Source of the DNA: Pelagibius sp. Alg239-R121
Lineage (GTDB): Bacteria > Pseudomonadota > Alphaproteobacteria > Kiloniellales > Kiloniellaceae
Direction of reading: 5' to 3'
Assembly (NCBI RefSeq): GCF_947331435.1
Contig: NZ_CAMZOF010000017.1
Location: 1 to 64,000 of the forward strand
Length of the DNA: 64,000 bases
Below are positions 1 through 64,000 of the stretch, one piece after another (positions within the stretch are counted from its first letter, which is position 1; each line of letters starts with the position of its first letter). The translations under genes were made by a program, and so were the position numbers. Under the pieces are notes generated by a model. The model was not told the DNA's origin. It did no database searches and was given only the letters and a program-made list of their open reading frames with translations.

Positions 1-74
1 GTGCGATGATAGATGTGCCCAAATCACCGTCGCAAGGAAAGCTGGCCTCCGACCCCGGTAGGTAGTCATTCTGT

Positions 75-332
75 GTGACACTCCAGAATATCTTTCTCCT
101 TATCTTTGCGCCCTTTATCGGCAGTTTCCTGGGCCTGTTGATCATGCGCTTGCCGTCGGGCCGGGGCGTGATCTTCGGGCGGTCACAATGTGACTGCTGT
201 GGCACCACACTGTATGCGCGGCATCTGTTTCCGCTGTTGAGCTGGCTGCTGCTGCGGAGGCGCTGCCGGCATTGCGGCGTGGCGATCGACTGGCTGGCGC
301 TCGTGCCACGGCGTCACAGCTTCGCTTGGTGA
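75..332 (+). pseudogene. Prepilin peptidase N-terminal fragment
   Basis: An 85-residue reading frame from a GTG start. It begins with a hydrophobic segment and carries two CxxC-type pairs (CDCC near residue 39, CRHC near residue 64), the zinc-binding arrangement at the N-terminus of type IV prepilin peptidases (A24 family, usually 250 residues or more). The membrane aspartyl-protease part is absent. From about residue 75 the sequence runs into an unrelated ABC-ATPase tail, so this is a remnant joined by deletion. It is unlikely to be functional. Confidence 0.55.
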
Positions 333-533
333 TGCTCGACGAGATGTTTGAGCTGTTTTCCCGCTTCATGGAGGAACGTATGACGATTCTGCTGATCGAG
401 CAGAATCGTCGAGCGTGCGCTGTCGATGTCCGATCGTGCTTATATCATGGATCACGGCACCATCGTCCATGAGACATCAGCCGCCGCTCTCCTGGAAGAC
501 AAGGTCATCCAGGATCGCTATTGTTCCGTTTAG
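316..533 (+). pseudogene. Branched-chain amino acid/urea-type ABC transporter ATPase, C-terminal remnant
   Basis: Reading past one frameshift near 410, the translation gives a Walker B-like MLDE, then MTILLIEQN, then SDRAYIMDHGTIVHE, and ends at the TAG at 531-533. These match the last 70 or so residues of LivF/UrtE-type ATPases. Walker A and the signature motif are missing. The 5' end is fused to the prepilin peptidase fragment. It marks a deletion junction at the edge of the transfer region. Confidence 0.6.
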
Positions 534-787
534 CCGGTTGCCGCCCTCGCCTGGATGGCCTGTGCTTCTTATGTGATGGATCTTCTCTTCGGCGTCATAC
601 GTTTTATAATCCAGGCGTTCTTCACATCACCGATAGACCAGAAGGATCACAGTGCTCTTCGGTGTAAGATGGTAACTGTTATCCATGACGTTTCATGATC
701 CGAGCGCGCGCATGCTCTGCTTCGTTGGAATGCGCGATTTTGCAGATCGTGCGTCTCCAAAAGTAGAACAGAAGCTTGATTTAGCTC
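534..787. other. No gene seen
   Basis: About 250 bases between the ABC-ATPase remnant and the DUF736 terminator. The short frames here have no recognisable domain or convincing ribosome binding site. Confidence 0.5.
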
Positions 788-792
788 AGAAC

Positions 793-820
793 CAAAGGCC
801 CGCCCCAAAGTGGGGCGGGC
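793..820 (-). terminator. Stem-loop downstream of the DUF736 gene
   Basis: GCCCGCCCC and GGGGCGGGC form a perfect 9-bp stem around a 5-base loop just past the DUF736 stop. On the minus strand only a short T-rich stretch follows, so termination may be partial. Confidence 0.55.
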
Positions 821-831
821 GTTCTGGCTGG

Positions 832-1152
832 TCAGTCGGCAGGGTTCCAAATGATCGCAAACGTATCTTCGTCATCCTGGCCATGTGCCATTCCGAGATT
901 GGCATAAAGCTTTCGAGGTCCGAACTCGGGGGCTGCGAATTGCAGGGCTACATAATCATTTCCGCTGGTTCGGGATTCCCGGACCCAAGCTGCGCCGACT
1001 TCGGCACCTTCCACGAAGACCAGGTAATCCGGCTGACTGTCGTTTGCCTTCGCGCTGTTATCCCTGATTTCGATGCTGGCTTTGATGGATATGGTGTTGA
1101 GTTTTCCCTGAAAGCCTTTGTTGGTGCGGGTGACGTATCCGATGGCAGGCAT
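832..1152 (-). CDS. DUF736 family protein
   Basis: A protein of about 106 residues starting MPAIGYVTRTNKGFQGKL, the hallmark N-terminus of DUF736. The ATG at 1152 is chosen over the upstream in-frame start at 1239 because a GGAGCC ribosome binding site lies just before it and family homology starts there. The N-terminal half is a small beta-rich domain, followed by the conserved DYLVFVEG-type and NLG motifs. DUF736 proteins have no established function but are often found beside conjugation genes on rhizobial and other alphaproteobacterial plasmids and ICEs, as here (traF follows divergently). A stem-loop follows the stop codon. Confidence 0.85.
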   Translation of the reverse strand: MPAIGYVTRTNKGFQGKLNTISIKASIEIRDNSAKANDSQPDYLVFVEGAEVGAAWVRESRTSGNDYVALQFAAPEFGPRKLYANLGMAHGQDDEDTFAIIWNPAD

Positions 1153-1456
1153 GATCTTGGCTCCTTTGGTGTGATGAAGGGCTTGTTCCCTTCGCTGGCG
1201 ACTCAGAGAGGAGCGGGACGCAGACCGGCGCACCTGCAAGGCCGAAACAACGTGAAGGAAGCGAGTTTCGACAATTTATTGTTTCGCGATGCAAATCCCG
1301 GAGGGTGGCGGAAAAAATTGTCGAGGGCGCTTTGCACCGGGACCGACCCGGGACTAGGTTCGTCAGCAAAGAAGAAGGGAATAAGGCCGGGCACAAATCG
1401 GTGCCTTTCACAGCCTGCTTCATCGGTTCCAATTCAGCCTCGAAAATTGGTGACTC
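1153..1456. other. Divergent intergenic region DUF736 / traF
   Basis: About 300 bases that should hold the promoters of both divergent genes. I see no gene, only short G/C-rich inverted motifs near 1345 that I do not interpret. Confidence 0.4.
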
Positions 1457-2071
1457 ATGAAAGTCGATCTGATGCTAAGTAAAGACACCAAGATCTCTTC
1501 GGGACGCGTTCAGGAAAGGTTGCTTCGAGGATCCCACGGCGACTGGGGTGGGTCTGTCTCTCATCGCAGCTGGAAGATCAGCGCGGTTCTGTTACTGGCC
1601 GGGGTCACTTCAGCCGCATTCGTGGGATCAACCCGCGTGGATGCGCCGCTGCTGTTATGGAACGATTCGCCATCCATGGATGCGGGAATCTATCTCAAAG
1701 CCAAATACCCGCCAGCCGCCGGGGCGATTGTCTCGGTGGAAATCCCAGAGGCTGCGCAGCTGTACGCCGCACAGCGGTCAATTGAGATCACTTGGGGAAG
1801 TTTCCTTAAACCGATTGCCGCCGTTGGCGGCGATCGTGTCTGCGTCTCGCTCGATGAGGGTCTTGTGATCAACGGCAAGAAACGCGCTGAGGTTCGCCAC
1901 AGAGATTCCAGCGGGAATGTCATCGCCGTTTGGCAGCAATGCCGAAAGCTGCTCAACAACGAATACTTCCTCTACGCATCCCGCATTCCGGAAAGCTATG
2001 ACAGCCGCTACTACGGACCGGTGCGGCGGAAAACCATCAAGGGAGTCTATGAACCGCTATGGACTTGGTAA
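1457..2071 (+). CDS. traF: Conjugative transfer signal peptidase TraF (S26 family)
   Basis: A 204-residue membrane-anchored protein. One hydrophobic segment (about residues 36-55) precedes the NDSPSMDAG box with the predicted catalytic Ser. Further on, FLKPIAAVGGDRVC carries the general-base Lys. These are the S26 Ser/Lys dyad motifs of TraF, which in IncP and Ti-type plasmids processes and cyclises the pilin for the mating pilus. The C-terminus has the usual SRYYGPV substrate-pocket motif. The stop overlaps the start of the next gene (2059) by 13 bases, suggesting translational coupling. The ATG at 1457 has no strong ribosome binding site; an in-frame Met six residues on is an alternative. 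Confidence 0.88.
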   Translation: MKVDLMLSKDTKISSGRVQERLLRGSHGDWGGSVSHRSWKISAVLLLAGVTSAAFVGSTRVDAPLLLWNDSPSMDAGIYLKAKYPPAAGAIVSVEIPEAAQLYAAQRSIEITWGSFLKPIAAVGGDRVCVSLDEGLVINGKKRAEVRHRDSSGNVIAVWQQCRKLLNNEYFLYASRIPESYDSRYYGPVRRKTIKGVYEPLWTW

Positions 2072-2508
2072 GCCTGATCGCCGCCTGCACGATAGGCGGG
2101 TTCGACCCAGAGATTACACGCGCCGTGGTGACGCTTTCGAGCCATGGCGAGCCTTGGAGTTACCGGATCGAAGGTGACCGCAACGCGAAGGTCTACCAAT
2201 CGCCGGAAGCGGCGATCGTCGGCGCGAGGCAAGCTCAGAAGCTAGGGAAGGTGGTTCGTGTCGGACTAGGCGGTATCGAGGTCGATCTAGAAGCGGCGAC
2301 GGCTCTTCCAAACGAGGCCATGTTCTCGCCATGCGTCAATTTGTCGATAACTACAAGGCGCCTGAGCGAAGCCGCGACGCGTTGCGCGGAATCAGCCCGA
2401 CCGGAACCGGACTACTGCGCCGTGGGTATCTACTTTGGATCGTGGGAGAAGTCCGCCGATGATATGATCGAGGCGGCTATGATCCAGGTGGCAGTTCAAG
2501 CAGATTAG
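2059..2508 (+). CDS. VirB1/TraH-like lytic transglycosylase-related protein
   Basis: A 149-residue protein overlapping traF. The middle and C-terminal parts fit the VirB1-type pattern: hydrophobic start, VRVGLGGIEVDL (like the VGLGQIN block), FSPCVNL (like FDPCxNL), then a helical tail. Family members are peptidoglycan lytic transglycosylases that open the wall for type IV secretion. Where the catalytic ES dipeptide is expected, the sequence reads LSSHGEPW, so the catalytic Glu seems to be lost and Q is replaced in the GLGQI block. It may therefore be a structural, non-catalytic version. The position after traF matches TraH of Ti-type regions. Confidence 0.6.
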   Translation: MDLVSLIAACTIGGFDPEITRAVVTLSSHGEPWSYRIEGDRNAKVYQSPEAAIVGARQAQKLGKVVRVGLGGIEVDLEAATALPNEAMFSPCVNLSITTRRLSEAATRCAESARPEPDYCAVGIYFGSWEKSADDMIEAAMIQVAVQAD

Positions 2509-2511
2509 CCC

Positions 2512-2808
2512 GTGCCGCAGATCGAAGATTTTGGAGCACCGGCGGCCACGGCCGCGCCGATCGACGGCGAGGTCGAGTTAAGTGAAGAGGAGATCAGACG
2601 CCAGGAGTTTTTGGAAGGGGGAGGGGGTTTGTTCCCTAAGGTTACGGTGCAGAACGAAATGCTCAAGGAAGACCCAAACCGCGCAATGATTTTTGGGCCA
2701 GGCCGGGGATTTGGTGAGCCAGTCACAACGCCGAAAACCAAGACGCCAGATAGCGGCGAACCCGCGACCGTTCTGATTAAGCTTGACACAAACCTGACGG
2801 GTGAGTAA
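2512..2808 (+). CDS. Hypothetical protein in tra operon
   Basis: A 98-residue acidic, proline-rich frame from a GTG three bases after the preceding stop. It has no membrane segment and no domain I recognise. The middle holds a glycine run (EGGGGLF). The tight spacing behind the VirB1-like gene is the only functional hint: it may be a small transfer-region protein. The end is clean, with no downstream partner on this strand. Confidence 0.45.
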   Translation: MPQIEDFGAPAATAAPIDGEVELSEEEIRRQEFLEGGGGLFPKVTVQNEMLKEDPNRAMIFGPGRGFGEPVTTPKTKTPDSGEPATVLIKLDTNLTGE

Positions 2809-2906
2809 CCGGGCAAGGGTGGAGTAAGCCGGCTCGCGGAGTGACTCCATTGTATGCTGCCGAGATTGGCGTTGGTCTCATCAAATCTCGATCTGATCTT
2901 TGATGA

Positions 2907-4124
2907 TCAAAGCTTCTCGGGGAACAGTCCAGGCATCCAGCGGGACGCAAGAGCTGCGGGAAAGGCGAGATGCAGCGGTGCCCGTGTGGTTTCCGATTTC
3001 AGCACTTCCCGTTCCAACAACGCCGATGTGATCCGCCGTGCCTGTCGATCGCCGGTTCCTAAGATGGTTGCGACTTCACCGCGCGGGAGTTCACCGCGAT
3101 AAAGAATGGCTTCAAGAATCGACCCTGCGTGAGGCGGCAGGCGATCTCCCCGAACTTCCTCTGCACACCATAGTAGGATCCGATCGCGCAGGCGATCGGG
3201 CTGAACGAGACTTTCCATAAAGTCCACCTGGTCGATGCAGGTTTTCAGAAAGAAACTGGTAAAGTCTGCGAGAGCCTCTTCGCTCAGATTGCCGCGGCCA
3301 TCGAGATCGTTCCGCTTCGGCAAGTCGCAGGCGGCAAGATGGGTCTTGTACGCGGCTTCGTTGCGAGCAAGACCGCGCGCCACCGACCAAATGCCACCGG
3401 TATCGAGCGTCTGACGCAGGACGGCATAGGACATCAGCCGTGCGACACGACCGTTGCCATCCAGGAACGGGTGGATCCACAGAAATCTGTGATGGCCTGT
3501 TGCTGCGACCAACACCGCGTCCGTTTTGCCGAGGTTCTTATAGATCGTTTCGAATCGATCGAGGAATCTGGGAACGGCGCCGGGACTGATGGCAAGGTGC
3601 CGACCGACTTGGACAGACTGCGTGCGAAGCGTGCCTGGTTCGACCCTCAACCGCTCTTTGGTTTCTGGTTCCGAAACCCACAGCAACTCGTCGGGAAGCT
3701 TCTCGCAAAAACGGCGATGGACATCGCACAAGCCTTTGGCCGATAGGGCCCGGTCATCAAGCCCGCCTGTATCGATCCAGGCCTGGACGGCGATGTGTGC
3801 CTTGGCTTCGAGCTGAAGATTACGGCGCTCCGGATCGCCGCTGTAGTCGCCTTTCAGGGCGCGCTCGATATCGACGGGATGGGTATCGTGACCTTCGATC
3901 AAGTTGCTGTAGTAGCAGTTCATGGAGCGGACCAGATCGGCAAGAGCGGTCACGATGCCACTCGGCAGGCTGCGACGCAGCCCGGCGGTCTTTGCCGCTA
4001 GATCGACAACCAAATCGGTCAAGGCAGCGCGCTGCCTGGTGGTTTCACCGATGAGAAGCGGCTCCATAAGAGCGGTGCTTTCGCCGAGATCTTCGATCGA
4101 TTCACTGGCCTCTGACATGTCCAC
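2907..4124 (-). CDS. Fic family protein (class II, with winged-helix C-terminus)
   Basis: A 405-residue protein with the Fic core motif HPFLDGNGR near residues 216-224, the signature of AMPylating (or other nucleotidyl-transferring) Fic enzymes acting on Ser/Thr/Tyr hydroxyls. An N-terminal SNLIEG motif around residue 76 matches the [S/T]xxxE[G/N] inhibitory helix, making it a self-inhibited class II Fic. The last 90 residues look like a winged helix, so it may bind DNA. The start is GTG at 4124 or ATG at 4118. No separate antitoxin is needed for class II proteins and none is seen. It sits between traF-linked genes and traG, and its promoter region carries paired TGTCC repeats. Confidence 0.9.
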   Translation of the reverse strand: MDMSEASESIEDLGESTALMEPLLIGETTRQRAALTDLVVDLAAKTAGLRRSLPSGIVTALADLVRSMNCYYSNLIEGHDTHPVDIERALKGDYSGDPERRNLQLEAKAHIAVQAWIDTGGLDDRALSAKGLCDVHRRFCEKLPDELLWVSEPETKERLRVEPGTLRTQSVQVGRHLAISPGAVPRFLDRFETIYKNLGKTDAVLVAATGHHRFLWIHPFLDGNGRVARLMSYAVLRQTLDTGGIWSVARGLARNEAAYKTHLAACDLPKRNDLDGRGNLSEEALADFTSFFLKTCIDQVDFMESLVQPDRLRDRILLWCAEEVRGDRLPPHAGSILEAILYRGELPRGEVATILGTGDRQARRITSALLEREVLKSETTRAPLHLAFPAALASRWMPGLFPEKL

Positions 4125-4240
4125 ACTCTTGTCCGTTTTTATGTCCGCTTTAAATTTTAGTATTTAATACTATTTTCAATAAGTTAGAGTAAAAAATGGT
4201 TTAAAAAACATCCCGACGATGTCCGGTTTAATGTCCTATT
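4119..4240 (-). promoter_or_regulatory. Fic promoter region with paired TGTCC direct repeats
   Basis: Two pairs of hexamers, TGTCCG at 4130 and 4142 and TGTCCG/T at 4220 and 4232, each pair exactly 12 bases apart. Between them the DNA is very A/T-rich. The same core (CGGACATAAA on the other strand) appears in a perfect palindrome before the tyrosine recombinase at 44376. I infer a repressor site, possibly autoregulatory. No experiment supports this. Confidence 0.45.
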
Positions 4241-4420
4241 TAGCGAATCTAAGGCACATTTTCAATGCTGACCCGCATATCACGAATCTATTGCTCTCTC
4301 ACGAAGGTCAAGTCCACGAAGAAATCTGACCTTTATAAGGTTGGAAAACCTATACCTTTTGTTGAAGGTTCGGCTTCTGAAATAACACCCGAAACTTGCT
4401 TTCCAGACGGACGATGATCG
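4241..4420. other. Intergenic region between the Fic promoter and traG
   Basis: A/T-rich DNA at the 3' end of traG. No gene and no clear terminator hairpin seen. Confidence 0.35.
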
Positions 4421-6379
4421 TTAGGCGAAAGCGCTGTTGCCCACCTTGTCGCGCATGTCGTCGCGCCGGAAGTAGATCGCCCGGCCGCAACGAATTGGGC
4501 GACCGCCTGGGACAATCAAGATCTGATCGTCGGCCCGCATGTCGTGCAGGATTTCATCGACAGACATCAGGTTTCTTTTGGTCTCCGAGACGTTCTCTCC
4601 TTGGTTCCGCGAGTCTCTGGAGAGCAGTTGACCGGGTTGTCGTTGTGAACCCTCAGAGCGACTTTCACTGGACTGGATGACGCCGTAGGTGCCGCAGATC
4701 TTAGCGAGCTCTTCGGCTGTGTCGGGGTCCTTGATGGCGGCGTATGAGCGCCAGGCAGCCGAGTCATACCACGCTCTTTTACCTTCCTTGCCGAACTGAC
4801 GTTCGAGCTGGCCGAGCGACTGATAGAGCATCACCAGGGTAATGCCGTACTTCCGACCGGCGTCCCGCGCGGTCTCAAGGGCCGCCATGTACTTGAGCCG
4901 GAAAACCTCATCGAGCAAAAACACGAAGCGATGTGGCACCTGTCCGTGCGCTTCGTAGACGGCGTTCAAAAGCGCACCGACCAGGACACGGGCAAGGGCA
5001 GGGGTCGCGTCCAGAGTCTTCAGTGGAATGTTGATGAAGAGATCCAGGTTTCCATCGATCAGTTGCTGTGTCGTAAAGGCGGATCCGGAGACCAGCTCGG
5101 CATAGTTACGAGTGGAAAGCCACTTGGTCAGGTCCGCCGCGTTGGCGTAGATGCCGGAGAAAGTTTCGTCCGCCTTCATGTCCATAAGGGATCCCGCCAG
5201 ATCCCGAGCTTGATAGCTCGCGGAGATCTCGTGGATTTGCTGCAGGCGTTCTTTGACGACAGACTCGCTCTCTGTCAGGCGCTCGCGGAAGGTCTTTAGG
5301 GTTCGCTTGTCTTCTGGGAGGCTCGGATCGAAAACCAGGTCAGACAGAAGGCAGGTGATCAGAGCACGACCCTGCGACATGAAGAAATGATTTTCACTGC
5401 CGCTGTTGCCCATGTGGTCATCGCCGGCGATCCACTGAACCACGGATGCGACATTGTCGTCCGCCTCTGCTGTTTCTGGATCGATCCAGGAAAGAACATT
5501 GAAGCCACTCTCCTCCGGGTTGCCTGGTGAGACCTGGATCACGTTGCGACCCATCTTTTGACGTTGTGCCATGGTCATGGGCGCCAGCTCATTCGAGGGA
5601 TCCAGAGTGATGATCGAGTGTGGCCAACGAACCAAGGTGGGCACTGCAATCGAGGTCGACTTAAAGCCGCCCGCGCCCGCAAAGACCAGTCCATGGGTGG
5701 AAGAGGTATCGCACTGATATTCGAGCAGCGGCGAACTACCACCCTTGCCCCAGGAGCGCTTTTCCTTGGGGCGAAAGGGAAACTTGGCGACTTTATCCTG
5801 ATCTACCCGATAGGCTTCACCAACCACAATGCCCGGCTTGTTGGGAAGACGCTTTCTGGCGTCCGCTATGGACATCCAGTTGGCGAAACCGAAGTTTCCA
5901 CTTTTGGCCCGTTCGATTTCACCGTGGCGCCAGAAGGGCAGGCGCTTGCGCCCCAAACCCGCCGGCGAGAAGGCGGCAACCGTGATGAGAACCGTCCCGA
6001 AAACAAAGGAGACAACAACAACGGCGTCTGCTGATTGAAGAACGACGAAGGGTTCATACTGACCGAAGTAGGGCCAGAGCCGAACGGCTTCCCGGATCAG
6101 CATGATCAGCAAGGCGACGAACGTTAGAAGGATCGGTGCGACGGCCGGCAGCCGCGCAAACCATCTGTTGCGGTAGAGGATGAGAACGACGCCGAGAACG
6201 AATAGGGCCGCAATGAAATCCGAGGCAATGGCCGTTCTTTGCAACCAATAACGTTCGACCGCCGAAACCCCTCGCGTGCTGTAGAGGTCAAACCAGATGT
6301 CGCCGAGAAAGAACCGAAGGGCGACCCAGGCGATCAAGGGCAGTCCCCACATCAAACCGGTCATCATCCTATCCGTCAT
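4421..6379 (-). CDS. traG: Type IV coupling protein TraG (VirD4 family)
   Basis: About 652 residues. Four or so hydrophobic segments in the first 150 residues anchor it in the inner membrane. The Walker A region reads GAGGFKSTS (around residue 235) and Walker B reads VFLLDEVFRL, with the LDPSNELAP motif just after Walker A as in TraG/VirD4. This hexameric ATPase links the TraA relaxosome to the mating channel. The start at 6379 (MTDRMM) is preferred over 6436 because it overlaps the traD stop by only a few bases and has an AGGGAAGATCAG region upstream. The gene order traC-traD-traG is that of Ti-type plasmids. Confidence 0.92.
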   Translation of the reverse strand: MTDRMMTGLMWGLPLIAWVALRFFLGDIWFDLYSTRGVSAVERYWLQRTAIASDFIAALFVLGVVLILYRNRWFARLPAVAPILLTFVALLIMLIREAVRLWPYFGQYEPFVVLQSADAVVVVSFVFGTVLITVAAFSPAGLGRKRLPFWRHGEIERAKSGNFGFANWMSIADARKRLPNKPGIVVGEAYRVDQDKVAKFPFRPKEKRSWGKGGSSPLLEYQCDTSSTHGLVFAGAGGFKSTSIAVPTLVRWPHSIITLDPSNELAPMTMAQRQKMGRNVIQVSPGNPEESGFNVLSWIDPETAEADDNVASVVQWIAGDDHMGNSGSENHFFMSQGRALITCLLSDLVFDPSLPEDKRTLKTFRERLTESESVVKERLQQIHEISASYQARDLAGSLMDMKADETFSGIYANAADLTKWLSTRNYAELVSGSAFTTQQLIDGNLDLFINIPLKTLDATPALARVLVGALLNAVYEAHGQVPHRFVFLLDEVFRLKYMAALETARDAGRKYGITLVMLYQSLGQLERQFGKEGKRAWYDSAAWRSYAAIKDPDTAEELAKICGTYGVIQSSESRSEGSQRQPGQLLSRDSRNQGENVSETKRNLMSVDEILHDMRADDQILIVPGGRPIRCGRAIYFRRDDMRDKVGNSAFA

Positions 6380-6593
6380 TCTGATCTTCCCTGAAGGCAG
6401 CATCGCCGCGCCGTCGATAGCGGCGCTGGATAGCAACGGCGTTCGGTCCGGACAGAGCGTCCGCAGCTTCGATCAAAGCGCCAAACAAGACGGCGGTGTC
6501 TTCCTCGCCAAGCCCTGCTTTGACGATCAGACCGCCAAGCTGGATCTTGTTGCGGGTGTCCGCCTTGCGCTCACTCAGCTTGGTGCGTTGCAT
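6369..6593 (-). CDS. traD: Conjugal transfer protein TraD
   Basis: About 74 residues. The core ERKADTRNKIQLGGLIVKAGL is the family signature of the small TraD of Ti/rhizobial plasmids (unrelated to F-plasmid TraD). The longer open frame back to 6869 is a shadow of traC, so I place the start at the ATG at 6593, a few bases after the traC stop. The 3' end overlaps the traG start. Its role in relaxosome assembly is not well defined; it is needed with traC and traG for DNA processing in the related systems. Confidence 0.8.
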   Translation of the reverse strand: MQRTKLSERKADTRNKIQLGGLIVKAGLGEEDTAVLFGALIEAADALSGPNAVAIQRRYRRRGDAAFREDQNDG

Positions 6594-6600
6594 CGCAAGC

Positions 6601-6849
6601 TCAAGCCGTCGCAGCCTGGCTTGAAGCTTTGCCAGCTTCTTTCCTGGGCGATCGAAATCGCGCTGCGATTCCTTTGAAGGCCTCTCGCAACTGGTCGTCA
6701 CTGATGTCCAGCCCGACAAGCCCGGCTTCCTTGGCGAGCTTTCCGATGTTCTCGACCTCGGCCTGCTCGAGCTGCGCCATCTGTTTCTCGAGTGCTGCCA
6801 TCTTGTCTGCGAGTTCGCTGCGCTTTTGAGAAAGGGGCTTGCGTGCCAT
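6601..6849 (-). CDS. traC: Conjugal transfer protein TraC
   Basis: An 82-residue protein with a basic start (MARKPLSQKRSEL), a coiled-coil stretch over residues 10-40, and the ISDDQLREAFKGIAARF segment typical of TraC in Ti-type plasmids. It is thought to be an accessory relaxosome DNA-binding protein. The start has a strong site (AAGGAGAAG). It is the first gene of a traC-traD-traG operon reading away from the presumed oriT, with traA divergent on the other side. Confidence 0.85.
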   Translation of the reverse strand: MARKPLSQKRSELADKMAALEKQMAQLEQAEVENIGKLAKEAGLVGLDISDDQLREAFKGIAARFRSPRKEAGKASSQAATA

Positions 6850-6979
6850 GAGTGCTTCTCCTTATTCAACGATGGGTTAAATGTTGAGTCACCTTAAGAA
6901 TCGCAGCAAGTTCATAATGTTAGAGTCTAAGAACTGGCACAGCTGGAGCAGGAACAAGCCGATAAAGTCACCTACCGAC

Positions 6980-7022
6980 AATTGGAGGTAGTGCGCAATA
7001 TACATTGCCTGCGGCAATGTTG
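6980..7022. other. oriT: Probable origin of transfer (oriT, MOBQ type)
   Basis: In the gap between the divergent traC and traA genes, ACATTGCC (7002-7009) and GGCAATGT (7013-7020) form a perfect 8-bp inverted repeat. Next to it, read on the minus strand, lies TATTGCGCACT. This matches the layout of RSF1010/Ti-type oriT sites (inverted repeat followed by an ATGCGCCCT-like nic core). The nick would fall in the GCGC area near 6991-6994. Location and motif both fit; nicking is inferred. Confidence 0.65.
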
Positions 7023-7040
7023 CGGGAGTGACCAACCAGT

Positions 7041-10000
7041 ATGGCGATCGCCTTTGCCCGTGTTTCCGTTCACAGCCGATCGGCCGGCCATTCGGCCGTG
7101 GCCGGCGCCGCCTACCGGGCGGCGGAAAACCTCCATGACGAGCGCCTTGGCGTTACCAATCGCTACACGCATCGATCGGATGAGGTTGGCCATTCCGAGA
7201 TCCTTTTGCCTGCCGATGCTGACGAAGCGCTGAAGGACCGGGCCACCTTCTGGAATGCCGTTGAGGCGCGCGAAGATCGCAGCAATCGGCGCGCGTCAGC
7301 TCAGGTGGCGAAGGATCACGTTATCGCCTTGCCGCGCGAGGTCAGCCGCGAAGATCACGTGAAGATGGCCCGCGAGTTCGCAAACGAAATGTTCGTCTCG
7401 AAAGGTGTGCCCTTGGACCTGGCGGTTCATTACCATTCGGACGGCAACCCGCATGCTCATCTCTACTCACCGACCCGCACGCTCGAAGGAAGCGAATTCG
7501 GCAAGAAGGCGCGGGAGCTTAATGGAAACTTCGCGAAAGGCTTCAAGGTTCGCGATGACGAACGACTGGCCGATCACTGGAAGGAATTCCAGAACCGCTA
7601 TTTCGAGCGGGAAGGGATCGACCTTGCCGTGACGCCGCGTGCCGAGGGGCTTGAAGCCACCCCGCACATGGGCGCGGCCGGGAAGATCGAGAAAAATGGC
7701 GAGGTCACGAACCTCGGCCAGCACCGACGCGACGTGGAAGCGCGCAACCGCGCGCGGCTTATCAAGAAGCCTGAGCTGTTGCTGGAGATGGTGACCGAGC
7801 GCAGAAGCGTCTTTCAGGCCAAGGATCTGGAGAAGATCGCCGCGAGCTATCTGGGGGAGGGGGGTGACGTTCAGCAACTTGCTAAGCAGGCCCTTGCCCA
7901 CAAGTCCGTGGTTCGATTGGAGGATCATGCCGGCGAGAAGGGCAGGGGCAAGTTCACCACGAAGGACATGGTGAAGCTGGAAGCCACGATGGTGCAGCGC
8001 AGTCTGAGAATGAGCACGCCTGCAGGGCATGCCGCCGGGATAAAAGACGTCCGGGCAGCACTTGCTGACAAGCCATTCCTGTCGGAAGAGCAGCGGCACG
8101 CCGTGTCCCATGTCACCGGCAAGGGCCGCATTTCCGTCGTATCCGGACTGGCCGGTGCCGGCAAATCGACCATGCTCGATACGGCCCGCGATGCCTGGGA
8201 GCGCAGCGGTTATGAGGTGAAAGGCGCGGCGCTTGCTGGAATCGCCGCACAGGGTTTGACCGAGAGTGCTGGGATCCAGGCCCGCACACTGCATTCATGG
8301 GAGATGAGCTGGAAGAACGAGCGGGACTTGCTCAGCAAGGGTGATGTCTTTGTGATCGATGAAGCCGGAATGGTCGGATCCAAACAGCTCGCCAGGGTTC
8401 TGGAGACGGTCGACAAGGCCGGTGCGAAAGCAGTGTTGGTCGGGGACAGCGAGCAGCTGCAGCCGATCGAGGCCGGGGCGCCGTTCCGGGCGATTGCCGA
8501 GCATACGGGTTATGTCGAAATGACCGGCGTGCGTCGGCAGGAGCAGACATGGCAACGGCGGGCAACCAGGTTGCTCGCGACCGGGCGCACGAATGTCGCT
8601 CTGGAGGCTTACAGCCGGCGCGGTCACATGCAAATGTTTGGCCAGCGAGAAGAGGCGATTGAGCAAATCGCCAAGGACTATCTTGCGGACAAAGCATCTG
8701 CGTCGAAGGTCGTCTTGGCGCATAGCAACGAGGCAGTAAATGATCTTAACCGGACTATCCGTCAGGGACGCGTTCAGCTCAAAGAGCTGGGCGAGGAACG
8801 GAGCTACCAGTCAGAACGGGGTAAGCGCGCCTTTGCAATTGGTGACCGGATACTGTTCCGCCAGAACGACAAACAGCTTGGGGTTAAGAACGGCAGCCTT
8901 GGCAGGGTTACGGAGATTGGGGAGGGCTCACTATCAGCCCAATTGGACAGCGGCGAGAGACTGCGGATCGATCCTGCGGAGTATAGGAACTTCGATCACG
9001 GCTATGCCATGACCATTCACAAGAGCCAGGGCGCGACCGTTGACAGATCTTTTGTCCTGGGGACCGGCGGCATGGATCGGCATCTTACATACGTGGCTAT
9101 GTCGCGGCATCGCCACAGGGCGGATCTCTATGTTGCCAAGCACACCTTCCATAAGGGTGCCGTCATGAGCCGACTGTCCAGAGCGGCTTTGAGTGAGACT
9201 ACCTTGGATTATCTGGACCGGCGTGGTTTCGAGACTATGGCCGCCCGCCTGCGTGAAGCGGCGGCCTGGGTATCCGCTCAGAAGGAGCGCCTCGCGAGCC
9301 TCTGGGAACGGGCAGAGAAAGCCGTCGCGCCGATGAAGGAGTCAGGAATGATCAAAGAGTCTGGTGCTACTGCAACGATGGAACGTCCCGCCACGAGTGC
9401 CCGTGCATTCGACCTGCCGCCGTACCAATCGAAGGACGGTCGCGACAGCATGGGACGCGGGACGGATCCGGCGAGCGTGAAGAAAGCGATCGACGAATCA
9501 CCAGCACTGAAATCGTCCCGAGTGAGCCTCGAAAGGTTCGCGAAGAACACTTATAGGGATCCAGTTTCTGCGGTCTCCAAGATTGATGGGTGGATAGAGC
9601 AGCACGGTTACGCAAAGACGGCGTCGACCGTGGCGAAGTTTCCCGAGCGTGTCGGAGATCTTCGATGCGACAGGGGTATGTTGGTCGGATCTAAAGCCCG
9701 CGAAGAGCGCCAGATTGCTATGAATGGCGCCCGCGGTATGGCCGACACAGTGAGGAACATGGAGCGCAGCGCGGCGCAAGTAGCTGCAGACCATGTGAAG
9801 ATTGTAGAACGTCAACACAAGATAGATGCAACGTCAGTGCCGTCCTTGTCGGAGGGTGTACGCAATCACCTTCGGGAAATCCGTTCGGCCCAGGTGGAAG
9901 GGCCGGAGGCTATTGCAAAGGCCTACGAGAGTTTGAAGCAGGACGCCCGGTCAATGACCGAGATTAAGGCCTATCAGGATGCGGCGCGTATCCGTCTTGG

Positions 10001-10172
10001 ATCACGGAATTATCAGAGTGCCGTTCGCGGAACGCAGGTTCGAGTTCCAGGTACTGATACACGGCAGCTCGCCGTTGTGAGCCGGACTTTGCAAACGGTG
10101 CAGCAAGCGCAAGAGACAGCGCGCCAGGTTCAGCAACTCGCACAGGGCAACAAACCGAAGCTTACAAGGTAG
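7041..10172 (+). CDS. traA: MOBQ relaxase-helicase TraA
   Basis: A 1043-residue bifunctional conjugation initiator. The N-terminal MobA/MobL relaxase domain has the metal-binding HxDxxxPHxH motif (HSDGNPHAH) near residues 130-140. A RecD/TraI-like helicase follows: Walker A GLAGAGKST near residue 370, VFVIDEAGMV near 436, and the superfamily 1 motif TIHKSQGATVD near 655. It would nick oriT, stay bound to the 5' end and unwind the strand for export via TraG. The C-terminal 300 residues are helical and less conserved. The length is normal for the family. It is divergent from traCDG and is followed 7 bases later by trbB. Confidence 0.95.
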   Translation: MAIAFARVSVHSRSAGHSAVAGAAYRAAENLHDERLGVTNRYTHRSDEVGHSEILLPADADEALKDRATFWNAVEAREDRSNRRASAQVAKDHVIALPREVSREDHVKMAREFANEMFVSKGVPLDLAVHYHSDGNPHAHLYSPTRTLEGSEFGKKARELNGNFAKGFKVRDDERLADHWKEFQNRYFEREGIDLAVTPRAEGLEATPHMGAAGKIEKNGEVTNLGQHRRDVEARNRARLIKKPELLLEMVTERRSVFQAKDLEKIAASYLGEGGDVQQLAKQALAHKSVVRLEDHAGEKGRGKFTTKDMVKLEATMVQRSLRMSTPAGHAAGIKDVRAALADKPFLSEEQRHAVSHVTGKGRISVVSGLAGAGKSTMLDTARDAWERSGYEVKGAALAGIAAQGLTESAGIQARTLHSWEMSWKNERDLLSKGDVFVIDEAGMVGSKQLARVLETVDKAGAKAVLVGDSEQLQPIEAGAPFRAIAEHTGYVEMTGVRRQEQTWQRRATRLLATGRTNVALEAYSRRGHMQMFGQREEAIEQIAKDYLADKASASKVVLAHSNEAVNDLNRTIRQGRVQLKELGEERSYQSERGKRAFAIGDRILFRQNDKQLGVKNGSLGRVTEIGEGSLSAQLDSGERLRIDPAEYRNFDHGYAMTIHKSQGATVDRSFVLGTGGMDRHLTYVAMSRHRHRADLYVAKHTFHKGAVMSRLSRAALSETTLDYLDRRGFETMAARLREAAAWVSAQKERLASLWERAEKAVAPMKESGMIKESGATATMERPATSARAFDLPPYQSKDGRDSMGRGTDPASVKKAIDESPALKSSRVSLERFAKNTYRDPVSAVSKIDGWIEQHGYAKTASTVAKFPERVGDLRCDRGMLVGSKAREERQIAMNGARGMADTVRNMERSAAQVAADHVKIVERQHKIDATSVPSLSEGVRNHLREIRSAQVEGPEAIAKAYESLKQDARSMTEIKAYQDAARIRLGSRNYQSAVRGTQVRVPGTDTRQLAVVSRTLQTVQQAQETARQVQQLAQGNKPKLTR

Positions 10173-10179
10173 AAAGATC

Positions 10180-11157
10180 ATGCGAAACCAACTCTCACAG
10201 GACCGGGTTAATCTGGCCTTTCGCGACAGCCTCGGGCCAGTCATCCAGGCAGCTCTCAGCGACACGAACGTTGTTGAAGTCATGGTCAATCCGGACGGAC
10301 GGATCTGGATCGACCAAATCAGAGGCGGGCGGACTGACACCGGGCAGCTGCTCGATTTTCCGACGACCGAGACCATCATCAGATTGGTTGCCGATCACAT
10401 TGGCGAAACGGTTACGCAGGATGCGCCGTTGATCGCTGGCACGATTCCAGAGACCGGCGAACGGTTTCAGGGGCTTTTGCCACCCCTCACAGCCAATCCG
10501 AGTTTTACGATACGGAAGCGGCCAGCGGTGATTTTTACGCTGGAGGATTACCAAGCGGCCGGAATCATGTCGGCTGAACAGGCGAAGATACTTCGGCGTG
10601 CGCTCGAGCAGCGCAAAAACATTCTGATAGCGGGCGGCACGGGGACCGGCAAGACAACATTCGTCAACGCGCTGTTGGCCGAGCCGGTCTTTGCCAAGGA
10701 CCGGATCGTCATCATTGAAGACACAGCCGAGCTCCAGTGTATTGCAGAGGACCAGGTGAAGCTTTTGACCAAGCGCAGCGAGCCCGCTGTGACGATGCGG
10801 GATCTCGTGAAGACGACTCTACGGCTGCGCCCAGACCGCATCATCATTGGCGAGATTCGCGACGGTAGCGCGCTCGATATGCTGAAGGCTTGGAATACCG
10901 GCCACCCCGGCGGGGTAGGGACCGTGCATGCGAATTCGGCGGAAGATGCGCTTTATCGGATAGAGGATTTAATTGGAGAGGTTTCTCAAACCATTCCGAA
11001 GCGCGCAATCGCCCAAGGGATCGATTTGATCGTCTATATGGAAAGAGATCAAATTCGATCAGCAGGCCGCGTTATCCGATCGATCGTATCTGTCGAAGGG
11101 ATTCGAGACGGGAACTATGAGATGGTAGCTTTGGGGTCGCTCATTGCCAAGCTTTGA
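10180..11157 (+). CDS. trbB: Conjugative transfer ATPase TrbB (VirB11 family)
   Basis: A 325-residue secretion ATPase. Walker A is GGTGTGKTTF near residue 152, the Asp box is VIIEDTAEL, and Walker B lies in RIIIGEIRDG, with the His box in GHPGGVGTVHANS. These define VirB11/TrbB, the hexameric cytoplasmic motor of the mating channel. An AAGGTAGAAAGATC stretch precedes the ATG. In complete systems trbC, trbD, trbE and the rest follow directly. Here they do not, so the channel genes were lost or lie elsewhere on the replicon. Confidence 0.93.
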   Translation: MRNQLSQDRVNLAFRDSLGPVIQAALSDTNVVEVMVNPDGRIWIDQIRGGRTDTGQLLDFPTTETIIRLVADHIGETVTQDAPLIAGTIPETGERFQGLLPPLTANPSFTIRKRPAVIFTLEDYQAAGIMSAEQAKILRRALEQRKNILIAGGTGTGKTTFVNALLAEPVFAKDRIVIIEDTAELQCIAEDQVKLLTKRSEPAVTMRDLVKTTLRLRPDRIIIGEIRDGSALDMLKAWNTGHPGGVGTVHANSAEDALYRIEDLIGEVSQTIPKRAIAQGIDLIVYMERDQIRSAGRVIRSIVSVEGIRDGNYEMVALGSLIAKL

Positions 11158-11327
11158 CGAAGAAGTCTCTCATCATCTGACGATGGCTTGGATCTCTACC
11201 ATACAATGAGAAAAACGCTTGTTTCGAGTTAGAAAGTCGCGATCCGTGGATGCCGTTCTCACGCGGAATGCAAAAGGTAAGGAGGCCTCTTTACTTGCAA
11301 AACGCGGCTTTGAGGCGCGGTGCACGC
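11158..11327. other. Spacer after trbB
   Basis: Non-coding spacer where trbC would be expected. No recognisable trbC remnant. Confidence 0.35.
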
Positions 11328-11400
11328 TTTCAATTGGCCGAGCTTGATGTTTCAATTGGTCGGCAATTGATTTTCAATTGGTCGACGTGGTACTTTCAAT
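11328..11400. repeat. Iteron-like array: four direct repeats with exact 22-bp period
   Basis: TTTCAATTGG[CT]CG starts at 11328, 11350 and 11372, and a partial fourth copy (TTTCAAT) starts at 11394. The spacing is exactly 22 bases each time, two helical turns, which places all copies on one face of the helix. It lies just before the DUF4143 ATPase gene. Such arrays are typical of plasmid iterons or of cooperative operator sites. No replication initiator gene is adjacent, so an operator for the ATPase gene is the simpler reading. Confidence 0.65.
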
Positions 11401-11425
11401 CAGCAGAAACCCCGTAGGCCTCGAA

Positions 11426-12652
11426 ATGTATCCCAGATTTGCAAAATCACGCATCGAAGAAGCGCTGTCCGACACGCGTGTTGTCCTCATTTCGGGGCCT
11501 CGACAGTCCGGTAAAACGACGCTTGCAAAAGACATCGCCTCAGACAGGACTGCATTTCTTACCTTGGATGATGCAAGCGTTCTTCGATCAGCCATCGACG
11601 ACCCTGTTGGCTTCGTGCGGGGATTGGACCGCGCAGTGATTGACGAAATCCAGCGCGCGCCGGACTTACTGCTGTCAATTAAAAAGACAGTTGATGATGA
11701 CAAGACGCCAGGAAAGTTCCTACTGACTGGATCTGCCAATCTAATGACACTTCCCAAGGTGGCTGATTCACTCGCCGGCCGCATGGAGGTTATCCGCCTA
11801 TTACCGCTTTCACAGGCCGAGCTCTTCGGTAAAAACGCGAGCTTTATCGACAAAGCCTTCGCGGCACAGACACCAACCTCGGATCACATGATCATCGGGG
11901 ATGAATTGATCGAGACAGTGCTCGCGGGTGGCTACCCTGAAGCGCTTGAGCGAAAGAGATGGGCACGAAAACAGGACTGGTACAATGATTACATTGACGC
12001 GATCGTTCAGAAGGACGTTCGGGATATAGCCCAAATCGAACAACTTACGATTATGCCTAAACTGCTGTCGGTATTGGCTGAGCATTCAGGTCAACTGGTA
12101 AACTACTCTGGCATCGGAGCAGCTCTTGGTTTGAACCATGTGACCACCCAAAAATACCTACGGATATTTGAGCATCTTTATTTGGTTCATAGCCTACAAC
12201 CGTGGTTCACAAACCGTCTCAAAAGGCTCACGAAATCGGCCAAGTTGCATTTTCTTGATGCCGGGCTCCTCGCCGCTCTGCGAGATGTGTCCCCGGATGT
12301 GGTGCGAAAAGACAAGACGGTTTTCGGTTCGATATTAGAGACTTTTGTGTTCAGTGAGCTTCGAAAGATCGCTTCTTGGAGTGATCAACGTTGTTCTTTT
12401 TCTCATTTCCGGGATAAGGATAAAAATGAAGTCGATATTGTTTTGGAGAATCGGCGCGGCGAGGTTGTTGGGATCGAAGTGAAATCCTCAGCGACTGTGT
12501 CCAAGGATGATTTTTCCGGGATGCGAAAACTGGCGCAAGCCTGCGGTGACAAATTCGTTCAAGGCTTGGTCCTTTACGATCACGACCAAACCGTCCCATT
12601 CGCAGACAATATGTTCGCAGCCCCGCTCTCCAGTTTATGGAGTTCGGCATGA
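11426..12652 (+). CDS. AAA ATPase with DUF4143 domain
   Basis: About 408 residues from MYPRF. An N-terminal P-loop domain has Walker A SGPRQSGKTT and Walker B RAVIDEIQ, with the sensor-like LLTGSANLM. Its C-terminal half has the DUF4143 features EVDIVLE and GIEVKSSA, which form a PD-(D/E)XK-like nuclease fold. The whole architecture is a common family of unknown role, often on mobile elements and sometimes proposed as toxins or defence factors. I prefer the start at 11426 to the in-frame 11378, because 11378 lies inside the 22-bp repeat array. It is bracketed by this array and a nuclease gene. Confidence 0.88.
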   Translation: MYPRFAKSRIEEALSDTRVVLISGPRQSGKTTLAKDIASDRTAFLTLDDASVLRSAIDDPVGFVRGLDRAVIDEIQRAPDLLLSIKKTVDDDKTPGKFLLTGSANLMTLPKVADSLAGRMEVIRLLPLSQAELFGKNASFIDKAFAAQTPTSDHMIIGDELIETVLAGGYPEALERKRWARKQDWYNDYIDAIVQKDVRDIAQIEQLTIMPKLLSVLAEHSGQLVNYSGIGAALGLNHVTTQKYLRIFEHLYLVHSLQPWFTNRLKRLTKSAKLHFLDAGLLAALRDVSPDVVRKDKTVFGSILETFVFSELRKIASWSDQRCSFSHFRDKDKNEVDIVLENRRGEVVGIEVKSSATVSKDDFSGMRKLAQACGDKFVQGLVLYDHDQTVPFADNMFAAPLSSLWSSA

Positions 12653-12752
12653 GACATTCAGAACGACCAGAGATCTGCTCAAGCAAACTCTAGAAATACT
12701 GTCGTGTTTTCATCCGATTTAGAAAGACGACTTATTGATTCAGGGGGCACGA

Positions 12753-14093
12753 ATGACCTACGGATATCAACCGGGTTTTATCGGAGAATCTTTGCACATC
12801 CCGATGCCAGAAATTGCTGACCAAATGCTTTTGGAGCAGGTCCTTTCGCGGACAAGTCTGCGAAGTAGCCTCTACTCAGATCACCTCAACTACACTTTGT
12901 TGATGAACCGCGACACCAAGCAGTTGATCTGTTCTGCCCACAACATCGATCAAATCAGCAACATCAACCAGTTCAAGGATCTGACGAAGGAGCAGAAGAA
13001 AAAGTACGACGGATCGAAGGGTTGGACATTCGACGCAGATGTTGGCAGGCAGTTCCAGCTTGGTGATGAATACTACAAGAACAAGGTCCATAGTTTCGGC
13101 ATTACGGTCGAGAATCCTTACGACAAGGGCCACATGGTAATGCGTAACAACGCGATGTGGGGAAGCTCGCTGGAAGAGATGGACGAAGCAGGCAAGGCCA
13201 CATACGTCTACGCTAACGCAGCGCTGCAACACAAAAACCTGAATCGCAGCGAATGGCAGGCCATCGAGATGGACATCGTTGGCGACTTGGGTTTGGACAG
13301 CAATGGCAAGCTTTGCGTGTTTTCCGGACCCATCTGGGGGCCGCTGGATCGCATTGTGCACAACGTCAATACCGGAGATATAGGACGGGTTCCCTCTGGC
13401 TTTTTCAAGGTGATCTGTTTTCACATGAAAGAGCCTCCCGACGATAATCCACTAGGCGTCTTGACCTTCGCGGTCTTTCAGGATCGCAATGTCATTGCGC
13501 AGCAGAAGGGGGGACGGATCGTCAAAACCGATCAAAGGTACCAGATCACGATCATGGAGCTTGAGAAATTGACCGGTTTGAAGTTCGATGACAAGATTCG
13601 GGACCGCAATCCGTTGATCTATCAAAAGAAAACGGCGGACCGAGAGAATATCACTGTCCGCCAACTGCCCGAGAATATTCCGATTGCCAGCAAAGAAGAC
13701 CTGATCTTGCAGCTGACCGGGCCACGCAATGGCGTGTTGCCTCTGACGGATCGACCTGTTGCCATCAACGCAGCCATGATCCGGCCAAAACAGGGCAGTA
13801 ATATAGGTGAATGGGTGACACTCTTTAACCGAACAGAAGATGATTTTCCGGTGGACGGGTGGAGCCTTCGAGACATGAAGGGACGGGCGATAACCCTGTC
13901 TGGCAGTATTGCAGCGGCGGGGGCAATGCGGATAGCGAACAAGGCACTCGCCCCGATCCGTTTGTCTGACGACGGCGGGAATCTCATCTTGCGCGACGCA
14001 GATGGCCAACAGATTGATCATGTGAGCTGGACAGAGCACGCCATCAAAAAGGTCGCTCGCGGCACCGCGTACCAATTCGAAGTGGGGCAATGA
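12753..14093 (+). CDS. DNA/RNA non-specific endonuclease with C-terminal lamin-tail-like domain
   Basis: About 446 residues. The middle holds NPYDKGHMVMRNNAMWG, the beta-beta-alpha metal DRGH motif of Serratia-type NUC nucleases with R replaced by K. YANAALQHKNLNRSEWQAIE follows as in family members. The last 120 residues (WVTLFNRTEDDFPVDGWSLRDMKG, then HVSWTEHAIKKV) fit a lamin-tail domain, which is often attached to secreted nucleases. There is no signal peptide, so it may act inside the cell or be exported by another route. It follows the DUF4143 gene by about 100 bases on the same strand. The start Met could be 12735 or 12753. Confidence 0.85.
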   Translation: MTYGYQPGFIGESLHIPMPEIADQMLLEQVLSRTSLRSSLYSDHLNYTLLMNRDTKQLICSAHNIDQISNINQFKDLTKEQKKKYDGSKGWTFDADVGRQFQLGDEYYKNKVHSFGITVENPYDKGHMVMRNNAMWGSSLEEMDEAGKATYVYANAALQHKNLNRSEWQAIEMDIVGDLGLDSNGKLCVFSGPIWGPLDRIVHNVNTGDIGRVPSGFFKVICFHMKEPPDDNPLGVLTFAVFQDRNVIAQQKGGRIVKTDQRYQITIMELEKLTGLKFDDKIRDRNPLIYQKKTADRENITVRQLPENIPIASKEDLILQLTGPRNGVLPLTDRPVAINAAMIRPKQGSNIGEWVTLFNRTEDDFPVDGWSLRDMKGRAITLSGSIAAAGAMRIANKALAPIRLSDDGGNLILRDADGQQIDHVSWTEHAIKKVARGTAYQFEVGQ

Positions 14094-14185
14094 CGAAATT
14101 GCATACTAATCGTTTGAGTTAGCGCCGCAGCGAATGTCTGCAAAACGGGTTGCAACCGCAGCATCTGGAACTCTGGGCTCTAAGC

Positions 14186-15364
14186 TGTAGAGCACGAGAC
14201 TTGATCTGACATTTCTGCTCTTCTGGAGCGCAACAAGGAGTGTCGATCAATGACAAGCATTCAAGAGAAGATCATCAAGCCGAAGCTGGGGCTTCTGGAA
14301 CTTGCCAGGCAGCTCGGTTCCGTTTCGCAAGCCTGTAATGTGATGGGCTATTCGCGAGACAGCTTTTACCGTTTCAAGGAACTCTATGAGCAAGGCGGTG
14401 AAGAGGCCCTGATGGACCTCAGCCGCAAGAAGCCGATCCTGAAGAACCGCGTGCCAGAGCATGTCGAGCGCGCGGTGATCGAACTGGCGATTGAGAACCC
14501 GGCCTTGGGTCAGAAACGCGCCAGTTGGGAGCTTCAGCAGAAGGGCATCATGGTGTCGTCGTCGGGCATCCGCTCGATCTGGCTGCGCAATGATCTTGAG
14601 ACCATGAAAAAGCGCCTGAAGGCCCTGGAGGCCCGCGCCGCCCAGGAGGGCATCCTGCTGACCGAAGATCAGATGGCCGCGCTGGAAAAGGCCAAGCAGA
14701 AGAAAGAGGCGCATGGCGAGATCGAAAGCCACCATCCCGGTTATCTGGGCAGCCAGGACACCTATTACGTTGGCACGATGAAGGGCGTGGGACGCATCTA
14801 TCAGCAGACCTTTGTCGATACCTATGCCCGCGTCGCGATCTGCAAACTCTATACCGAGAAGACGGCCATCACAGCAGCGGACCTTCTGAATGACCGGATC
14901 ATCCCGTTCTTTGCCGAGCACGGGGTCAGCCTGCTGCGTGTCCTGACGGATCGCGGAACCGAGTATTGCGGCAAGGTCGAGAACCACGCCTACCAGCTCT
15001 ATCTTGCGCTCGAGGACGTGGATCACTCCAAGACCAAGGCGAACAGTCCGCAGACCAACGGCATCTGCGAACGCTTCCATCGGACGATCAAGGATGAATT
15101 CTACGACATCGCGTTCCGCAAAAAGTTGTATCGCACGGTGGATGAATTGCAGACTGATCTCGATGTATGGTTGGCCAAGTACAACGAGCAACGCCCTCAC
15201 TCGGGAAGATACTGCTACGGCAAAACGCCTATGCAGACCTTCCGCGAAACGCTACACATCGCTGCAGAGAAGACGATCAAAACGCACAACAAATCGGACA
15301 GTGCCCAAGCCATTCTCAGCGCCGAAACCTGAGATGTCCGTCAGATCAAGTCTGAAGTTTTACA
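14186..15364 (+). mobile_element. IS481-family insertion sequence
   Basis: Inverted ends beginning TGTA share the 14-base core AGACTTGATCTGAC (left near 14196, right near 15340 on the other strand) and enclose one intact transposase. It interrupts an IS6 transposase remnant that resumes at 15365. I find no exact target duplication, although both flanks show a CTYTAAG-like sequence. Confidence 0.8.
14250..15332 (+). CDS. IS481 family transposase
   Basis: A 360-residue transposase. It has an N-terminal helix-turn-helix ([30 protein letters not shown]) and an integrase catalytic core. The DDE residues fall in [20 protein letters not shown] and [16 protein letters not shown]. It is intact, with no stop or frameshift, and is preceded by CAACAAGGAGTG, so the element may still move. 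The target was an IS6 copy that already carries stop codons. Confidence 0.92.
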
Positions 15365-15910
15365 CTTAAAGCCCTGCATCCTTCGTTCTCGTTGCCGAAC
15401 CGACAGATGCGAGTTCTCAGCCCGATTGTTACTCCGTCCGCCGGTGAGATGTTTCTCCGTCACACCAAGATCGCGCAATGCAGCACCGTAGGAGGGCAGC
15501 TTGTCAGTCACAAAGGTGTCCGGAGCAAAGCCCTGCTTCTTCAGCAATTTGCGCATCAGCTTGAGCGCTGTTTTCTTGTTGCGCCGGGATTGAACAAGAT
15601 TGTCCAGAACCTCGCCCTCACTGTCCACTGCGCGCCACAGATACATCCGTTTCCCGTTGATCGAGACGAATGCTTCATCCAGGTGTTACTGTGAAGCGGC
15701 TCGTGGACGCGCTCGCCTTAGCTTTCGAGCATAAGCCCGCCCGAACTTCAGCGACCAGCGTCGAACTGTTTCGTAACTCACATCGATGCCACGCTCCGCG
15801 AGCAGATCTTCAACGTCTCGAAAGCTCAACGGGAATCGAAATTAGAGCCACACGGCTTGTTGAATGATCTCCGCTGGAAACCGGTGACGGCAATAGTTGA
15901 CTGTCTTCAT
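15365..15910 (-). pseudogene. IS6 family transposase, dead and truncated
   Basis: From the ATG at 15910 the translation gives MKTVNYCRHRFPAEIIQQAVW, the typical IS6 opening. Two in-frame TAA codons interrupt it (15842-15844 and 15686-15688). The frame then continues HLDEAFVSINGKRMYLWRA through KLPSYGAALRDLGV to RRMQGFK, where the IS481 right end cuts it off. The last 40 residues or so of a normal IS6 transposase are missing. Confidence 0.85.
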
Positions 15911-15998
15911 CGGAGCAGGCTATCAGCAGCGACAGCCAATGCCATCCATTGCCGTGACAACACCGCGATGATTTCTCACTAGCGCCATTGGATGCGCT

Positions 15999-17978
15999 TC
16001 AGGCGGTTTTAACCGAGGTCAGGAAGCTTCCTATCTCCTGGCCCAGCCTGTTTGCTTGTTCGGACAGGTCCGATGCCAGGTCCTTCACTTGATTTGCCGC
16101 CTGACTGGTTTCACCGGTGGCGTTGCTGACCTCAGCAATGTTGGTGGTAACCTGAGAAGTTCCGGCGGAGGCTTCCTGCACGTTCTTCGAAATCTCCTGT
16201 GTCACTGCGCTTTGTTCCTCTACTGCAGATGAGATCGCCGTTGCAATCTCTGCCATCTGTTCGATGGTTCCATTCACACGCTCGATGGCCGTCACGGCAT
16301 CGACGGTAGAATTTTGCATCGCAGTAATCTGTTGGCTGATCTCTTCTGTTGCCTTCGCAGTTTGATTAGCGAGAGATTTAACCTCGCCAGCCACAACGGC
16401 GAAGCCTTTTCCGGCATCGCCCGCACGAGCAGCTTCAATCGTAGCATTGAGCGCTAACAGGTTAGTCTGCTCAGCGATATCCTGGATCAGGTTGACTACC
16501 GCGCCAATTTTTTGTGCTGCGTCGGCAAGAGCGTTCATGGTTTCGCATGTCCGATCTGCTTCGTCTTTTGCCTGATTGGAAACGTTCGCTGACTGTGCCA
16601 TTTGGCGGCTGATTTCCAGGATCGCACTGTTTAGTTCCCCAGATGAAGCGGCTACCGTCCCGACGTTTGCCGAAGCCGACTCTGCCGCCTGTGCAGCCAT
16701 GCTCGACCGCTCGCTGGTTTGGGTTGCCGTGTCGGTCATGCTCTTGGCTGTGCTGTCTAGCTGTATGGATGCTGACGTCACAGTTCCGAGCGCCTGGCTA
16801 ACGGTCTTGTCGAATGCAGTAATCAAGCTCTCGACGGCTTGCGCCCGCTGCGCCTGAGTTTCGCGCTGTTTGCTTTGTTCGGCTTCCAGGCGATCCCGCT
16901 CCAAGGCGTTTTCCTTAAACACAAGGACGGCCCGGGCAATATCGCCAATTTCATCCTTGTTGTTTGTTGATGGGATTTCTTGCACCGTATCACCCTCCGA
17001 GAGAGCCACTATGGCTTGGGTCATCCTTTGGATCGGCTTGCTGACGCTTCGGCCGATCGTAACGCCGAGAATCACGGCAATTCCGAGAACGGCCAAACAG
17101 ACGGTTACGAAGATAGTTTCTGTCAAGTCCCGCGCTTCGTCGAGCGAGGCCTCGGCCACGACGAGGCCTTCCTCTGCGACAGCAAATGTGCGTTCAAAGT
17201 CATCTTTCATGCGTGCGAAGGTATCGCTCAGCTTTGGCTCTGTCTCCTTTAAGAGCATTCGGGTCTCCGCCCATGCGTGAAAATCCTTGTCATAGGTGTC
17301 CATCAAACCGGAGAGCTCCTGTTTGAGGGCATGAGGTAAGTTCTCATTCGCCAACAATTCATCAAATTCCTGCCGCCGCTCCTCGATGCGGAGAATGTAT
17401 TTTTTTTCGCCACGCAGCATGAAGTCCTTTTCGTGTCTACGCATCATGAGCATTTTTACTGTCAGAGCATCGGCGCCGACTTCTTTTAGCTTACTTTCGA
17501 CCGCATGAATGGCTTCTCGAAGAGCTCCTTGAAGGCCGCTGTTCTCGTTCACACCTAGCTGCTTGTTTAGTTTGACGACCTTTTTAAACAATTCGGCGTG
17601 CTCAGCAATTCCAGCTTTCAGGTGGGTCACTTCCTCCTGGATCTGCGCAGTAACTTCCATGGTTGCAAGTTCCTCGAGTGACCTTGTCACTCTGTTCTCC
17701 GCCTCTTCGTACTCTGCGATTGTGTTGAGATCTCGGCGTATTATGAAGTCCTTTTTCCGGCGGCGCATCTGAAGAGTGCCGTTCTCAATGTTTTTAGAAA
17801 CCTGCGCGAGACGTGCGTGCTGCTGAAGCGAATCGAAAGCCTGTTTCATGTTCATATCGCCGAACAAATAGGTGCCACTTAACACTATCGTTGAAGCGAT
17901 GCTTAGCGCAGATAACACGCTAATTCGAAATGAAATTCGAAACTGTTCTAGAGCGGCAGTGATGTTAAGTCGAAACAT
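15999..17978 (-). CDS. Methyl-accepting chemotaxis protein with HBM-type sensor
   Basis: A 659-residue chemoreceptor. TM1 is around residues 18-38. A long all-helical periplasmic region (about 40-285) contains paired KDFIIR / KDFMLR motifs, typical of the helical bimodular (HBM) ligand domain. TM2 is around 290-310, followed by HAMP and the cytoplasmic signalling domain. The hairpin tip [30 protein letters not shown] is canonical. HBM receptors sense small organic acids or similar ligands; the ligand here is unknown. No che genes are adjacent. The next gene on this strand is a separate outer-membrane protein. Confidence 0.93.
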
Positions 17979-18327
17979 GAGCTAACCCTTTAGCTAAGAG
18001 CTTCACAACAGATGAAAACTCAATTTGCACAACACGAATAATATTTATATTATTCATTAATATCAATATGTTAGACGATAAAAATGAAAATAGTCTAAAA
18101 TGAAAATCGAAAATTTTGCATGACTCCAAAAACTTCACTTCTGGTGGTTAAAGCAAAGTGCTCTAATCGAGATTATCGATTACAAGTTCAATCTGCTGAT
18201 AGGCCTGACGCGCACCATCTGCACTGCTCCATGCACTCACTGTTTCATTGCGAAAACTGCGAATTGTTCTTCGCGAAATGAGGTGGCGTTTGATTTTGAA
18301 GGTGTTGTAGGACGCCGCACGAGTTAC
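17979..18327. other. A/T-rich intergenic region upstream of the chemoreceptor
   Basis: No gene. A palindrome GAATAATA-TTTA-TATTATTC at 18036-18055 could be a regulator site for the chemoreceptor promoter. Confidence 0.4.
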
Positions 18328-19170
18328 CTAAAATCGCCAGTTGATACCAACGCGAATCATGGCACTTCTCAAATCCAAGTCGACCCCTCGACTGAATTCA
18401 CTGGGCCCTGCTATGCAATTGGGGCCACAGCCGGAAGAAATATCTGCTTCCCCTAAATCGACATAGAGAGCGTCCAGCTTTACCGACCAGTTTTTCGAGA
18501 GTGCATACTCAAGGCCGGCTCCGGCAGTCCACCCAATTTCGACAATGTCTTTACTTGCCGGATATTGATAGGGGTAAAAGCTGGCAGTTGGGCCTGTATT
18601 GACAAAGTCTGAGCTGATCTCAATGCCGCCAAAGGCCGTGCCACCGGTTCCATAAACCATCAGGCGATCTGAAACGATATGCCCGAGTCTGAGGCGCGCG
18701 GTACCGAGCCATTTCCATTCAGCCGTTGTTGTGAACAGGGGGCGGGTGAACGCGGGTATGCCGTAAAACAGGTCGAACTGTGAGTCATTTGATTCCGCCA
18801 CTTCGATCGAGGAGTGCTGTAGATCAAATTCGAAGCCGATGATACTTCGGTCAATCAGGTAATTATAACCAACTTGTCCGCCGCCGCTAAAGCCATCACC
18901 TTCAGAACTTGAACCAGGTACATTTATGCAAAAAGGCCCATCTTCAACATCCAAAGCATCAGTGCATGTGGGAGATAAATTGCTGTAAGCGATACCCCAT
19001 CCGGCATTTGCTCCGATATAGATACCCTGCCAGTTCGAATAAGAGCCATCTTCTTGGCGGGCTGTAGCAGCTTTGATGTCAACCATCAGCGCCGGAACAA
19101 TCATTAGCAAAATAGAAAGAAGGCAGAGACACCTATTGATGCCCAAGCTCGTCTTGTTAATGTATCTCAT
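18328..19170 (-). CDS. Outer-membrane beta-barrel protein (Omp25/porin-like)
   Basis: About 280 residues from the ATG at 19168-19170. A signal peptide (positively charged start, then CLLSILLMIVPALM, cleavage around residue 35) is followed by WQGIYIGANAGWG, the usual first strand of alphaproteobacterial OmpA-like 8-stranded barrels. It ends in MIRVGINWRF with the terminal Phe needed for outer-membrane assembly. The strands alternate hydrophobic residues (GYNYLIDRSIIGFEFDLQH, SVKLDALYVDLG). The family includes Omp25/Omp31 surface proteins; the specific role is unknown. It is monocistronic. Confidence 0.85.
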   Translation of the reverse strand: MRYINKTSLGINRCLCLLSILLMIVPALMVDIKAATARQEDGSYSNWQGIYIGANAGWGIAYSNLSPTCTDALDVEDGPFCINVPGSSSEGDGFSGGGQVGYNYLIDRSIIGFEFDLQHSSIEVAESNDSQFDLFYGIPAFTRPLFTTTAEWKWLGTARLRLGHIVSDRLMVYGTGGTAFGGIEISSDFVNTGPTASFYPYQYPASKDIVEIGWTAGAGLEYALSKNWSVKLDALYVDLGEADISSGCGPNCIAGPSEFSRGVDLDLRSAMIRVGINWRF

Positions 19171-19925
19171 GGAATGGTCTCGATTGCTAATCCGTGAAAT
19201 CGAAAATATAAGATTCGGAGAAACGCGTTTCCGAAATGTTATGGCCAATATACCGGATGTTTATTAACATAATTGAAATATAAATCGCAATAAACAAATT
19301 TTTTTACTGCAGTTAAATATTTTTAATAAATGAAATAGTGTGTAATGAAGAGATTATAAAGATGTCTTTGTTATTTATTATTACCGTGGCTTCGCAAAAT
19401 ATTCACCGCATATATTTATCTGAGATCACCTAACAATGTTCGTGTAATGGGCTTTTCTTAACTTGCTGCCACATAGCAATTGGATCCGGTTGCCAGCGAA
19501 ACAGGGGCGTTGGACTATCACGTTCCACCGAAGTAAGTGATCAGGATGAACGGTTGTCCTAATCCTGTGTGGCTTTATGAAAATGCTTGCTGTCGATGAA
19601 TTCGACATCAGGCGAGGGTATTTTCTCGCTGCAGCTGAATACGCATTTTATTTTCTATTTTAAAGAGAATTTTGGATGACATATTTTGTGGATTCGGTAA
19701 GCGAAATAAGGAACTCCGCTATGAAAAAGGCCTCGTGTTTCCTAATTATCCTCCATTTGGTTAACATGAAAAATATACGCTTAAAGGTTGTTTCAAAAAT
19801 ATTGTTTTTATATTTGAAACAATAAGTACAAAATTATTTTCACCCCATTTTTACAAAATTTTTATTGACTAATTTCTTGAATTTCTAGATAGCTTCACGC
19901 GATTTTGGAATTCTGAGCACAAGCA
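19171..19925. other. Long A/T-rich intergenic region
   Basis: About 750 bases with many A/T runs and no supported gene. It holds the outer-membrane protein promoter and the promoter of the first histidine-rich gene. The short minus-strand frame at 19426-19608 has no recognisable content. Confidence 0.45.
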
Positions 19926-20336
19926 ATGACGAGACAGATCTGCGGACAAATAATGGAGACGAGCTTCGGTCGTTTGGCTCGGTTGCTACCCATTCTTGCT
20001 GTCTTGTATTTGGCCGTTTTTCCTCACTCCGCGCATTCCCAAATTCTCGACGATCGTGTTCATGGCCCGAAAGGACACGAGTTGTCCCACCATCACGAAC
20101 ACATATCCTCAAGTGATCGTGCTGTAGAAAGCAGTCCTGAAACAGGTCACTTCATAGGCGAGCATGACGAAGCCGGGTCGCACGGAAATTGCTCGTATCT
20201 TTGCGATTTCGTGCTGTTGACACCACGTGCAGGTTTTCTGCGGCGCGCCTTTCCTTCAATCTGGGCGCAGCCTACTGAGCAGCTCCGGATACAGGTTCTC
20301 TCCTCCGATCCGCCCCCGCCTCGTGTTCGATCCTGA
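19926..20336 (+). CDS. Histidine-rich secreted protein, copy 1 of a duplicated family
   Basis: 136 residues. A short basic start and a hydrophobic stretch (RLLPILAVLYLAVFPHSAHS) form a signal peptide or membrane anchor. The next 40 residues are rich in His, Asp and Glu (HELSHHHEHI). The conserved block NCSYLCDF follows, and the C-terminus ends SDPPPPRVRS. All these parts recur in the paralog at 21417. The composition suggests periplasmic metal binding, loosely like DUF2946 proteins, but I do not recognise a defined family. It is followed about 240 bases later by a PEP-CTERM protein, an arrangement repeated in the next pair. Confidence 0.65.
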   Translation: MTRQICGQIMETSFGRLARLLPILAVLYLAVFPHSAHSQILDDRVHGPKGHELSHHHEHISSSDRAVESSPETGHFIGEHDEAGSHGNCSYLCDFVLLTPRAGFLRRAFPSIWAQPTEQLRIQVLSSDPPPPRVRS

Positions 20337-20573
20337 AACCCCAATCGTGCCGTAAGTCAGCTGCATTTCCGTTTGTAAAGAGCGGAAGCACAAGTGCTTG
20401 CCAGACTCTGCTCGACTTCGTCGATCAGTGTGTAACGCAATAGTAAAACTGCTTCATTTTCTCGACAGTTCAATGCTAATGGGCTGAGGGGTGATCGTGT
20501 TAACTCGAGGAAACTTGGGTTATACGTATATCTGAATGTAATTTTCTTACTAGTTTAGGAAAAGATAAAATAA

Positions 20574-21230
20574 ATGAACAAAGTAAAGACTTTGATTAGG
20601 TGTAGTTCTGTACTTGTTGGGGGCATCCTGTTTCTTGCAGCATCCGGCGCACACGCGGGGCTCATTAATGTGAGCGAAATCCGAATTTACAATGCACTGA
20701 ACCAGGCACTTCAAGTCTCCGAAGTTGTTGCCATCGAAACCTCAACGGGTATTGATGTAGCGTTGGCTGAAAATGGAGCCACTGCGTCACATGGCGCTCT
20801 GGGTTCCAGATCTGACGGATCTGGACCGTCTTTTGCCATAGATGGTGTTGCTCCCGCAGCGCACCCATATGAGTTCCACTCAATCAATAGCGGAGTACCG
20901 GATTTTCTCATCATAACGTTTGACGATCCTGTCGAGCTCGACTCGTTATCGGTGTACGGCCGGCTGGGCCAATGGTCGCTTCGAGATGTTTACAATGTTG
21001 AATTTTACGATCTGAGCGGAAGTTTGCTTCACAGTCTTTTCGAATTTGATGCTCGTGGGTCAACACACATGGCAATGGCAGAATTGCCTGATACCTCGGA
21101 GCACTTTTCGGCTGTTGCTGTTGCCGAGCCAGCCACTTTGGCTCTCCTGGGGTTGGGACTTTTGGGGTTGGGATTTGCGGGGGCGCGGTTTGGGTGTCTC
21201 AGGTCCTACAACCTGAACCGTACAGCGTAG
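20574..21230 (+). CDS. PEP-CTERM-type exported protein (discoidin-like)
   Basis: 218 residues. A signal peptide (SSVLVGGILFLAASGAHA, cleavage near residue 28) is followed by a beta-rich domain. NVSEIRIYNAL, then FAIDGV, then FLIITFDDPVELDSLSVYG, is reminiscent of F5/8C (discoidin) carbohydrate-binding folds. The tail AEPATLALLGLGLLGLGFAGAR is a PEP-CTERM sorting signal with the first Pro of the usual VPEP replaced by Ala. Such signals are cut by an exosortase, which is not in this window. The AGGAAAAG ribosome site is good. It is probably cotranscribed or co-evolving with the preceding histidine-rich gene. Confidence 0.75.
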   Translation: MNKVKTLIRCSSVLVGGILFLAASGAHAGLINVSEIRIYNALNQALQVSEVVAIETSTGIDVALAENGATASHGALGSRSDGSGPSFAIDGVAPAAHPYEFHSINSGVPDFLIITFDDPVELDSLSVYGRLGQWSLRDVYNVEFYDLSGSLLHSLFEFDARGSTHMAMAELPDTSEHFSAVAVAEPATLALLGLGLLGLGFAGARFGCLRSYNLNRTA

Positions 21231-21416
21231 AAAAGCTTCGTTTTGCCACATAACCGTTTTGATTGGTTCGGTAAGCGGTCCGTTCTGTTATGCGCGGAAG
21301 GGGACGCAATTCTTAACCGAGGTAAGAGGACGGGCGGCTTGTGACGGCCGGTGCTTCTGGGGCGAACACGCTCCTCCTAACTCAGGTCGTCGAGTTCAGA
21401 TCTATGGAGAGCGGTG

Positions 21417-21833
21417 ATGGGTTTGGTTGACAGAGTACACAGGATGAAAGCTACAGGGAGTTTTGGCCGCATGGGCCGGCTACTGCCCTTTCTTTCTGTC
21501 CTCTATATCGCCGTTTTTCCTCATTCGGTGCATTCCTACATTCTCCACGACCACGCTCACAGCCAACACGACCATCAGACTGCGCTTCATCAAGAGCAAT
21601 TGTCGTTGAGGGAAGAGGCCGGAAACGAACTCCCTGAAACGGACTCTTCGGAAAGCGGATACCATCAAACGGCGTCACACGAAGACTGTTCGTTTCTTTG
21701 CGACTTTATGCTGCCTATATCAAAAAATTGTGCGCATTCGATTGCTTTAATTTCAACGAAGACATGGTGTGTCGTGCGCGCATGGACACACATTCTTACT
21801 ACTGACCCGCCTCCGCCCCGAGTTCAACCCTGA
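21417..21833 (+). CDS. Histidine-rich secreted protein, copy 2
   Basis: About 138 residues, paralogous to the gene at 19926. It shares GRxxRLLPxLxVLYxAVFPHSxHS, then a His-rich stretch (HDHAHSQHDHQTALHQEQ), the DCSFLCDF block and the TDPPPPRVQP end. I place the start at the ATG at 21417, which has GGAGAG five bases upstream; a Met at 21444 aligns with an internal Met of copy 1. The two Cys in CSFLC plus the His cluster suggest metal or redox chemistry in the periplasm (inference). It again precedes a PEP-CTERM protein, by about 130 bases. Confidence 0.65.
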   Translation: MGLVDRVHRMKATGSFGRMGRLLPFLSVLYIAVFPHSVHSYILHDHAHSQHDHQTALHQEQLSLREEAGNELPETDSSESGYHQTASHEDCSFLCDFMLPISKNCAHSIALISTKTWCVVRAWTHILTTDPPPPRVQP

Positions 21834-21962
21834 AATTCTAGTCGTGCCAAAAGCCAATCGGGATTTCCGCTACCTATCGGCAGGGAAATGAACGACTGGC
21901 ACCTATTTTTCAACACAGCTCAGAGAACTCATACAGCGGTGTGAGTTAGGATTGAAAGTATC

Positions 21963-22808
21963 ATGTCCAAAATTTCAATGACCCTATGCGGCGTTGTATT
22001 GGTTGCGCTTTATGCCAGCTCAAATGAAGTTGCCGCCGCGCCCGTAACCGAGTGGGACTACGCGGTCTCGGCCGGGTTTTCCAACTTTAGTCCAGAAGCA
22101 CCCGATCAAAATTCAGATCCAAATCGGGACACCAACAGAGGCGTAGTTGGGGACAACGTAGCCTTTGGTTCTCCAACTCGATTGCGGTGGGGGACGCCTC
22201 TAACGCCGGCGAGTGAGCCGGGAAGCGCCTTAAGCGTCACATCATATACTGGTGGGGACGGGCAGCGCGTTGCTACAAACGGAGAGGCTGTTGAAGGTTT
22301 CACGTTGACGCACGACAATAGGCTTCTCCAAGGGCCATTTGGTAATCTGGAAAGCTTTCAATTGACTGTCGGACTTGAGTTTCGCCCGGACGGCGGGCTC
22401 GTAGAGTACATGCCGATCACTCTTGATTTTAGTTATCGAGAGCAACGGACAGACGATTGTCTGATCGACGACCCCCTTTGCATAGATGTTCTTGTTTTGG
22501 AGAACCCTGAAGAACTCGTACAGTCATTCGTTCTCGACGGCGAGCTCTATTCTGTCGAGGTATTGCTTGCAGACTTCGGGCCTCTATCGGACGACGCTTG
22601 CGGGCTTGCAGGTGCGGCCTTTGGATGCTTTGGGGTCGCGACGCATGAAACTGGAAATGAGGTAAGGGAGTACCAGTCGAGTGTCAGAATAAGTTCTGAC
22701 GCCACAGGCCCGACTGTCGCGGTTCCCGAGCCGGGGACTTTAGCACTATTTGGTTCCAGCTTGATGTTCCTCGGATTGGCACGGCGCCGCAAAGTTCTCA
22801 AGCGCTGA
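21963..22808 (+). CDS. PEP-CTERM exported protein (THxN-like)
   Basis: 281 residues. A signal peptide (CGVVLVALYASSNEVAA) is followed by a long beta-rich domain. Its GFTLTHDNRLL motif is like the THxN block of one named PEP-CTERM family. Four Cys cluster around residues 170-220. The C-terminus VPEPGTLALFGSSLMFLGLARRRK is a full PEP-CTERM signal (VPEP, hydrophobic helix, basic end) for exosortase sorting. The protein is likely destined for the surface or matrix. It differs from the PEP-CTERM protein of the first pair, so the partners of the duplicated His-rich genes are not themselves close paralogs. Confidence 0.8.
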   Translation: MSKISMTLCGVVLVALYASSNEVAAAPVTEWDYAVSAGFSNFSPEAPDQNSDPNRDTNRGVVGDNVAFGSPTRLRWGTPLTPASEPGSALSVTSYTGGDGQRVATNGEAVEGFTLTHDNRLLQGPFGNLESFQLTVGLEFRPDGGLVEYMPITLDFSYREQRTDDCLIDDPLCIDVLVLENPEELVQSFVLDGELYSVEVLLADFGPLSDDACGLAGAAFGCFGVATHETGNEVREYQSSVRISSDATGPTVAVPEPGTLALFGSSLMFLGLARRRKVLKR

Positions 22809-22968
22809 CGACTTTGGGGTCTCCGGACCAACGTGCATGATCGCGCCTTACCGGAGGCCCCAACGTCCAGTCATGAATACCCGCGTTGCGCTTCCAACGT
22901 CACGGATTGAGTCGCAGCGGGGACTCGACCGCGTTCAAGGCGCAACCTTCAGTTTTCAGGATGTCTAC

Positions 22969-23352
22969 ATGTCATTTAAGGCTCATGAACTACTAAATAC
23001 CCAGATTGCGCAGCGTATACGTGCCCGTCGTCTCGCGCTTGGATTGACACAAACTGACGTTGCCGAAGCTCTTGGCGTTTCTTTTCAGCAGCTACAAAAA
23101 TACGAAAGAGGCGTGAATAGGATTGGTGCCGTACAACTCTACACACTGGCCGATTTACTGGACGTATCGATCAATTTCTTTTTTAGGAATGGCGACGCTG
23201 ATGGGTTGCTTTGCAATGGCGTCGATCAAGATCTTGCCAGGTCAAACCAATCGGCACGTCTGATTGAGGCATTTTATGCGATTCCATCTGCGGAGGTCAG
23301 AGCCAGCGTGTTCAAGTTCCTTCGTTCGCTCGACAAAACCAAGGCACAGTGA
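22969..23352 (+). CDS. XRE-family transcriptional regulator
   Basis: About 127 residues from MSFKAHELLN. The start at 22969 has AGGATG upstream and is where homology begins; the in-frame ATG at 22837 is too early. The N-terminal HTH_3 domain is clear: RIRARRLALGLTQTDVAEALGVSFQQLQKYERGVNRIGAVQLYTLADLL. A short C-terminal helical tail follows (VRASVFKFLRSL). Close relatives in alphaproteobacteria act as small DNA-binding regulators. It follows the PEP-CTERM gene on the same strand and may control this group, but nothing shows this directly. Confidence 0.88.
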   Translation: MSFKAHELLNTQIAQRIRARRLALGLTQTDVAEALGVSFQQLQKYERGVNRIGAVQLYTLADLLDVSINFFFRNGDADGLLCNGVDQDLARSNQSARLIEAFYAIPSAEVRASVFKFLRSLDKTKAQ

Positions 23353-23379
23353 GGCTCTGGCGCTCGTAGGTCTGTCCGG

Positions 23380-23700
23380 CAATAACAACGTATTTCACGG
23401 TCTCTAGCAAACCGGTATTGCCTGGGTGTGCACTGCGATAACGCGCGCTCGATTGGTCAACACCGTTATTAGAACACGTCTGCTGTTGGCCCACATCATG
23501 CGTTTAGCAGACGTGACCCACGGCCTCTCGCTTCACGGCAGACAGCACCGCTTTTGCGACGCAAGTTTCTTGAGATTGACGTTATTTAGTATCTGTTCTG
23601 GGCGCAGTTTCTTCAGCTTCGCGCTCTCGTCCTCCAGAGCCCGCAACATGTGTACGTCCGACGCTTCGAGCCAGGCGAACTTGGCGTGTCATTTGATCCC
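23380..23700 (-). pseudogene. IS3-family transposase remnant (orfA end and orfB start)
   Basis: Reading the minus strand from about 23690 gives KFAWLEASDVHMLRALEDES followed by AKLKKLRPEQIL, close to the conserved end of IS3 OrfA. After frame changes come pieces like VGQQQTCSNNGVDQSSARYRS, matching the SERRAC...RxSxRYxS start of OrfB. Stop codons and frameshifts are present and the rest of the element is gone. Confidence 0.65.
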
Positions 23701-23787
23701 TTATTCGACAATACAATACGAAGTGTGCGATTCGCATCGCACCACAAAGTTGTGATTGCTGCATCCATCGAATGGGCAGTCTAAGGA

Positions 23788-24156
23788 TTACTTCTCAAGG
23801 CATCTTTCAATGGATTCAAGTAACTCGTCATTGTGAATGGGTTTGTATAAGGCATCACGGGCGCCAAGGCTTTTCGCAATTGCCAGAAAGTCGAAATTGC
23901 CTATGCGTGAACCTCCCGAGATCGCAATGATCCCTAATTCAGGGGCGATCTTTCTAAGTTCGGTGATCAATTCAAGGCCATCTTTTTCCGGCATCACGAT
24001 ATCGGCAACGACCAAGTCGATCGGGCGTTCCTTGATAGCTTTGATAGCTTCAGTTCCGTCGGCTGCAACCGTTACTTCGTGACCAGCGCCGGAAAGGGTA
24101 AAGTCGAGCATTTCACGAACAAGTATCTCATCATCCACTACCAGTATTCTTGCCAT
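23788..24156 (-). CDS. Single-domain response regulator (CheY-like)
   Basis: About 122 residues, one REC domain. ILVVDDE holds the acidic pair, VVADIVMPEKDG holds the phospho-accepting Asp near residue 53, ISGG has the Ser/Thr, and YKPI has the Lys. The ATG at 24156 is chosen because a strong GGAGGG site lies just before it; the open frame extends upstream without support. There is no output domain, so it acts by protein contact, perhaps in chemotaxis or a phosphorelay with one of the hybrid kinases in the window (inference). It stands alone between IS remnants. Confidence 0.88.
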   Translation of the reverse strand: MARILVVDDEILVREMLDFTLSGAGHEVTVAADGTEAIKAIKERPIDLVVADIVMPEKDGLELITELRKIAPELGIIAISGGSRIGNFDFLAIAKSLGARDALYKPIHNDELLESIERCLEK

Positions 24157-24443
24157 TTCATCCCTCCACGTGAACCCATCATATAGCTTAAACAAAGTGT
24201 TGTCTTTATCGCCTTGAGTTATGGAGCAATAAAATGCAACCCCTGGCGGGGCGCTTAATATGAAAAATAACATAATAACTGTCAGTAGAATATCAGACTT
24301 AGGTTATGAACTTGCATGTCATCACGCGTTAGACGATTAGTTTGTGGCTGTTGCCACTACGCGGTTGCGGAGGTGACTGGATGCACGCAAAACCTCGCGT
24401 AATTTGAGGGATTGTGATTCGTTGTCTCTGTGGAGGCGCGACG

Positions 24444-24960
24444 ATGTATATGAACAGTCTTTTGGTTTTATCGGATCATCTGAAAGGTCTGAGCAAGTAT
24501 TGCGATCCGGTGGAATTACTTGATGCCAAGGTGGACTTTGAGTTTTTTCGAGGGTGGTTGGTCGAGGGTTCGGTATGGCGATGGTGTTAAGGGTGGCCGG
24601 CTGCCCTTTGACCCAGTGTCGATGTGCAAGGTTTTGATCCTGCAAGCCCAGCACAATCTCTCGGATGCGCGGGTGGAGTATATGATCCGGGATCGGCTTT
24701 CCTGGATGCGGTTTCGGGGCTTTGATCATAGCGCAGCGACTCCCGACGAGAACACGATCCGGCTCAATCGTAACAAGTTGATCGGGACAGGGACGCTGCA
24801 ATGGGTGATGAAAGCCTTTGATTGGCAACTTCAAAAGAAGGGTTATCTGCCAATGTTGGGGCAGATAACCGACGCCAGCCTGGTGCCGGCACCCAAGCAA
24901 CGCAACGCAGAGAGCAAGAAAGCAGACATCAAGTCTGGCAAACAGCGAATGAGATCTGGA
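24444..24960 (+). pseudogene. IS5-family transposase, frameshifted and truncated
   Basis: The first frame (ATG at 24444 after GGAGGCG) reads LSDHLKGLSKYCDPVELLDAK and stops near 24587. The body continues in another frame: YGDGVKGGRLPFDPVSMCKV, then HNLSDARVEYMIRDRLSWMRF, then QITDASLVPAPKQRN. These blocks belong to IS5-group transposases. The catalytic C-terminal half is missing after about 24950. Confidence 0.8.
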
Positions 24961-25025
24961 TTCGGACACCCAGCCGAGCCATAGAGGTGGTAGCGGGGTA
25001 GGGTCTCGAATAGCATCGGCAGCTT

Positions 25026-25248
25026 GTTTTATCTCCACAGTAGCTTGGATGGGCAGCACAGTACGTCCCACCTACCGGCCGTGGTTGATGTGGTTCTCCA
25101 CGAAGCGCTCGAGTCGATCCTAATGATCGCTAAGCGTCTCGGAATCGCTCACAACATTGGTACGCGGCTCACGGTGGAGTTGATGAAGACAGGAGCAATA
25201 CGTGTGATCACTGCCTGGGCGCACTTAAATGCCTACGCAATCAATTAG
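25026..25248 (+). pseudogene. RHE_PE00001/DUF1612-like protein, C-terminal fragment A
   Basis: About 70 residues (SLDGQHSTSHLPAVVDVVLHEAL, MIAKRLGIAHNIGTRL, then AWAHLNAYAIN) resemble the C-terminal helix-turn-helix region of RHE_PE00001/DUF1612 proteins of alphaproteobacterial plasmids. A second copy lies at 42640-42879. Both copies stand just upstream of the repeated 48-bp regulatory element. The N-terminal part is absent. Confidence 0.5.
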
Positions 25249-25660
25249 GTTGTTAGCCGCTGGCAAGAATCCTCGAACTTCCTAACAACCTTTACTGCTT
25301 GCCAATCGACATCTCGGAGTTACCCGGCCCAGTCATCGTGCCAAAAAACCACTGGCAGCGATCAGTTCCCTGATAGGGCCGTGACCCCTCACGTGGTGTT
25401 TACGGTTTTTAAATGAACAATGTTTAAACAATTCCTATAAAGCATAAACGTTTTGCAAATTCGCGAGGTCCTCGAAGTATCACAGGAAAGTCCACGTCAA
25501 TGAAACCACAGTTGCTTGTGGCTTCCTTAGGTTTTTGAGGCAGGGAATCCGAGAAACCGTCGTCATCATATCCATCAATTAACACGGAATAAATCTCAAT
25601 GAGTACCCAATCTAGTAACTCGATTAAGGCTAGTAGGTGGGACGTACTGTGCTGCCCATC
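25048..25660. repeat. 28-bp inverted repeat bracketing element A
   Basis: 25048-25075 and 25633-25660 are perfect inverted copies of each other (GATGGGCAGCACAGTACGTC and the 8 bases after it). The second copy lies antisense at the 5' end of the sensor gene at 25689. It is a piece of the DUF1612-like fragment duplicated in inverse orientation, so a rearrangement occurred here. Confidence 0.7.
25402..25449 (+). promoter_or_regulatory. Triple TAAAC element, copy A (orphan)
   Basis: It has ACGGTTTTTAAAT, GTTTAAAC and CATAAAC. The half-sites are at offsets 9, 24 and 44, as in copies C and D (43027, 60498). No intact gene follows on this strand, although the next 50 bases still resemble the region after copy B. 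The element appears to have outlived its gene module. Confidence 0.6.
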
Positions 25661-25688
25661 TAGGCTGACGAAGAGGAGCGATTCGATT

Positions 25689-26324
25689 TTGGGTTTTCGC
25701 CGCCTTGCGGGCTTGGTTGTTACTTTCATATCGGTGTTTTTCCCGGGCGTTGCTTCAAGTGAAAACGAAATCTTCCGTGATTCGGTTGTGCAGGAAATCC
25801 GATCCTGGGCTTCGACTCCGGTCGTGTTCCTGGCACTGGGTGCGAGTAACGAGCGTTATGCCGACCTGAACCAAGCCGGGATCGACGCGTTAGATAAACA
25901 GTGGCTCACCGAGCGAGAAAAAAGTGATCAACCGCTGATCACTGCAGTGCTCTCAAGCCCACTCTCAAGCTATCTCACCATGATTCAATCACGATCACAT
26001 GGTCTCTATGCCGAGATAATCGTGATGGACGCAAAGGGTCTGAATGCTGGACAGAGCGCGGTCACATCTGACTTCTGGCAGGGCGATGAGGATAAGTGGC
26101 AGAAAACCTACCTCGTTGGTCCCGACGCCGTCTTCATTGATGAGATCCAACTAAATGAAAGACTGGGCACGGAAAACGTTCAGGTCACTCTGTCGATCGC
26201 TCAGAATGGCCAAGTTGTTGGGGCAATCACGGTTGAAATCAATGTCACTGAATTCCGCCGCCGCCGTGACACCGGAAAAGCTGAACTGCACCAGTTCTCG
26301 GGGAGAGAAAATGAAAATCGTTAA
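25689..26324 (+). CDS. Exported sensor-like protein (Cache-like), partner of chemoreceptor
   Basis: About 211 residues from the TTG at 25689, which has GAGGAG 10 bases upstream; the ATG at 25599 lies in rearranged DNA and adds 30 unrelated residues. A signal peptide ([21 protein letters not shown]) is followed by an extracytoplasmic domain. [14 protein letters not shown], then [16 protein letters not shown], then [19 protein letters not shown], is a pattern seen in Cache/PDC-type sensor proteins. The end overlaps the following chemoreceptor start by 14 bases. I infer that it is a periplasmic binding partner feeding that receptor. Confidence 0.7.
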
Positions 26325-27993
26325 CGACGCACGAATCTCCAACAAGCTGATCGCAGCCTTCACAGCACTCGTCTTTATCATCTTATGCCTCGCCGGCATT
26401 ACTTTCGTGGTTCTTGGTAAAGCGCAACAGAGTGTTGAACACACCAAACGCATCAACGAAATTTCGTTCGATATCAAAGAATTACGCCAGAAGATTTCCA
26501 GTCAACAGGCAGCAATACGGGGTCTGTTGTTAAGCGGTGACCGGGAATACATAACTGATTACGAAGTTGCCAAAACATCTTACACGACTCTGCTTGAGGC
26601 TTTGCAAGTACGTTTGAACATGGCGGAAGCCAGTGATCTCATGAATACCGCCAACGGTTTGATTTCGACCTGGCAAAACGAGATTGTCGCGCGGCAGATC
26701 AGTCTGATGCGCAATCCCTTAACCGTCGACGAAGCGCGGGTTCTCGAGGTGAATGGCCATGGCGAACGGATGTTGGTGAGAGCCAATGCAGATCTGACAA
26801 AGCTCAATGAGCTTGCTGTACAATTGACAGATCGCAACGTGCAGGCGATGGCTGATAAGCTTAACATTACACTTGGTGTTCTTTTGGTTGGTGCTACCAT
26901 TGCGACGCTCTTTTCGATTGTCGCCTGGTTTACCCTGTCGCGGACAATTGCAACCCCTATTAATGAAATGTCCATGTTTATGGACGAGATGGCGGAAGGG
27001 CATTACGATGAGTCGACGGCTAACCAGCAGCGACTTGACGAAATCGGTCAGATGGCCAAATCGGTAGAGTTCTTCCGGCAACGCCTGATCGAAAATCGTG
27101 AAATGGAGGCGCTGGCTGACCGACAGAACGAGGAAAAGGCGGTCCGAGCCAAACGGATCGAGAAAGTAACGAGCGAGTTCGACCATACCTCTACTCAACT
27201 GGTTTCCAGCGTGGCGGATGGGTCGGCCAAACTGAAAAACGTTGCGATTTCCATGTCTGAGATAGCTGAACGCACTGAGCAGATGAGCGCCGATGTTGCC
27301 ACTGCTGCGGAACAAGCCTCGTCGAACGTGGAGACGGTGGCTGGTGCGACGGACGAGATTAACTCGGCGCTTTCGGAAATTGCCGTGCAGGTTTCCCGAG
27401 CGACCTCCGTTGCCCAGTCAGCGGTGACAGCAGCGGGAGAGACAACACAAGTGATCAATGGTTTGCGCGCGCAATCCGACTCGATCGGCGACGTTATAAA
27501 GCTGATCAACGAGATCGCGGAGCAAACCAATCTCCTGGCACTCAACGCCTCCATCGAAGCCGCGCGTGCCGGCGAGGCGGGTAAGGGCTTTGCGGTTGTG
27601 GCCAGTGAGGTCAAGAGCTTAGCAACCCAGACCGCAAAGGCAACTGACGAGATTTCTACGCAAATCGAAAGCGTGCGCGGCGAGTCTGAAAATGCTGTGA
27701 TTGCCATTGGTCGTATCTCGAACGTCATTCAGCAAATGGATGAGATCACTTCGGCGATCGCCGCTGCAGTCACGGAGCAGTCGGCAGCGACGCAGGAGAT
27801 TGCCCGGAATGTTGCAGAAGCCGCCCGAGGTACGACGGATGTAACGGTGAACATTGTGGAAGTCAAAAGCGGTGCAGGTGAAACTGGTGGCGCTTCACGG
27901 GATGTCTTGGCTGCTTCAGACGAACTCTCAAAGCATGCCGAGTACATGAGTGAAACCGTTAAAGATTTCATTGCCGGTATCAAGGCAGCATAG
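26311..27993 (+). CDS. Methyl-accepting chemotaxis protein
   Basis: About 560 residues from [13 protein letters not shown], with GGGGAGAG upstream. TM1 (residues 14-34) is followed by an all-helical four-helix periplasmic sensor containing [21 protein letters not shown], typical of CHASE3/4HB-type domains. TM2 lies near residue 190. HAMP and the MA domain follow, with the conserved tip [33 protein letters not shown]. The start overlaps the upstream exported protein gene, pointing to one transcript and translational coupling. The in-frame extension back to 26155 is an artefact of that overlap. Confidence 0.93.
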
Positions 27994-28039
27994 AATATCG
28001 CAATCGGCGCGACGTCACCGTTCATTGAGGAATTGAAGG

Positions 28040-28440
28040 ATGAACACCGATACTGGCGCTACCGAACTCATTCGCCACGCCCGGTTTATGCGAGGTGTAA
28101 TCATTTCCAGCTACGCTAATGTCGAACTTCTGTTAACAGACCTCAACGTGCGCTGACGGTCACTACCTGAATATGCCGAAATATACATGGCCCTCCCGTA
28201 CTCTCTGAGCTCAACGATAATTTGTACGAAATAACTGGTCTAAGCGAATGGACCTCTAAACGCATACGCTGAGGAGATGCTCTCACTCATAGTGCGTATT
28301 TGGGTCTACGAGGAGGCTCGACACGACATTGCACACGGCCAGATGATTGTTAGTGCCCGAGACTCTGTATTCGCACCGATAATATTTCGGGTGTGTCAAA
28401 ACGGGAAGAAGGGTGACCTTGAGAACTGTAAAGCGAATCT
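28040..28440 (+). pseudogene. Degenerate copy of the 180-residue protein at 43559
   Basis: Just after the chemoreceptor, GAGGAATTGAAGG-ATG and the following 400 bases align with the gene at 43559. MNTDTGATELIRHA matches MNINTGTNNLIRHA, LLTDLNVR then a stop matches LLTDLNMR, and NAYAEEM and RVYEDARH counterparts follow. Several stops and frameshifts make it a pseudogene. It shows that this gene was once part of a copy of the repeated module here. Confidence 0.75.
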
Positions 28441-29003
28441 ATCGAGAGCGGTTTCGGGCTCCACCTGCCGTCACGAGCACACGACTAAAGTAGAGTCAGT
28501 ATCGGTCAATGAGGGCTCGATCTGGGCCTTCGCTGCGAAGTCAACCAGATGTCGGCAACGCGGATCAAAAATGATACTGTTTCATTATACGTGTAGAGAC
28601 GAAGTGGCGTTAATTGAGTCCTAGATCCCTTAGCGCGCGCCATAGGAGCAAAGCTTTTTTGTCATCCGTAACAGCGGCGCAGCTAATCTGCGAACCATCA
28701 ATTCGACGAGTCCCTCCCCTTGACATTGCCTACTGCTGCGTTGGAGATATTTCTTACCGGGGCTTTATCCTGACGCTTGATAAATTAAGGGACCACATGG
28801 AAGCAAAGCTGTTGAATACGCCTTTTCCGAATAACAGAAGTTAAAATCTAGCCGAATTTGTTCCACCAAAACCGTGCGATTACATTTCTGATCTCAGGAT
28901 TCGTTGTTTAACTAGGGAAACGGGCTACGATTTGTCATCCGGGAAAGCCAAATGGCTACCACGCTCTCCGGCTCAATCAATGTTCTTCTGACAATGCCAA
29001 ATG
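28441..29003. other. Non-coding stretch
   Basis: About 560 bases before the LysR gene end. A 76-residue plus-strand frame at 28614-28844 has no ribosome site or recognisable domain. I see no IS motif. Confidence 0.4.
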
Positions 29004-29942
29004 CTAGTTTTTCGCCTCCAGAAACGAACCTTTTCTAGCCTCGCCGTAACATGAAAAGAGATCTGATAGGAATGCCTCTACTAGATTAATCAGCTGGTTG
29101 TTAACACGGACCACGACTTCAAACTGAGAATCATAGGAAAATATCTGCGGTAGGAGGGGCCGAATTTGGCCGTTCCGCACCCACTTTTGGGCCCACCCGG
29201 TGGGTAAATGGGCAATAAATCTGCCAGTTTTGATCAATAACAACAAAGCTTCCATGGTGTCGGCTTTGGCTTCTACTGCTGTGGGTTGAAAGTTGCCAGT
29301 CTTTAGTGAACCGCCGTAATAGGCGCGCTGAGCGTATGGCTGGTCTTGGATTATTTCTCGCGTGAGAGCTTCGTCGGATAAAGAGAAAAGTGGATGATGG
29401 CAGCCGCAGTAGAGCGTTTGCTGCTCAGTAAAGAGTGGCAGATACTTCATTCCCGGGACATGGTTTGGAAAGGTGCTAATTCCGATATGAATACGCTCGT
29501 CTAGGACGCCCTCTGCAATGTCGAGCGGATTACAGGTGTTAAGGCTATAGACCACATCGGTGCTACGCTGGCAGAAGCGAACTATTGCTTGCTCCAGTAA
29601 GAAATCAGGGTTGTCGACCAAGGCATCGTCGAAGGCAATCCTCAACTCGCCTGAAAGGACGCCGCAACGTGCATTGGTCAATGCGGTGAATTTGTCGATG
29701 GCTTTGAAAAGCGTTTTGGCTGCTTCGTAAATGACCAGCCCGTCGTCTGTCATAGAAAAGCCAGTCCGACCACGTAGACACAAACGTCTACCCAAGCGGG
29801 TCTCCAGATCGCCGATCTGAGTGCTAATGGTGGACTGCGCTACATTTAGAGTGATCTGTGCTGCGGAAAAGCCACCACTTTCAACAACTGACACGAACAC
29901 ACGTAAAAGATGGATGTCAGGATTACGCAGGGTATGAAGCAC
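29004..29942 (-). CDS. LysR-family transcriptional regulator
   Basis: 312 residues from a GTG start. The N-terminal winged HTH is LLRVFVSVVESGGFSAAQITLNVAQSTISTQIGDLETRLGRRLCLR, followed by a LysR substrate-binding domain. It is divergent from a class-V aminotransferase gene with about 270 bases between them. By the usual LysR arrangement it probably controls that gene and the exporter gene behind it in response to an amino-acid-like ligand (inference). The length is normal. Confidence 0.92.
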   Translation of the reverse strand: MLHTLRNPDIHLLRVFVSVVESGGFSAAQITLNVAQSTISTQIGDLETRLGRRLCLRGRTGFSMTDDGLVIYEAAKTLFKAIDKFTALTNARCGVLSGELRIAFDDALVDNPDFLLEQAIVRFCQRSTDVVYSLNTCNPLDIAEGVLDERIHIGISTFPNHVPGMKYLPLFTEQQTLYCGCHHPLFSLSDEALTREIIQDQPYAQRAYYGGSLKTGNFQPTAVEAKADTMEALLLLIKTGRFIAHLPTGWAQKWVRNGQIRPLLPQIFSYDSQFEVVVRVNNQLINLVEAFLSDLFSCYGEARKGSFLEAKN

Positions 29943-30213
29943 GGACTGATCTCATATACATCGAAGGCTATAGTAATGAATATAAAGAAAATCATATTTT
30001 ATGGCGAAAAAAATTAGTCACTCTCTGATCGTCAGCTGCTACGAGCATTAACGGAACTCTTGAGATAGTGGGTCTCGGTGTTAATGGCTCCAGTTGTCCT
30101 GCAGCGCTGCCATTTATGGAGGACTCCGTGCGCCAGCTCCGCCTCTAATCCGATAACTTGTCCTAGCTGTACGATGCTGAACATTCGCACCAAAAAAACA
30201 CAGAAAAAAGAAG
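29943..30213. promoter_or_regulatory. Divergent promoter region LysR / aminotransferase
   Basis: 271 bases of A/T-rich DNA between two divergent starts. I could not pick out a single T-N11-A site with confidence. Confidence 0.4.
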
Positions 30214-31362
30214 ATGATTTTCGCACTATCGGATCGCGCCCACTATAACAGCCTTGAACAGAGTATATACTTGAATCAGGCGTCTCTCGGTTTGGTCGGA
30301 GAGCCCGCCGTTTCTGCAATGCACGCTTTTCTCGACGAAATAGGCCGTCATGGGAACATGAACCTGACGGATGCCGAAGAAGTAGCTCTCTTCAATCCTC
30401 TGCGCGAGCGGGCGGCGAAATTGATGAATTGTCCTGCCGACCAATTAGCCATTGTCGGCAGCGCCGGAGAGATGCTCAGCCAACTGCCCTATCTATTCGA
30501 TCCGCCTGCGGGCAGCAGGATTGTTGCGGTCTCTTCGGATTTCCCCGCGATTACCCGCCCTTGGCTTGCCTTCGCGGAACGCCAGAGCATCGAGGTTTTG
30601 TTTGTTGACGAAACCCCCGATGAAGACCTGACTGATACGGTGATTCGAGAGATCGACGAGCGTACGTCAGTTGTTGTGATCAGCTATGCTCAGTTTTCGA
30701 CCGGAAGTCTTATCGACTGCCGTCGTCTGCGCGCAGCCACGCGTAAGGCAGGCGTACGTTTTGTTCTGGATGTTACACAGGCGGCGGGTGCCGTGCCGAT
30801 CGATGCGGCGGGCTGGCAACCGGACGTCATGGTGTGCAGTGGCTATAAGTGGCTTGGTGGCCACGGTGGTGTTGGTCTGGCTATCATGTCGCCAGAATTT
30901 CTTGAACGATCCCCACCCGCGCCGGGTTGGATGGGAGCCCCGGATCCCTTTGACATGCAGGCCACCCGCTTGCCCCTGGCCAAGGATGCCCGCCGCTATA
31001 CCCAATCCACCATGTCGTATTTGTCCATAGTGGGTCTGGGCGTGGCGATCGGCGAATTGCTGGCTTTGGATCCTGCAAGGATCAAATCCCATGCCGACGC
31101 GTTGGCCGGAGTGTTCGTGGCCGGACTTGAGAGGTCAGGCTGGGTGCCTTACCGTTCCTTGACCGACTGGGCCGCATCGTCGCACATAATTACCCTCAGC
31201 CATCCCGGAGTCGGAGTCGATGCCACACTTCAGGCGCTTCTCGATGCCAATGTCATCTGCTCGATACGTAACGGACGGGTGCGCGTGTCGCTGGCCCACT
31301 ACAACAACGAGGCCGATATCCACAGCATCGTTGGCGCCTTGAAGAAGGCAGCGGCAGCTTGA
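30214..31362 (+). CDS. Class-V PLP-dependent aminotransferase (cysteine desulfurase-like fold)
   Basis: 382 residues. PLP features: VLDVTQAAGAVPIDAAGW (cofactor-binding Asp and Gln) and VCSGYKWLGGHGGVGLA with the Schiff-base Lys near residue 214. An N-terminal IYLNQASLGL resembles the YLN(N/H)A start of the SufS/CsdA/kynureninase superfamily. No conserved catalytic Cys loop is evident, so a desulfurase role is doubtful; a lyase, isopenicillin-N-epimerase-like or transaminase role is possible. The next gene is a small DMT-type transporter, suggesting that the product or substrate is moved across the membrane. Confidence 0.87.
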   Translation: MIFALSDRAHYNSLEQSIYLNQASLGLVGEPAVSAMHAFLDEIGRHGNMNLTDAEEVALFNPLRERAAKLMNCPADQLAIVGSAGEMLSQLPYLFDPPAGSRIVAVSSDFPAITRPWLAFAERQSIEVLFVDETPDEDLTDTVIREIDERTSVVVISYAQFSTGSLIDCRRLRAATRKAGVRFVLDVTQAAGAVPIDAAGWQPDVMVCSGYKWLGGHGGVGLAIMSPEFLERSPPAPGWMGAPDPFDMQATRLPLAKDARRYTQSTMSYLSIVGLGVAIGELLALDPARIKSHADALAGVFVAGLERSGWVPYRSLTDWAASSHIITLSHPGVGVDATLQALLDANVICSIRNGRVRVSLAHYNNEADIHSIVGALKKAAAA

Positions 31363-31424
31363 TGGCGCTGTCTCATCTCGGACAGCCTTGCGGCCCAAGG
31401 GACTTCAACCAAGAAGGATTGACC

Positions 31425-31904
31425 ATGTCAGCCATGATTCTGCTTGCTATGGTGACCGTGCTTTATGCTGGCTACAACCTGTTCGTAAAGCTATCGGGCG
31501 AACAGGTGCCGGCCGAAGCCTCGACCACAATAGTGGCAACGATCTGCATTCAGATCACAGCGCTGATGACGTCGTTTCTGTTCGCTGGTTATCTCTTGAT
31601 GCGAGGCGAACAAACTTTCGTACTTACTTCCGGGTCATATGTTTGGGCCGCGATAGCCGGGCTTTGCATCGGTGGCGCGGAAATCGGTTATCTTTACCTA
31701 TTCGGTGGGATTGGCTTATCCAAGCCGATGGCTGCCAGCATCGCCATCCCGACCATCGTCAGCGGAACGATCCTGATCTCGCTGGTCTTTTCCTATCTTG
31801 TTTTGAAAGAAGCAATTTCTCTGTTTCAGATCTTTGGTGGCGTTCTGATTGTTGCGGGCATCGTGTTGCTTTTCATCAAGGGTCGAGGAACCGTGCCTCA
31901 CTGA
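31425..31904 (+). CDS. Small DMT/EamA-type membrane transporter
   Basis: About 159 residues from the ATG at 31425 (AGAAGGATT upstream). Five hydrophobic segments are visible, the last two forming one EamA-like repeat (AASIAIPTIVSGTILISLVF, then LKEAISLFQIFGGVLIVAGIVLLFI). That is half the usual 10-TM DMT size, so it may work as a dimer like the short SMR-type proteins. It lies 62 bases behind the aminotransferase and is probably cotranscribed. An amino-acid-like or amine substrate is inferred from the context. Confidence 0.82.
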   Translation: MSAMILLAMVTVLYAGYNLFVKLSGEQVPAEASTTIVATICIQITALMTSFLFAGYLLMRGEQTFVLTSGSYVWAAIAGLCIGGAEIGYLYLFGGIGLSKPMAASIAIPTIVSGTILISLVFSYLVLKEAISLFQIFGGVLIVAGIVLLFIKGRGTVPH

Positions 31905-32138
31905 CAGCTGAGAGGCGAGAGACCATTCAAGTGTAGCATTATCGTACCCATACCCAAATCAGTGTCACCGCCCTGAAGCACAATCCCGCAGTGATTAAAT
32001 CGCGTGCAGACGAGGCCTGTCGCTTTTTGACTGTCACCAATGGGAACGCTTGGAGTGCGGGTTCCATGCTTTGCACAAAGATTTCCGCCGAAATCAGCCG
32101 ATACCCTGATCGTGACAAGACTCCTCACATGTGTTTTT
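31905..32138. other. Intergenic region before element B
   Basis: No gene. Unlike copies C and D, the roughly 90-base conserved leader before the triple TAAAC element is not clearly present here. Confidence 0.35.
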
Positions 32139-32187
32139 ACGGTTTGTAAATGAAATTATGTTTAAACATATTTTGAATAGTATAAAC
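32139..32187 (+). promoter_or_regulatory. Triple TAAAC element, copy B
   Basis: ACGGTTTGTAAAT, then GTTTAAACATAT, then GTATAAACATTTT. The half-sites are at offsets 9, 25 and 45 (one base longer than the other copies in the first gap). It stands 122 bases upstream of the PAS gene start. The DUF1127 gene present in copy D is missing: the leader jumps from a GGACAGGTGACCCG motif directly to the PAS ribosome-site region. Confidence 0.7.
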
Positions 32188-32308
32188 ATTTTCGATGCAC
32201 GAACTCTCGAAAGTCGCCGGAAAGTCGAAACCGACGAAGCCCTAGGTAACTGTGACTTGCCAGAGTTAGACGGACAGGTGACCCGAAATCGTAAAAGCGA
32301 AAAGAACC

Positions 32309-32806
32309 ATGAACCCAATAGAATTGTCCCAATTATGTTGCAGTCACCCTGTTGCTATTTTTGCGAAACACTTCAGTGAGCTAGATCGGACAGTTTGCCC
32401 TTTGGCTCCACTTTGGTCGGACTTTGATCCCATGCAGGTAGCCGGACTCCTTCAATGGATGATGGTCATAGGGCGGCAAGATATAACCCTGGAAGGACAT
32501 GTCATTCGGATCATGGGGGAGGGAGTAAAACAAGTATTTTCGATAAACCTGACCAATATGAATCTGGGGGTCATCTTCGACCAAGAAACGATCGCAATCC
32601 GTTGGAAAAATGTAATCGACGTCGCTGAAACGCGGAAACCGTCATTTCATACAAGCTGCGTGCCGGTCGAATCTCGAAGCTTTATTCAGCTTTATCGCGG
32701 TTGCTTCCCTTTCTGCGACGAAAATCGCGATATCACCCGCCTCATCGTTGTCGTTGCACCTGTCGATTCTCGCGGATTACACCTCTATGAATATCCAACT
32801 CAGTAA
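32309..32806 (+). CDS. PAS-domain protein (module copy B)
   Basis: 165 residues, nearly identical to the protein at 60998. The N-terminal helix (MNPIELSQLCCSHPVAIFAKHFSELDR) is followed by a PAS-like core. LWSDFDPMQVAGLLQWMMVIGRQ, then HVIRIMGEGVKQVFSINLTNMNLG, resembles the alphaproteobacterial PAS_5 layout (xxWxDFDPxxxxxLLPWMM...YRLxGTxxxxxFGxxLTG). The end RLIVVVAPVDSRGLHLYEYP is the last PAS strand. No output domain is present, so it may sense or signal by protein contact. Duplicated modules, a shared promoter element and close sequence conservation show that it is under selection. Confidence 0.72.
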   Translation: MNPIELSQLCCSHPVAIFAKHFSELDRTVCPLAPLWSDFDPMQVAGLLQWMMVIGRQDITLEGHVIRIMGEGVKQVFSINLTNMNLGVIFDQETIAIRWKNVIDVAETRKPSFHTSCVPVESRSFIQLYRGCFPFCDENRDITRLIVVVAPVDSRGLHLYEYPTQ

Positions 32807-32842
32807 ATTGCAGAACAAAGAAGGCCGATTGGACCGCCCCAG

Positions 32843-32974
32843 TTCTTGGCCCAGTAGACGGCGAGGTCGTATGTTTTGCCTGCTTGATATCCGGAACTGC
32901 CGCATACATATCGCATTCACTCCATTGTCTGAGCGTCGACATTTGAATCGCAATCGACGCCCAGTGAAGAGTTG
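32843..32974 (+). CDS. Small ORF of the module (copy B)
   Basis: A TTG-initiated small frame (LDRPSSWPSRRRGRMFCLLDIRN, then PLSERRHL). It corresponds to the 49-residue ATG frame at 43398 and, in its first 15 residues, to the frame at 61518. The order PAS gene - small ORF is the same in all copies. It could be a real small basic protein or a conserved untranslated segment. The start codon and end are uncertain. Confidence 0.35.
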
Positions 32975-33051
32975 ATTGTGGTAACGGCAATAGCAGCACC
33001 GGACTCGAAAACACCCGCACCATTCCTTCACAATGGAGGCAGCGTTCAGTT

Positions 33052-33561
33052 ATGAAAATTCATCTCGAATTGTCTCGAGAAATTTGGCCACAGATAAAAT
33101 CTTTATGGGCAAAACAATGCAGCGACAGGGAAGAGGGCTCCACCTCCTGTCGCACCTTGCTAATGCATCGGATCGAAGAAATCGCGGGTTGTCTGTCAAG
33201 CGACCAAAAATCGGCGCACGCCATACTTGACGGCATAGACAACTATGATGCCGTTTTTGTCAGAATGCTCATAAATACACACGACAAGGATGCCTGCTAT
33301 ACGAGTATCAACAACATCGTTTTGTCGCCGCGCCTGCTGAACGGTGAGACGCCTGAACAGGATCTCGTCGAAGTCGTTCAGTCGGTCATCACGACCGGCG
33401 TTTTTCTTGCTTTGAACGAAAAGACCTGCCGGATCGTTCGAATCAGCATAAACAATGTGGATCTGTTGGTTGTGTTCGAGAAAATTGTGCGGACGCTCCG
33501 TCAGTCGCAAGCTTACCGGCATGTAGAATTCGATCGTTCCTGTGTCACCATCGTCTTGTGA
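33052..33561 (+). CDS. Hypothetical protein between PAS and GNAT genes
   Basis: 169 residues, start ATG at 33052. I recognise no domain. It is predicted soluble, with mixed helix and strand (EEIAGCLSSDQKSAHAILDGIDNYDAVFVRMLI, then VDLLVVFEKIVRTLRQS). It occupies the place taken by the 180-residue gene in copy C and by nothing in copy D, so it is the variable cargo of the module. No close relative is present in the window. Confidence 0.6.
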   Translation: MKIHLELSREIWPQIKSLWAKQCSDREEGSTSCRTLLMHRIEEIAGCLSSDQKSAHAILDGIDNYDAVFVRMLINTHDKDACYTSINNIVLSPRLLNGETPEQDLVEVVQSVITTGVFLALNEKTCRIVRISINNVDLLVVFEKIVRTLRQSQAYRHVEFDRSCVTIVL

Positions 33562-33763
33562 TGGAAAGCAAGATAAGTATGCTGTCCCTTTGCCAACGTA
33601 AATTCTTGCAGCGTCAGCCCGTAGCGAGCTTTGCCACATCTTCATACGATGAATACGCATGCCTCAAGCAAACAAGCTCATGTCACTTTGGCCAGGCTGA
33701 AACTTTGCAATGAAAAACGAAATTATAGGCGTTTATCCTCAAACACACCGCGAGTGAACGTAG

Positions 33764-34270
33764 ATGACAGCAAAAATTTTTATTAAGCCTATTAAAACTG
33801 AAAACATCGAAAGTTTTCATCAGGCACTCGATAGAGTTGCGCGTGAAAGAAAGTACCTGAATTACTTTCAATCACCCCCGCTAGAGGAGGTCAGAGAATT
33901 TGTATTCAGCAATAATAAGCAGGGCAGTCCGCACCTGATTGCGTCATTTGAAGGTGAGGTTGTGGGTTGGTGTGATATCCGACGACACCATTTTCAATCT
34001 CACGCGCATCGCGGAACGCTTGGTATTGGAATCATCCCAGAGTTTCGCGGTAACGGTTTAGGTGCGAGACTTATTCAGTTGGCGATCGAATGCGCGACGG
34101 AGGTCGGCTTTTCCCGCATCGAACTTGATGTCCGCGCAGACAATTTTCGAGCAATTGCACTATCCGAGAAAGCTGGATTCGTCAAAGAAGGTGTTCTGCG
34201 CAACGCCGTGTTAGTCGACGAAGAGTTTTTTGACGTCGTTGCAATGGCTCTTGTCCACCAAAGTGAATGA
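33764..34270 (+). CDS. GNAT N-acetyltransferase (module copy B)
   Basis: 168 residues, about 90% identical to the protein at 61628. The GNAT fold is clear: GEVVGWCDI (beta-4), GTLGIGIIPEFRGNGLGARLI (the acetyl-CoA pyrophosphate loop, RGNGLG), ELDVRADNFRAIALSEKAGFVKEGV (the RimJ/L-like C-terminal motif). It probably acetylates a protein N-terminus or small amine. The non-coding DNA before its start is also conserved with copy D, so the intergenic DNA moved with it. Expression is probably from the module promoter. Confidence 0.88.
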   Translation: MTAKIFIKPIKTENIESFHQALDRVARERKYLNYFQSPPLEEVREFVFSNNKQGSPHLIASFEGEVVGWCDIRRHHFQSHAHRGTLGIGIIPEFRGNGLGARLIQLAIECATEVGFSRIELDVRADNFRAIALSEKAGFVKEGVLRNAVLVDEEFFDVVAMALVHQSE

Positions 34271-34309
34271 ACACAGGTGCACGACGCTTCTCGCACAACA
34301 GGCAAAACG

Positions 34310-35116
34310 CAACCAGATCGTTCATCAAGAGTTAGACGTCATCGGCGTCCAAATGGAGGAACCGCAAAAACATGATGCAGCCATCAAAACCGTTCGCAAA
34401 ACAATTGATATCCGCAGTGCGATCATCAGTAATCAACTTGAACGTATCGGTCCCACCTTGGTGAGCGCGGGTGGTAACCATCTCGTCAGCGAGATCTGGT
34501 CAGATACCCGACAGAAAGTTGCGCACGGTATTGCCTATAGCTGCGAGCAGCTTCTTCTTCTTGAAGGAACCGTTCAGACCATCTTGTCAAACTATGTACT
34601 GACGGTGCTCGACGCCCTTGGTATTGACGAAGAGGCAGCGCATCACGAGGTGATCATCACGACTGATGGCACGAAATTAATTGAGGTTGGGTGTCGGACG
34701 CAGGGCAGCATCGACCCAAATATTATCGAAGCAGCCATCGGCTATAGTCATGTAAGCCTCTCGATCGACGCAGTTTGCGCGCCGGAAAGGTTCAGTGGAC
34801 CAATCCAGTTTAAGGAAGACTTTTCGTTGGTCAGGCGTGTTTCTTTGGTCTCAAACTAGCAGGGCAGGGTGGTCGGACCAAAAACATCGAGAATGCTCGT
34901 CAACTGAAGAGCTTTGCGAAGGTGCAATCGCTGTGCGATGTCGGTGAAAGCGTCGAGGTTACCGTGGATATTTCTACAGCGCCTGGTGTTTTCTACCTTG
35001 TCCACCCTTGCTCCGAACAGCTTGAAACTGATTACCAAACCATCCGCGTGATTGAAGCAGCCAACGGCTTTTTCATTTTGGAACGCACATTAGAAACGGA
35101 AAAGGCATACTCATGA
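34310..35116 (+). pseudogene. ATP-grasp family protein, truncated and broken
   Basis: After the GNAT gene the frame reads VSAGGNHLVSEIWSDTRQKV, then YVLTVLDALGIDEEAAHHEVIIT, then KLIEVGCRTQGSIDPNI, which matches the catalytic C-terminal half of ATP-grasp ligases of the carnosine synthase/BL00235 type. It stops at 34859. The natural end continues in another frame to 35116 (VTVDISTAPGVFYLVHPC, then LETDYQTIRVIE). The N-terminal half with the first ATP-binding motif is missing. It is a dead gene. Confidence 0.65.
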
Positions 35117-35731
35117 TAATGCCGCCGCTTCCATCAAGTTTGAACCAGTTGAACGAAATTCTCAGACGGTATAAAACGACCAAAGAGGGTGTTCAGAATA
35201 TCGTTAAACTTGCAAAACTTAGAACTATCGACCGAATCCTCAACATACCGTGTAGGTTCGGGAGGGTCGCGCTGGCAGCGAGGGCGACAATACCAACCAT
35301 CCAAAATTTGAAAGTCATATCCTGGTCGTTACCGTTGTGTTGGCCGCCGGGGTTTAATGCAGCTTCAGCTTGCAGCCAATCGTAGCAGCGCCACACTGCA
35401 TGGTATGCGGCGTTACCGAGATAATCATGGGGTCGAGCAACAGGTCAAGAATCCGACGGCGGAGTTGTGACGTTGAGAATCCGATGCTGCATCGACCAGT
35501 GAAAAGAATGCAGATCAAGCTGCAGTAGTCACAGTTTGCCTAATGCTCGTGACCTCTGCTTAAAACTGTCACAATGTCATTCGGGAGGTCAGGTGAAGTT
35601 GGAAGCTGAAGTTATTGCAGAAGTCGGCATGAGTTAAGAGAAAGCTTCTAGCAGAGTCGATTACAGTAAACGTCTCTATCGTGCTTCGTCTCACGTCAGT
35701 TGATGCTCCCCTCAAGCCCACAGCACCGCGA
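35117..35731. other. Non-coding stretch before the hybrid kinase genes
   Basis: About 600 bases containing no frame I can support. The 90-residue frame at 35113 lacks recognisable content beyond its start. Confidence 0.4.
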
Positions 35732-37738
35732 TTAGCTGTCAAGCACCCGTCGCAATGCTCTGGCGAAGTCTTCTCGATCGAAAGGCTTCTGCAGAAATTC
35801 CGCATCCGAGTCGAGCCTTCCTTGGTGCACGATGGCGTTTTCGGTATAACCTGACATGTAGAGTACCTTAGTCCTTGGCAGCCGACGTTTGGCCTCAGTG
35901 GCTAGTTCGCGCCCATTCATGCCACCCGCCAACACCACATCGGTCACGAGTAAATCCACATCGTGTGCCGTTTCGAGTTGCTCCAAGGCCGCTGCACCGG
36001 TTGCAGCCTCGATCGTTCGATAACCCAGTCCAGTCAGCAGAAAAACCGTGAAATCGCGTACGTCCTCGTCGTCCTCGACCAACAGCACGGTCTCACCATG
36101 GGCCGTCGGCACATCGTCCAGTGCTTGTTTCGGTTTGGCAGCTTCTACCTCGCTTGAACGTGGCAAATAGAGCTTGATCGTCGTTCCGTCACCTTCCTCG
36201 CTATAGATCGAAATATGTCCGCCCGACTGCTTGACGAAGCCGTAAACCATGCTGAGGCCGAGACCGCTGCCAGACCCTAACGGCTTAGTGGTGAAGAAGG
36301 GCTCGAACACATGCTTGAGATTCTCAGGCGACATCCCACACCCAGAATCTGTGATCGCCAGCATAACATACTGACCCGGGCTGACGTCGGCCTGGGCGGC
36401 CGCGTAGTGCTCGTCGAGCCGGGTATTCGCGGTCTCCATGGTCAATTTTCCTCCGTCCGGCATGGCATCCCGGGCATTGATCGCTAGATTGATCAGGGCA
36501 TTCTCAAGTTGGGCCGAATCCACCTCACAATTCCAAAGACTGGCTGCGGTAACGGTCTCAATTTCGATATGCTCCCCCAGGGTGCGGCCTAACAAGTCTG
36601 TTGTATCGGCAAGCAGATTGTTGGCATTTAGTGATTCCGGGCGCAGAACTTGCTTACGGGAGAAGGCCAGCAGGCGTTGTGTGAGTTCGGCGCCACGCCG
36701 AGCCGCGCGCGTCAAGGCATTTAGCCTCGAATGTTCGGCACCAAGCTGATCAGCGAGCAAGCCTGCATTGCCTGAAATCACCGTCAGCAGGTTATTGAAA
36801 TCGTGCGCGACGCCAGCCGTAAGTTGGCCAACGGCTTCCATTTTCTGGGCCTGCCGAAGTTGCTCCTCTCGCTGGACGGACTCGGTGATGTCAACCGTTA
36901 TGACTAGTGTGCCGCCATCAGGTGTCCGGAGTTCGCGTATCTCATGCCAGTGGCTCGTCACATCGCTGACTTGCACCCTGGTGACGCTCGGTGGCTTGCT
37001 ATGCCGCTGCATGCATCTTTTCAGCCATTCCTCTTCGCGTCCCACTGCCTGAGTCAGAAATCCGCGTGACAACAGCGCCCGGTGGAACTCCTCAAAGGTG
37101 GCGCCTAGAAAGTCATGTCCCAAGAGATCCAAAGATCGTTGACGGGCAACGACATTCTGATAGATCACGCGATCATCGCTGTCGTACAACCGAACCATAT
37201 CGGGCGTACTGTCCATGGCGTCAAAAAAGCGAAGATCGGCTATTTCGGCAGCTTTTCGCGCCACTGCTTCCGCTTCGCGCAAGGCCTGCTCGACCCGCTT
37301 TCGCTCCTCGATTTCCGCTGAGAGCGCCACCTGGTATTGATAGAGCTTCAGGTGTGTGTCGACCCGAGCGATAACCTCTTCCGCTGAGAAGGGCTTGGTA
37401 ACGAAATCCACGGCACCCATGGAGAAGCCCATAACCTTGTCAATTGATTCCGTTTTCCCGCTGATAAAAATGACTGGAACATGAACGAGTCGATCATCTT
37501 CCTTGAGACGGCGGCAGACCTCGTAGCCATCCATGCCGGGCATCACCACGTCTAGAAGGACTAACTCTGGGAGTGTGGCCTGAGCGGCCCTGATAGCGAG
37601 TTCACCCCGCTTCGCCGGGTAAACATCGTGACCACGTGCGCGCAAGATCTGCGATAACACCCGAAGATTGTCCGGCGAATCATCGACAATCAGAATACGT
37701 CCAGTTTCAAATTCAAACAGGGAGTCGGCCATTTCCAT
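35732..37738 (-). CDS. REC-PAS-histidine kinase-REC hybrid sensor kinase
   Basis: About 668 residues, cytoplasmic, no signal peptide. An N-terminal REC (GRILIVDDSPDNLRVLSQIL, then ELVLLDVVMPGMDG) is followed by a coiled linker and a PAS domain (MDSTPDMVRLYDSDDRVIYQN). The HisKA H-box is GQLTAGVAHDFNNLLTVISGN. The HATPase_c domain has NALINLAINARDAM and GSGSGLGLSMVYGF. A C-terminal REC (TVLLVEDDEDVRDF, then DLLVTDVVLAGGMNG) ends it. The start (37738 or 37732) overlaps the end of the upstream kinase by about 25 bases, so both are made from one message and probably form a phosphorelay. Confidence 0.9.
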   Translation of the reverse strand: MEMADSLFEFETGRILIVDDSPDNLRVLSQILRARGHDVYPAKRGELAIRAAQATLPELVLLDVVMPGMDGYEVCRRLKEDDRLVHVPVIFISGKTESIDKVMGFSMGAVDFVTKPFSAEEVIARVDTHLKLYQYQVALSAEIEERKRVEQALREAEAVARKAAEIADLRFFDAMDSTPDMVRLYDSDDRVIYQNVVARQRSLDLLGHDFLGATFEEFHRALLSRGFLTQAVGREEEWLKRCMQRHSKPPSVTRVQVSDVTSHWHEIRELRTPDGGTLVITVDITESVQREEQLRQAQKMEAVGQLTAGVAHDFNNLLTVISGNAGLLADQLGAEHSRLNALTRAARRGAELTQRLLAFSRKQVLRPESLNANNLLADTTDLLGRTLGEHIEIETVTAASLWNCEVDSAQLENALINLAINARDAMPDGGKLTMETANTRLDEHYAAAQADVSPGQYVMLAITDSGCGMSPENLKHVFEPFFTTKPLGSGSGLGLSMVYGFVKQSGGHISIYSEEGDGTTIKLYLPRSSEVEAAKPKQALDDVPTAHGETVLLVEDDEDVRDFTVFLLTGLGYRTIEAATGAAALEQLETAHDVDLLVTDVVLAGGMNGRELATEAKRRLPRTKVLYMSGYTENAIVHQGRLDSDAEFLQKPFDREDFARALRRVLDS

Positions 37739-40700
37739 CATCTTGCAGGTAAAGAAGGTCGGCAAGGATTTCCCATTCGAAATCATCGACGAGTTGCCTA
37801 AGCACTTCGGCAAAATCCTCATCCTCAGAAGGAAGAGACCCAATCAAGGCTTCCATGCCCTTGATGTCGAGCTTTTCCACTGCGATTCTCATGTTTTCGG
37901 CGACGCCTTTTGGCAGGGATCGTGAAGCCTGGCGGTACTCTTCGATACGCGCAGTTACAGACTCGGCAAGCTTTGCAGTTTTCGGGGCTTCGTCGTATGT
38001 ATATTCCGCACCAAGATGACGCTGCAGTGCCTCGAGTAGCAATTGCGCGTTCAGGGGTTTGCACAGAACGTCGTCGGCACCGCGCCGCAAGGTTTCCTGT
38101 CGCTCCTCCTCGAAGGCATGGGCTGTCACTGCGATGATCGGCACCTTCGTCCTGCCAGGCAAGGACCGGATCCGCTCGATCGCTTGGAAACCATCCATCT
38201 CGGGCATACGCAGGTCCATCAAAATTAGGTCCGGCGACCAGTTTTCGAAGGCCTCGATCGCCTCGATACCGTTTGCCGCTTTCTCGGCCGAGAATCCGAG
38301 CGGGACCAAGAGTTGAGCCAAGAATTCCCGGTTGGTCTCCATGTCATCGACGATCAGGATCTTGAAAGAGGGTTGGTCGTCCGCCAGCCTGGAAACCAAT
38401 CGCCGCGGGGACTCGACGGTAATTACCGCGGGGCTACTTGCAGCTACCTGGATCTCCAGGCGGAAGGTACTGCCTTCGCCCACCTCACTGCTGACTGAAA
38501 GATCGCCGCCCATGACTCTGGCATACTCCCGGCTGATCGACATGCCGAGCCCCGTGCCTGCCTGCTCAGAGACGCCTTGGCCAGCCTGTTCGAACGGCTG
38601 GAAAACCTTGTGCAATTCGTTGACTGGGATGCCAACTCCTGTGTCAGCGACCTCAAACAACAGCTTAATGCCCTCATTTTGATACGGCAACGCGGACACA
38701 GTGACAAAAACACCGCCTTTGCTGGTAAACTTAAAAGCGTTGATCAACAGATTGATTAAAATCTGTCGGAGCTTTCCTTCGTCGGTGGTTATGTGCCGGG
38801 AGACAGTTTCGTCGATAGACACTTCTAGCGACAAATTCTTCTCCCGAGCGCGCGGGCCAAACATGGTTTGCAAGTCCTGCAGAAGCAAATGGAGATCAAA
38901 AGGTGAAGGACGCATCACAACTTTGCCGACCTCGATTGTAGACATTTCAAGGACATTGTTGATCAGTGTCAGAAGGTGTTCGCCGCTGCGGCAAATGGTC
39001 GTAAGATTATTTAGCTGATGCGTGTCCAAGTCTTGGTCACGCCTCATGATCTCCGAAAAGCCGAGGATAGTGTTCAAGGGCGTACGAATTTCATGGCTGA
39101 TGTTCGCGAGAAATCTGCTTTTGGACTGGTTGGCCTCTTCGGCTTTGTTCTTCGCCGCCGACAAATTCGAGTTCGCCTTTTCGAGTAACTCATTGGTGTG
39201 TCGCAAGACACCTTCAATCTGCGTCTTTTCTTCGATTTCTTTGGCGAGACTCGAAGTCCTTTCCTCGATGTCCGCTTCCAATCGCACCGCCTGTCGCCGG
39301 TACGCAACTGTGCGCAGATGAACGATCGTCATAATCAGCAGGACTGCGGCAACAGCATAGGCGGCATAGGCCGGTCGGCTTTCCCACCACGCCGGTAGCA
39401 CAATCACGTTCAGGACTCTCGACTCTTCATTCCACAAACCGTCGTTATTGGCGGCTTTGACCCGCATTGTGTAGCTGCCGGGGTCGAGATTGGTGTAGGT
39501 GACTTTTCGGCTGTCTCCTGCGAGACGCCAATCGCTGTCGAAGCCTTCCAGGATATGGGCATAGCGAGTGTTCTCGGGAGTTCTCATGCTGATCGCAGAA
39601 AAGCCTAACGCGAAGGAGTTTTGATCGCGGCGCAGTGTGACGGTTTGGGCATAGGGAACACTTTTTTCGAGAGGTCCCGACGCGCTGACAGACACATCCT
39701 TGTTGTTGACTTGAAAATCGGTGAAGACGACTTGTGGCGGGTTGGGATTGTCGACGACCTTCGCCGGGAAGAAAGAGTTAAAGCCCGACAAACCACCAAA
39801 GTAAAACTCGCCCTGCGGGCTGGCATAACCAGCCCGATAGCGGAACACCTTGCCTTGCAGGTTATCAAAAACATTGAAAGTTCGAAACTCGCCAGACGTG
39901 GGATCCAGGCGGGAGATACCGTTGTTAGTGCTAATCCAAATATTGCCCTCGGCATCATCGAGAATGTCCATCACCTGACTGCCGACCTCGCCTTTGGTAT
40001 CCCGGTAGGTCTTGAACGATCGAGTCTCTGCTTCAAACCGACTCAACCCATCGAGGGTGCCGACCCAGATTGTGCCCGAGTGATCTTCGTGAATGGAGTA
40101 AACGTTTAAGTCGGATAGACCGTTCTTTACAGGGTCGACATTCCAAACCTCGCCTGTTTGCGGATCTATTCGGCTGAGCCCACCTTCGCCACCGGTCCAG
40201 GTGGTTCCGTCCGATGCCGCCTCCACGACACGGTTCCATACTGTTGCCAGTCCCTTTGTCGGATCGTTATCGGCAACGCGAAATCTCGTGACCCGACCGC
40301 TTTTTGGTTCGAAGCGGTCCACGCTGGTACCGTAGATCGCGGCCCAGATCGCACCCTCCGGATCAACAGACATATCCAGAATGTTTCCGCTCGAAAGGCC
40401 TTCGCTTCCCGGAAGATCAGAGGATAGGGGTTGGAATTGGCCTGTTTCGGGATCGAAATGATCCAAGCCGGTGTCGGTTGCGAGCCAAAGTCCGCCTTCT
40501 CCATCACCCAAAATGGTGCGAACTTGGTCGCTCAACAAGCTTTGCTTATCCTGCGGATCATGTCGGAAGTGGGTGTAATGCCGGCGGGTCGGATCGAGTC
40601 GATCCAATCCGCCATTTAAGGGCGCAATCCACAGGTTTCCGGCCTGATCCATATGGAAGGAATCTATGACTGGCGCGCTCAGGCCATTCGGATTGTAAGG

Positions 40701-41807
40701 TTGGTGTTCATATTTCGAGAAGCGATGCTCCCCCGCATCGTACTTGAACAGCCCATTCTGCGCTCCCATCCAAATAGTACCGTCACGATCCTCCATGATT
40801 CTAATTACGTTGGCCGGGCTCGCGGGGTCGATCGGATTGTAAGGCACGGTTTGGAAGGTTTCCGATTCCTGGTCCATCACGCTGAGACCGCCCTCCCAAG
40901 TCCCGACCCAAAGCCTCTCTTTGCTGTCCTCAAAGACATTCAAGACGCGGTTGGCGCCGAGGCTGCTGCTGTTACCGGGTTCGTGCTGGTAACGGCGAAA
41001 GCCCTCTTGGTCGGAAATATAGCGGTTGAGGCCCTTCTCTGTGCCAACCCAGACATCCCCACTTCGATCAATCACCATGCTCCATATGTTGTTGTCGCTG
41101 AGACTGCTTGGATCGTCGGCAGCGTGGACATAGCGCTTGAACGACTTGCGCTCGCGATCCAATACGGAAACCCCACCGCCGTAGCTGGCGATCCATAGCC
41201 GTCCTTGCGCATCTTCCTGGATTGAGGAAACTGAGTTTCCGGCCAAGCTGTCTTCCTTGTCGGGATCGTGTCGAAAATGACTGAAGGTCTTGCCGTCTTT
41301 ATCAAGGCGATCGAGCCCCTCTTCAGTGCCCACCCAGAAGGTGCCGGTGCTGTCCTGAAATAGGGTCCAGCAATTGTCGCTACTCAGGCTATGCGGATCC
41401 CTATCGTCATGCTTGAAGTGGCTATAGTTCTCTCGCTCGAGATCAATTCTTGTTAGGCCGCCACCCCAGCTAATCGACCAAAGCATACCATCCTTGTCGA
41501 CCATCAGGTTCCAAGCCCAATTGTGGCCTATGCTGTTGGAGTTTTCCGGATCGTTGAGAAAAGTCTTAATTTGGGATCCGTCATAACGGTTAAGTCCGGC
41601 GCGTGTTCCGACCCAAATGAAGCCGAGAGGGTCTTGCAGCACTGAGGTCACGTCGCTGTGGGAGAGACCGTCGTCCACAGTCATGACATCAAATCTGAGG
41701 GACTGTTCCCCTAAGATGGCGAGCGCCGATTGACCGCTCGCTGCAACAAGAGAGAGTCCGGTTAGTACAGCACCAACTGCGATTGTTCGTAGAAGTTTAC
41801 AACTCAT
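37713..41807 (-). CDS. Two-component-propeller hybrid sensor kinase (Reg_prop, Y_Y_Y, HK, REC)
   Basis: 1364 residues. A signal peptide (residues 1-30) is followed by about 14 propeller repeats (GLNRYDG, then GLDRLDK, then WVGTxxGL) forming two periplasmic seven-bladed propellers. A Y_Y_Y domain (RYAHILEGFDSDWRLAGDSRKVTYTNLDPGSYTMRVKAANNDG) and a TM helix (AYAVAAVLLIMTIVHL) come next. The kinase has H-box FLANISHEIRTPLN, and the C-terminal REC carries DLILMDLRMPEMDG. This is the layout of Bacteroidetes-type polysaccharide-sensing HTCS proteins but without the AraC output, as also seen in proteobacteria. The ligand is unknown. It is translationally coupled to the next kinase. Confidence 0.93.
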   Translation of the reverse strand: MSCKLLRTIAVGAVLTGLSLVAASGQSALAILGEQSLRFDVMTVDDGLSHSDVTSVLQDPLGFIWVGTRAGLNRYDGSQIKTFLNDPENSNSIGHNWAWNLMVDKDGMLWSISWGGGLTRIDLERENYSHFKHDDRDPHSLSSDNCWTLFQDSTGTFWVGTEEGLDRLDKDGKTFSHFRHDPDKEDSLAGNSVSSIQEDAQGRLWIASYGGGVSVLDRERKSFKRYVHAADDPSSLSDNNIWSMVIDRSGDVWVGTEKGLNRYISDQEGFRRYQHEPGNSSSLGANRVLNVFEDSKERLWVGTWEGGLSVMDQESETFQTVPYNPIDPASPANVIRIMEDRDGTIWMGAQNGLFKYDAGEHRFSKYEHQPYNPNGLSAPVIDSFHMDQAGNLWIAPLNGGLDRLDPTRRHYTHFRHDPQDKQSLLSDQVRTILGDGEGGLWLATDTGLDHFDPETGQFQPLSSDLPGSEGLSSGNILDMSVDPEGAIWAAIYGTSVDRFEPKSGRVTRFRVADNDPTKGLATVWNRVVEAASDGTTWTGGEGGLSRIDPQTGEVWNVDPVKNGLSDLNVYSIHEDHSGTIWVGTLDGLSRFEAETRSFKTYRDTKGEVGSQVMDILDDAEGNIWISTNNGISRLDPTSGEFRTFNVFDNLQGKVFRYRAGYASPQGEFYFGGLSGFNSFFPAKVVDNPNPPQVVFTDFQVNNKDVSVSASGPLEKSVPYAQTVTLRRDQNSFALGFSAISMRTPENTRYAHILEGFDSDWRLAGDSRKVTYTNLDPGSYTMRVKAANNDGLWNEESRVLNVIVLPAWWESRPAYAAYAVAAVLLIMTIVHLRTVAYRRQAVRLEADIEERTSSLAKEIEEKTQIEGVLRHTNELLEKANSNLSAAKNKAEEANQSKSRFLANISHEIRTPLNTILGFSEIMRRDQDLDTHQLNNLTTICRSGEHLLTLINNVLEMSTIEVGKVVMRPSPFDLHLLLQDLQTMFGPRAREKNLSLEVSIDETVSRHITTDEGKLRQILINLLINAFKFTSKGGVFVTVSALPYQNEGIKLLFEVADTGVGIPVNELHKVFQPFEQAGQGVSEQAGTGLGMSISREYARVMGGDLSVSSEVGEGSTFRLEIQVAASSPAVITVESPRRLVSRLADDQPSFKILIVDDMETNREFLAQLLVPLGFSAEKAANGIEAIEAFENWSPDLILMDLRMPEMDGFQAIERIRSLPGRTKVPIIAVTAHAFEEERQETLRRGADDVLCKPLNAQLLLEALQRHLGAEYTYDEAPKTAKLAESVTARIEEYRQASRSLPKGVAENMRIAVEKLDIKGMEALIGSLPSEDEDFAEVLRQLVDDFEWEILADLLYLQDDGNGRLPV

Positions 41808-41811
41808 TATC

Positions 41812-41940
41812 CACCAGCTGTCTCGATCAATCCGAGGGCGTCATCGAGTTTACGAAAAGGAACATGGCCCACGTCCGACGTGACCTTCGATTCGTGGAAC
41901 TTCAGCTTCAGCCAACGGTCGAATTCAAATTGTGGCTCCC
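41812..41940 (-). pseudogene. IS1380-family transposase N-terminal remnant
   Basis: The minus strand reads QFEFDRWLKLKFHESK, then TSDVGHVPFRKLDDALGLIETAG. The VPFR(E/K)LDDALGL block is typical of IS1380 transposase starts. It ends at a stop after about 40 residues and lies directly before the propeller kinase start. Nothing else of the element remains. Confidence 0.5.
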
Positions 41941-42179
41941 AGTTTTGCTTTCACTCATCGGGGGCCATCCCGTTCACTCCAATCCAACGACAACCTCTGA
42001 TTCTTATACCTGAATCGTGCTGCTATGTCGCCAAATTCCATCCTCAACTGGGGATTGCGGGTTCAGTCATCAGCTCGATTAAGGAAGCAATGTCAGAGGA
42101 GGTTGAGTTGAGCACTAGGTCAGCCGGTCTTAGCGTTGATCGATAAAAAAACCATTCCGACACCTCAAAACATCGCACA

Positions 42180-42300
42180 AAGTCATTCGCCTACAGCGAT
42201 GATGTACGTGCGCTTTCCGCTATCGTTGCGCAACGTCGAGAACCTTTTGCACGATCATGGTCGACATTAGCCTTGAGACGATTATCACTGATCGTCTTCG
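42180..42300 (+). pseudogene. IS6-family transposase fragment
   Basis: Frames around here give HKVIRLQR, then MYVRFPLSLRNVENLLHDHG, then VDISLETI in shifted frames, the N-terminal block of IS6 transposases. It carries stops and frameshifts and lacks the catalytic core. Confidence 0.6.
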
Positions 42301-42348
42301 CTCATAACGGGCAGCGTTGAAGGCAATCAGTTATTCGGCTACGCAAGA

Positions 42349-42879
42349 ATGCGAACGCTGCAGAAACAATCGGGCAGAAAACTTACACCAGCTATTTTGA
42401 CGAGAAGTGTCGATGGCGAGGTTCAGATATACACAGACTTTGCAGAAATTCGCCGCCATCCAAGCCTCAGTCCACAGCTATTTAATCTTCAGCGTCAACT
42501 AAACCTCCGCGACGTCTTCAAGCACAACCGAAGGCATGCCCTGGATGAGTGGCGTCACCGATGCCGTTTGAAAATATTTGCCAAGAGCAACCCAGATCTC
42601 GCACTTTTTTCTGACAGAGCCTGGAATCGTTCCCCGAGATCTGGATTGCTCTTGGAAAAGATTTTCCGCCGTAGCCTGGAGGGGCGGCACAGTGCGTCGC
42701 ACCTGCCGGCAGTGATTGATATGCTGCTTCAGGAGCCGCTCGTCTCGCTCCCGATGATCGCTAAGCGTCTCGGAACGGCTCACAACTCCGCCACGCGGTT
42801 CATGGCCGGCCTGATGAAGACGAGTGCTATACGTGTGATCGCTGCGCGGGCACACTTTAAGGCCTATGAGATCACTTAG
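42349..42879 (+). pseudogene. RHE_PE00001/DUF1612-like protein, C-terminal fragment C
   Basis: A 176-residue open frame whose last 80 residues (SLEGRHSASHLPAVIDMLLQ, PLVSLPMIAKRLGTAHNSAT, then AARAHFKAYEIT) match fragment A at 25026 and the C-terminal helix-turn-helix of DUF1612/RHE_PE00001 proteins. The first half (IYTDFAEIRRHPSLSPQLF) is not recognisable and may be fused DNA. The natural protein is about twice as long. It lies 150 bases before element C. I consider it a remnant, although the frame is intact. Confidence 0.5.
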
Positions 42880-43026
42880 GTCGTTCGCCGCGCGGTAGAA
42901 TCTACAGCCTCGCCAGCATCCTATACAGCTTGCCAATTGATAGTTCGAAATTGCCTGGTTCAATCATCGTGGACGCTGGTCGCGGCGGGCATATCCCCGT
43001 CTCGACGTAGTACCCCACTTAATTTT

Positions 43027-43074
43027 ACGGTTTGTAAACGAAAGATGTTTAAACATATATTGATTAGTATAAAC
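43027..43074 (+). promoter_or_regulatory. Triple TAAAC element, copy C
   Basis: ACGGTTTGTAAACGAA, then GTTTAAACATAT, then GTATAAACATTC, with half-sites at offsets 9, 24 and 44. The 90 bases upstream (from about 42935) also match copy D (GATAGTTCGAAATTGCCTGG). The leader after it (GGACAGGTGATCCGCGAGCG) matches copy D up to the DUF1127 start. Confidence 0.7.
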
Positions 43075-43162
43075 ATTCTTTCAAGTACGCGAACCACCAG
43101 TACCTGGGTTCAAAGGACAGGTGATCCGCGAGCGGTCGAACCGGAATCTGATGGAGCGCACC

Positions 43163-43372
43163 ATGAAAACCAGTCACCAGCTTCCCAACTCCGGCAAACG
43201 CTTCCGGCAGAGTCCCGCCGAGCGGCCTGACCGCCGGATTGGCGCCGGGATTGCCCGTTGGCGCCAACGGTGCGCCGCGGTTTGCGACGAAAATCGAGAT
43301 GTCACCTGCCTTATCGTCGTCGTTGCGCCCTTCGGTTCTCGCAGAATGCATCTCTATGAAAAACCAACCTAG
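43163..43372 (+). CDS. DUF1127-PAS tail in-frame fusion protein
   Basis: 69 residues. The N-terminal part (MKTSHQLPNSGKRFRQSPAE, then IARWRQR) is the DUF1127 protein of copy D (MKFTYQPPNPGKRFRQSPAD). From about residue 38 it turns into the end of the PAS protein (CDENRDVTCLIVVVAPFGSR, then MHLYEKP). A deletion removed the DUF1127 core and most of the PAS gene yet kept the frame and the PAS stop codon. It keeps the module promoter and leader, so it is probably expressed. Whether the product folds is unknown. Confidence 0.6.
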   Translation: MKTSHQLPNSGKRFRQSPAERPDRRIGAGIARWRQRCAAVCDENRDVTCLIVVVAPFGSRRMHLYEKPT

Positions 43373-43397
43373 TAAATCGCAGAAAACAGAAGGCCCT

Positions 43398-43547
43398 ATG
43401 AACAGAGCTGGTTCTTCGTCCATCAGACGGCGAGGCTGTTTATTTTGTCTGCTTGATATACGCAACATCCGCATACACAACGCATGCATTCCGTTGTCTG
43501 AGCATCGATATTTGGTTCGCAAGCTACGCGATGTCACCACTCAATGA
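43398..43547 (+). CDS. Small ORF of the module (copy C)
   Basis: 49 residues from ATG: MNRAGSSSIRRRGCLFCLLD, then IRIHNACIPLSEHRYL. Its equivalents follow the PAS gene in copies B (32843) and D (61518). It is basic, with two Cys close together. It ends 11 bases before the start of the 180-residue gene, so it could be cotranslated with it. It may also just be conserved spacer. Confidence 0.4.
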   Translation: MNRAGSSSIRRRGCLFCLLDIRNIRIHNACIPLSEHRYLVRKLRDVTTQ

Positions 43548-43558
43548 GGAATTGAAAG

Positions 43559-44101
43559 ATGAACATCAATACTGGTACTAACAATCTCATTCGCCATGCC
43601 GAGTGGTTACGAGGCGTAATCATTTGCAGCTTCGGGCATGTCGATTTCCTTTTAACAGATCTCAACATGCGCTGCCGGTTACTACCAGAATATGCCGAAG
43701 TAACCTCGGGCCCGTCACGCTCACTGAATTCAACGATTACCCGTACGAAAAAGTTGTTCGAGACGACCGGCCCTCTAAACGCATACGCTGAGGAAATGCT
43801 CGCGCTCATTGAGCGCATTAGGGTCTACGAGGATGCTCGACATTATATCGTGCGTGGTCAGATGGTTGTTAATACCGGAGACACTGCACTCGCACCGATA
43901 ATGTTTCAGGTGTATCAGAATGGGAGGAAGGACGAGCCTGAGAAGCTTAAAGCGATTCCATCCGACGCCCATCAGCTCGAAAAGCTTAGCCTCGAAATCA
44001 CCGAATACTGCCGCCAGATGATGATACTCTTGGAGCGAATCAATCGAGAGCAGTTTTATGGTTCAACTTATGCGCAAAGCCCCCCGTCACAGCTTCACTG
44101 A
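43559..44101 (+). CDS. Helical hypothetical protein (possibly HEPN-like)
   Basis: 180 residues with a good GAGGAATTGAAAG site. Predicted mostly helical: LIRHAEWLRGVIICSFGHVDFLLTDLNMRC, AEEMLALIERIRVYEDARHYIVRGQM, then LEKLSLEITEYCRQMMILLERINREQ. The YEDARHYIVRG segment recalls the RNxxAHG signature of HEPN-fold proteins, but the His is displaced, so I would not call it a nuclease. A pseudogene copy lies at 28040. It belongs to the variable part of the repeated module. Confidence 0.6.
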   Translation: MNINTGTNNLIRHAEWLRGVIICSFGHVDFLLTDLNMRCRLLPEYAEVTSGPSRSLNSTITRTKKLFETTGPLNAYAEEMLALIERIRVYEDARHYIVRGQMVVNTGDTALAPIMFQVYQNGRKDEPEKLKAIPSDAHQLEKLSLEITEYCRQMMILLERINREQFYGSTYAQSPPSQLH

Positions 44102-44431
44102 AGAGCTGGTAGATGGCAGCTTAGCGCATCACGAGTATCCTCTTAAGAAGACATCTTAATCAGAAGACATCTTAATCCAATCGCAGAGACCTTAGAGAAT
44201 TGCCTCCCCACTTCTCCCGAGTCATGCACGAACGGTTGGCCGTTCGATCACCATTCAAGGGAGCCGTTGCGTGCGCTAACGATTGGTCCCCGTAATACTC
44301 AAGTGTGCGCTCTCGGTCCGGCTGGGCCAATGAGTTCACCTGACGGAATGACACCGCTCTTGCACTCGTGCTATAAGACGGACATAAAGGACGTTATGTC
44401 CGTCTAACTGTGGTGTCCATGAGGTACTGTC
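44102..44431. other. Intergenic region with a 16-bp tandem duplication and a palindrome
   Basis: AGAAGACATCTTAATC is repeated perfectly at 44146-44161 and 44162-44177. No gene. The palindrome at 44376-44405 is listed separately. Confidence 0.55.
44376..44405. promoter_or_regulatory. Perfect 12-bp palindrome before the tyrosine recombinase
   Basis: AGACGGACATAA, six spacer bases (AGGACG), then TTATGTCCGTCT. It lies 27 bases before the recombinase start, so it could be an operator or a recombination core/arm site. The half-site shares CGGACATAAA with the Fic promoter repeats at 4130-4147. Confidence 0.6.
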
Positions 44432-45421
44432 TTGAGCGCTGACAATCTGCCCGTCGTGCAATCTACTACAGCTGTCACCGTGGGCGACGAGCCTCTCGTC
44501 CCGCGCTTGGTGGCCGATGCCGGCGACGCGGCCGCGAAACGCTTTTTGGAATTCTTTGCCGTTACTATCCGAAATCCCAACACCCGCACAGCCTATATTC
44601 ATGCTTGCCGTCGGTTCTTCGGCTGGTGCGATCGCGCCGGCATTGGTCAGCTCGTCGATATCGAACCGATCCACGTCGCGGCCTACATCGAAAACATGAC
44701 CGTCAACTACGAAGCGCCTTCGGTCAAGCAACACCTGGCAGCGTTGAGGATGCTGTTTGACTGGCTGATCGTTGGCCAGATTCTCGCCATCAACCCGGCC
44801 CATGCGGTGCGTGGGCCCAAACACTCGACCTTGCGCGGCAAGACGCCGGTCCTGGTGCCCGAACAGGCTCGCTTGTTGCTCGATGTGATCGAGCTCAAGA
44901 ATGAAGTCGCTTATCGGGATCGGGCTCTGATTGGCCTGATGGTCTTTTCCTTTGCACGGATCTCGGCCGCCCTCTCCTTGCGCGTTGAGGACTATGCCCC
45001 ACGTGGAAAACGTTGGTGGCTCTCGCTGCGGGAAAAAGGCGGCAAACGGCACGAAATGCCGGTGCATCATACTCTTGAGGCTTATCTGGATGACTATATT
45101 GAGATGGCCGGATTGAAAGAGGACTCCAAGGGGTTTCTTTTCCGTGCCGCAGATGGACGCCTCGGACGGCTTACCAAACGGCCATTTAATCGTAAACGAG
45201 CCTGGGACATGGTGCGGCGGCGCGCCCGCCACGCGGGGATCCATGAAAAGATCGGCAATCACTCCTTTCGGGCAACCGGCATCACAGCTTATCTGGACGC
45301 CGGTGGCGCGCTCGAAAACGCGCAGGGCATGGCGGCGCACTCTGATCCAAAAACCACCAAACTCTACGATCGAACGGGCGATGAAGTGTCATTGGATGAG
45401 GTAGAGCGCATCCAGATATGA
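44432..45421 (+). CDS. Tyrosine recombinase (phage integrase family)
   Basis: 329 residues from a TTG start with GAGG upstream. An N-terminal SAM-like core-binding domain (NPNTRTAYIHACRRFFGWCD) precedes the catalytic domain: first Arg in MVFSFARISAALSLRVED, box II HSFRATGITAYL (H-xx-R), the third His in GMAAHSDPKTTKLY with the nucleophile Tyr near residue 311. All key residues are present. XerD-like relatives on plasmids and ICEs resolve or integrate their replicon. No tRNA gene is beside it. Confidence 0.93.
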   Translation: MSADNLPVVQSTTAVTVGDEPLVPRLVADAGDAAAKRFLEFFAVTIRNPNTRTAYIHACRRFFGWCDRAGIGQLVDIEPIHVAAYIENMTVNYEAPSVKQHLAALRMLFDWLIVGQILAINPAHAVRGPKHSTLRGKTPVLVPEQARLLLDVIELKNEVAYRDRALIGLMVFSFARISAALSLRVEDYAPRGKRWWLSLREKGGKRHEMPVHHTLEAYLDDYIEMAGLKEDSKGFLFRAADGRLGRLTKRPFNRKRAWDMVRRRARHAGIHEKIGNHSFRATGITAYLDAGGALENAQGMAAHSDPKTTKLYDRTGDEVSLDEVERIQI

Positions 45422-45680
45422 GTTTCTCAAAGAGGTATGAGCTGACTCGCTTATCACAAAAGCCCCGCCACAAAGAATAGTAGGAAGATGTTTTGGAGCG
45501 CCACGGGGAGAGAATTCAAACTGATCCGAGTTTGAAGCCAGCCTCTTATCGAGATCATTAAGGGTCACGCCAGCATCCCGCCTCCACGACAGCGAGAAGC
45601 ACTGCTTCGAAATTAAAGTGAGGCAATTCGGTCAGTGAGCAGAGTGTGATCACTTCCCGACCGTAGTCCGTGTACTAACT
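45422..45680. other. Intergenic, no gene seen
   Basis: Between the convergent recombinase and methyltransferase genes. No clear hairpin terminator. Confidence 0.4.
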
Positions 45681-46541
45681 CTATTGAACCTTCTTGATTG
45701 CCAACGACAGCGTCGGCAGGATGGTGGCGCCCGTGACAGCTTTCAACGCACGAAATGCCATGATCGTCAGCTTTTTGGTTCCGGCCTTTCGGACGCTGCT
45801 TGAGCGTCGGTACCATAGATCGATATCATCCTTTACGCCGAGCTCCGACGGAGCCAGAAATTCCGACCGCCGTCCCTTACGATCCAGAATATTGCTGATC
45901 TCTTGAGTCGTTCCGCCACGGATACCCTTGCGCAGCAACTCCTGCCATGAGACATCGCGCTTGATCCGCTTCGAAAATCTGCGGGATAGTCTAAACGCCA
46001 ATCCATCGGGCAGATAGTTGATCAGGGGCAGCCCGGTGGTATGCATTTCGACCGGGAACCAGCGGTAAGGCGTCTGGTCGAGAAAAATAATGCCGGCCTC
46101 TTTCAAATAAGACCAGAGCACCGGCAGCATCGTCTCGCGCTCCTCGGGCAGAAGGTGCTCGAACACCGCCGAGAAGATAATGTAGTCGAATTGACCAATA
46201 TCCGTCGGCAGGCGGCTAGGTTCAGGTGAAAGTGAAAAAGTGACGCGAGCTTCCACACCATAAAACCTGGCCCGGTGGCGAGCGAGTTCGACCAACTCCG
46301 GCACTAATTCCACACCAACGATTTCTGCCTGGGGAAACATCCGCGCGAGCACCATGCTGGAAGCACCACTCCCCGGACCAAAGTCAAGCAGACGCCGTCC
46401 GGTGAAATCTTCTTGCTTCAAGAAGCTGAGAATGTCCCAGTGAAGGGAGTGCTGAACATAGAGGGGCTGTTCGTCCCGCATGATTTCATCACAAAGGTAG
46501 ACCGGGCCTTTGACCTGCGGCACATGCTCGATCAACTCCAT
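45681..46541 (-). CDS. SAM-dependent methyltransferase (class I)
   Basis: 286 residues. Motif I is RRLLDFGPGSGASSMVLARMFP near residues 50-70, motif II EIVGVELVPELVELAR, and motif post-II FDYIIFSAVFEHLLPEE. HIPLF-type substrate determinants are not evident. The family includes many methyltransferases for glycans, quinones and small molecules; the substrate is unknown. The ATG at 46541 lies just next to the left end of an IS481-type fragment on the other strand, so the native promoter may have been replaced. Confidence 0.88.
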   Translation of the reverse strand: MELIEHVPQVKGPVYLCDEIMRDEQPLYVQHSLHWDILSFLKQEDFTGRRLLDFGPGSGASSMVLARMFPQAEIVGVELVPELVELARHRARFYGVEARVTFSLSPEPSRLPTDIGQFDYIIFSAVFEHLLPEERETMLPVLWSYLKEAGIIFLDQTPYRWFPVEMHTTGLPLINYLPDGLAFRLSRRFSKRIKRDVSWQELLRKGIRGGTTQEISNILDRKGRRSEFLAPSELGVKDDIDLWYRRSSSVRKAGTKKLTIMAFRALKAVTGATILPTLSLAIKKVQ

Positions 46542-46587
46542 TGAGTTGTGTGGTTCGTAGACATCATTTCACCTGTTATGGTGTTGG

Positions 46588-46857
46588 ATGGATGCGGATC
46601 AGAAGAAACGTTTGGGCTGGGTTCAGCTTTATGAAGAGCTCGGCGATGCAGGTTTGGTTTGTCGCCGCTGCGGGATTTCCAGACCGACGCTGCGCAAATG
46701 GACCAAGCGGTATTCGGACGCAGGCTTAGAAGGTTTACAAAGCCAGAGCCGTCGCCCTCGCAGGTCTCCCAGTCGTAAAATATTCGTAGAAGAAGAACGG
46801 CTGATATTGGCGTTACGCTTGGACCGCCGCCTGGGCATCAAACCGCGACAGGTCCAG
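46588..46857 (+). pseudogene. IS481-type transposase, N-terminal fragment
   Basis: MDADQKKRLGWVQLYEELGD, then CRRCGISRPTLRKWTKRYSDAGLEGL, is the HTH opening of IS481/IS3-type transposases. It is cut at about 46857 where the IS1182 remnant begins in the opposite direction. The catalytic domain is absent. It differs from the IS481 element at 14186. Confidence 0.75.
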
Positions 46858-47921
46858 TCCTCCTTCCTTGCGAAGTACCTTTTGAACCCGTCCTTGCCGA
46901 ATGCCTGCCGACCCTTCGAGATATTCCGCCAGTATGGCTTCAACGCCTGACCGCCAGGGCATTGGTATTCATCGGCCTCGTGATCGTAGATGAAGTCAGT
47001 GGCTGGATACGAGCCGTCCTTACGCTCAGACTTATCGAATACCGGGATATGCGGCTCAATACCTTCGTCTTCGACGAGCCAGCCCAACATGTCGGCGGAG
47101 CCGTAAGCTGTGTCGGCCGCCAGTATCGCGGGATACAGATCAAACCGTTCCTTTGTGCGCCTGATCATCTCTTGCGCGGCACCGGCTTCAGCTTGGCGGA
47201 TCGGCGCGGTCGCCTCGACATCAACGATGACGGCGTTCTCAAGATCAACGAGATAATTCGTCGAGTAAGCGAAGAACGCCCGGTCGCCGTTGGCACCGGT
47301 AAAGCGTGCTGCCGGGTCCGAGGGCGAGAGCGCCTTTGGCCTCACCTGTGTCGCCCCGCCAAAGGCCGCATCATCAAGCGTCTCGAGATACTCCCGGACC
47401 GCCCGTGTCGCCTCGTCAGGTGGAGACCACTCTGCCGCTTCAACTTTGGTGTAACGGCTCGCGTCAGCTTTGATCAGCGAGGCGTCAACGCCGAACTGGT
47501 CGCCGCCAACCAAACCCTCGGCGATGCAGCGCGCCAGAACCTGCTCGAAGAGATGACGGAACAGGTCACTATCGCGAAAGCGGCCATGGCGGTTCTTTGA
47601 GAAGGTCGAGTGGTCCGGAACCGGATCCCCAAGGTCGAGGCGACAGAACCATCTATACGCCAAGTTGAGATGCACTTCCTCGCAAAGCCGGCGCTCAGAC
47701 CGGATGCCCATCGTGTAGCCGACAATCAGCATGCGGATCATTAGCTCCGGATCGACTGACGGACGGCCCATCGAGCTATAAAAGGGAGCCAAGTACTGGC
47801 GGACACCAGCAAGATCGACGAACCGGTCAATCGACCGCAGCAGATGATCCCGCGGCACATGCGTTTCGATCGAAAACTCGTAGAACAACGCACCCTGCGC
47901 CACCTGCCGCGGACCCAGCAT
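46858..47921 (-). pseudogene. IS1182 family transposase, C-terminus lost
   Basis: About 355 native residues. HVPRDHLLRSIDRFVDL, then MGRPSVDPELMIRMLIVGYTMGIRSER, then NLAYRWFCRLDLGDPVPDHSTFSKNR, are the DUF772 N-terminus. GGDQFGVDASLIKADASR and ADTAYGSADMLGWL carry the first two catalytic Asp regions. The frame continues past ARKEDWTC only into antisense of the neighbouring fragment. The Cys-rich and DDE end is lost, so it should be inactive. Confidence 0.85.
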
Positions 47922-47994
47922 CGCCTCAACCCTCCCTTAGCACGGGAAAATTGAATCAGCAGAAAACGTCCGGCTCAAGCAGACTTTTTCAACA
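46858..47994 (-). mobile_element. IS1182-family element, 3'-truncated
   Basis: The transposase starts at 47921 and reads leftwards. The outer end upstream of it has GCTGTTGAAAAAGTC at about 47982-47996, a typical IS1182 end. The other end is missing: the sequence switches to the IS481-type fragment at about 46857. Confidence 0.65.
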
Positions 47995-48361
47995 GCATCC
48001 GGGACAAAGCCGCCGTTTGGATTGCTGATATGAAAGTCAGCTCCATTGCGGTTTGCAGACTCTCGGAGCGAATTGCACACAAATTGCACGCGTGGAATGC
48101 TTAGCTTCTTGGTAACGTTGACGGATTAACCCAATCCTCCATGGGCGCAGTAGAGAAACGCCCGCCTCGGTGGCTGCGTTCAGGGGCATTCATAGGTCTC
48201 CTCAGCTGCGCCCTCGACCGGAACGGACCCGCTGTGAATACTCTACGCTCACAGTGTCTGTTCTGCCAACCTACCCAGGTCCATAGAAAGGAGGTCGGCG
48301 GCGTTTGGGTCGGGCTGACTTGAGGCAGGGAGCATCACCAAGAAGCTGATCGACATGTCCA
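47995..48361. other. Intergenic, no gene seen
   Basis: Spacer between the IS1182 end and the amidohydrolase gene. The short plus-strand frame at 48141 has no support. Confidence 0.4.
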
Positions 48362-49426
48362 TCATTCTTGAACCGTCACCGTCGATTGCTCTGCAGTACC
48401 CTCGCAGTATCCGGTGATGACGTTGGCAACGTTTGTTCCGAGCGACTCCATCGCGTAGCCACCTTCCATCACGAAATGAGTGGGCAGGCCGGTGGCAGCA
48501 AGGCGTTTGCCGACATCGATGTAGTCCGCGGTCTGGAGTGTGAACCCGCCAACCGGGTCGCCTTCGAATGTATCGACACCCAGCGAGACAACGAGAACCT
48601 CAGGTGCATATGCCAAGATCCGATCAAGAGCGACTTGAAGCGCCCTCGCCCACTCTGTGTAGTCTGTTCCGCGAGGCATTGGCAGATTGAGGTTAAATCC
48701 TTTACCCGCGCCCGTGCCGGTTTCAGTGTCATACCCCATGAGGAAGGGGTATTCATCCTGCGGTCGGCAATGCAGCGAGGCAAAGAACACATCCGCGCGA
48801 TCGTAGAAGATGCGCTGCGTACCGTTGCCATGGTGGTAGTCGATATCGAGCAGGGCCACACGTTTTGCGCCGGCATTCAGGTGCGCCTGTGCAGCGATGG
48901 CTGCATTGTTGAGATAGCAGTACCCGCCCGCAAGATCCTGCGAGGCATGGTGTCCGGCCGGACGGCACACCGAAAAGACAGCTTGCTCGCCAGCTTTCAT
49001 TAGGTCCACTCCGGTCAGGGCAATATCCTTGGCGGCGTTGATCGCCGTCCAGGTGCCCGCAACGAAGGGCGCGCAGACATCGAACGTATAGCAGCTGAGC
49101 ATGGAATGTACGGATGCATTCGGAACCTGGTCCATGCCCCGCATTCCGAATGTATAAGCCGTGGCAAAACGCCCGGGGCCGAATTCCTCCTCCCAGAGCG
49201 GATAGCAGTGCTGCAGAAAGCTGACGAAAGCAGGGTCGTGGATCTGATGCACGACATCCAACCCGTATACGTCAGGTGCGACGATATCTGTGAACCCGGC
49301 CGCTTTCAGCCCGCCCATAATCGCATCCATGCGTTCGGGGCATTCAGACATCGGAATCATCTCGTCATAGCGCATTTCCATGGCCCCTGCATGGCCACGG
49401 TGATCTTCCGAATAAACGAGTTTCAT
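48362..49426 (-). CDS. Histone deacetylase-fold amidohydrolase (acetylpolyamine aminohydrolase-like)
   Basis: 354 residues, zinc hydrolase. GHHASQDLAGGYCYLNNAAIAAQ has the tandem-His region, VALLDIDYHHGNGTQ carries zinc-binding Asp and His, and SLGVDTFEGDPVGGF carries the third ligand Asp. This class removes acetyl or other acyl groups from polyamines and related amines. It is the last gene of a minus-strand operon; its start overlaps the permease stop by 4 bases. Context with a betaine-type transporter and a GMC oxidase suggests deacylation of an imported N-acylated amine (inference). Confidence 0.9.
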   Translation of the reverse strand: MKLVYSEDHRGHAGAMEMRYDEMIPMSECPERMDAIMGGLKAAGFTDIVAPDVYGLDVVHQIHDPAFVSFLQHCYPLWEEEFGPGRFATAYTFGMRGMDQVPNASVHSMLSCYTFDVCAPFVAGTWTAINAAKDIALTGVDLMKAGEQAVFSVCRPAGHHASQDLAGGYCYLNNAAIAAQAHLNAGAKRVALLDIDYHHGNGTQRIFYDRADVFFASLHCRPQDEYPFLMGYDTETGTGAGKGFNLNLPMPRGTDYTEWARALQVALDRILAYAPEVLVVSLGVDTFEGDPVGGFTLQTADYIDVGKRLAATGLPTHFVMEGGYAMESLGTNVANVITGYCEGTAEQSTVTVQE

Positions 49427-51528
49427 GCCGCACCTTTCTGAAGTCGTGCTTCGTGATTGCGTTGCCAGGCGCGGCAGAACCTGTCGGCCGTGATGGCGAT
49501 GATCGCCATGCCGAGACCCGCAACGAAGCCCTGTCCGAAATTGCCCGCACTAAGACCGACATAGACCTCTTGTCCGAGATCGCTTGTGCCGACGAGAGCT
49601 GCGATCACGAGCATCGCCATGCCATACATGATCGTCTGGTTCAGTCCCAGCATGATATTGGGCAGCGCCAGTGGCAGTTTTACCTGGAGAAGAAGCTGCA
49701 TGGGCGTAGCACCGATACAGGTTGCTGCTTCAACCACATCCTTTGAGACATGTCGCAAACCGTGCTCGGCATAGCGGAAGGCTGGAACGTAGGCGTAGGA
49801 GATGATTGCAAGAAGCGCTGTAAAGTCGCCGATCTTGAAAAGCATCACGATGGGGATCAACAGCACGAACGGTGGCATGGTCTGCAACGTGTCGTTGATC
49901 GGGCGCATTAAACGCGAAAACCAGTCATTCTGCGCAGCGATAATCCCGAGGGTTGTGCCAATAAGGAATGAAGCGAGGACCGCCAGCGTGGTCAGATGGA
50001 TCGACAGCATCGCCTTGTCCCATGACCCGGAGACCAACAGGAATGAGAGCGCCAGCGCGGTGCCGGTCGCCAAACCCGAACCGCCCATCCGCCAACCGAA
50101 ATAGACAAGGATTGCCACGCTTGCTGGCCAGGGCATGTCGGCGATGCCGACCAAAAGCACCAGCGCGCCAAGCACGACAGCGATGGCGAGCCTCACGCGC
50201 CCAGCGTGGATGGCCGCCACGGTTCCAGCCAGGACCAAGACTGCATATACCGCCGTGTGCCAGGGTTGCCACCCAAACCCCCACGTGAACGGGCTGACGG
50301 CCTTGTCGAGACCGATCTTCAGCGGTAGCATGACAAAGAAGATCACGCTGTTCTTCATGGCTTCGAGTAGCGGCTTGAATGCCAAGATGAACCACTGGAT
50401 TGCCTGATCCAGCGGCTCGGCGAGATCAATCTGCCAGGTCTCCGGCCACGCGCCCAGGATGGGCAGGGCCGGGCGCAGAACGATCAGGAGCGCAATCGAG
50501 CCGGCAATGGCGAACCAAAACCCGTAGCGCTTCAGGAAACCCCGGTGTTCGAGGCCTCTGCCCTCGCGCTCTGCCATTCCGAAGGTGATGCGGTCGAGGA
50601 TCATTGCCATCAGAGCGATGACGATCCCCGCGACAAGGCTTGCTCCGAATTCTGCCTTGCGCATGGTCGACAGGACTTCCCAGCCGATATCAGCGGTGCC
50701 GCCGATCATCGACGCGATGATGACCATCGAGAGCGACGCCATGGTCGTCTGGTTCACGCCGACCAGGATCTGGCGCCGGCCGGCAGGGAAGCGGACAAGC
50801 CAGAAGAGCTGCGCGCGGTTAGCCCCCGACATCTGCCCGGACTCGATGATGTCAGAGGGCACATCACGCAACCCGAGGATCGTGTTGCGGACCATCGGCG
50901 GGAAGGCAAACAGCACCGAGGCCACCAGGCCGACAACCGGGCCGAAGCCGAACAACAGAAGGATGGGCAAAAGGTAGGCAAAAGCAGGCACGGTTTGCGC
51001 AATTTCGAGAACCGGGTTCAAAGCCCGTTCGACCCGTTTCGAGGCGAATCCCCAAACGCCCAGAACGAACCCCACCAGAACGGCCAATGGCACCGATATG
51101 AAAACCAGCGCGAAAGAATTCATCGCCTCGGTCCACAACCCGACGGTCAACACATAGACAAGGCTGAGGGTGGTGAAGACAGGAAGCCCTGCGCCCCGTG
51201 CCTTGAAGGCCAAAGCTGCCATGACCAGGACGAAGCCGCTCCACGGCAGCCAATGCAGCGTTTCCCGGATCCACCCCATGGGGTATGTGAAAACCAGCGT
51301 TACGGTCTGGAAAACTGCCCTGAAGTTGGCGACGATCCAATCCATGCCAATGTTGAACCACGCCTCCACCGGAAGCTGCAACGCTTCGGGAAAGGTCTCC
51401 AGCCAGTCAAACTGCGCCTGTGCCAGAACGCACAGCAGTGCGAACACGATCACCGCGAGCCAGCCCGCCCGGACATCGGCCCGGACCTTCGCGGTCGGAA
51501 CCGTCTGGATTGCGTCAGCTTGCGACAT
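49423..51528 (-). CDS. ABC transporter permease, fused double domain (betaine/quaternary amine type)
   Basis: About 701 residues from the ATG at 51528, overlapping the ATPase stop by 14 bases. Two BPD_transp_1 permease units are joined in one chain, each with an EAA-like loop: RDVPSDIIESGQMSGANRAQLFW in the first half, RHVSKDVVEAATCIGATPMQLLLQVKLP in the second. About 14 TM segments are visible. Single permeases of the ProW/OpuAB family have one unit, so the fused pair replaces a dimer. It forms the inner-membrane pore of the uptake system. Confidence 0.92.
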   Translation of the reverse strand: MSQADAIQTVPTAKVRADVRAGWLAVIVFALLCVLAQAQFDWLETFPEALQLPVEAWFNIGMDWIVANFRAVFQTVTLVFTYPMGWIRETLHWLPWSGFVLVMAALAFKARGAGLPVFTTLSLVYVLTVGLWTEAMNSFALVFISVPLAVLVGFVLGVWGFASKRVERALNPVLEIAQTVPAFAYLLPILLLFGFGPVVGLVASVLFAFPPMVRNTILGLRDVPSDIIESGQMSGANRAQLFWLVRFPAGRRQILVGVNQTTMASLSMVIIASMIGGTADIGWEVLSTMRKAEFGASLVAGIVIALMAMILDRITFGMAEREGRGLEHRGFLKRYGFWFAIAGSIALLIVLRPALPILGAWPETWQIDLAEPLDQAIQWFILAFKPLLEAMKNSVIFFVMLPLKIGLDKAVSPFTWGFGWQPWHTAVYAVLVLAGTVAAIHAGRVRLAIAVVLGALVLLVGIADMPWPASVAILVYFGWRMGGSGLATGTALALSFLLVSGSWDKAMLSIHLTTLAVLASFLIGTTLGIIAAQNDWFSRLMRPINDTLQTMPPFVLLIPIVMLFKIGDFTALLAIISYAYVPAFRYAEHGLRHVSKDVVEAATCIGATPMQLLLQVKLPLALPNIMLGLNQTIMYGMAMLVIAALVGTSDLGQEVYVGLSAGNFGQGFVAGLGMAIIAITADRFCRAWQRNHEARLQKGAA

Positions 51529-52597
51529 GGGTGTTGTCCTGTCCAAGTGCGGCGAGGGACTTGATCAAGGAAGCCGGTGTCACGATCCCCAAGTCTGCGC
51601 CCGTCGTGTCATGGACGGCAACACCGTCAGGATGTGCGGCCAGTTTGCTGATCAGGTTTTCAACCGGCTCCTCGGCGGCAACCTGCGGCATGGTTGACGC
51701 ATCGCCATTTGCGGGGACTGCGCAGGCGGCGGTCTTCAACAGCCTGATCCGCGGCACCTCGGATGTGAAACGCGCCACATACTCGTCCGCCGGGTTCAGG
51801 ATCAAATCGGTCGGGGTTCCGATCTGCACGACCTTTCCGTCGCGCATAATCGCCATGCGGTCAGCGATGCGCAATGCCTCAAGGAAATCGTGCGTGATGA
51901 AGACGATGGATTTGTGCAGCACCCGTTGGATGCGCAGGAATTCGTCCTGCATCTGGCGACGGATAAGTGGATCGAGCGCTGAAAACGGCTCGTCAAGGAA
52001 CCAGACGTCAGGCTCCACAATGAGCGAGCGGGCAATGCCGACCCGTTGCTGTTGCCCACCCGAAAGCTGCCCCGGCAACGCATATTCGCGTCCCTGAAGC
52101 CCCACCAGCTCGATGACGCGCTCGGCTTTCTGTCGCTGCTCGAGGAGAGGTTTTCCTTGCAGTTTCAACGGGAACGCCACGTTTTCCATGACCGAGAGAT
52201 GCGGCAGAAGACCGAAATTCTGAAAGACCATGCCCATCTTGTGGCGCCGCACCTCGATGAGTTCCTTGGGCGATTTTGCCAGAAGGTTGTCCCCGTCAAG
52301 GAGGACCTTTCCGTAGGACGCGTCCACCAGCCTCGACAGGCAGCGAACAACTGTCGACTTGCCCGAACCGGAAAGACCCATGATCACGAAAATCTCACCG
52401 ACATGAACATCGAAGCTCACGTCGATGGCGGCCGGAACGTGACCTTCGGCGCGCATCCGCGCTGCAAGACTGTCGACATCAATCGAATAACCGGATGTGT
52501 CAAAGTAATAGTCGAGTTTCGATCCGTAGACTTTCCACAGGTTTCGGCACGATAGCTTGACAGCACCGGTCGTCGTAGCACTCGACTGGTCGATCAT
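51515..52597 (-). CDS. Quaternary-amine ABC transporter ATPase (ProV/OpuAA type)
   Basis: 360 residues. Walker A GLSGSGKST, Q-loop VFQNFGLLPHLSV, signature LSGGQQQR, Walker B VWFLDEPFSALDP, His-switch ITHDF. A ProV-specific N-terminal extension with a KLDYYFDTSGYS insert precedes the ATPase. The C-terminus (VENLISKLAAHPDGVAVHDTTGADLGIVTPASLIKSL) looks like a single degenerate CBS motif, less than the CBS pair that senses ionic strength in OpuA, so it may not be an osmotic switch. A stem-loop separates it from the upstream binding-protein gene. Confidence 0.93.
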   Translation of the reverse strand: MIDQSSATTTGAVKLSCRNLWKVYGSKLDYYFDTSGYSIDVDSLAARMRAEGHVPAAIDVSFDVHVGEIFVIMGLSGSGKSTVVRCLSRLVDASYGKVLLDGDNLLAKSPKELIEVRRHKMGMVFQNFGLLPHLSVMENVAFPLKLQGKPLLEQRQKAERVIELVGLQGREYALPGQLSGGQQQRVGIARSLIVEPDVWFLDEPFSALDPLIRRQMQDEFLRIQRVLHKSIVFITHDFLEALRIADRMAIMRDGKVVQIGTPTDLILNPADEYVARFTSEVPRIRLLKTAACAVPANGDASTMPQVAAEEPVENLISKLAAHPDGVAVHDTTGADLGIVTPASLIKSLAALGQDNTHVAS

Positions 52598-52621
52598 TTG
52601 GACCCTCCCAAGTTGGACGTC

Positions 52622-52648
52622 GGCAACCCGGCTCGAAAGCCGGGTGCC
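52622..52648 (-). terminator. Intercistronic stem-loop after the binding-protein gene
   Basis: ACCCGGCT-CGAA-AGCCGGGT with an outer GGC/GCC extension, in the 61-base gap between the SBP and ATPase genes. There is no T run. Such a hairpin usually protects the upstream message or attenuates readthrough, so that more binding protein is made than ATPase. Confidence 0.6.
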
Positions 52649-52658
52649 TTGGTCTGGT

Positions 52659-53597
52659 TCATTGAATCCAGGGGGTCCATGTTGCTTCGTTGTCAGCGAT
52701 CCACTCGGCGACGACCTCTTTCAACGAACGCCCCTTCTGATCGATTTCGTTGATCATGATGTTCTGCTGTTCATTGTTCAGGGTGAACTCTTCGATGAAC
52801 GCAGCGGCGTTCGGCCATGTCGCGGCGAAGTTGTTGGAGACGATCTTGTTGACGCTGGCCTGTGAAAAGCCGCAGGCGGTGTCTCGAACCTGTTCTTCCT
52901 CGATGCATTCGCCCTCCACCTCGTTCCATTCGACCCATTTCATGTCGACCTCGGCAAACACCCAGTGCGGCTGCCAGAACATCATGATGATGGGCGCTTG
53001 CGAAGCGAGTGCGCTTTTGAGTTCGGCAACCATGGTGCCTTCTGACCCACCGGGAACAGGATTGAACGGCAAGCCGATCCCTTCAACGACCGACTTCGAT
53101 CGAGTGCCCCAGTCTGCGGGATAGGTAATCAGTCGGCCATTCGGAAAGGTCTCTGCTGTGGCGAATGCCTCGGCGCAATCAAAAAGCGCCTGGTAGCTCG
53201 GAAGTCCCGGACACGCCTCTTCCATGTAGGCGGGATAGATCCAGCTTTCGCGCGGCTCTAGCCCCAGGCTCCCCATGTTGACGATGGCACCCGTCTGTAG
53301 GCCGTCGGTATAGATGTCGGTGACAGAGTTGTCCCAGACCTCCGGATTGAGGTTGATTTCGTTCTGCGCCAGCGCAGTGAACTGAGGCAGCCCTCCGGCT
53401 GTGACAAGCTCGACGTTATAGCCCATCTTCTTGAGCAATTCGGCGGCGATGTTGGCAGAGATATGTTGCCCGGTCCATTCGTTGATCGCGATGCGGATCG
53501 GTTCATCGGTTTCCACCTGTGCCCACGCAGCAGGCCCGCTCAGTGTGAACGCGCTCAGGGCAAGCACGCCAATCGCTGTCTTCGGGGTCAGTTTCAT
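52659..53597 (-). CDS. Quaternary-amine ABC transporter substrate-binding protein
   Basis: 312 residues. A Sec signal peptide (AIGVLALSAFTLSGPAAWAQ) is followed by an OpuAC-type domain: IRIAINEWTGQHISANIAAELLKKMGYNVELV and MFWQPHWVF. Scattered Trp residues (EWTGQ, FWQPHW) could build the aromatic cage for a trimethylammonium or related cation. It would capture the substrate in the periplasm. Two Cys pairs (CPG, DCAEA; CIEEE, ACGF) suggest disulfides. It precedes the ATPase and permease genes in the operon. Confidence 0.92.
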   Translation of the reverse strand: MKLTPKTAIGVLALSAFTLSGPAAWAQVETDEPIRIAINEWTGQHISANIAAELLKKMGYNVELVTAGGLPQFTALAQNEINLNPEVWDNSVTDIYTDGLQTGAIVNMGSLGLEPRESWIYPAYMEEACPGLPSYQALFDCAEAFATAETFPNGRLITYPADWGTRSKSVVEGIGLPFNPVPGGSEGTMVAELKSALASQAPIIMMFWQPHWVFAEVDMKWVEWNEVEGECIEEEQVRDTACGFSQASVNKIVSNNFAATWPNAAAFIEEFTLNNEQQNIMINEIDQKGRSLKEVVAEWIADNEATWTPWIQ

Positions 53598-53617
53598 TTT
53601 TCTCTCCTGTTGGTCGG

Positions 53618-55378
53618 TTATTGTGGCGCGCCTTGAAGCAGCGCAGTACGCAGCGCTTCTCGGTCCTTCGCGTAGTCACGCGTGATCGCGGAGGAACGCT
53701 GGCACGTCGCCCAGTTCGGATCGGCCAGGATCGGGGCATCCTCGATCGGAGCGAGGCGCTGCCCGCGAACCAGATCGGCGGCGCGTTCGGCCATGACCAG
53801 TGTCGGTGCATTCAGGTCGCCGGCGGTCGCCCGAGGCATGACCGAGCTATCCACAACGCGCAGGCCCTCGAAACCCTTCAGCTTCATCGTCAGAGGATCG
53901 ACGACAGCGTCGTCGTCAGTGCCCATCCGGCAGGTGCCGCACGGGTGATAAGCGCTTTCCACCTTGTCCTTGAGAAATTGGTCGAGACAGGCGTCATCTT
54001 TGCATGCCGCGCCCGGCGCCAGTTCCTTGCCACGGTAGGGCGCAAGGGCTGGCTGGGCAAATATCTCGCGCGTCAGCCTGATGCAGGCGCGCATTTCAAG
54101 CCAGTCATCGGGATGTGTCATGTAGTTGAACCGAACCCGTGGGAGGTCCTCCGGCATTGCGCTGCGCAGCTTGACCCAGCCGCGGCTCTTTGAGCGCTTG
54201 GTGCCGACGTGTACCTGGAAGCCGTGTCCTGTGGCCATGGACTTGCCATCATAGGAGATTGCAAGCGGCAGGAAATGAAACTGGATATCGGGATAGACGA
54301 TCCCGGCCCGGCTGCGGATATGGCCACCGCTTTCAAAGTGGTTGGTCGCGCCCAATCCCGTGCGGGTCATGATCCAGCGTGCGCCGATAAGTGCCTTTCC
54401 AAAGGGGTTCATATACGAAAAGAGCGTCACGGGTTCGCGGCACTCCATCTGAAGATAGATCTCCAGATGATCCATAAGGTTTGCGCCCACGGCGCCCCGG
54501 TCGGCGATCACAGGGATCCCATGCTCCTTCAACTGCTGCGCAGGACCGATCCCGGACCGCATGAGGACGGCAGGAGACATGATCGATCCGGCGCTGAGGA
54601 CAACGTCGCGACCGGCTTTCGCTCTCATCGGCTTGCCATTCTGCGAGAAAAGAACACCCGTGCATCTGCCGTCCTCGAAGGTCAGCCGGTCCACCAGCGC
54701 ATGCTTGATCACCCGGACATTGCCGCGCCTCATGGCAGGGTGCAGATAGCCCACCGCCGCGCTCGACCGGACGCCATTGCCAACCGACATTTCCATCGGG
54801 CCGAAACCCTCATGCTGACGGTCGTTCATGTTCTCGCTGACGGCATAGCCAGCTTGTCGGCCTGCTTCCACGAAGGCACGGTAGAGCGGATTGGCCTCTG
54901 CACCACGCCGCACCGAAATCGGTCCGTCAGTGCCTCTGAGTGACCCGCCGCCCCGAACGTTTTCCAGCCGTCTGAAGTAAGGGAGCACATTGGCCCAGTG
55001 CCAACCATCGGCACCAAGCGCCGACCACAGCTCGTAGTCCATCGGATTGCCGCGCACCCAGCACATGCCGTTGATGGACGACGACCCACCGAGCCCCTTG
55101 CCGCGTGGAAGGTTCATCACCCTGCCATCTAGGCCCGGCTCTGGCTCGGTGGTCATACCCCAGTTGAAGCGCGTGGTATTCATGGGAATGGACAGCGCAG
55201 AGGGCATCTTCACGAAGATCGAGTTGTCGCTGCCGCCGGCTTCCAGAACAAGGATCCGCATTGAAGAATCCTCGCCCAACCGCGCCGCCATGACACAGCC
55301 AGCCGAACCGGCGCCTATGATCACATAATCATAGGTCCCGGCATCCGCGGTTTCGCTCACGCTGATCGATCCTGGCAT
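53618..55378 (-). CDS. GMC-family oxidoreductase (choline dehydrogenase-like)
   Basis: 586 residues. FAD-binding GxGxxG reads YDYVIIGAGSAGCVMAARL; GMC signature 1 is GKGLGGSSSINGMCWVRG; the catalytic His lies in SAYHPCGTCRMG, and the C-terminal block is SVMPRATAGDLNAPTLVMAERAAD (with D for the usual N). These fit BetA-like flavoenzymes that oxidise primary alcohols such as choline or amino alcohols. Between the transporter and a cupin gene, it would oxidise the imported compound. It is 20 bases from the SBP gene on the same strand. Confidence 0.93.
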   Translation of the reverse strand: MPGSISVSETADAGTYDYVIIGAGSAGCVMAARLGEDSSMRILVLEAGGSDNSIFVKMPSALSIPMNTTRFNWGMTTEPEPGLDGRVMNLPRGKGLGGSSSINGMCWVRGNPMDYELWSALGADGWHWANVLPYFRRLENVRGGGSLRGTDGPISVRRGAEANPLYRAFVEAGRQAGYAVSENMNDRQHEGFGPMEMSVGNGVRSSAAVGYLHPAMRRGNVRVIKHALVDRLTFEDGRCTGVLFSQNGKPMRAKAGRDVVLSAGSIMSPAVLMRSGIGPAQQLKEHGIPVIADRGAVGANLMDHLEIYLQMECREPVTLFSYMNPFGKALIGARWIMTRTGLGATNHFESGGHIRSRAGIVYPDIQFHFLPLAISYDGKSMATGHGFQVHVGTKRSKSRGWVKLRSAMPEDLPRVRFNYMTHPDDWLEMRACIRLTREIFAQPALAPYRGKELAPGAACKDDACLDQFLKDKVESAYHPCGTCRMGTDDDAVVDPLTMKLKGFEGLRVVDSSVMPRATAGDLNAPTLVMAERAADLVRGQRLAPIEDAPILADPNWATCQRSSAITRDYAKDREALRTALLQGAPQ

Positions 55379-55395
55379 TTTTCTTCACCCAACGG

Positions 55396-55773
55396 TCAAT
55401 CAATCATCACGTAGTATTTCAGCATCGGCTCGGACTGTTTCCAGAACCCACGGAAGCCTTTGGGCACAAGAAAGGCGTCACCCGCACGATAGGTTTCAGA
55501 GAAGTCGTCGTTTTCAAGTGTGACGGACCCCTCCAGCACATACATGAATTCGTCGCATGGATAATCTTCATAGAAATCCGTGTAGGGTTCTGCCCTCCAG
55601 ATGCCGGCACGAACACCGGGCGTTTCCCGCCTGAAGTAAATGTGATCCTGTCCGACCGCTTCGCCTTCGACAAGCTGTGCAGTTTCCAATGGCACGTTCG
55701 GACTGGTGGTCCAACCTTCGGGACCGCTGGCCAAGAATTTCACCGGGTTCTTCATGTTCGGGAATCCATTCAT
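55396..55773 (-). CDS. Cupin-domain protein (cupin_3-like)
   Basis: 125 residues with one cupin barrel: motif 1 region WRAEPYTDFYEDYPCDEFMYVLEGSVTLEN and motif 2 GDAFLVPKGFRGFWK. It matches the DUF861/cupin_3 group (ureidoglycine- or ethanolamine-linked small cupins). The usual metal His are partly absent (PCDEF), so enzymatic activity is uncertain; it may instead bind a small ligand. It is the first gene of the operon, divergent from the LysR gene 107 bases away. Confidence 0.85.
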   Translation of the reverse strand: MNGFPNMKNPVKFLASGPEGWTTSPNVPLETAQLVEGEAVGQDHIYFRRETPGVRAGIWRAEPYTDFYEDYPCDEFMYVLEGSVTLENDDFSETYRAGDAFLVPKGFRGFWKQSEPMLKYYVMID

Positions 55774-55879
55774 TTGTCTTTTCTGGTCGGTGTTTCCTGG
55801 AAACTAGTGAAACCCGATTGGATTCCAAAACGACAAATGGTAATCCTTGGTAACCTCGAGTTACCTAACATGTTTTCCG
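55774..55879. promoter_or_regulatory. Divergent promoter region cupin operon / LysR
   Basis: 106 bases with likely -35/-10 boxes on both strands. TGGTAATCC-TTGGTAACC repeats near 55837-55853 could be part of the LysR site. Confidence 0.45.
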
Positions 55880-56821
55880 ATGCTCCCTCTGACAGCCCTT
55901 CGAACCTTTGACTTGGTCGCCCGCCACGGCAGCTTTTCAAAGGCCGCGCGGGAACTGAATGTCACCCGACCGGCGGTCAGCAAGCAGATCCGGAAGCTCG
56001 AGGTACTGCTCGGCCGCCAGCTTGTCATTCGAGGGCGTCCGAGCGTCACCATGACGGAATCCGGGCGTCAGCTCGCTTCAGGCCTGTTGCAGGGGTTCGA
56101 CCTGATCAGTGCAACCTATCAACGTGCACATGAAGAACAGGATGGCGCAAACAGTGTCCGGATTCTTGTCGACTGCGATTTCGCGTCTTCATGGCTGGCC
56201 AAGCATATCGGCGGCTTCCTCGTAGAAAATCCCGGTGTCGCAATCGAAGTCGTGGCCGACCGCAATGGCCAATTGCGCCGTGGCGAGAACTTCAGTTTTC
56301 GCATCTTTTATGGCCCGGCTGGCCACTTCAACTCTGGCGACCTGATCGAGGAGGAGCTCTGCGACTGGGTCGACATTCCCCTGTGTACGCCCGACTATGC
56401 CATCGAGCACATGTCTGATGGCAAGCTCCTTGACACCGCAAGATTCTTGATCGACCGGAACTATGACCCGCGCAACGCATGGTTCGCGCATAGTGGCGTG
56501 GCCGATCCCGGGCCCCGTGTTCAGGTTTCCAAGTTCAACGATACTTCGATGTGCCTGTCCGCGGCCCTGTCAGGCTCCGGCATCACCATTGGCGATAGCT
56601 TCATGGCGCTTGAAGCCATCGAGAGCGGGCGCCTCATAGCGCCGTTCAAGCTGGGGCTGCGAAGCACTGAACGTTACGTGATCTGCCGTGCGGCGCGGCG
56701 CTCGCCATCGAAGGTCGAAGCGCGCTTTCAAAAATGGCTTTCGTCAGAAGTCGACCAGTATCAAGCCAGCGTGGAGAGCATATTGATGACGCAAGGCGTT
56801 ACAGTGCTCTCAGCAAGATGA
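55880..56821 (+). CDS. LysR-family regulator (GcvA-like)
   Basis: About 313 residues from MLPLTALRTFDLV; the earlier in-frame starts lie in the promoter region. The HTH reads LRTFDLVARHGSFSKAARELNVTRPAVSKQIRKLEVLLGRQLVIR, typical of the GcvA/TrpI branch. The effector domain follows (FASSWLAKHIGGFLVENPGVAIEVVAD). It is divergent from the cupin-GMC-ABC-amidohydrolase operon and so is most likely its activator, responding to an imported amine or a breakdown product (inference). Confidence 0.92.
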   Translation: MLPLTALRTFDLVARHGSFSKAARELNVTRPAVSKQIRKLEVLLGRQLVIRGRPSVTMTESGRQLASGLLQGFDLISATYQRAHEEQDGANSVRILVDCDFASSWLAKHIGGFLVENPGVAIEVVADRNGQLRRGENFSFRIFYGPAGHFNSGDLIEEELCDWVDIPLCTPDYAIEHMSDGKLLDTARFLIDRNYDPRNAWFAHSGVADPGPRVQVSKFNDTSMCLSAALSGSGITIGDSFMALEAIESGRLIAPFKLGLRSTERYVICRAARRSPSKVEARFQKWLSSEVDQYQASVESILMTQGVTVLSAR

Positions 56822-57318
56822 ACTGTTTGGAACGGCAAGTGGCTTTGCAGGTTGCAAGCATGCCGGTTCGGCCGCAGCGATGACGCCCCTTCCGTTCAGA
56901 CGGCGCGTACGCTCAACGAGAAATCGTGCCTAGAGGTCGATCTCGCGGAATTGGCCCGAGCGCTTGGTCACGAAATTCATGCGAAGCAGTACGAAATCAC
57001 GCGATCGAAACGTGAACACGTGCTGCACACGACGCCTCTCAACGCACTGAAATCCTGGCAAAATCGTCACCATCCATCACTGGGCAGCCGTAAAACGCGT
57101 CTTCGAATGACCGCTTCTCCGGGGTTTTCGGCCGTTGGTGCATTTTGCAACATCCGTCAGTTTGGGCTCGCTCCGGACCTTTGCTGCAAAAGGTACCAAG
57201 GTCGGCAATGCGGATAAAGTTAGTTTTCGCTGCGGCTGCGCCGACGGCCGCTTTCACGGTTGAACGATCTTTGGCATAGCTTCCGAAAGCACAGAAACAA
57301 AGCTGGTCATCAACTCTG
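56822..57318. other. Degenerate DNA with a possible transposase C-terminal fragment
   Basis: About 500 bases. A frame over 56930-57100 reads EHVLHTTPLNALKSWQNRHHP, which resembles the end of IS481/IS3-type transposases (GHxTPxxALxxW). The rest, including TTTGGGCTCGCTCCGGACC near 57162, is not interpretable. Confidence 0.35.
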
Positions 57319-58113
57319 TTACAAAGAGGCAGTAACGCCCAACTGATATTCGCAGAACTGATCGTATTTCAGATTCACTGATGCATCCGCTAGATGGACT
57401 ACCCCAATATTGGGTGCTTCCTTGCATGGCTTGAACGTGTCCCAGTTCCATTCTGGGCGAGGCGGTGGCGCTTGGTAGAGCACGGAACGCATGGTCGAGA
57501 ACGGAATGCCCCCGACCGTGCCGGTTATGGGCCGGTGAACATGACCAATGAACAAATACTTCACGCACTTGAATCCAGAAACTAAGTCTATGAATGCTTG
57601 TCCGTTCTCCATATTTTCGGTGTCTTGCATCGGCAAACCGAGTGGCATTGGCGGATGATGCATGAACAGGAATACGGGGGTGTTTTCAGCGTCGCTAAGT
57701 GTCTCGCGCAGCCATTCCCTACGTGCTGGACAGAACTCTCCCGCATCTGATCCCGTTTTTTGCGTGTCTAGACAGATTAATACTCCATCGGGTGTTGCCA
57801 CCTTATACTGAATGAAATCTGCCATACCTGTGTCTGGCAGTGGTAGAATCTGTCTGAACAGGTCTCGTTTGTCATGGTTGCCAACCATGGGACGGTAGGG
57901 AATAGCGAGGCCATCCAATTTGGCCTTTACCCCTTCATAGTCAGCCTGCGTCCCACGGTTAACCATATCGCCGGAAATGATGCACATCTGAGCATCTGAG
58001 TGATGATCGTTGATGTGGTCTATCGCTGCTTGAAGTCGGATGCGCGGGTTGTGACCCAGCACGTCACCTTCCTGCGTGAAATGCGGGTCTGACATCCATA
58101 TTAGCTTTGTCAT
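57319..58113 (-). CDS. Calcineurin-like metallophosphatase (CpdA-type phosphodiesterase)
   Basis: About 264 residues from MTKLIWMSDPHF. The dimetal motifs are all present: DPHFTQEG (D-x-H), CIISGDMVNRG (GDxxxxG), MVGNHDKRD (GNHD), FLFMHHPPMPLG (H) and LFIGHVHRP (GHxH). This is class III cyclic nucleotide or glycerophosphodiester phosphodiesterase architecture. The start at 58113 is chosen because the longer frame begins at a TTG. It lies 20 bases after the EamA transporter stop and is probably cotranscribed with it, as seen in some alphaproteobacterial phosphodiester-utilisation sets. Confidence 0.9.
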   Translation of the reverse strand: MTKLIWMSDPHFTQEGDVLGHNPRIRLQAAIDHINDHHSDAQMCIISGDMVNRGTQADYEGVKAKLDGLAIPYRPMVGNHDKRDLFRQILPLPDTGMADFIQYKVATPDGVLICLDTQKTGSDAGEFCPARREWLRETLSDAENTPVFLFMHHPPMPLGLPMQDTENMENGQAFIDLVSGFKCVKYLFIGHVHRPITGTVGGIPFSTMRSVLYQAPPPRPEWNWDTFKPCKEAPNIGVVHLADASVNLKYDQFCEYQLGVTASL

Positions 58114-58133
58114 CACGACATCCAATCCAAGGT

Positions 58134-58988
58134 TTATGACTTTGACGTGCGCAGGAGTATTGCGCCAGAAATCGTAACAAATGTCGTGATGACTTTGACG
58201 AAATCAAGCCGCTCTTTCAGAATGCCGACCCCAATGAGTAGCGCGAAAACAATAGATGTTTCGCGCAGCGCGGTGACAAGTGCAATCGGCGCTTGTGTGA
58301 AGGCCCAGATGACGAGCCCATAGGCGAGGAATGACGCTGTCCCGCCTATTAAACCAGTCATAAAAACGGAACGATTAGATTTCAGAATATTGAAGGTACA
58401 AGGCCGCATTAAGGCCGTCCATATCATCAAGGCGACCGCATTCCCGATGGCCGCCCAAGCCCAAAACCCGAGCGCACTCGTAGCCACCCTAGCGCCGATA
58501 CCATCCACCAATGAATATGCTGCGATGAATGCACCCGTGCAGAGGGCCATGATGGCGGCACGTGAGTTGCGGGTTTCGTCGGCGCGTCGCACGAGTGCGA
58601 GAGACACAAGGCCAAGTGCTATCAAAATGACGCCCGAAAGCTCTAGGCTCGTAAACGAGACTCCCATGACCCCTATTGAAACCGCCGTGACAATTAGCGG
58701 AGCAGATCCACGTGCTATCGGATAGACGAGGGTGAGGTCGCCCGCACGATAACCCGCTATGAGAAAAAGCTGGTAACCTAAATGCAAAGCGACGCCACCG
58801 ATGATCCAAGGTAAAGCGGCCATGTTAATGGGAGGCGCGAACGGCAAGACCAATATTGCGAGAGGAACGTGACCAAGCACAACCGCCAACATGGTTGCGT
58901 GCTTATCGTCACTTCCTTTGATCAAAGAATTCCAAGTTGCGTGCAGGAACGCTGCAAGTAGCACCGCAAGAAAGACGGATGTGGTCAA
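58134..58988 (-). CDS. EamA/DMT-family transporter
   Basis: About 284 residues, ten TM helices in two EamA repeats (LAVLLAAFLHATWNSLIKG at the start, ETSIVFALLIGVGILKERLDF in the second). The start is uncertain; I prefer the TTG at 58988 because GGAAAGAG lies 5 bases before it, rather than the TTG at 59003. The family exports amino acids, nucleosides or other metabolites. With the metallophosphatase gene behind it, a role in uptake or export of a phosphodiester-derived compound is possible but unproven. Confidence 0.88.
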   Translation of the reverse strand: MTTSVFLAVLLAAFLHATWNSLIKGSDDKHATMLAVVLGHVPLAILVLPFAPPINMAALPWIIGGVALHLGYQLFLIAGYRAGDLTLVYPIARGSAPLIVTAVSIGVMGVSFTSLELSGVILIALGLVSLALVRRADETRNSRAAIMALCTGAFIAAYSLVDGIGARVATSALGFWAWAAIGNAVALMIWTALMRPCTFNILKSNRSVFMTGLIGGTASFLAYGLVIWAFTQAPIALVTALRETSIVFALLIGVGILKERLDFVKVITTFVTISGAILLRTSKS

Positions 58989-59104
58989 TGAATCTCTTTC
59001 CAATAGTCCGTTGAGCTGAGATGTAACGCGAAATTAGTTCGATGTGCAATCATCGTGTCTTTCTAGAAGCCGACATTCATCCCGGTCGCAGCATCGGTGA
59101 CTCT

Positions 59105-59156
59105 GGGCTCCTTCCGTTCCTTCGCTGCGATCCGCACGAACGGCATCAATGAAGAA
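59105..59156. repeat. 52-bp dispersed repeat, copy 1
   Basis: GGGCTCCTTCCGTTCCTTCG, then CGATCCGCACGAACGGCA, recurs at 63948-64000 with about 87% identity. Both copies stand in intergenic DNA, with copy 1 between the EamA and SRAP genes. Confidence 0.6.
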
Positions 59157-59201
59157 CCCCCCGTTAGCGTAGGATTCTGCACTGTCCGGCATCAGACCCC
59201 T

Positions 59202-59858
59202 TTAAGCCGGTTCTGCCGGTTCCGGCGGATCCATCACTAGCAGCTCGTCGGTACTCCTGCCGGCGATCGCGATCGCTTCGTCAACCGGTCCGGAGAGATA
59301 GCCTTCGATCGCGCCCGGGCCGGGAAGGATCGCCGGCACCCGGTGATGAAACGCCCGGAAACGAGGACCTGGTTCCGTCGTGATGATCGTGAAGCTCAGC
59401 AGCTCCAGGTCTTTGTTGTAGTCGTATAGCCCCGCGAGCATGACTGGCCCGCCGCCGGCGAGCGTGACACGGTGTTTGGTCTTGCCGCCCTTCGGCCCCG
59501 TCGACTCGTAGAAACAAGAAGTCGGTATGACACAGCGTTGCTTCTCAAGGGCATGCCGATAGGACTTGGTCTCGCGAACGCCCTCGAGCTTGGCGTTGAA
59601 GGTATCGAAGGCCTTCTCTGAAAGCGGCTTGCGCCACCAGAAGGGAACCAGGCCCCATTGGGCTTCGGCAGCCTCGCGGACGTCATTGCGGTCGCGGATG
59701 ATCGGTGTTCCGTTCCATTCGCCCGCGGCCTTCGTCTTCTTGCGCATCGGAAAGCGGTCTTTCCCGCTGAAGAGCGGCAAAGGTTCATTTGTCGTCAGAC
59801 GCGCCAGGTCAACGATGTCTTGCCAAGAGAGGTTTGCCGTATCGAATGAGCCGCACAT
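59202..59858 (-). CDS. SOS response-associated peptidase (SRAP/YedK/HMCES family)
   Basis: About 218 residues from MCGSF, so that Cys2 becomes the N-terminal catalytic residue after Met removal; upstream in-frame starts would destroy this. The other active-site residues are visible: Asn in FNAKLEGV, Glu in SCFYESTG and His in FRAFHHRVPAIL. SRAP proteins form a thiazolidine crosslink with abasic sites in single-stranded DNA and protect them. A minus-strand terminator and promoter lie just upstream, so the promoter of this gene itself is unclear. Confidence 0.93.
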   Translation of the reverse strand: MCGSFDTANLSWQDIVDLARLTTNEPLPLFSGKDRFPMRKKTKAAGEWNGTPIIRDRNDVREAAEAQWGLVPFWWRKPLSEKAFDTFNAKLEGVRETKSYRHALEKQRCVIPTSCFYESTGPKGGKTKHRVTLAGGGPVMLAGLYDYNKDLELLSFTIITTEPGPRFRAFHHRVPAILPGPGAIEGYLSGPVDEAIAIAGRSTDELLVMDPPEPAEPA

Positions 59859-59890
59859 GCTGTTGAGCTCGACGAGAAACGGTCCCATAC

Positions 59891-59923
59891 AAAAAAACAG
59901 GGCCGGTGTGAGTCCCGGCCCTG
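59891..59923 (-). terminator. Rho-independent terminator upstream of the SRAP gene
   Basis: On the minus strand CAGGGCCGG-loop-CCGGCCCTG is followed by seven T. It sits 33 bases before the SRAP start, in the same direction, so it ends an upstream transcript or works as an attenuator. Confidence 0.8.
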
Positions 59924-59991
59924 CTTAGGTTGAATTTGCGAAGTTGAGCCTGGGATTGGCTCATTTCTTTTTGTGGCTTGGGGAAGCTCAC
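59891..59991 (-). ncRNA. Candidate small RNA or attenuated leader of about 100 nt
   Basis: A consensus-like promoter on the minus strand (TTGATA at 60025-60020, 16 bases, TAGAAT at 60003-59998) would start a transcript near 59991, which ends at the terminator at 59891-59897. In between is a second hairpin (TGAGCC-7 nt-GGCTCA). The result is a compact structured RNA. It could be a free small RNA or a leader controlling SRAP. A short frame inside (MSQSQAQLRKF) could be a leader peptide. Confidence 0.45.
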
Positions 59992-59997
59992 GCTACA

Positions 59998-60025
59998 ATT
60001 CTAGATAATCACAACCTGCTATCAA
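59998..60025 (-). promoter_or_regulatory. Sigma-70-like promoter for the candidate small RNA
   Basis: TTGATA, 16-base spacer, TAGAAT on the minus strand, one mismatch from consensus in each box (TTGACA, TATAAT). Confidence 0.55.
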
Positions 60026-60405
60026 CAAAAATTGTAGGTTGCATTGCTCTTAACGGAAAAGTTGTCCGGCCGGGCCTGTGGGGGTCGAGTCCGGTAGGGG
60101 GCAGAATCGTACGATAACGAATGCAGCCATTCGTTCGAGCTGCAACGAAGGTCCGGAAAGAGCCCTCCACGTAGAATGCTGCGCTCCGAACCAAGGACGC
60201 AGAAGGACTCCAAGCTGCCGTTTACTGAATTACGTATAGTGTTAACTGCGCCTTCCGTTAAGGTCGGAAATGCGGACGGATCGAAATGGAAATTCCGGAC
60301 CTTAGCCGCCGTTCGCACCAGGCCTCAGGTTTTGCAGCTACGATCCTGAAAGCTGTCATTGGGGTAGATTCCGGCTAGGGGCAGACCCCATCTACACAGA
60401 CTTCC
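60026..60405. other. Non-coding stretch with an imperfect direct repeat
   Basis: GGGGTCGAGTCCGGTAGGGG at about 60081 and GGGGTAGATTCCGGCTAGGG at about 60362 are imperfect direct copies flanking 280 bases of degenerate DNA. No gene seen. Confidence 0.4.
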
Positions 60406-60497
60406 CATCGATAGTTCGAAATTGCCTGGCTCACTCATCGTAGACGGTGATCGCGGCGGATATCTCCTCATCTCGATGTGATGCCCCACATGATTTT

Positions 60498-60545
60498 ACG
60501 GTTTGTAAACGAACAAAGTTTAAACGTACACAAATACGTGTAAAC
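60498..60545 (+). promoter_or_regulatory. Triple TAAAC element, copy D
   Basis: ACGGTTTGTAAACGAA, then GTTTAAACGT, then GTGTAAACAC, with half-sites at offsets 9, 24 and 44. It is preceded by the conserved leader (GATAGTTCGAAATTGCCTGG at about 60411) and stands 88 bases before the DUF1127 start. This is the most complete copy of element plus module. Confidence 0.7.
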
Positions 60546-60633
60546 ACTTTTACGGGTCTGCGAATCGCCGATCCTGGGTTCGGAGGATCAGGTGATCCGC
60601 AAGCGGTCGAACCGAAATCCAATGGAGGACTCC

Positions 60634-60948
60634 ATGAAATTCACCTACCAGCCTCCCAATCCCGGCAAACGCTTCCGGCAGAGTCCCGCCGATCGGCCAG
60701 AACGGCCTGACCATCGGATCCGCGGAATCCTAGGCTTCGTCCCTGGTATTGGCGTCTTACTGATCGTCGTGCGCTGCCGGATTATCGACGAGATTGCCCG
60801 TTGGCACCGACGGCGCACGACGATCCGCGCGCTCCGGGATTTAAATGACTACTACCTGAAGGACATCGGTCTCGACCGCTCTCAGATCGAGGCGACGGTG
60901 GAGGAGATGATCGACGAGACGATCTACACCTGCGATCGGCGGGCATGA
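60634..60948 (+). CDS. DUF1127 protein (module copy D)
   Basis: About 104 residues from MKFTYQ (GGAGG upstream). The C-terminal DUF1127 motif is present: IARWHRRRTTIRALRDLNDYYLKDIGLDRSQIE. The N-terminal half carries a basic stretch (NPGKRFRQSPADRPERPDHR) and a hydrophobic helix (ILGFVPGIGVLLIVV), longer than the usual 45-residue DUF1127 proteins. Small DUF1127 proteins such as CcaF1 of Rhodobacter bind RNA and affect RNA turnover under stress. The PAS gene follows 50 bases later. Confidence 0.85.
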   Translation: MKFTYQPPNPGKRFRQSPADRPERPDHRIRGILGFVPGIGVLLIVVRCRIIDEIARWHRRRTTIRALRDLNDYYLKDIGLDRSQIEATVEEMIDETIYTCDRRA

Positions 60949-60997
60949 ACTAAACACACTGCTTACCAATCGACAGATCGCATAAGCGAAAAGAACC

Positions 60998-61495
60998 ATG
61001 AAGCCAATAGAATTGTCCCAGATATGCGACGGTCACCCCGTTGCTGTTTTTGCAAAACACTTTAGTGAGTTGGATCGTTCAGTCTGCCCAATGGCCCCAT
61101 TTTGGTTAGACTTCGACCCCATGCGGGTAGCCAGGCTCTTGCAATGGATGATGCTCATTGGGCGGCAGGATGTAACCTTGGAAGGTCATGTCATTCGGAT
61201 CATGGGGGAGGGTGTTAAACAGGTATTTTCGGTGAACCTGACAAATATGAATCTGGGCACTGTCTTCGATAGGGAAACGATCGCAATCCGTTGGAGAAAT
61301 GTGATCGACGTCGCCGAAACGCGGAAGCCTTCATTTCATACAAGCTGCGTTCCGGTCGAATCTCGAAGCTTCATTCAGCTTTATCGCGGCTGTTTTCCCT
61401 TTTGCGACGAGAACGGCGATATCATCCGCCTCATCGTCGTTGTTGCACCTGTCGACGTTCGCGGAATGCATCTGTACGAGTATCCAACCGATTGA
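60998..61495 (+). CDS. PAS-domain protein (module copy D)
   Basis: 165 residues, the close twin of the protein at 32309 (nearly all differences are conservative). PFWLDFDPMRVARLLQWMML, HVIRIMGEGVKQVFSVNLTN and RLIVVVAPVDVRGMHLYEYP mark the PAS-like fold. The 5' untranslated stretch GCATAAGCGAAAAGAACC is also shared with copy B. It follows the DUF1127 gene on the same strand and precedes the small ORF and the GNAT gene. No output domain is present. Confidence 0.72.
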   Translation: MKPIELSQICDGHPVAVFAKHFSELDRSVCPMAPFWLDFDPMRVARLLQWMMLIGRQDVTLEGHVIRIMGEGVKQVFSVNLTNMNLGTVFDRETIAIRWRNVIDVAETRKPSFHTSCVPVESRSFIQLYRGCFPFCDENGDIIRLIVVVAPVDVRGMHLYEYPTD

Positions 61496-61517
61496 TTCGC
61501 TGAAAACAGACGACCGT

Positions 61518-61601
61518 ATGAGCAACCGTGGTTCTTCACGGCGCGACGGTCGGAGAGCGGCATCACTTTGTAAGGAAGAAAGTATAGCTATAGGCATTTA
61601 A
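61518..61601 (+). CDS. Small ORF of the module (copy D)
   Basis: ATG at 61518, then MSNRGSSRRDGRRAASL and KEESIAIGI, 27 residues. It resembles only the first 15 residues of the small ORF at 43398 (MNRAGSSSIRRRG); the rest is shortened. It sits at the same place between PAS and GNAT genes. Weak evidence for translation. Confidence 0.3.
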   Translation: MSNRGSSRRDGRRAASLCKEESIAIGI

Positions 61602-61627
61602 CCCAAGCACACCATGAGTAGACACGG

Positions 61628-62134
61628 ATGACAGCAAAAATTTTTATAAAGCCTATACGCACTGAAAACATCGAAAGTTTCCATCAGGCGCTCGATAAAG
61701 TTGCGCGTGAAAGAAAGTACCTCGCTTTTCTTCAATCACCCCCGCTGGAGGAGGTCAGAGAATTTGTTCTCAGCAATATAGAGCAGGGCAATCCGCACCT
61801 GATTGCGTCAATTGAAGGTGAGGTCGTGGGTTGGTGTGACATCCGACGACACCATTTACAATCTCACGCGCATCGCGGAACGCTTGGTATCGGTATTGTC
61901 CCAGAGTTTCGCGGCAATGGTTTAGGTACGAGGCTTATAGAGCTGGCGATCGAATGCGCGACGGAAACCGGGTTTTCCCGCATTGAATTTGATGTCCGCG
62001 CAGATAATTTTCGGGCAATTGCCCTATACGAGAAAACTGGATTCGTCAAAGAAGGTGTTCTGCGCAACGCCGTGTTAGTCGACGGAGAGTTTTTTGACGT
62101 CGTCGTAATGGCTCTTGTCCTCCAAAGTGACTGA
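61628..62134 (+). CDS. GNAT N-acetyltransferase (module copy D)
   Basis: 168 residues, paralog of the protein at 33764. The acetyl-CoA loop is GIGIVPEFRGNGLGTRLIEL, the C-terminal motif EFDVRADNFRAIALYEKTGFVKEGVLRN. In copy B the Tyr of ALYEK is Ser, so copy D looks closer to the family consensus at the catalytic Tyr position of many GNATs. This may point to different activities. It is the last gene of the module. Confidence 0.9.
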   Translation: MTAKIFIKPIRTENIESFHQALDKVARERKYLAFLQSPPLEEVREFVLSNIEQGNPHLIASIEGEVVGWCDIRRHHLQSHAHRGTLGIGIVPEFRGNGLGTRLIELAIECATETGFSRIEFDVRADNFRAIALYEKTGFVKEGVLRNAVLVDGEFFDVVVMALVLQSD

Positions 62135-62203
62135 AGACGGCGTTCTATCCTATTCCAACTTCATTGCTCCAACCTGTTGCGGCACCGACCTAGACACAGC
62201 GGC

Positions 62204-62518
62204 TCATGAGCCCGCGGCGCGCATCTTCAACGGTTCTTCGTCCCGCAGATGGCTGTCGTCATCCGGTGCCCAGGTATCCGGATCCGGATACCATGTCTCG
62301 ACGACATACCGATCCTGGAGCAGCAAGTTGATCGACCGCGAGCCGCACGCGCTGCAGACGATCTTCTCGCGCAACTCCCGTACGTTCACGAAGGGCGAGA
62401 GGGCAGGGCGGTTGATCAGATCGTTTGGATCGATGTGGTTCTTGTGGCGGCAATCTTCGCACCAGGCGCTTAGAATGATATTGGCGTCTGCCATGGCGCC
62501 GAGGGTCCAGTAATCCAC
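62204..62518 (-). CDS. Zinc-ribbon-like hypothetical protein
   Basis: 104 residues. Two CxxC pairs (WCEDCRHK near residue 20, VCSACGSR near residue 54) would bind one zinc. The GTG start at 62518 overlaps the preceding gene's TAG by one base (TAGTG), suggesting translational coupling; an internal ATG at 62494 is an alternative. The remaining sequence (VETWYPDPDTWAPDD) is acidic. It probably works with the small HTH protein before it, perhaps in nucleic-acid binding. Confidence 0.6.
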   Translation of the reverse strand: MDYWTLGAMADANIILSAWCEDCRHKNHIDPNDLINRPALSPFVNVRELREKIVCSACGSRSINLLLQDRYVVETWYPDPDTWAPDDDSHLRDEEPLKMRAAGS

Positions 62519-62787
62519 TATGCGGACCTTTCCTTGTATTCGGCTATCCGCCGGGAGATCGTTGACTTGTTCACGCCTAAGACCTCCGCGACCTCTTCGT
62601 AGGTTGGTAAGCTGCCGTCCTTGTGGGGCGTCTCCAGCAGCTTTACAGCCCTCTCGATTTGTTTATCACCGAGCTTTCGCTTGCGGCCGAATTTGGTGCC
62701 CTTGGCCTTGGCTGCCTCCAGTCCGAAGCGGACACGATCTCTGACACGCATGGTGGAAAAAGCAGTCATTCGAGTTCGGTTGCCCAA
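62518..62787 (-). CDS. Resolvase-type HTH protein, lacking the catalytic domain
   Basis: 89 residues. RFGLEAAKAKGTKFGRKRKL, then TYEEVAEVLGVNKSTISRRIAEYK, is the C-terminal linker and HTH_7 domain of serine resolvases/invertases. The N-terminal catalytic domain with its Ser is absent, so it is either a remnant or a free DNA-binding protein. The start is unclear: TTG at 62787, or Met at 62769 or 62751. It overlaps the zinc-ribbon gene. Confidence 0.65.
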   Translation of the reverse strand: MGNRTRMTAFSTMRVRDRVRFGLEAAKAKGTKFGRKRKLGDKQIERAVKLLETPHKDGSLPTYEEVAEVLGVNKSTISRRIAEYKERSA

Positions 62788-62813
62788 CGGTCAGCAGAGC
62801 GGTGGTGAGGTGA

Positions 62814-63797
62814 CTACGGTTCAATTACGCGATCAAACTCCAATCCAAATGGGTATCCGCCGACAACATCTTTTGAGAACCGGCGCCCAGTCCCCAGTCG
62901 AGAGAGAACGTCTAGGATGAAAAGTGCAAAACCATTCCGAGACCATTCAACATCGACTCCACGGTAGTTTCCTTGCTCGCCCTTGGCTGCACGCGATATG
63001 TGCCTGAGAAAGAAGTGTTGCTGATTGATGTTCGCGGTTTTTCGAATGTCCAAGATTCCAAAACTTGTTTCGTTTGGAGCAGCAGGTTGCCCGTCGACTA
63101 CTGTTATTTCATCTTCAAGGAAATTCTTGAAAAGCGGGCCTTTAAGCGGTGAACCGTTGACTACACCCTGAAAGCTCTCAAGTTTTCCTGATGCCTCCTG
63201 ATGTGGCGTGCAGCGAAGGATGCAGCCTGTGTTGAGCATGCGCGTCGGGGCGCCGTTTGGAATAAGGTTCTCAAGGATGCGCAGACTTTTCTTCGGAAGG
63301 GTTTCTAACTCAAAGAACACAACACCGCTGAAGAAACCCTTCCGAAGAAAACTTGTGATCGACGATAGCTCTTGGAGTTTCTTGGCCGCATCATTAGCAG
63401 AAGCGGGTGTCGCTCTCGCCTTTACCTCGAAGACTGCCATAACGCACTGTGCCGGTATCATCTTCGGGGTTCCGGTCCTGGATCTATCTGTGTCTTGGTC
63501 TGAAACCAGGACTGGCGCATTCAGCTTGTCATAGATTATCAGGTCGTAGTGGTACTCGATCGGGTGCTCCTCCTCCAGCACGGGAGGTAAGATGAACCCG
63601 GAAGTAACACCGTAACGATCAGGTAAAAAGTCACTAAGCCAGCTTCGCAGGGCGGATTCCGCTACATTTCCGTGTTCAGTTATTAGAGGGCGGTTTCTGT
63701 TTTCAAACTTTGCCAGATCGTAGCTCGCGAGCATTTTCCGCCGGTTGAGTTCAAATCTTTGCCAGCCTGCAGTTTTGTAGGTCTTTGGTGTGCTCAT
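62814..63797 (-). CDS. DUF6602-like protein with possible PD-(D/E)XK nuclease core
   Basis: 327 residues. GNVAESALRSWLSDFLPDRYGVTSGFI, then YHYDLIIYDKLNAPVLVS, then CVMAVFEVKARATPA, fit the DUF6602 pattern. The order E, D-x-I-I-(Y)-D, and E-V-K matches the PD-(D/E)XK nuclease signature. The C-terminal half (SFGILDIRKTANINQQHFFLRHISR, then VDVEWSRNGFALFILDVLSRLG) has no known motif. It lies 27 bases upstream of the resolvase-HTH gene and may form an operon with it. Its role is unknown; defence or mobile-element function is possible. Confidence 0.65.
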   Translation of the reverse strand: MSTPKTYKTAGWQRFELNRRKMLASYDLAKFENRNRPLITEHGNVAESALRSWLSDFLPDRYGVTSGFILPPVLEEEHPIEYHYDLIIYDKLNAPVLVSDQDTDRSRTGTPKMIPAQCVMAVFEVKARATPASANDAAKKLQELSSITSFLRKGFFSGVVFFELETLPKKSLRILENLIPNGAPTRMLNTGCILRCTPHQEASGKLESFQGVVNGSPLKGPLFKNFLEDEITVVDGQPAAPNETSFGILDIRKTANINQQHFFLRHISRAAKGEQGNYRGVDVEWSRNGFALFILDVLSRLGTGRRFSKDVVGGYPFGLEFDRVIEP

Positions 63798-63947
63798 GAG
63801 GGGTGCATAAATAGGCTGTATTCAGGCTCGGAACCACCAATTTTAACATCAGACGCCAATGTCCGCATAGCGGAGCTGGCTTAACTTTGCAAAGCTCACT
63901 TCCTGCGTTTCACTGTCGTTCGCGGCAAACGGTGTATTTGTTGAATT
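63798..63947. other. Intergenic, no gene seen
   Basis: Upstream DNA of the DUF6602-like gene, presumably its promoter. The stretch ends in the dispersed repeat at 63948. Confidence 0.35.
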
Positions 63948-64000
63948 GGGCTCTTTCCGGTCATTCGCCGCGATCCGCACGAACGGCAGCAATGAAGAAA
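63948..64000. repeat. 52-bp dispersed repeat, copy 2
   Basis: GGGCTCTTTCCGGTCATTCG, then CGATCCGCACGAACGGCA, runs to the end of the window. See copy 1 at 59105. Confidence 0.6.

Follow-up and report, generated by a model that had tools for sequence, protein, structure and literature searches.

What reads four non-coding stretches that lie thousands of bases apart and repeat the same short sites at almost the same spacing, if anything reads them at all? The question is raised by a 64,000-nucleotide stretch of the genome of Pelagibius sp. Alg239-R121, here called the window. The element, ACGGTTTNTAAA...GTTTAAAC, had been reported in an initial annotation at 25402, 32139, 43027 and 60498, and it is found at exactly these positions, on the + strand in all four cases and without a match in 100 shuffles; a three-site pattern likewise has exactly 4 matches in the window and none in 100 shuffles. 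The 1-based offsets of TAAA(C) given there match the sequence: 9/24/44 in three copies and 9/25/45 in the fourth, copy B. Three TAAAC had been claimed for each copy; three sites are indeed present, but site 1 of copies A and B ends in TAAAT, and the repeat unit is longer than TAAAC, being GTNTAAAC with a free third base.

All four copies can be laid out site by site on the + strand, with scores from a profile built on the eight copies described below. Copy A (25377..25454; 67.1 bits) carries TTTTAAAT as site 1 (25407..25414), GTTTAAAC as site 2 (25422..25429) and, as site 3, GCATAAAC (25442..25449), one base from GTNTAAAC. In copy B (32113..32192; 67.7 bits), site 1 is TTGTAAAT (32144..32151), 16 bp ahead of site 2, which again is GTTTAAAC (32160..32167), and site 3 is GTATAAAC (32180..32187). 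Copies C (43003..43080; 70.3 bits) and D (60473..60551; 69.8 bits) share TTGTAAAC as site 1 (43032..43039 and 60503..60510) and GTTTAAAC as site 2 (43047..43054 and 60518..60525), with GTATAAAC as site 3 in C (43067..43074) and GTGTAAAC in D (60538..60545).

Whole-genome profile searches of the approximately 8 Mb genome yield eight copies, the window's A-D and four more, E-H; profile R2 scores the eight at 62.8-71.3 bits. All eight lie on contigs of at most 67 kb, spread over five contigs, and the window's contig also holds conjugation genes. A two-site pattern run over the whole genome matches seven of the eight (A is missed) and no other place; a fifth, looser match on contig C4 is absent from the profile matches and was treated as chance. 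When up to one mismatch is allowed, octamer pairs follow the same division: the small contigs (396 kb) contain 24 of them, 21 with spacings of 15, 19, 20, 34 or 35 bp, and 1.1 Mb of large contigs contains a single pair, 24 bp apart.

Every copy precedes a gene, with a start codon 82-149 bp downstream on the same strand in 8/8 cases, and the random placement for which a genome-wide scan had been proposed as a check was not seen. The expectation that matches would lie upstream of DUF1127 or PAS genes fits in part: DUF1127 or MopJ-like PAS genes stand behind copies B, D, E and H, and DUF1127 genes of broken appearance behind C and G, but A and F precede chemoreceptor operons. Copy A is followed after 149 bp by a gene for a 241-aa protein without a Pfam family at E<=0.01 (25599..26324, +) and then by a chemoreceptor gene encoding CHASE3, HAMP and MCPsignal domains (26155..27993, +, the longest frame, with the true start probably inside it). 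A MopJ-like PAS gene (32309..32806, +) begins 121 bp after copy B, and its protein is 86-87% identical to the PAS protein of the D block. Behind copy D come a DUF1127 gene at 88 bp (60634..60948, +), a MopJ-like PAS gene (60998..61495, +) and, third, a GNAT acetyltransferase gene (61628..62134, +) with a relative at 33764-34270 behind copy B. The frame 88 bp after copy C (43163..43372, +) starts like a DUF1127 gene, as D's does, and has a PAS-like tail; it looks like a deletion remnant. Approached from the genes, the restriction to small contigs recurs: among nine DUF1127 genes found by protein profile, the three on small contigs all have the element and the six on large contigs all lack it. 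Four of six PAS-like matches in the genome, including the remnant after C, lie on C17 and C22 with the element, and PAS-like genes on C7 and C4 are without it. The chromosomal PAS gene, on C7, has no such octamer in the 500 bp preceding it, and neither have its orthologs in G001-G003. A protein-pattern scan of a collection of genome contigs with the PAS protein gave 22 pattern matches, none of them confirmed.

Each of the eight copies consists of three octamers with the consensus KTNTAAAC. The starts of sites 1 and 2 are 15 bp apart in seven of the eight (16 bp in B) and those of sites 2 and 3 are 20 bp apart in seven of the eight (19 bp in G). All seven fixed bases are kept in 15/16 octamers at sites 2 and 3, and site 3 varies between GTATAAAC (B, C, F), GTGTAAAC (D, E) and GTTTAAAC (G, H). 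Across the eight copies, identity is 91% in the site columns, 50% in the 19 spacer columns, 59% in 30 upstream columns and 48% in 7 downstream columns, and none of 20,000 column permutations reaches the site value, it being understood that the octamers were picked for being conserved and that E-H were found by a profile favouring conserved sites; a gene-first test softens this bias, though A-D were known beforehand. The initial remark that spacers vary while sites stay is borne out by these figures and within A-D, where pairwise agreement is 131/144 in sites versus 59/114 in spacers. Agreement of E-H with A-D is 348/384 in sites and 151/300 in spacers.

It is also conceivable that the copies are merely leftovers of a recent duplication of gene blocks and are bound by nothing. 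Contig C17 is rich in segmental duplications, flanks of about 300 bp are common to C and D and to A and C, and the genes after C and G appear broken; the likeness of C and D, previously noted for about 90 bases upstream, exists there but is wider, 42921-43233 matching 60392-60704 at 79%. Since duplications of this kind surround the copies on their accessory contigs, part of their likeness is shared descent, and the flanks in common by descent mean that the copies are not independent. Yet passive likeness sits badly with the contrast of 91% and 50% inside one 45 bp stretch, and with G and H, which agree with A-D at 168/192 site positions but at only 60/148 spacer positions. The PAS genes of D and B have diverged to a Ka of 0.08 and a Ks of 0.70, and site 2 is identical in the two copies despite that synonymous divergence. 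Two copies, moreover, precede unrelated chemoreceptor operons, and we regard duplication without function as quite improbable.

Two-site relatives of the element, spaced at 19/20 bp, are present in genus-mates in the neighbourhood of mucR. The pair lies behind the orthologous mucR in G002 and G003, which are close relatives of each other, and in G001 with one mismatch, about 0.6 kb from mucR in an intergenic stretch without an evident promoter; the present genome lacks a pair at this position. A chemoreceptor-like gene of G003 also has a two-site pair, in reverse sense, 75 bp ahead of it, and contig C18 carries a MucR paralog whose likely start follows a pair with one mismatch at a distance of 96 bp. 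In 22 family relatives the two-site pattern is at chance level, as it gives 7 rows against 16 for the same pattern read backwards. Octamer pairs in G009, G013 and G014 were put down to chance, the reversed control pattern being more frequent, and chance was also assumed for weak class-level matches (16.5-19.4 bits), except for two in G003 that are two-site pairs. Among the 60 further genomes of the order that were searched, none has a match to the eight-copy profile R2 at E<=0.001; these searches of large sets, at order and class level, were filtered more strictly, so that weak matches drop out. The three-site pattern occurs in 6 stretches among 84,980 genomes, one from an uncultured bacterium and five from distantly related taxa, namely Paenibacillus, Sulfurimonas, a Daviesbacteria bacterium, Terrilactibacillus and a Clostridia bacterium, all taken as chance, and in 3 stretches of IMG/VR. 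Distant blastn against 72,556 plasmid records gave no match for the D block and only chance-level pieces for two element stretches, and tblastn alongside these searches gave none for the PAS protein.

We suggest that the element is probably an operator with several sites, all read by one sequence-specific regulator, and that it multiplied by duplication on accessory replicons and has been maintained by selection. The array, placed in promoter regions, would dock a single DNA-binding regulator reading GTNTAAAC, and this regulator would most likely be a dimer, since the octamers come close to palindromes, with the form GTTTAAAC. Two of the sites would be occupied by it; their starts are separated by 19-20 bp, roughly two turns of the helix, which would put them on the same face, and 15 bp further upstream lies a third site that looks weaker (TTGTAAAC). 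On plasmid-like contigs, genes for DUF1127 proteins, MopJ-like PAS proteins and chemoreceptors may in this way be switched together as one small regulon, and the array would have been duplicated along with pieces of its flanks, selection then keeping it against the drift of spacers and flanks. That a protein binds, that it does so cooperatively, that it activates or represses, and that the copies share one regulator are all inferred from this arrangement. The earlier proposal of a cooperative site serving a small regulon agrees with a conserved non-coding array before a few genes; it had omitted the accessory contigs and the duplications, and had drawn the unit too short. A narrow literature search matched no named regulator to GTNTAAAC in the 15+20 bp layout; it found neither GTTTAAAC as a regulator binding site in alphaproteobacteria nor anything joining DUF1127, PAS domain, promoter and direct repeats, and the GTTTAAAC octamer was in none of the operator-related matches listed. 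Read from sequence alone, this would be a compact regulon of eight promoter regions, each of them on a small contig and followed by genes that serve in sensing or encode small regulatory proteins. If a protein binds the element, that would show how plasmid-borne arrivals come under shared control, and would offer a handle on the plasmid DUF1127 and MopJ-like PAS paralogs.

Placement before genes would also suit the core of a sigma-factor promoter, with site 3 as the -10, site 2 overlapping the -35 and site 1 with or without an activator, and GTATAAAC in B, C and F does resemble TATAAT through its TATAAA. Of the two copies scanned, C and D, however, only C has a + strand sigma-70-like match; site 3 reads GTGTAAAC in two copies (D, E) and GTTTAAAC in two others (G, H); and hexamers for -35 and -10 at 16-18 bp common to the copies were found neither in that scan nor, as regards the -35, in the alignment of all eight. 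Near-palindromic octamers and the reversed pair of G003 suit an operator better, and a promoter core is in our judgement unlikely. A structured RNA leader or regulatory RNA, to which the ability of sites 2 and 3 to pair in a weak hairpin might point, is extremely improbable, given a consensus energy of just -1.92 kcal/mol, an unfavourable covariation term and a double change in one of eight pairs; Rfam at its gathering threshold has no match in the window, and a tRNA scan of it gave nothing. We give as little credence to iterons, partition sites or recombination sites of a replicon. The boxes are repeated on plasmid-like contigs, and copy C is followed at 1.4 kb by a gene for a phage-type integrase, but all eight copies precede genes on the gene strand, they are scattered across five contigs, and the two-site form stands before genes elsewhere.

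Another possibility is that the element is a target of a MucR/Ros silencer, an H-NS-like protein that would nucleate oligomers at AT-rich tracts with T-A steps on acquired genes. Two papers (PMC9779718, PMC10572780) report that MucR binds AT-rich sequence in which T-A steps occur, that it acts on motility, chemotaxis and acquired genes, and that no consensus is required. The element is AT-rich with T-A steps, a pair stands upstream of the C18 MucR paralog, and in genus-mates one follows mucR. The octamer's G and C ends and the spacing are nevertheless kept here, and 15/16 octamers with all seven fixed bases are not what a target without fixed consensus would lead one to expect. Among 15 MucR-family loci the pair is upstream at 1 and downstream at 3, and MucR autoregulation was rejected as a general rule; we consider a silencer target rather unlikely. 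A bolder version, which we rate as a long shot, is that the C18 paralog reads strict GTNTAAAC at 15/20 bp, brings sensory genes that are otherwise unrelated (DUF1127, MopJ-like PAS, chemoreceptors) together in a single regulon through a plasmid-borne promoter module, and controls itself through the two-site version. If true, a MucR paralog with a strict code would contrast with published accounts, in which MucR proteins do without a consensus, and a plasmid MucR paralog as the regulator would bear on whether these proteins can be sequence-specific. The boxes of GntR/HutC-type repressors share the core GT-N-TA-N-AC. GTNTAAAC fits this form, and the copies might be operators of such a repressor. 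NagR, with GTGGTCTAGACCAC as an example of its box, is described in PMC4333415 as reading the outer bases, which are not kept here, and we hold such operators to be very unlikely. A scan for a GntR gene signature, with no match in 394,540 bases (the accessory contigs and 10 kb of C7) and 1 in 1.11 Mb of other stretches, was too strict to count, as that single match indicates.

The operator array that we favour can finally be set beside known systems. CtrA boxes have the form TTAA-N7-TTAA. TTAA occurs inside GTTTAAAC, but the full box is missing from the element, no instance being seen by eye in the eight-copy alignment, and the initial dismissal of CtrA stands; MopJ of Caulobacter acts on CtrA according to PMC4432633. 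LdtR sites of Liberibacter are AT-rich and lie before motility and other genes, as here, and a further likeness is the MarR-type gene found close to the pair of the genus-mates; the footprinted site (PMC5481520, PMC3999280), ATATTCCTTGTATTTTAA, shows no match by eye. Operators of GntR/HutC repressors (the dre-sites of NagR/DasR) have the inner octamer form in common with the element and differ in the outer bases that NagR reads. MucR/Ros target regions, as the papers cited above describe them, resemble it in AT-richness, T-A steps and the kind of genes targeted, and differ in the fixed sequence and spacing found here. With multi-site bacterial operators the element shares a repeated near-palindromic box, fixed spacing, co-oriented genes downstream and conservation against a drifting background.

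The initial annotation had placed four copies of a non-coding element with three half-sites in the window (A to D, at 25402, 32139, 43027 and 60498), and all four are present at those positions; their pattern has 4 matches in the window versus none in 100 shuffles. The window covers 64.0 kb of the 67.1 kb contig C17, in an assembly of 8.02 Mb and 48 contigs, and a whole-genome search with the strict pattern returned four matches, exclusively on C17. A profile built from copies A to D detected four further copies: E on contig C22 (2769-2826, minus strand), F on C18 (51848-51900, plus), G on C20 (37344-37399, minus) and H on C27 (4903-4950, minus). The remaining 3 of its 11 own-genome rows were opposite-strand shadows of known copies. 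An eight-copy profile recovers the same eight (62.8-71.3 bits), and a looser match on C4 is absent from the profile matches.

In the eight-copy alignment, a pyrimidine-rich block (YCYCNCNT) ends about 11 bp 5' of site 1 and is followed by the three octamers, whose start-to-start distances are 15 bp (16 in B) and then 20 bp (19 in G). Site 1 has the consensus TTKTAAAY, and sites 2 and 3 read GTNTAAAC save one, GCATAAAC in copy A. Since the variants of sites 2 and 3 are exchanged in copies G and H, we regard the unit as one motif with a free third base. Mean pairwise identity is 91% at the 24 site columns versus 50% at the 19 spacer columns, with 59% in 30 upstream and 48% in 7 downstream flank columns; column permutation matched the site value in 0 of 20,000 trials. 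Because the sites had been chosen for their conservation, the comparison was repeated between copies outside and inside the window, where sites agree at 348/384 and spacers at 151/300, a comparison that is not blind, as the profile that detected E to H likewise favours conserved sites. The element is real and most likely under selection.

Downstream of every copy (8/8), and in its orientation, lies a start codon, at 149 bp (A), 121 bp (B), 88 bp (C and D), 122 bp (E), 82 bp (F) or 136 bp (G and H). Copy A precedes genes for a 241-aa protein without Pfam family and a CHASE3-HAMP chemoreceptor, copy F those for a rhodanese and a dCache chemoreceptor, and copies B and E MopJ-like PAS proteins. 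Copy D is followed by genes for DUF1127, PAS-like and GNAT proteins, copy C by a remnant in which a DUF1127-gene start is fused to a PAS-like tail, and copies G and H by DUF1127 genes; after G the expected start frame ends in a stop after 21 residues, and the DUF1127 domain sits in a separate open frame of 81 residues. The PAS assignment of the MopJ-like proteins is weak: PAS_5 exceeds its cut-off in the ortholog of genus-mate G002 alone, among five relatives scanned, and MopJ, whose cut-off is 200 bits, scores 16.6 and 22.0. Between blocks D and B the PAS genes differ by a Ka of 0.08 against a Ks of 0.70, a sign of purifying selection.

The association was also approached from the genes, in DUF1127 and PAS-like protein searches that preceded the profile search, but with copies A to D already known. 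Among nine DUF1127 matches in the genome, the three on contigs of at most 67 kb (C17, C20, C27) all have the element, and the six on larger contigs (three on C3, one each on C6, C10 and C11) have none. Of six PAS-like matches, four have the element (on C17 the remnant and both full genes, on C22 one gene); those on C7 and C4 are without it, and the 500 bp preceding the C7 gene and each of its three genus orthologs contain no octamer. These chromosomal PAS orthologs (L041, L020, L021, L022) have a different conserved sequence in common upstream, TTTACCC...TTNGGNTAAG, possibly a promoter of their own.

In this genome the element is confined to small contigs, of which C17 bears transfer genes: Pfam identifies a MobA/MobL-helicase protein, a type II/IV secretion ATPase and TraD, and DNA likeness to plasmids adds TraG. 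Segmental duplications are numerous on C17 (25034-25340, 27998-28443, 32288-32827, 33724-34274, 42921-43233, 43517-43962 and 60392-62138), and the element copies moved together with pieces of their flanks. The duplicated segments are 74-88% identical and contain PAS, DUF1127, GNAT and one unassigned protein. One and the same block pair gives a Ks of 0.70 for PAS versus 0.27 for GNAT; the duplications look to be of unequal age. The contig also carries a lamin-tail domain fused to a DNA/RNA non-specific endonuclease (12735-14093), two adjoining large hybrid histidine kinases, one with a two-component regulator propeller (35732-41807), and a histone-deacetylase-like gene clustered with glycine-betaine-type ABC transporter, GMC oxidoreductase and cupin genes (48362-55773).

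Under strict filters, the eight-copy profile found nothing at E<=0.001 among the order's 60 other genomes, and across 385 genomes sampled from the class, our own included, it gave weak matches (16.5-19.4 bits) in nine others. The exact three-site pattern occurs in six stretches among 84,980 genomes, a set from which own-genome records are possibly absent; five belong to distant taxa that have names and the sixth to an uncultured bacterium. The two-site pattern GTTTANAC-N11/12-GTTTANAC is confined in our genome to element copies (7/8). When gaps of 7-13 were allowed across 23 family genomes, it gave seven rows at six places outside our genome, five of the six at 19-20 bp; a reversed control gave 16 rows in those 22 relatives, and the number of two-site matches alone is therefore no evidence. 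An intergenic stretch about 0.6 kb 3' of orthologous mucR holds the pair in genus-mates G002 and G003 and a one-mismatch pair in G001, and has no pair at that place in our genome. In G003 a pair also lies, in reverse sense, 75 bp upstream of a gene that its sequence marks as chemoreceptor-like.

A scan of 396 kb of small and 1.1 Mb of large contigs, which excluded C39-C48 and parts of C17, C18, C19, C21, C23 and C24, found 24 pairs with no more than one mismatch in the small contigs versus one in the large. Those outside element sites comprise two overlapping copy B (27 and 47 bp), one on C1 (24 bp), one on C18 at 11 bp, and a one-mismatch C18 pair at 19 bp, 96 bp 5' of where a MucR-family gene probably starts (21 bp 5' of an earlier ATG). 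C18 has two MucR/Ros-family matches (L135 16005-16520; L132), with four on other contigs, and one of the C18 genes has the two-site motif upstream. Single GTTTAAAC sites at C18:21297 and 23101 (L136 1297, 3101), with degenerate partners some 18-19 bp off by eye, precede a histidine kinase gene in one case and a small frame in the other; they are perhaps weaker regulon members.

The best-fitting mechanism would be a protein that reads GTNTAAAC, probably a dimer, placed on two sites spaced two helical turns, with the third site upstream. Sigma-factor, MucR, GntR/HutC, RNA and partition readings were weighed as rivals. The C18 MucR gene, which itself bears the motif, is the sole concrete candidate regulator met in this analysis; however, two studies report that MucR does not need a consensus (PMC9779718, PMC10572780), which the strict octamer here contradicts. 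LdtR sites, as described in PMC5481520 and PMC3999280, do not match the element. Narrow literature searches matched this motif and layout to no named regulator; operator arrays as a kind are known.
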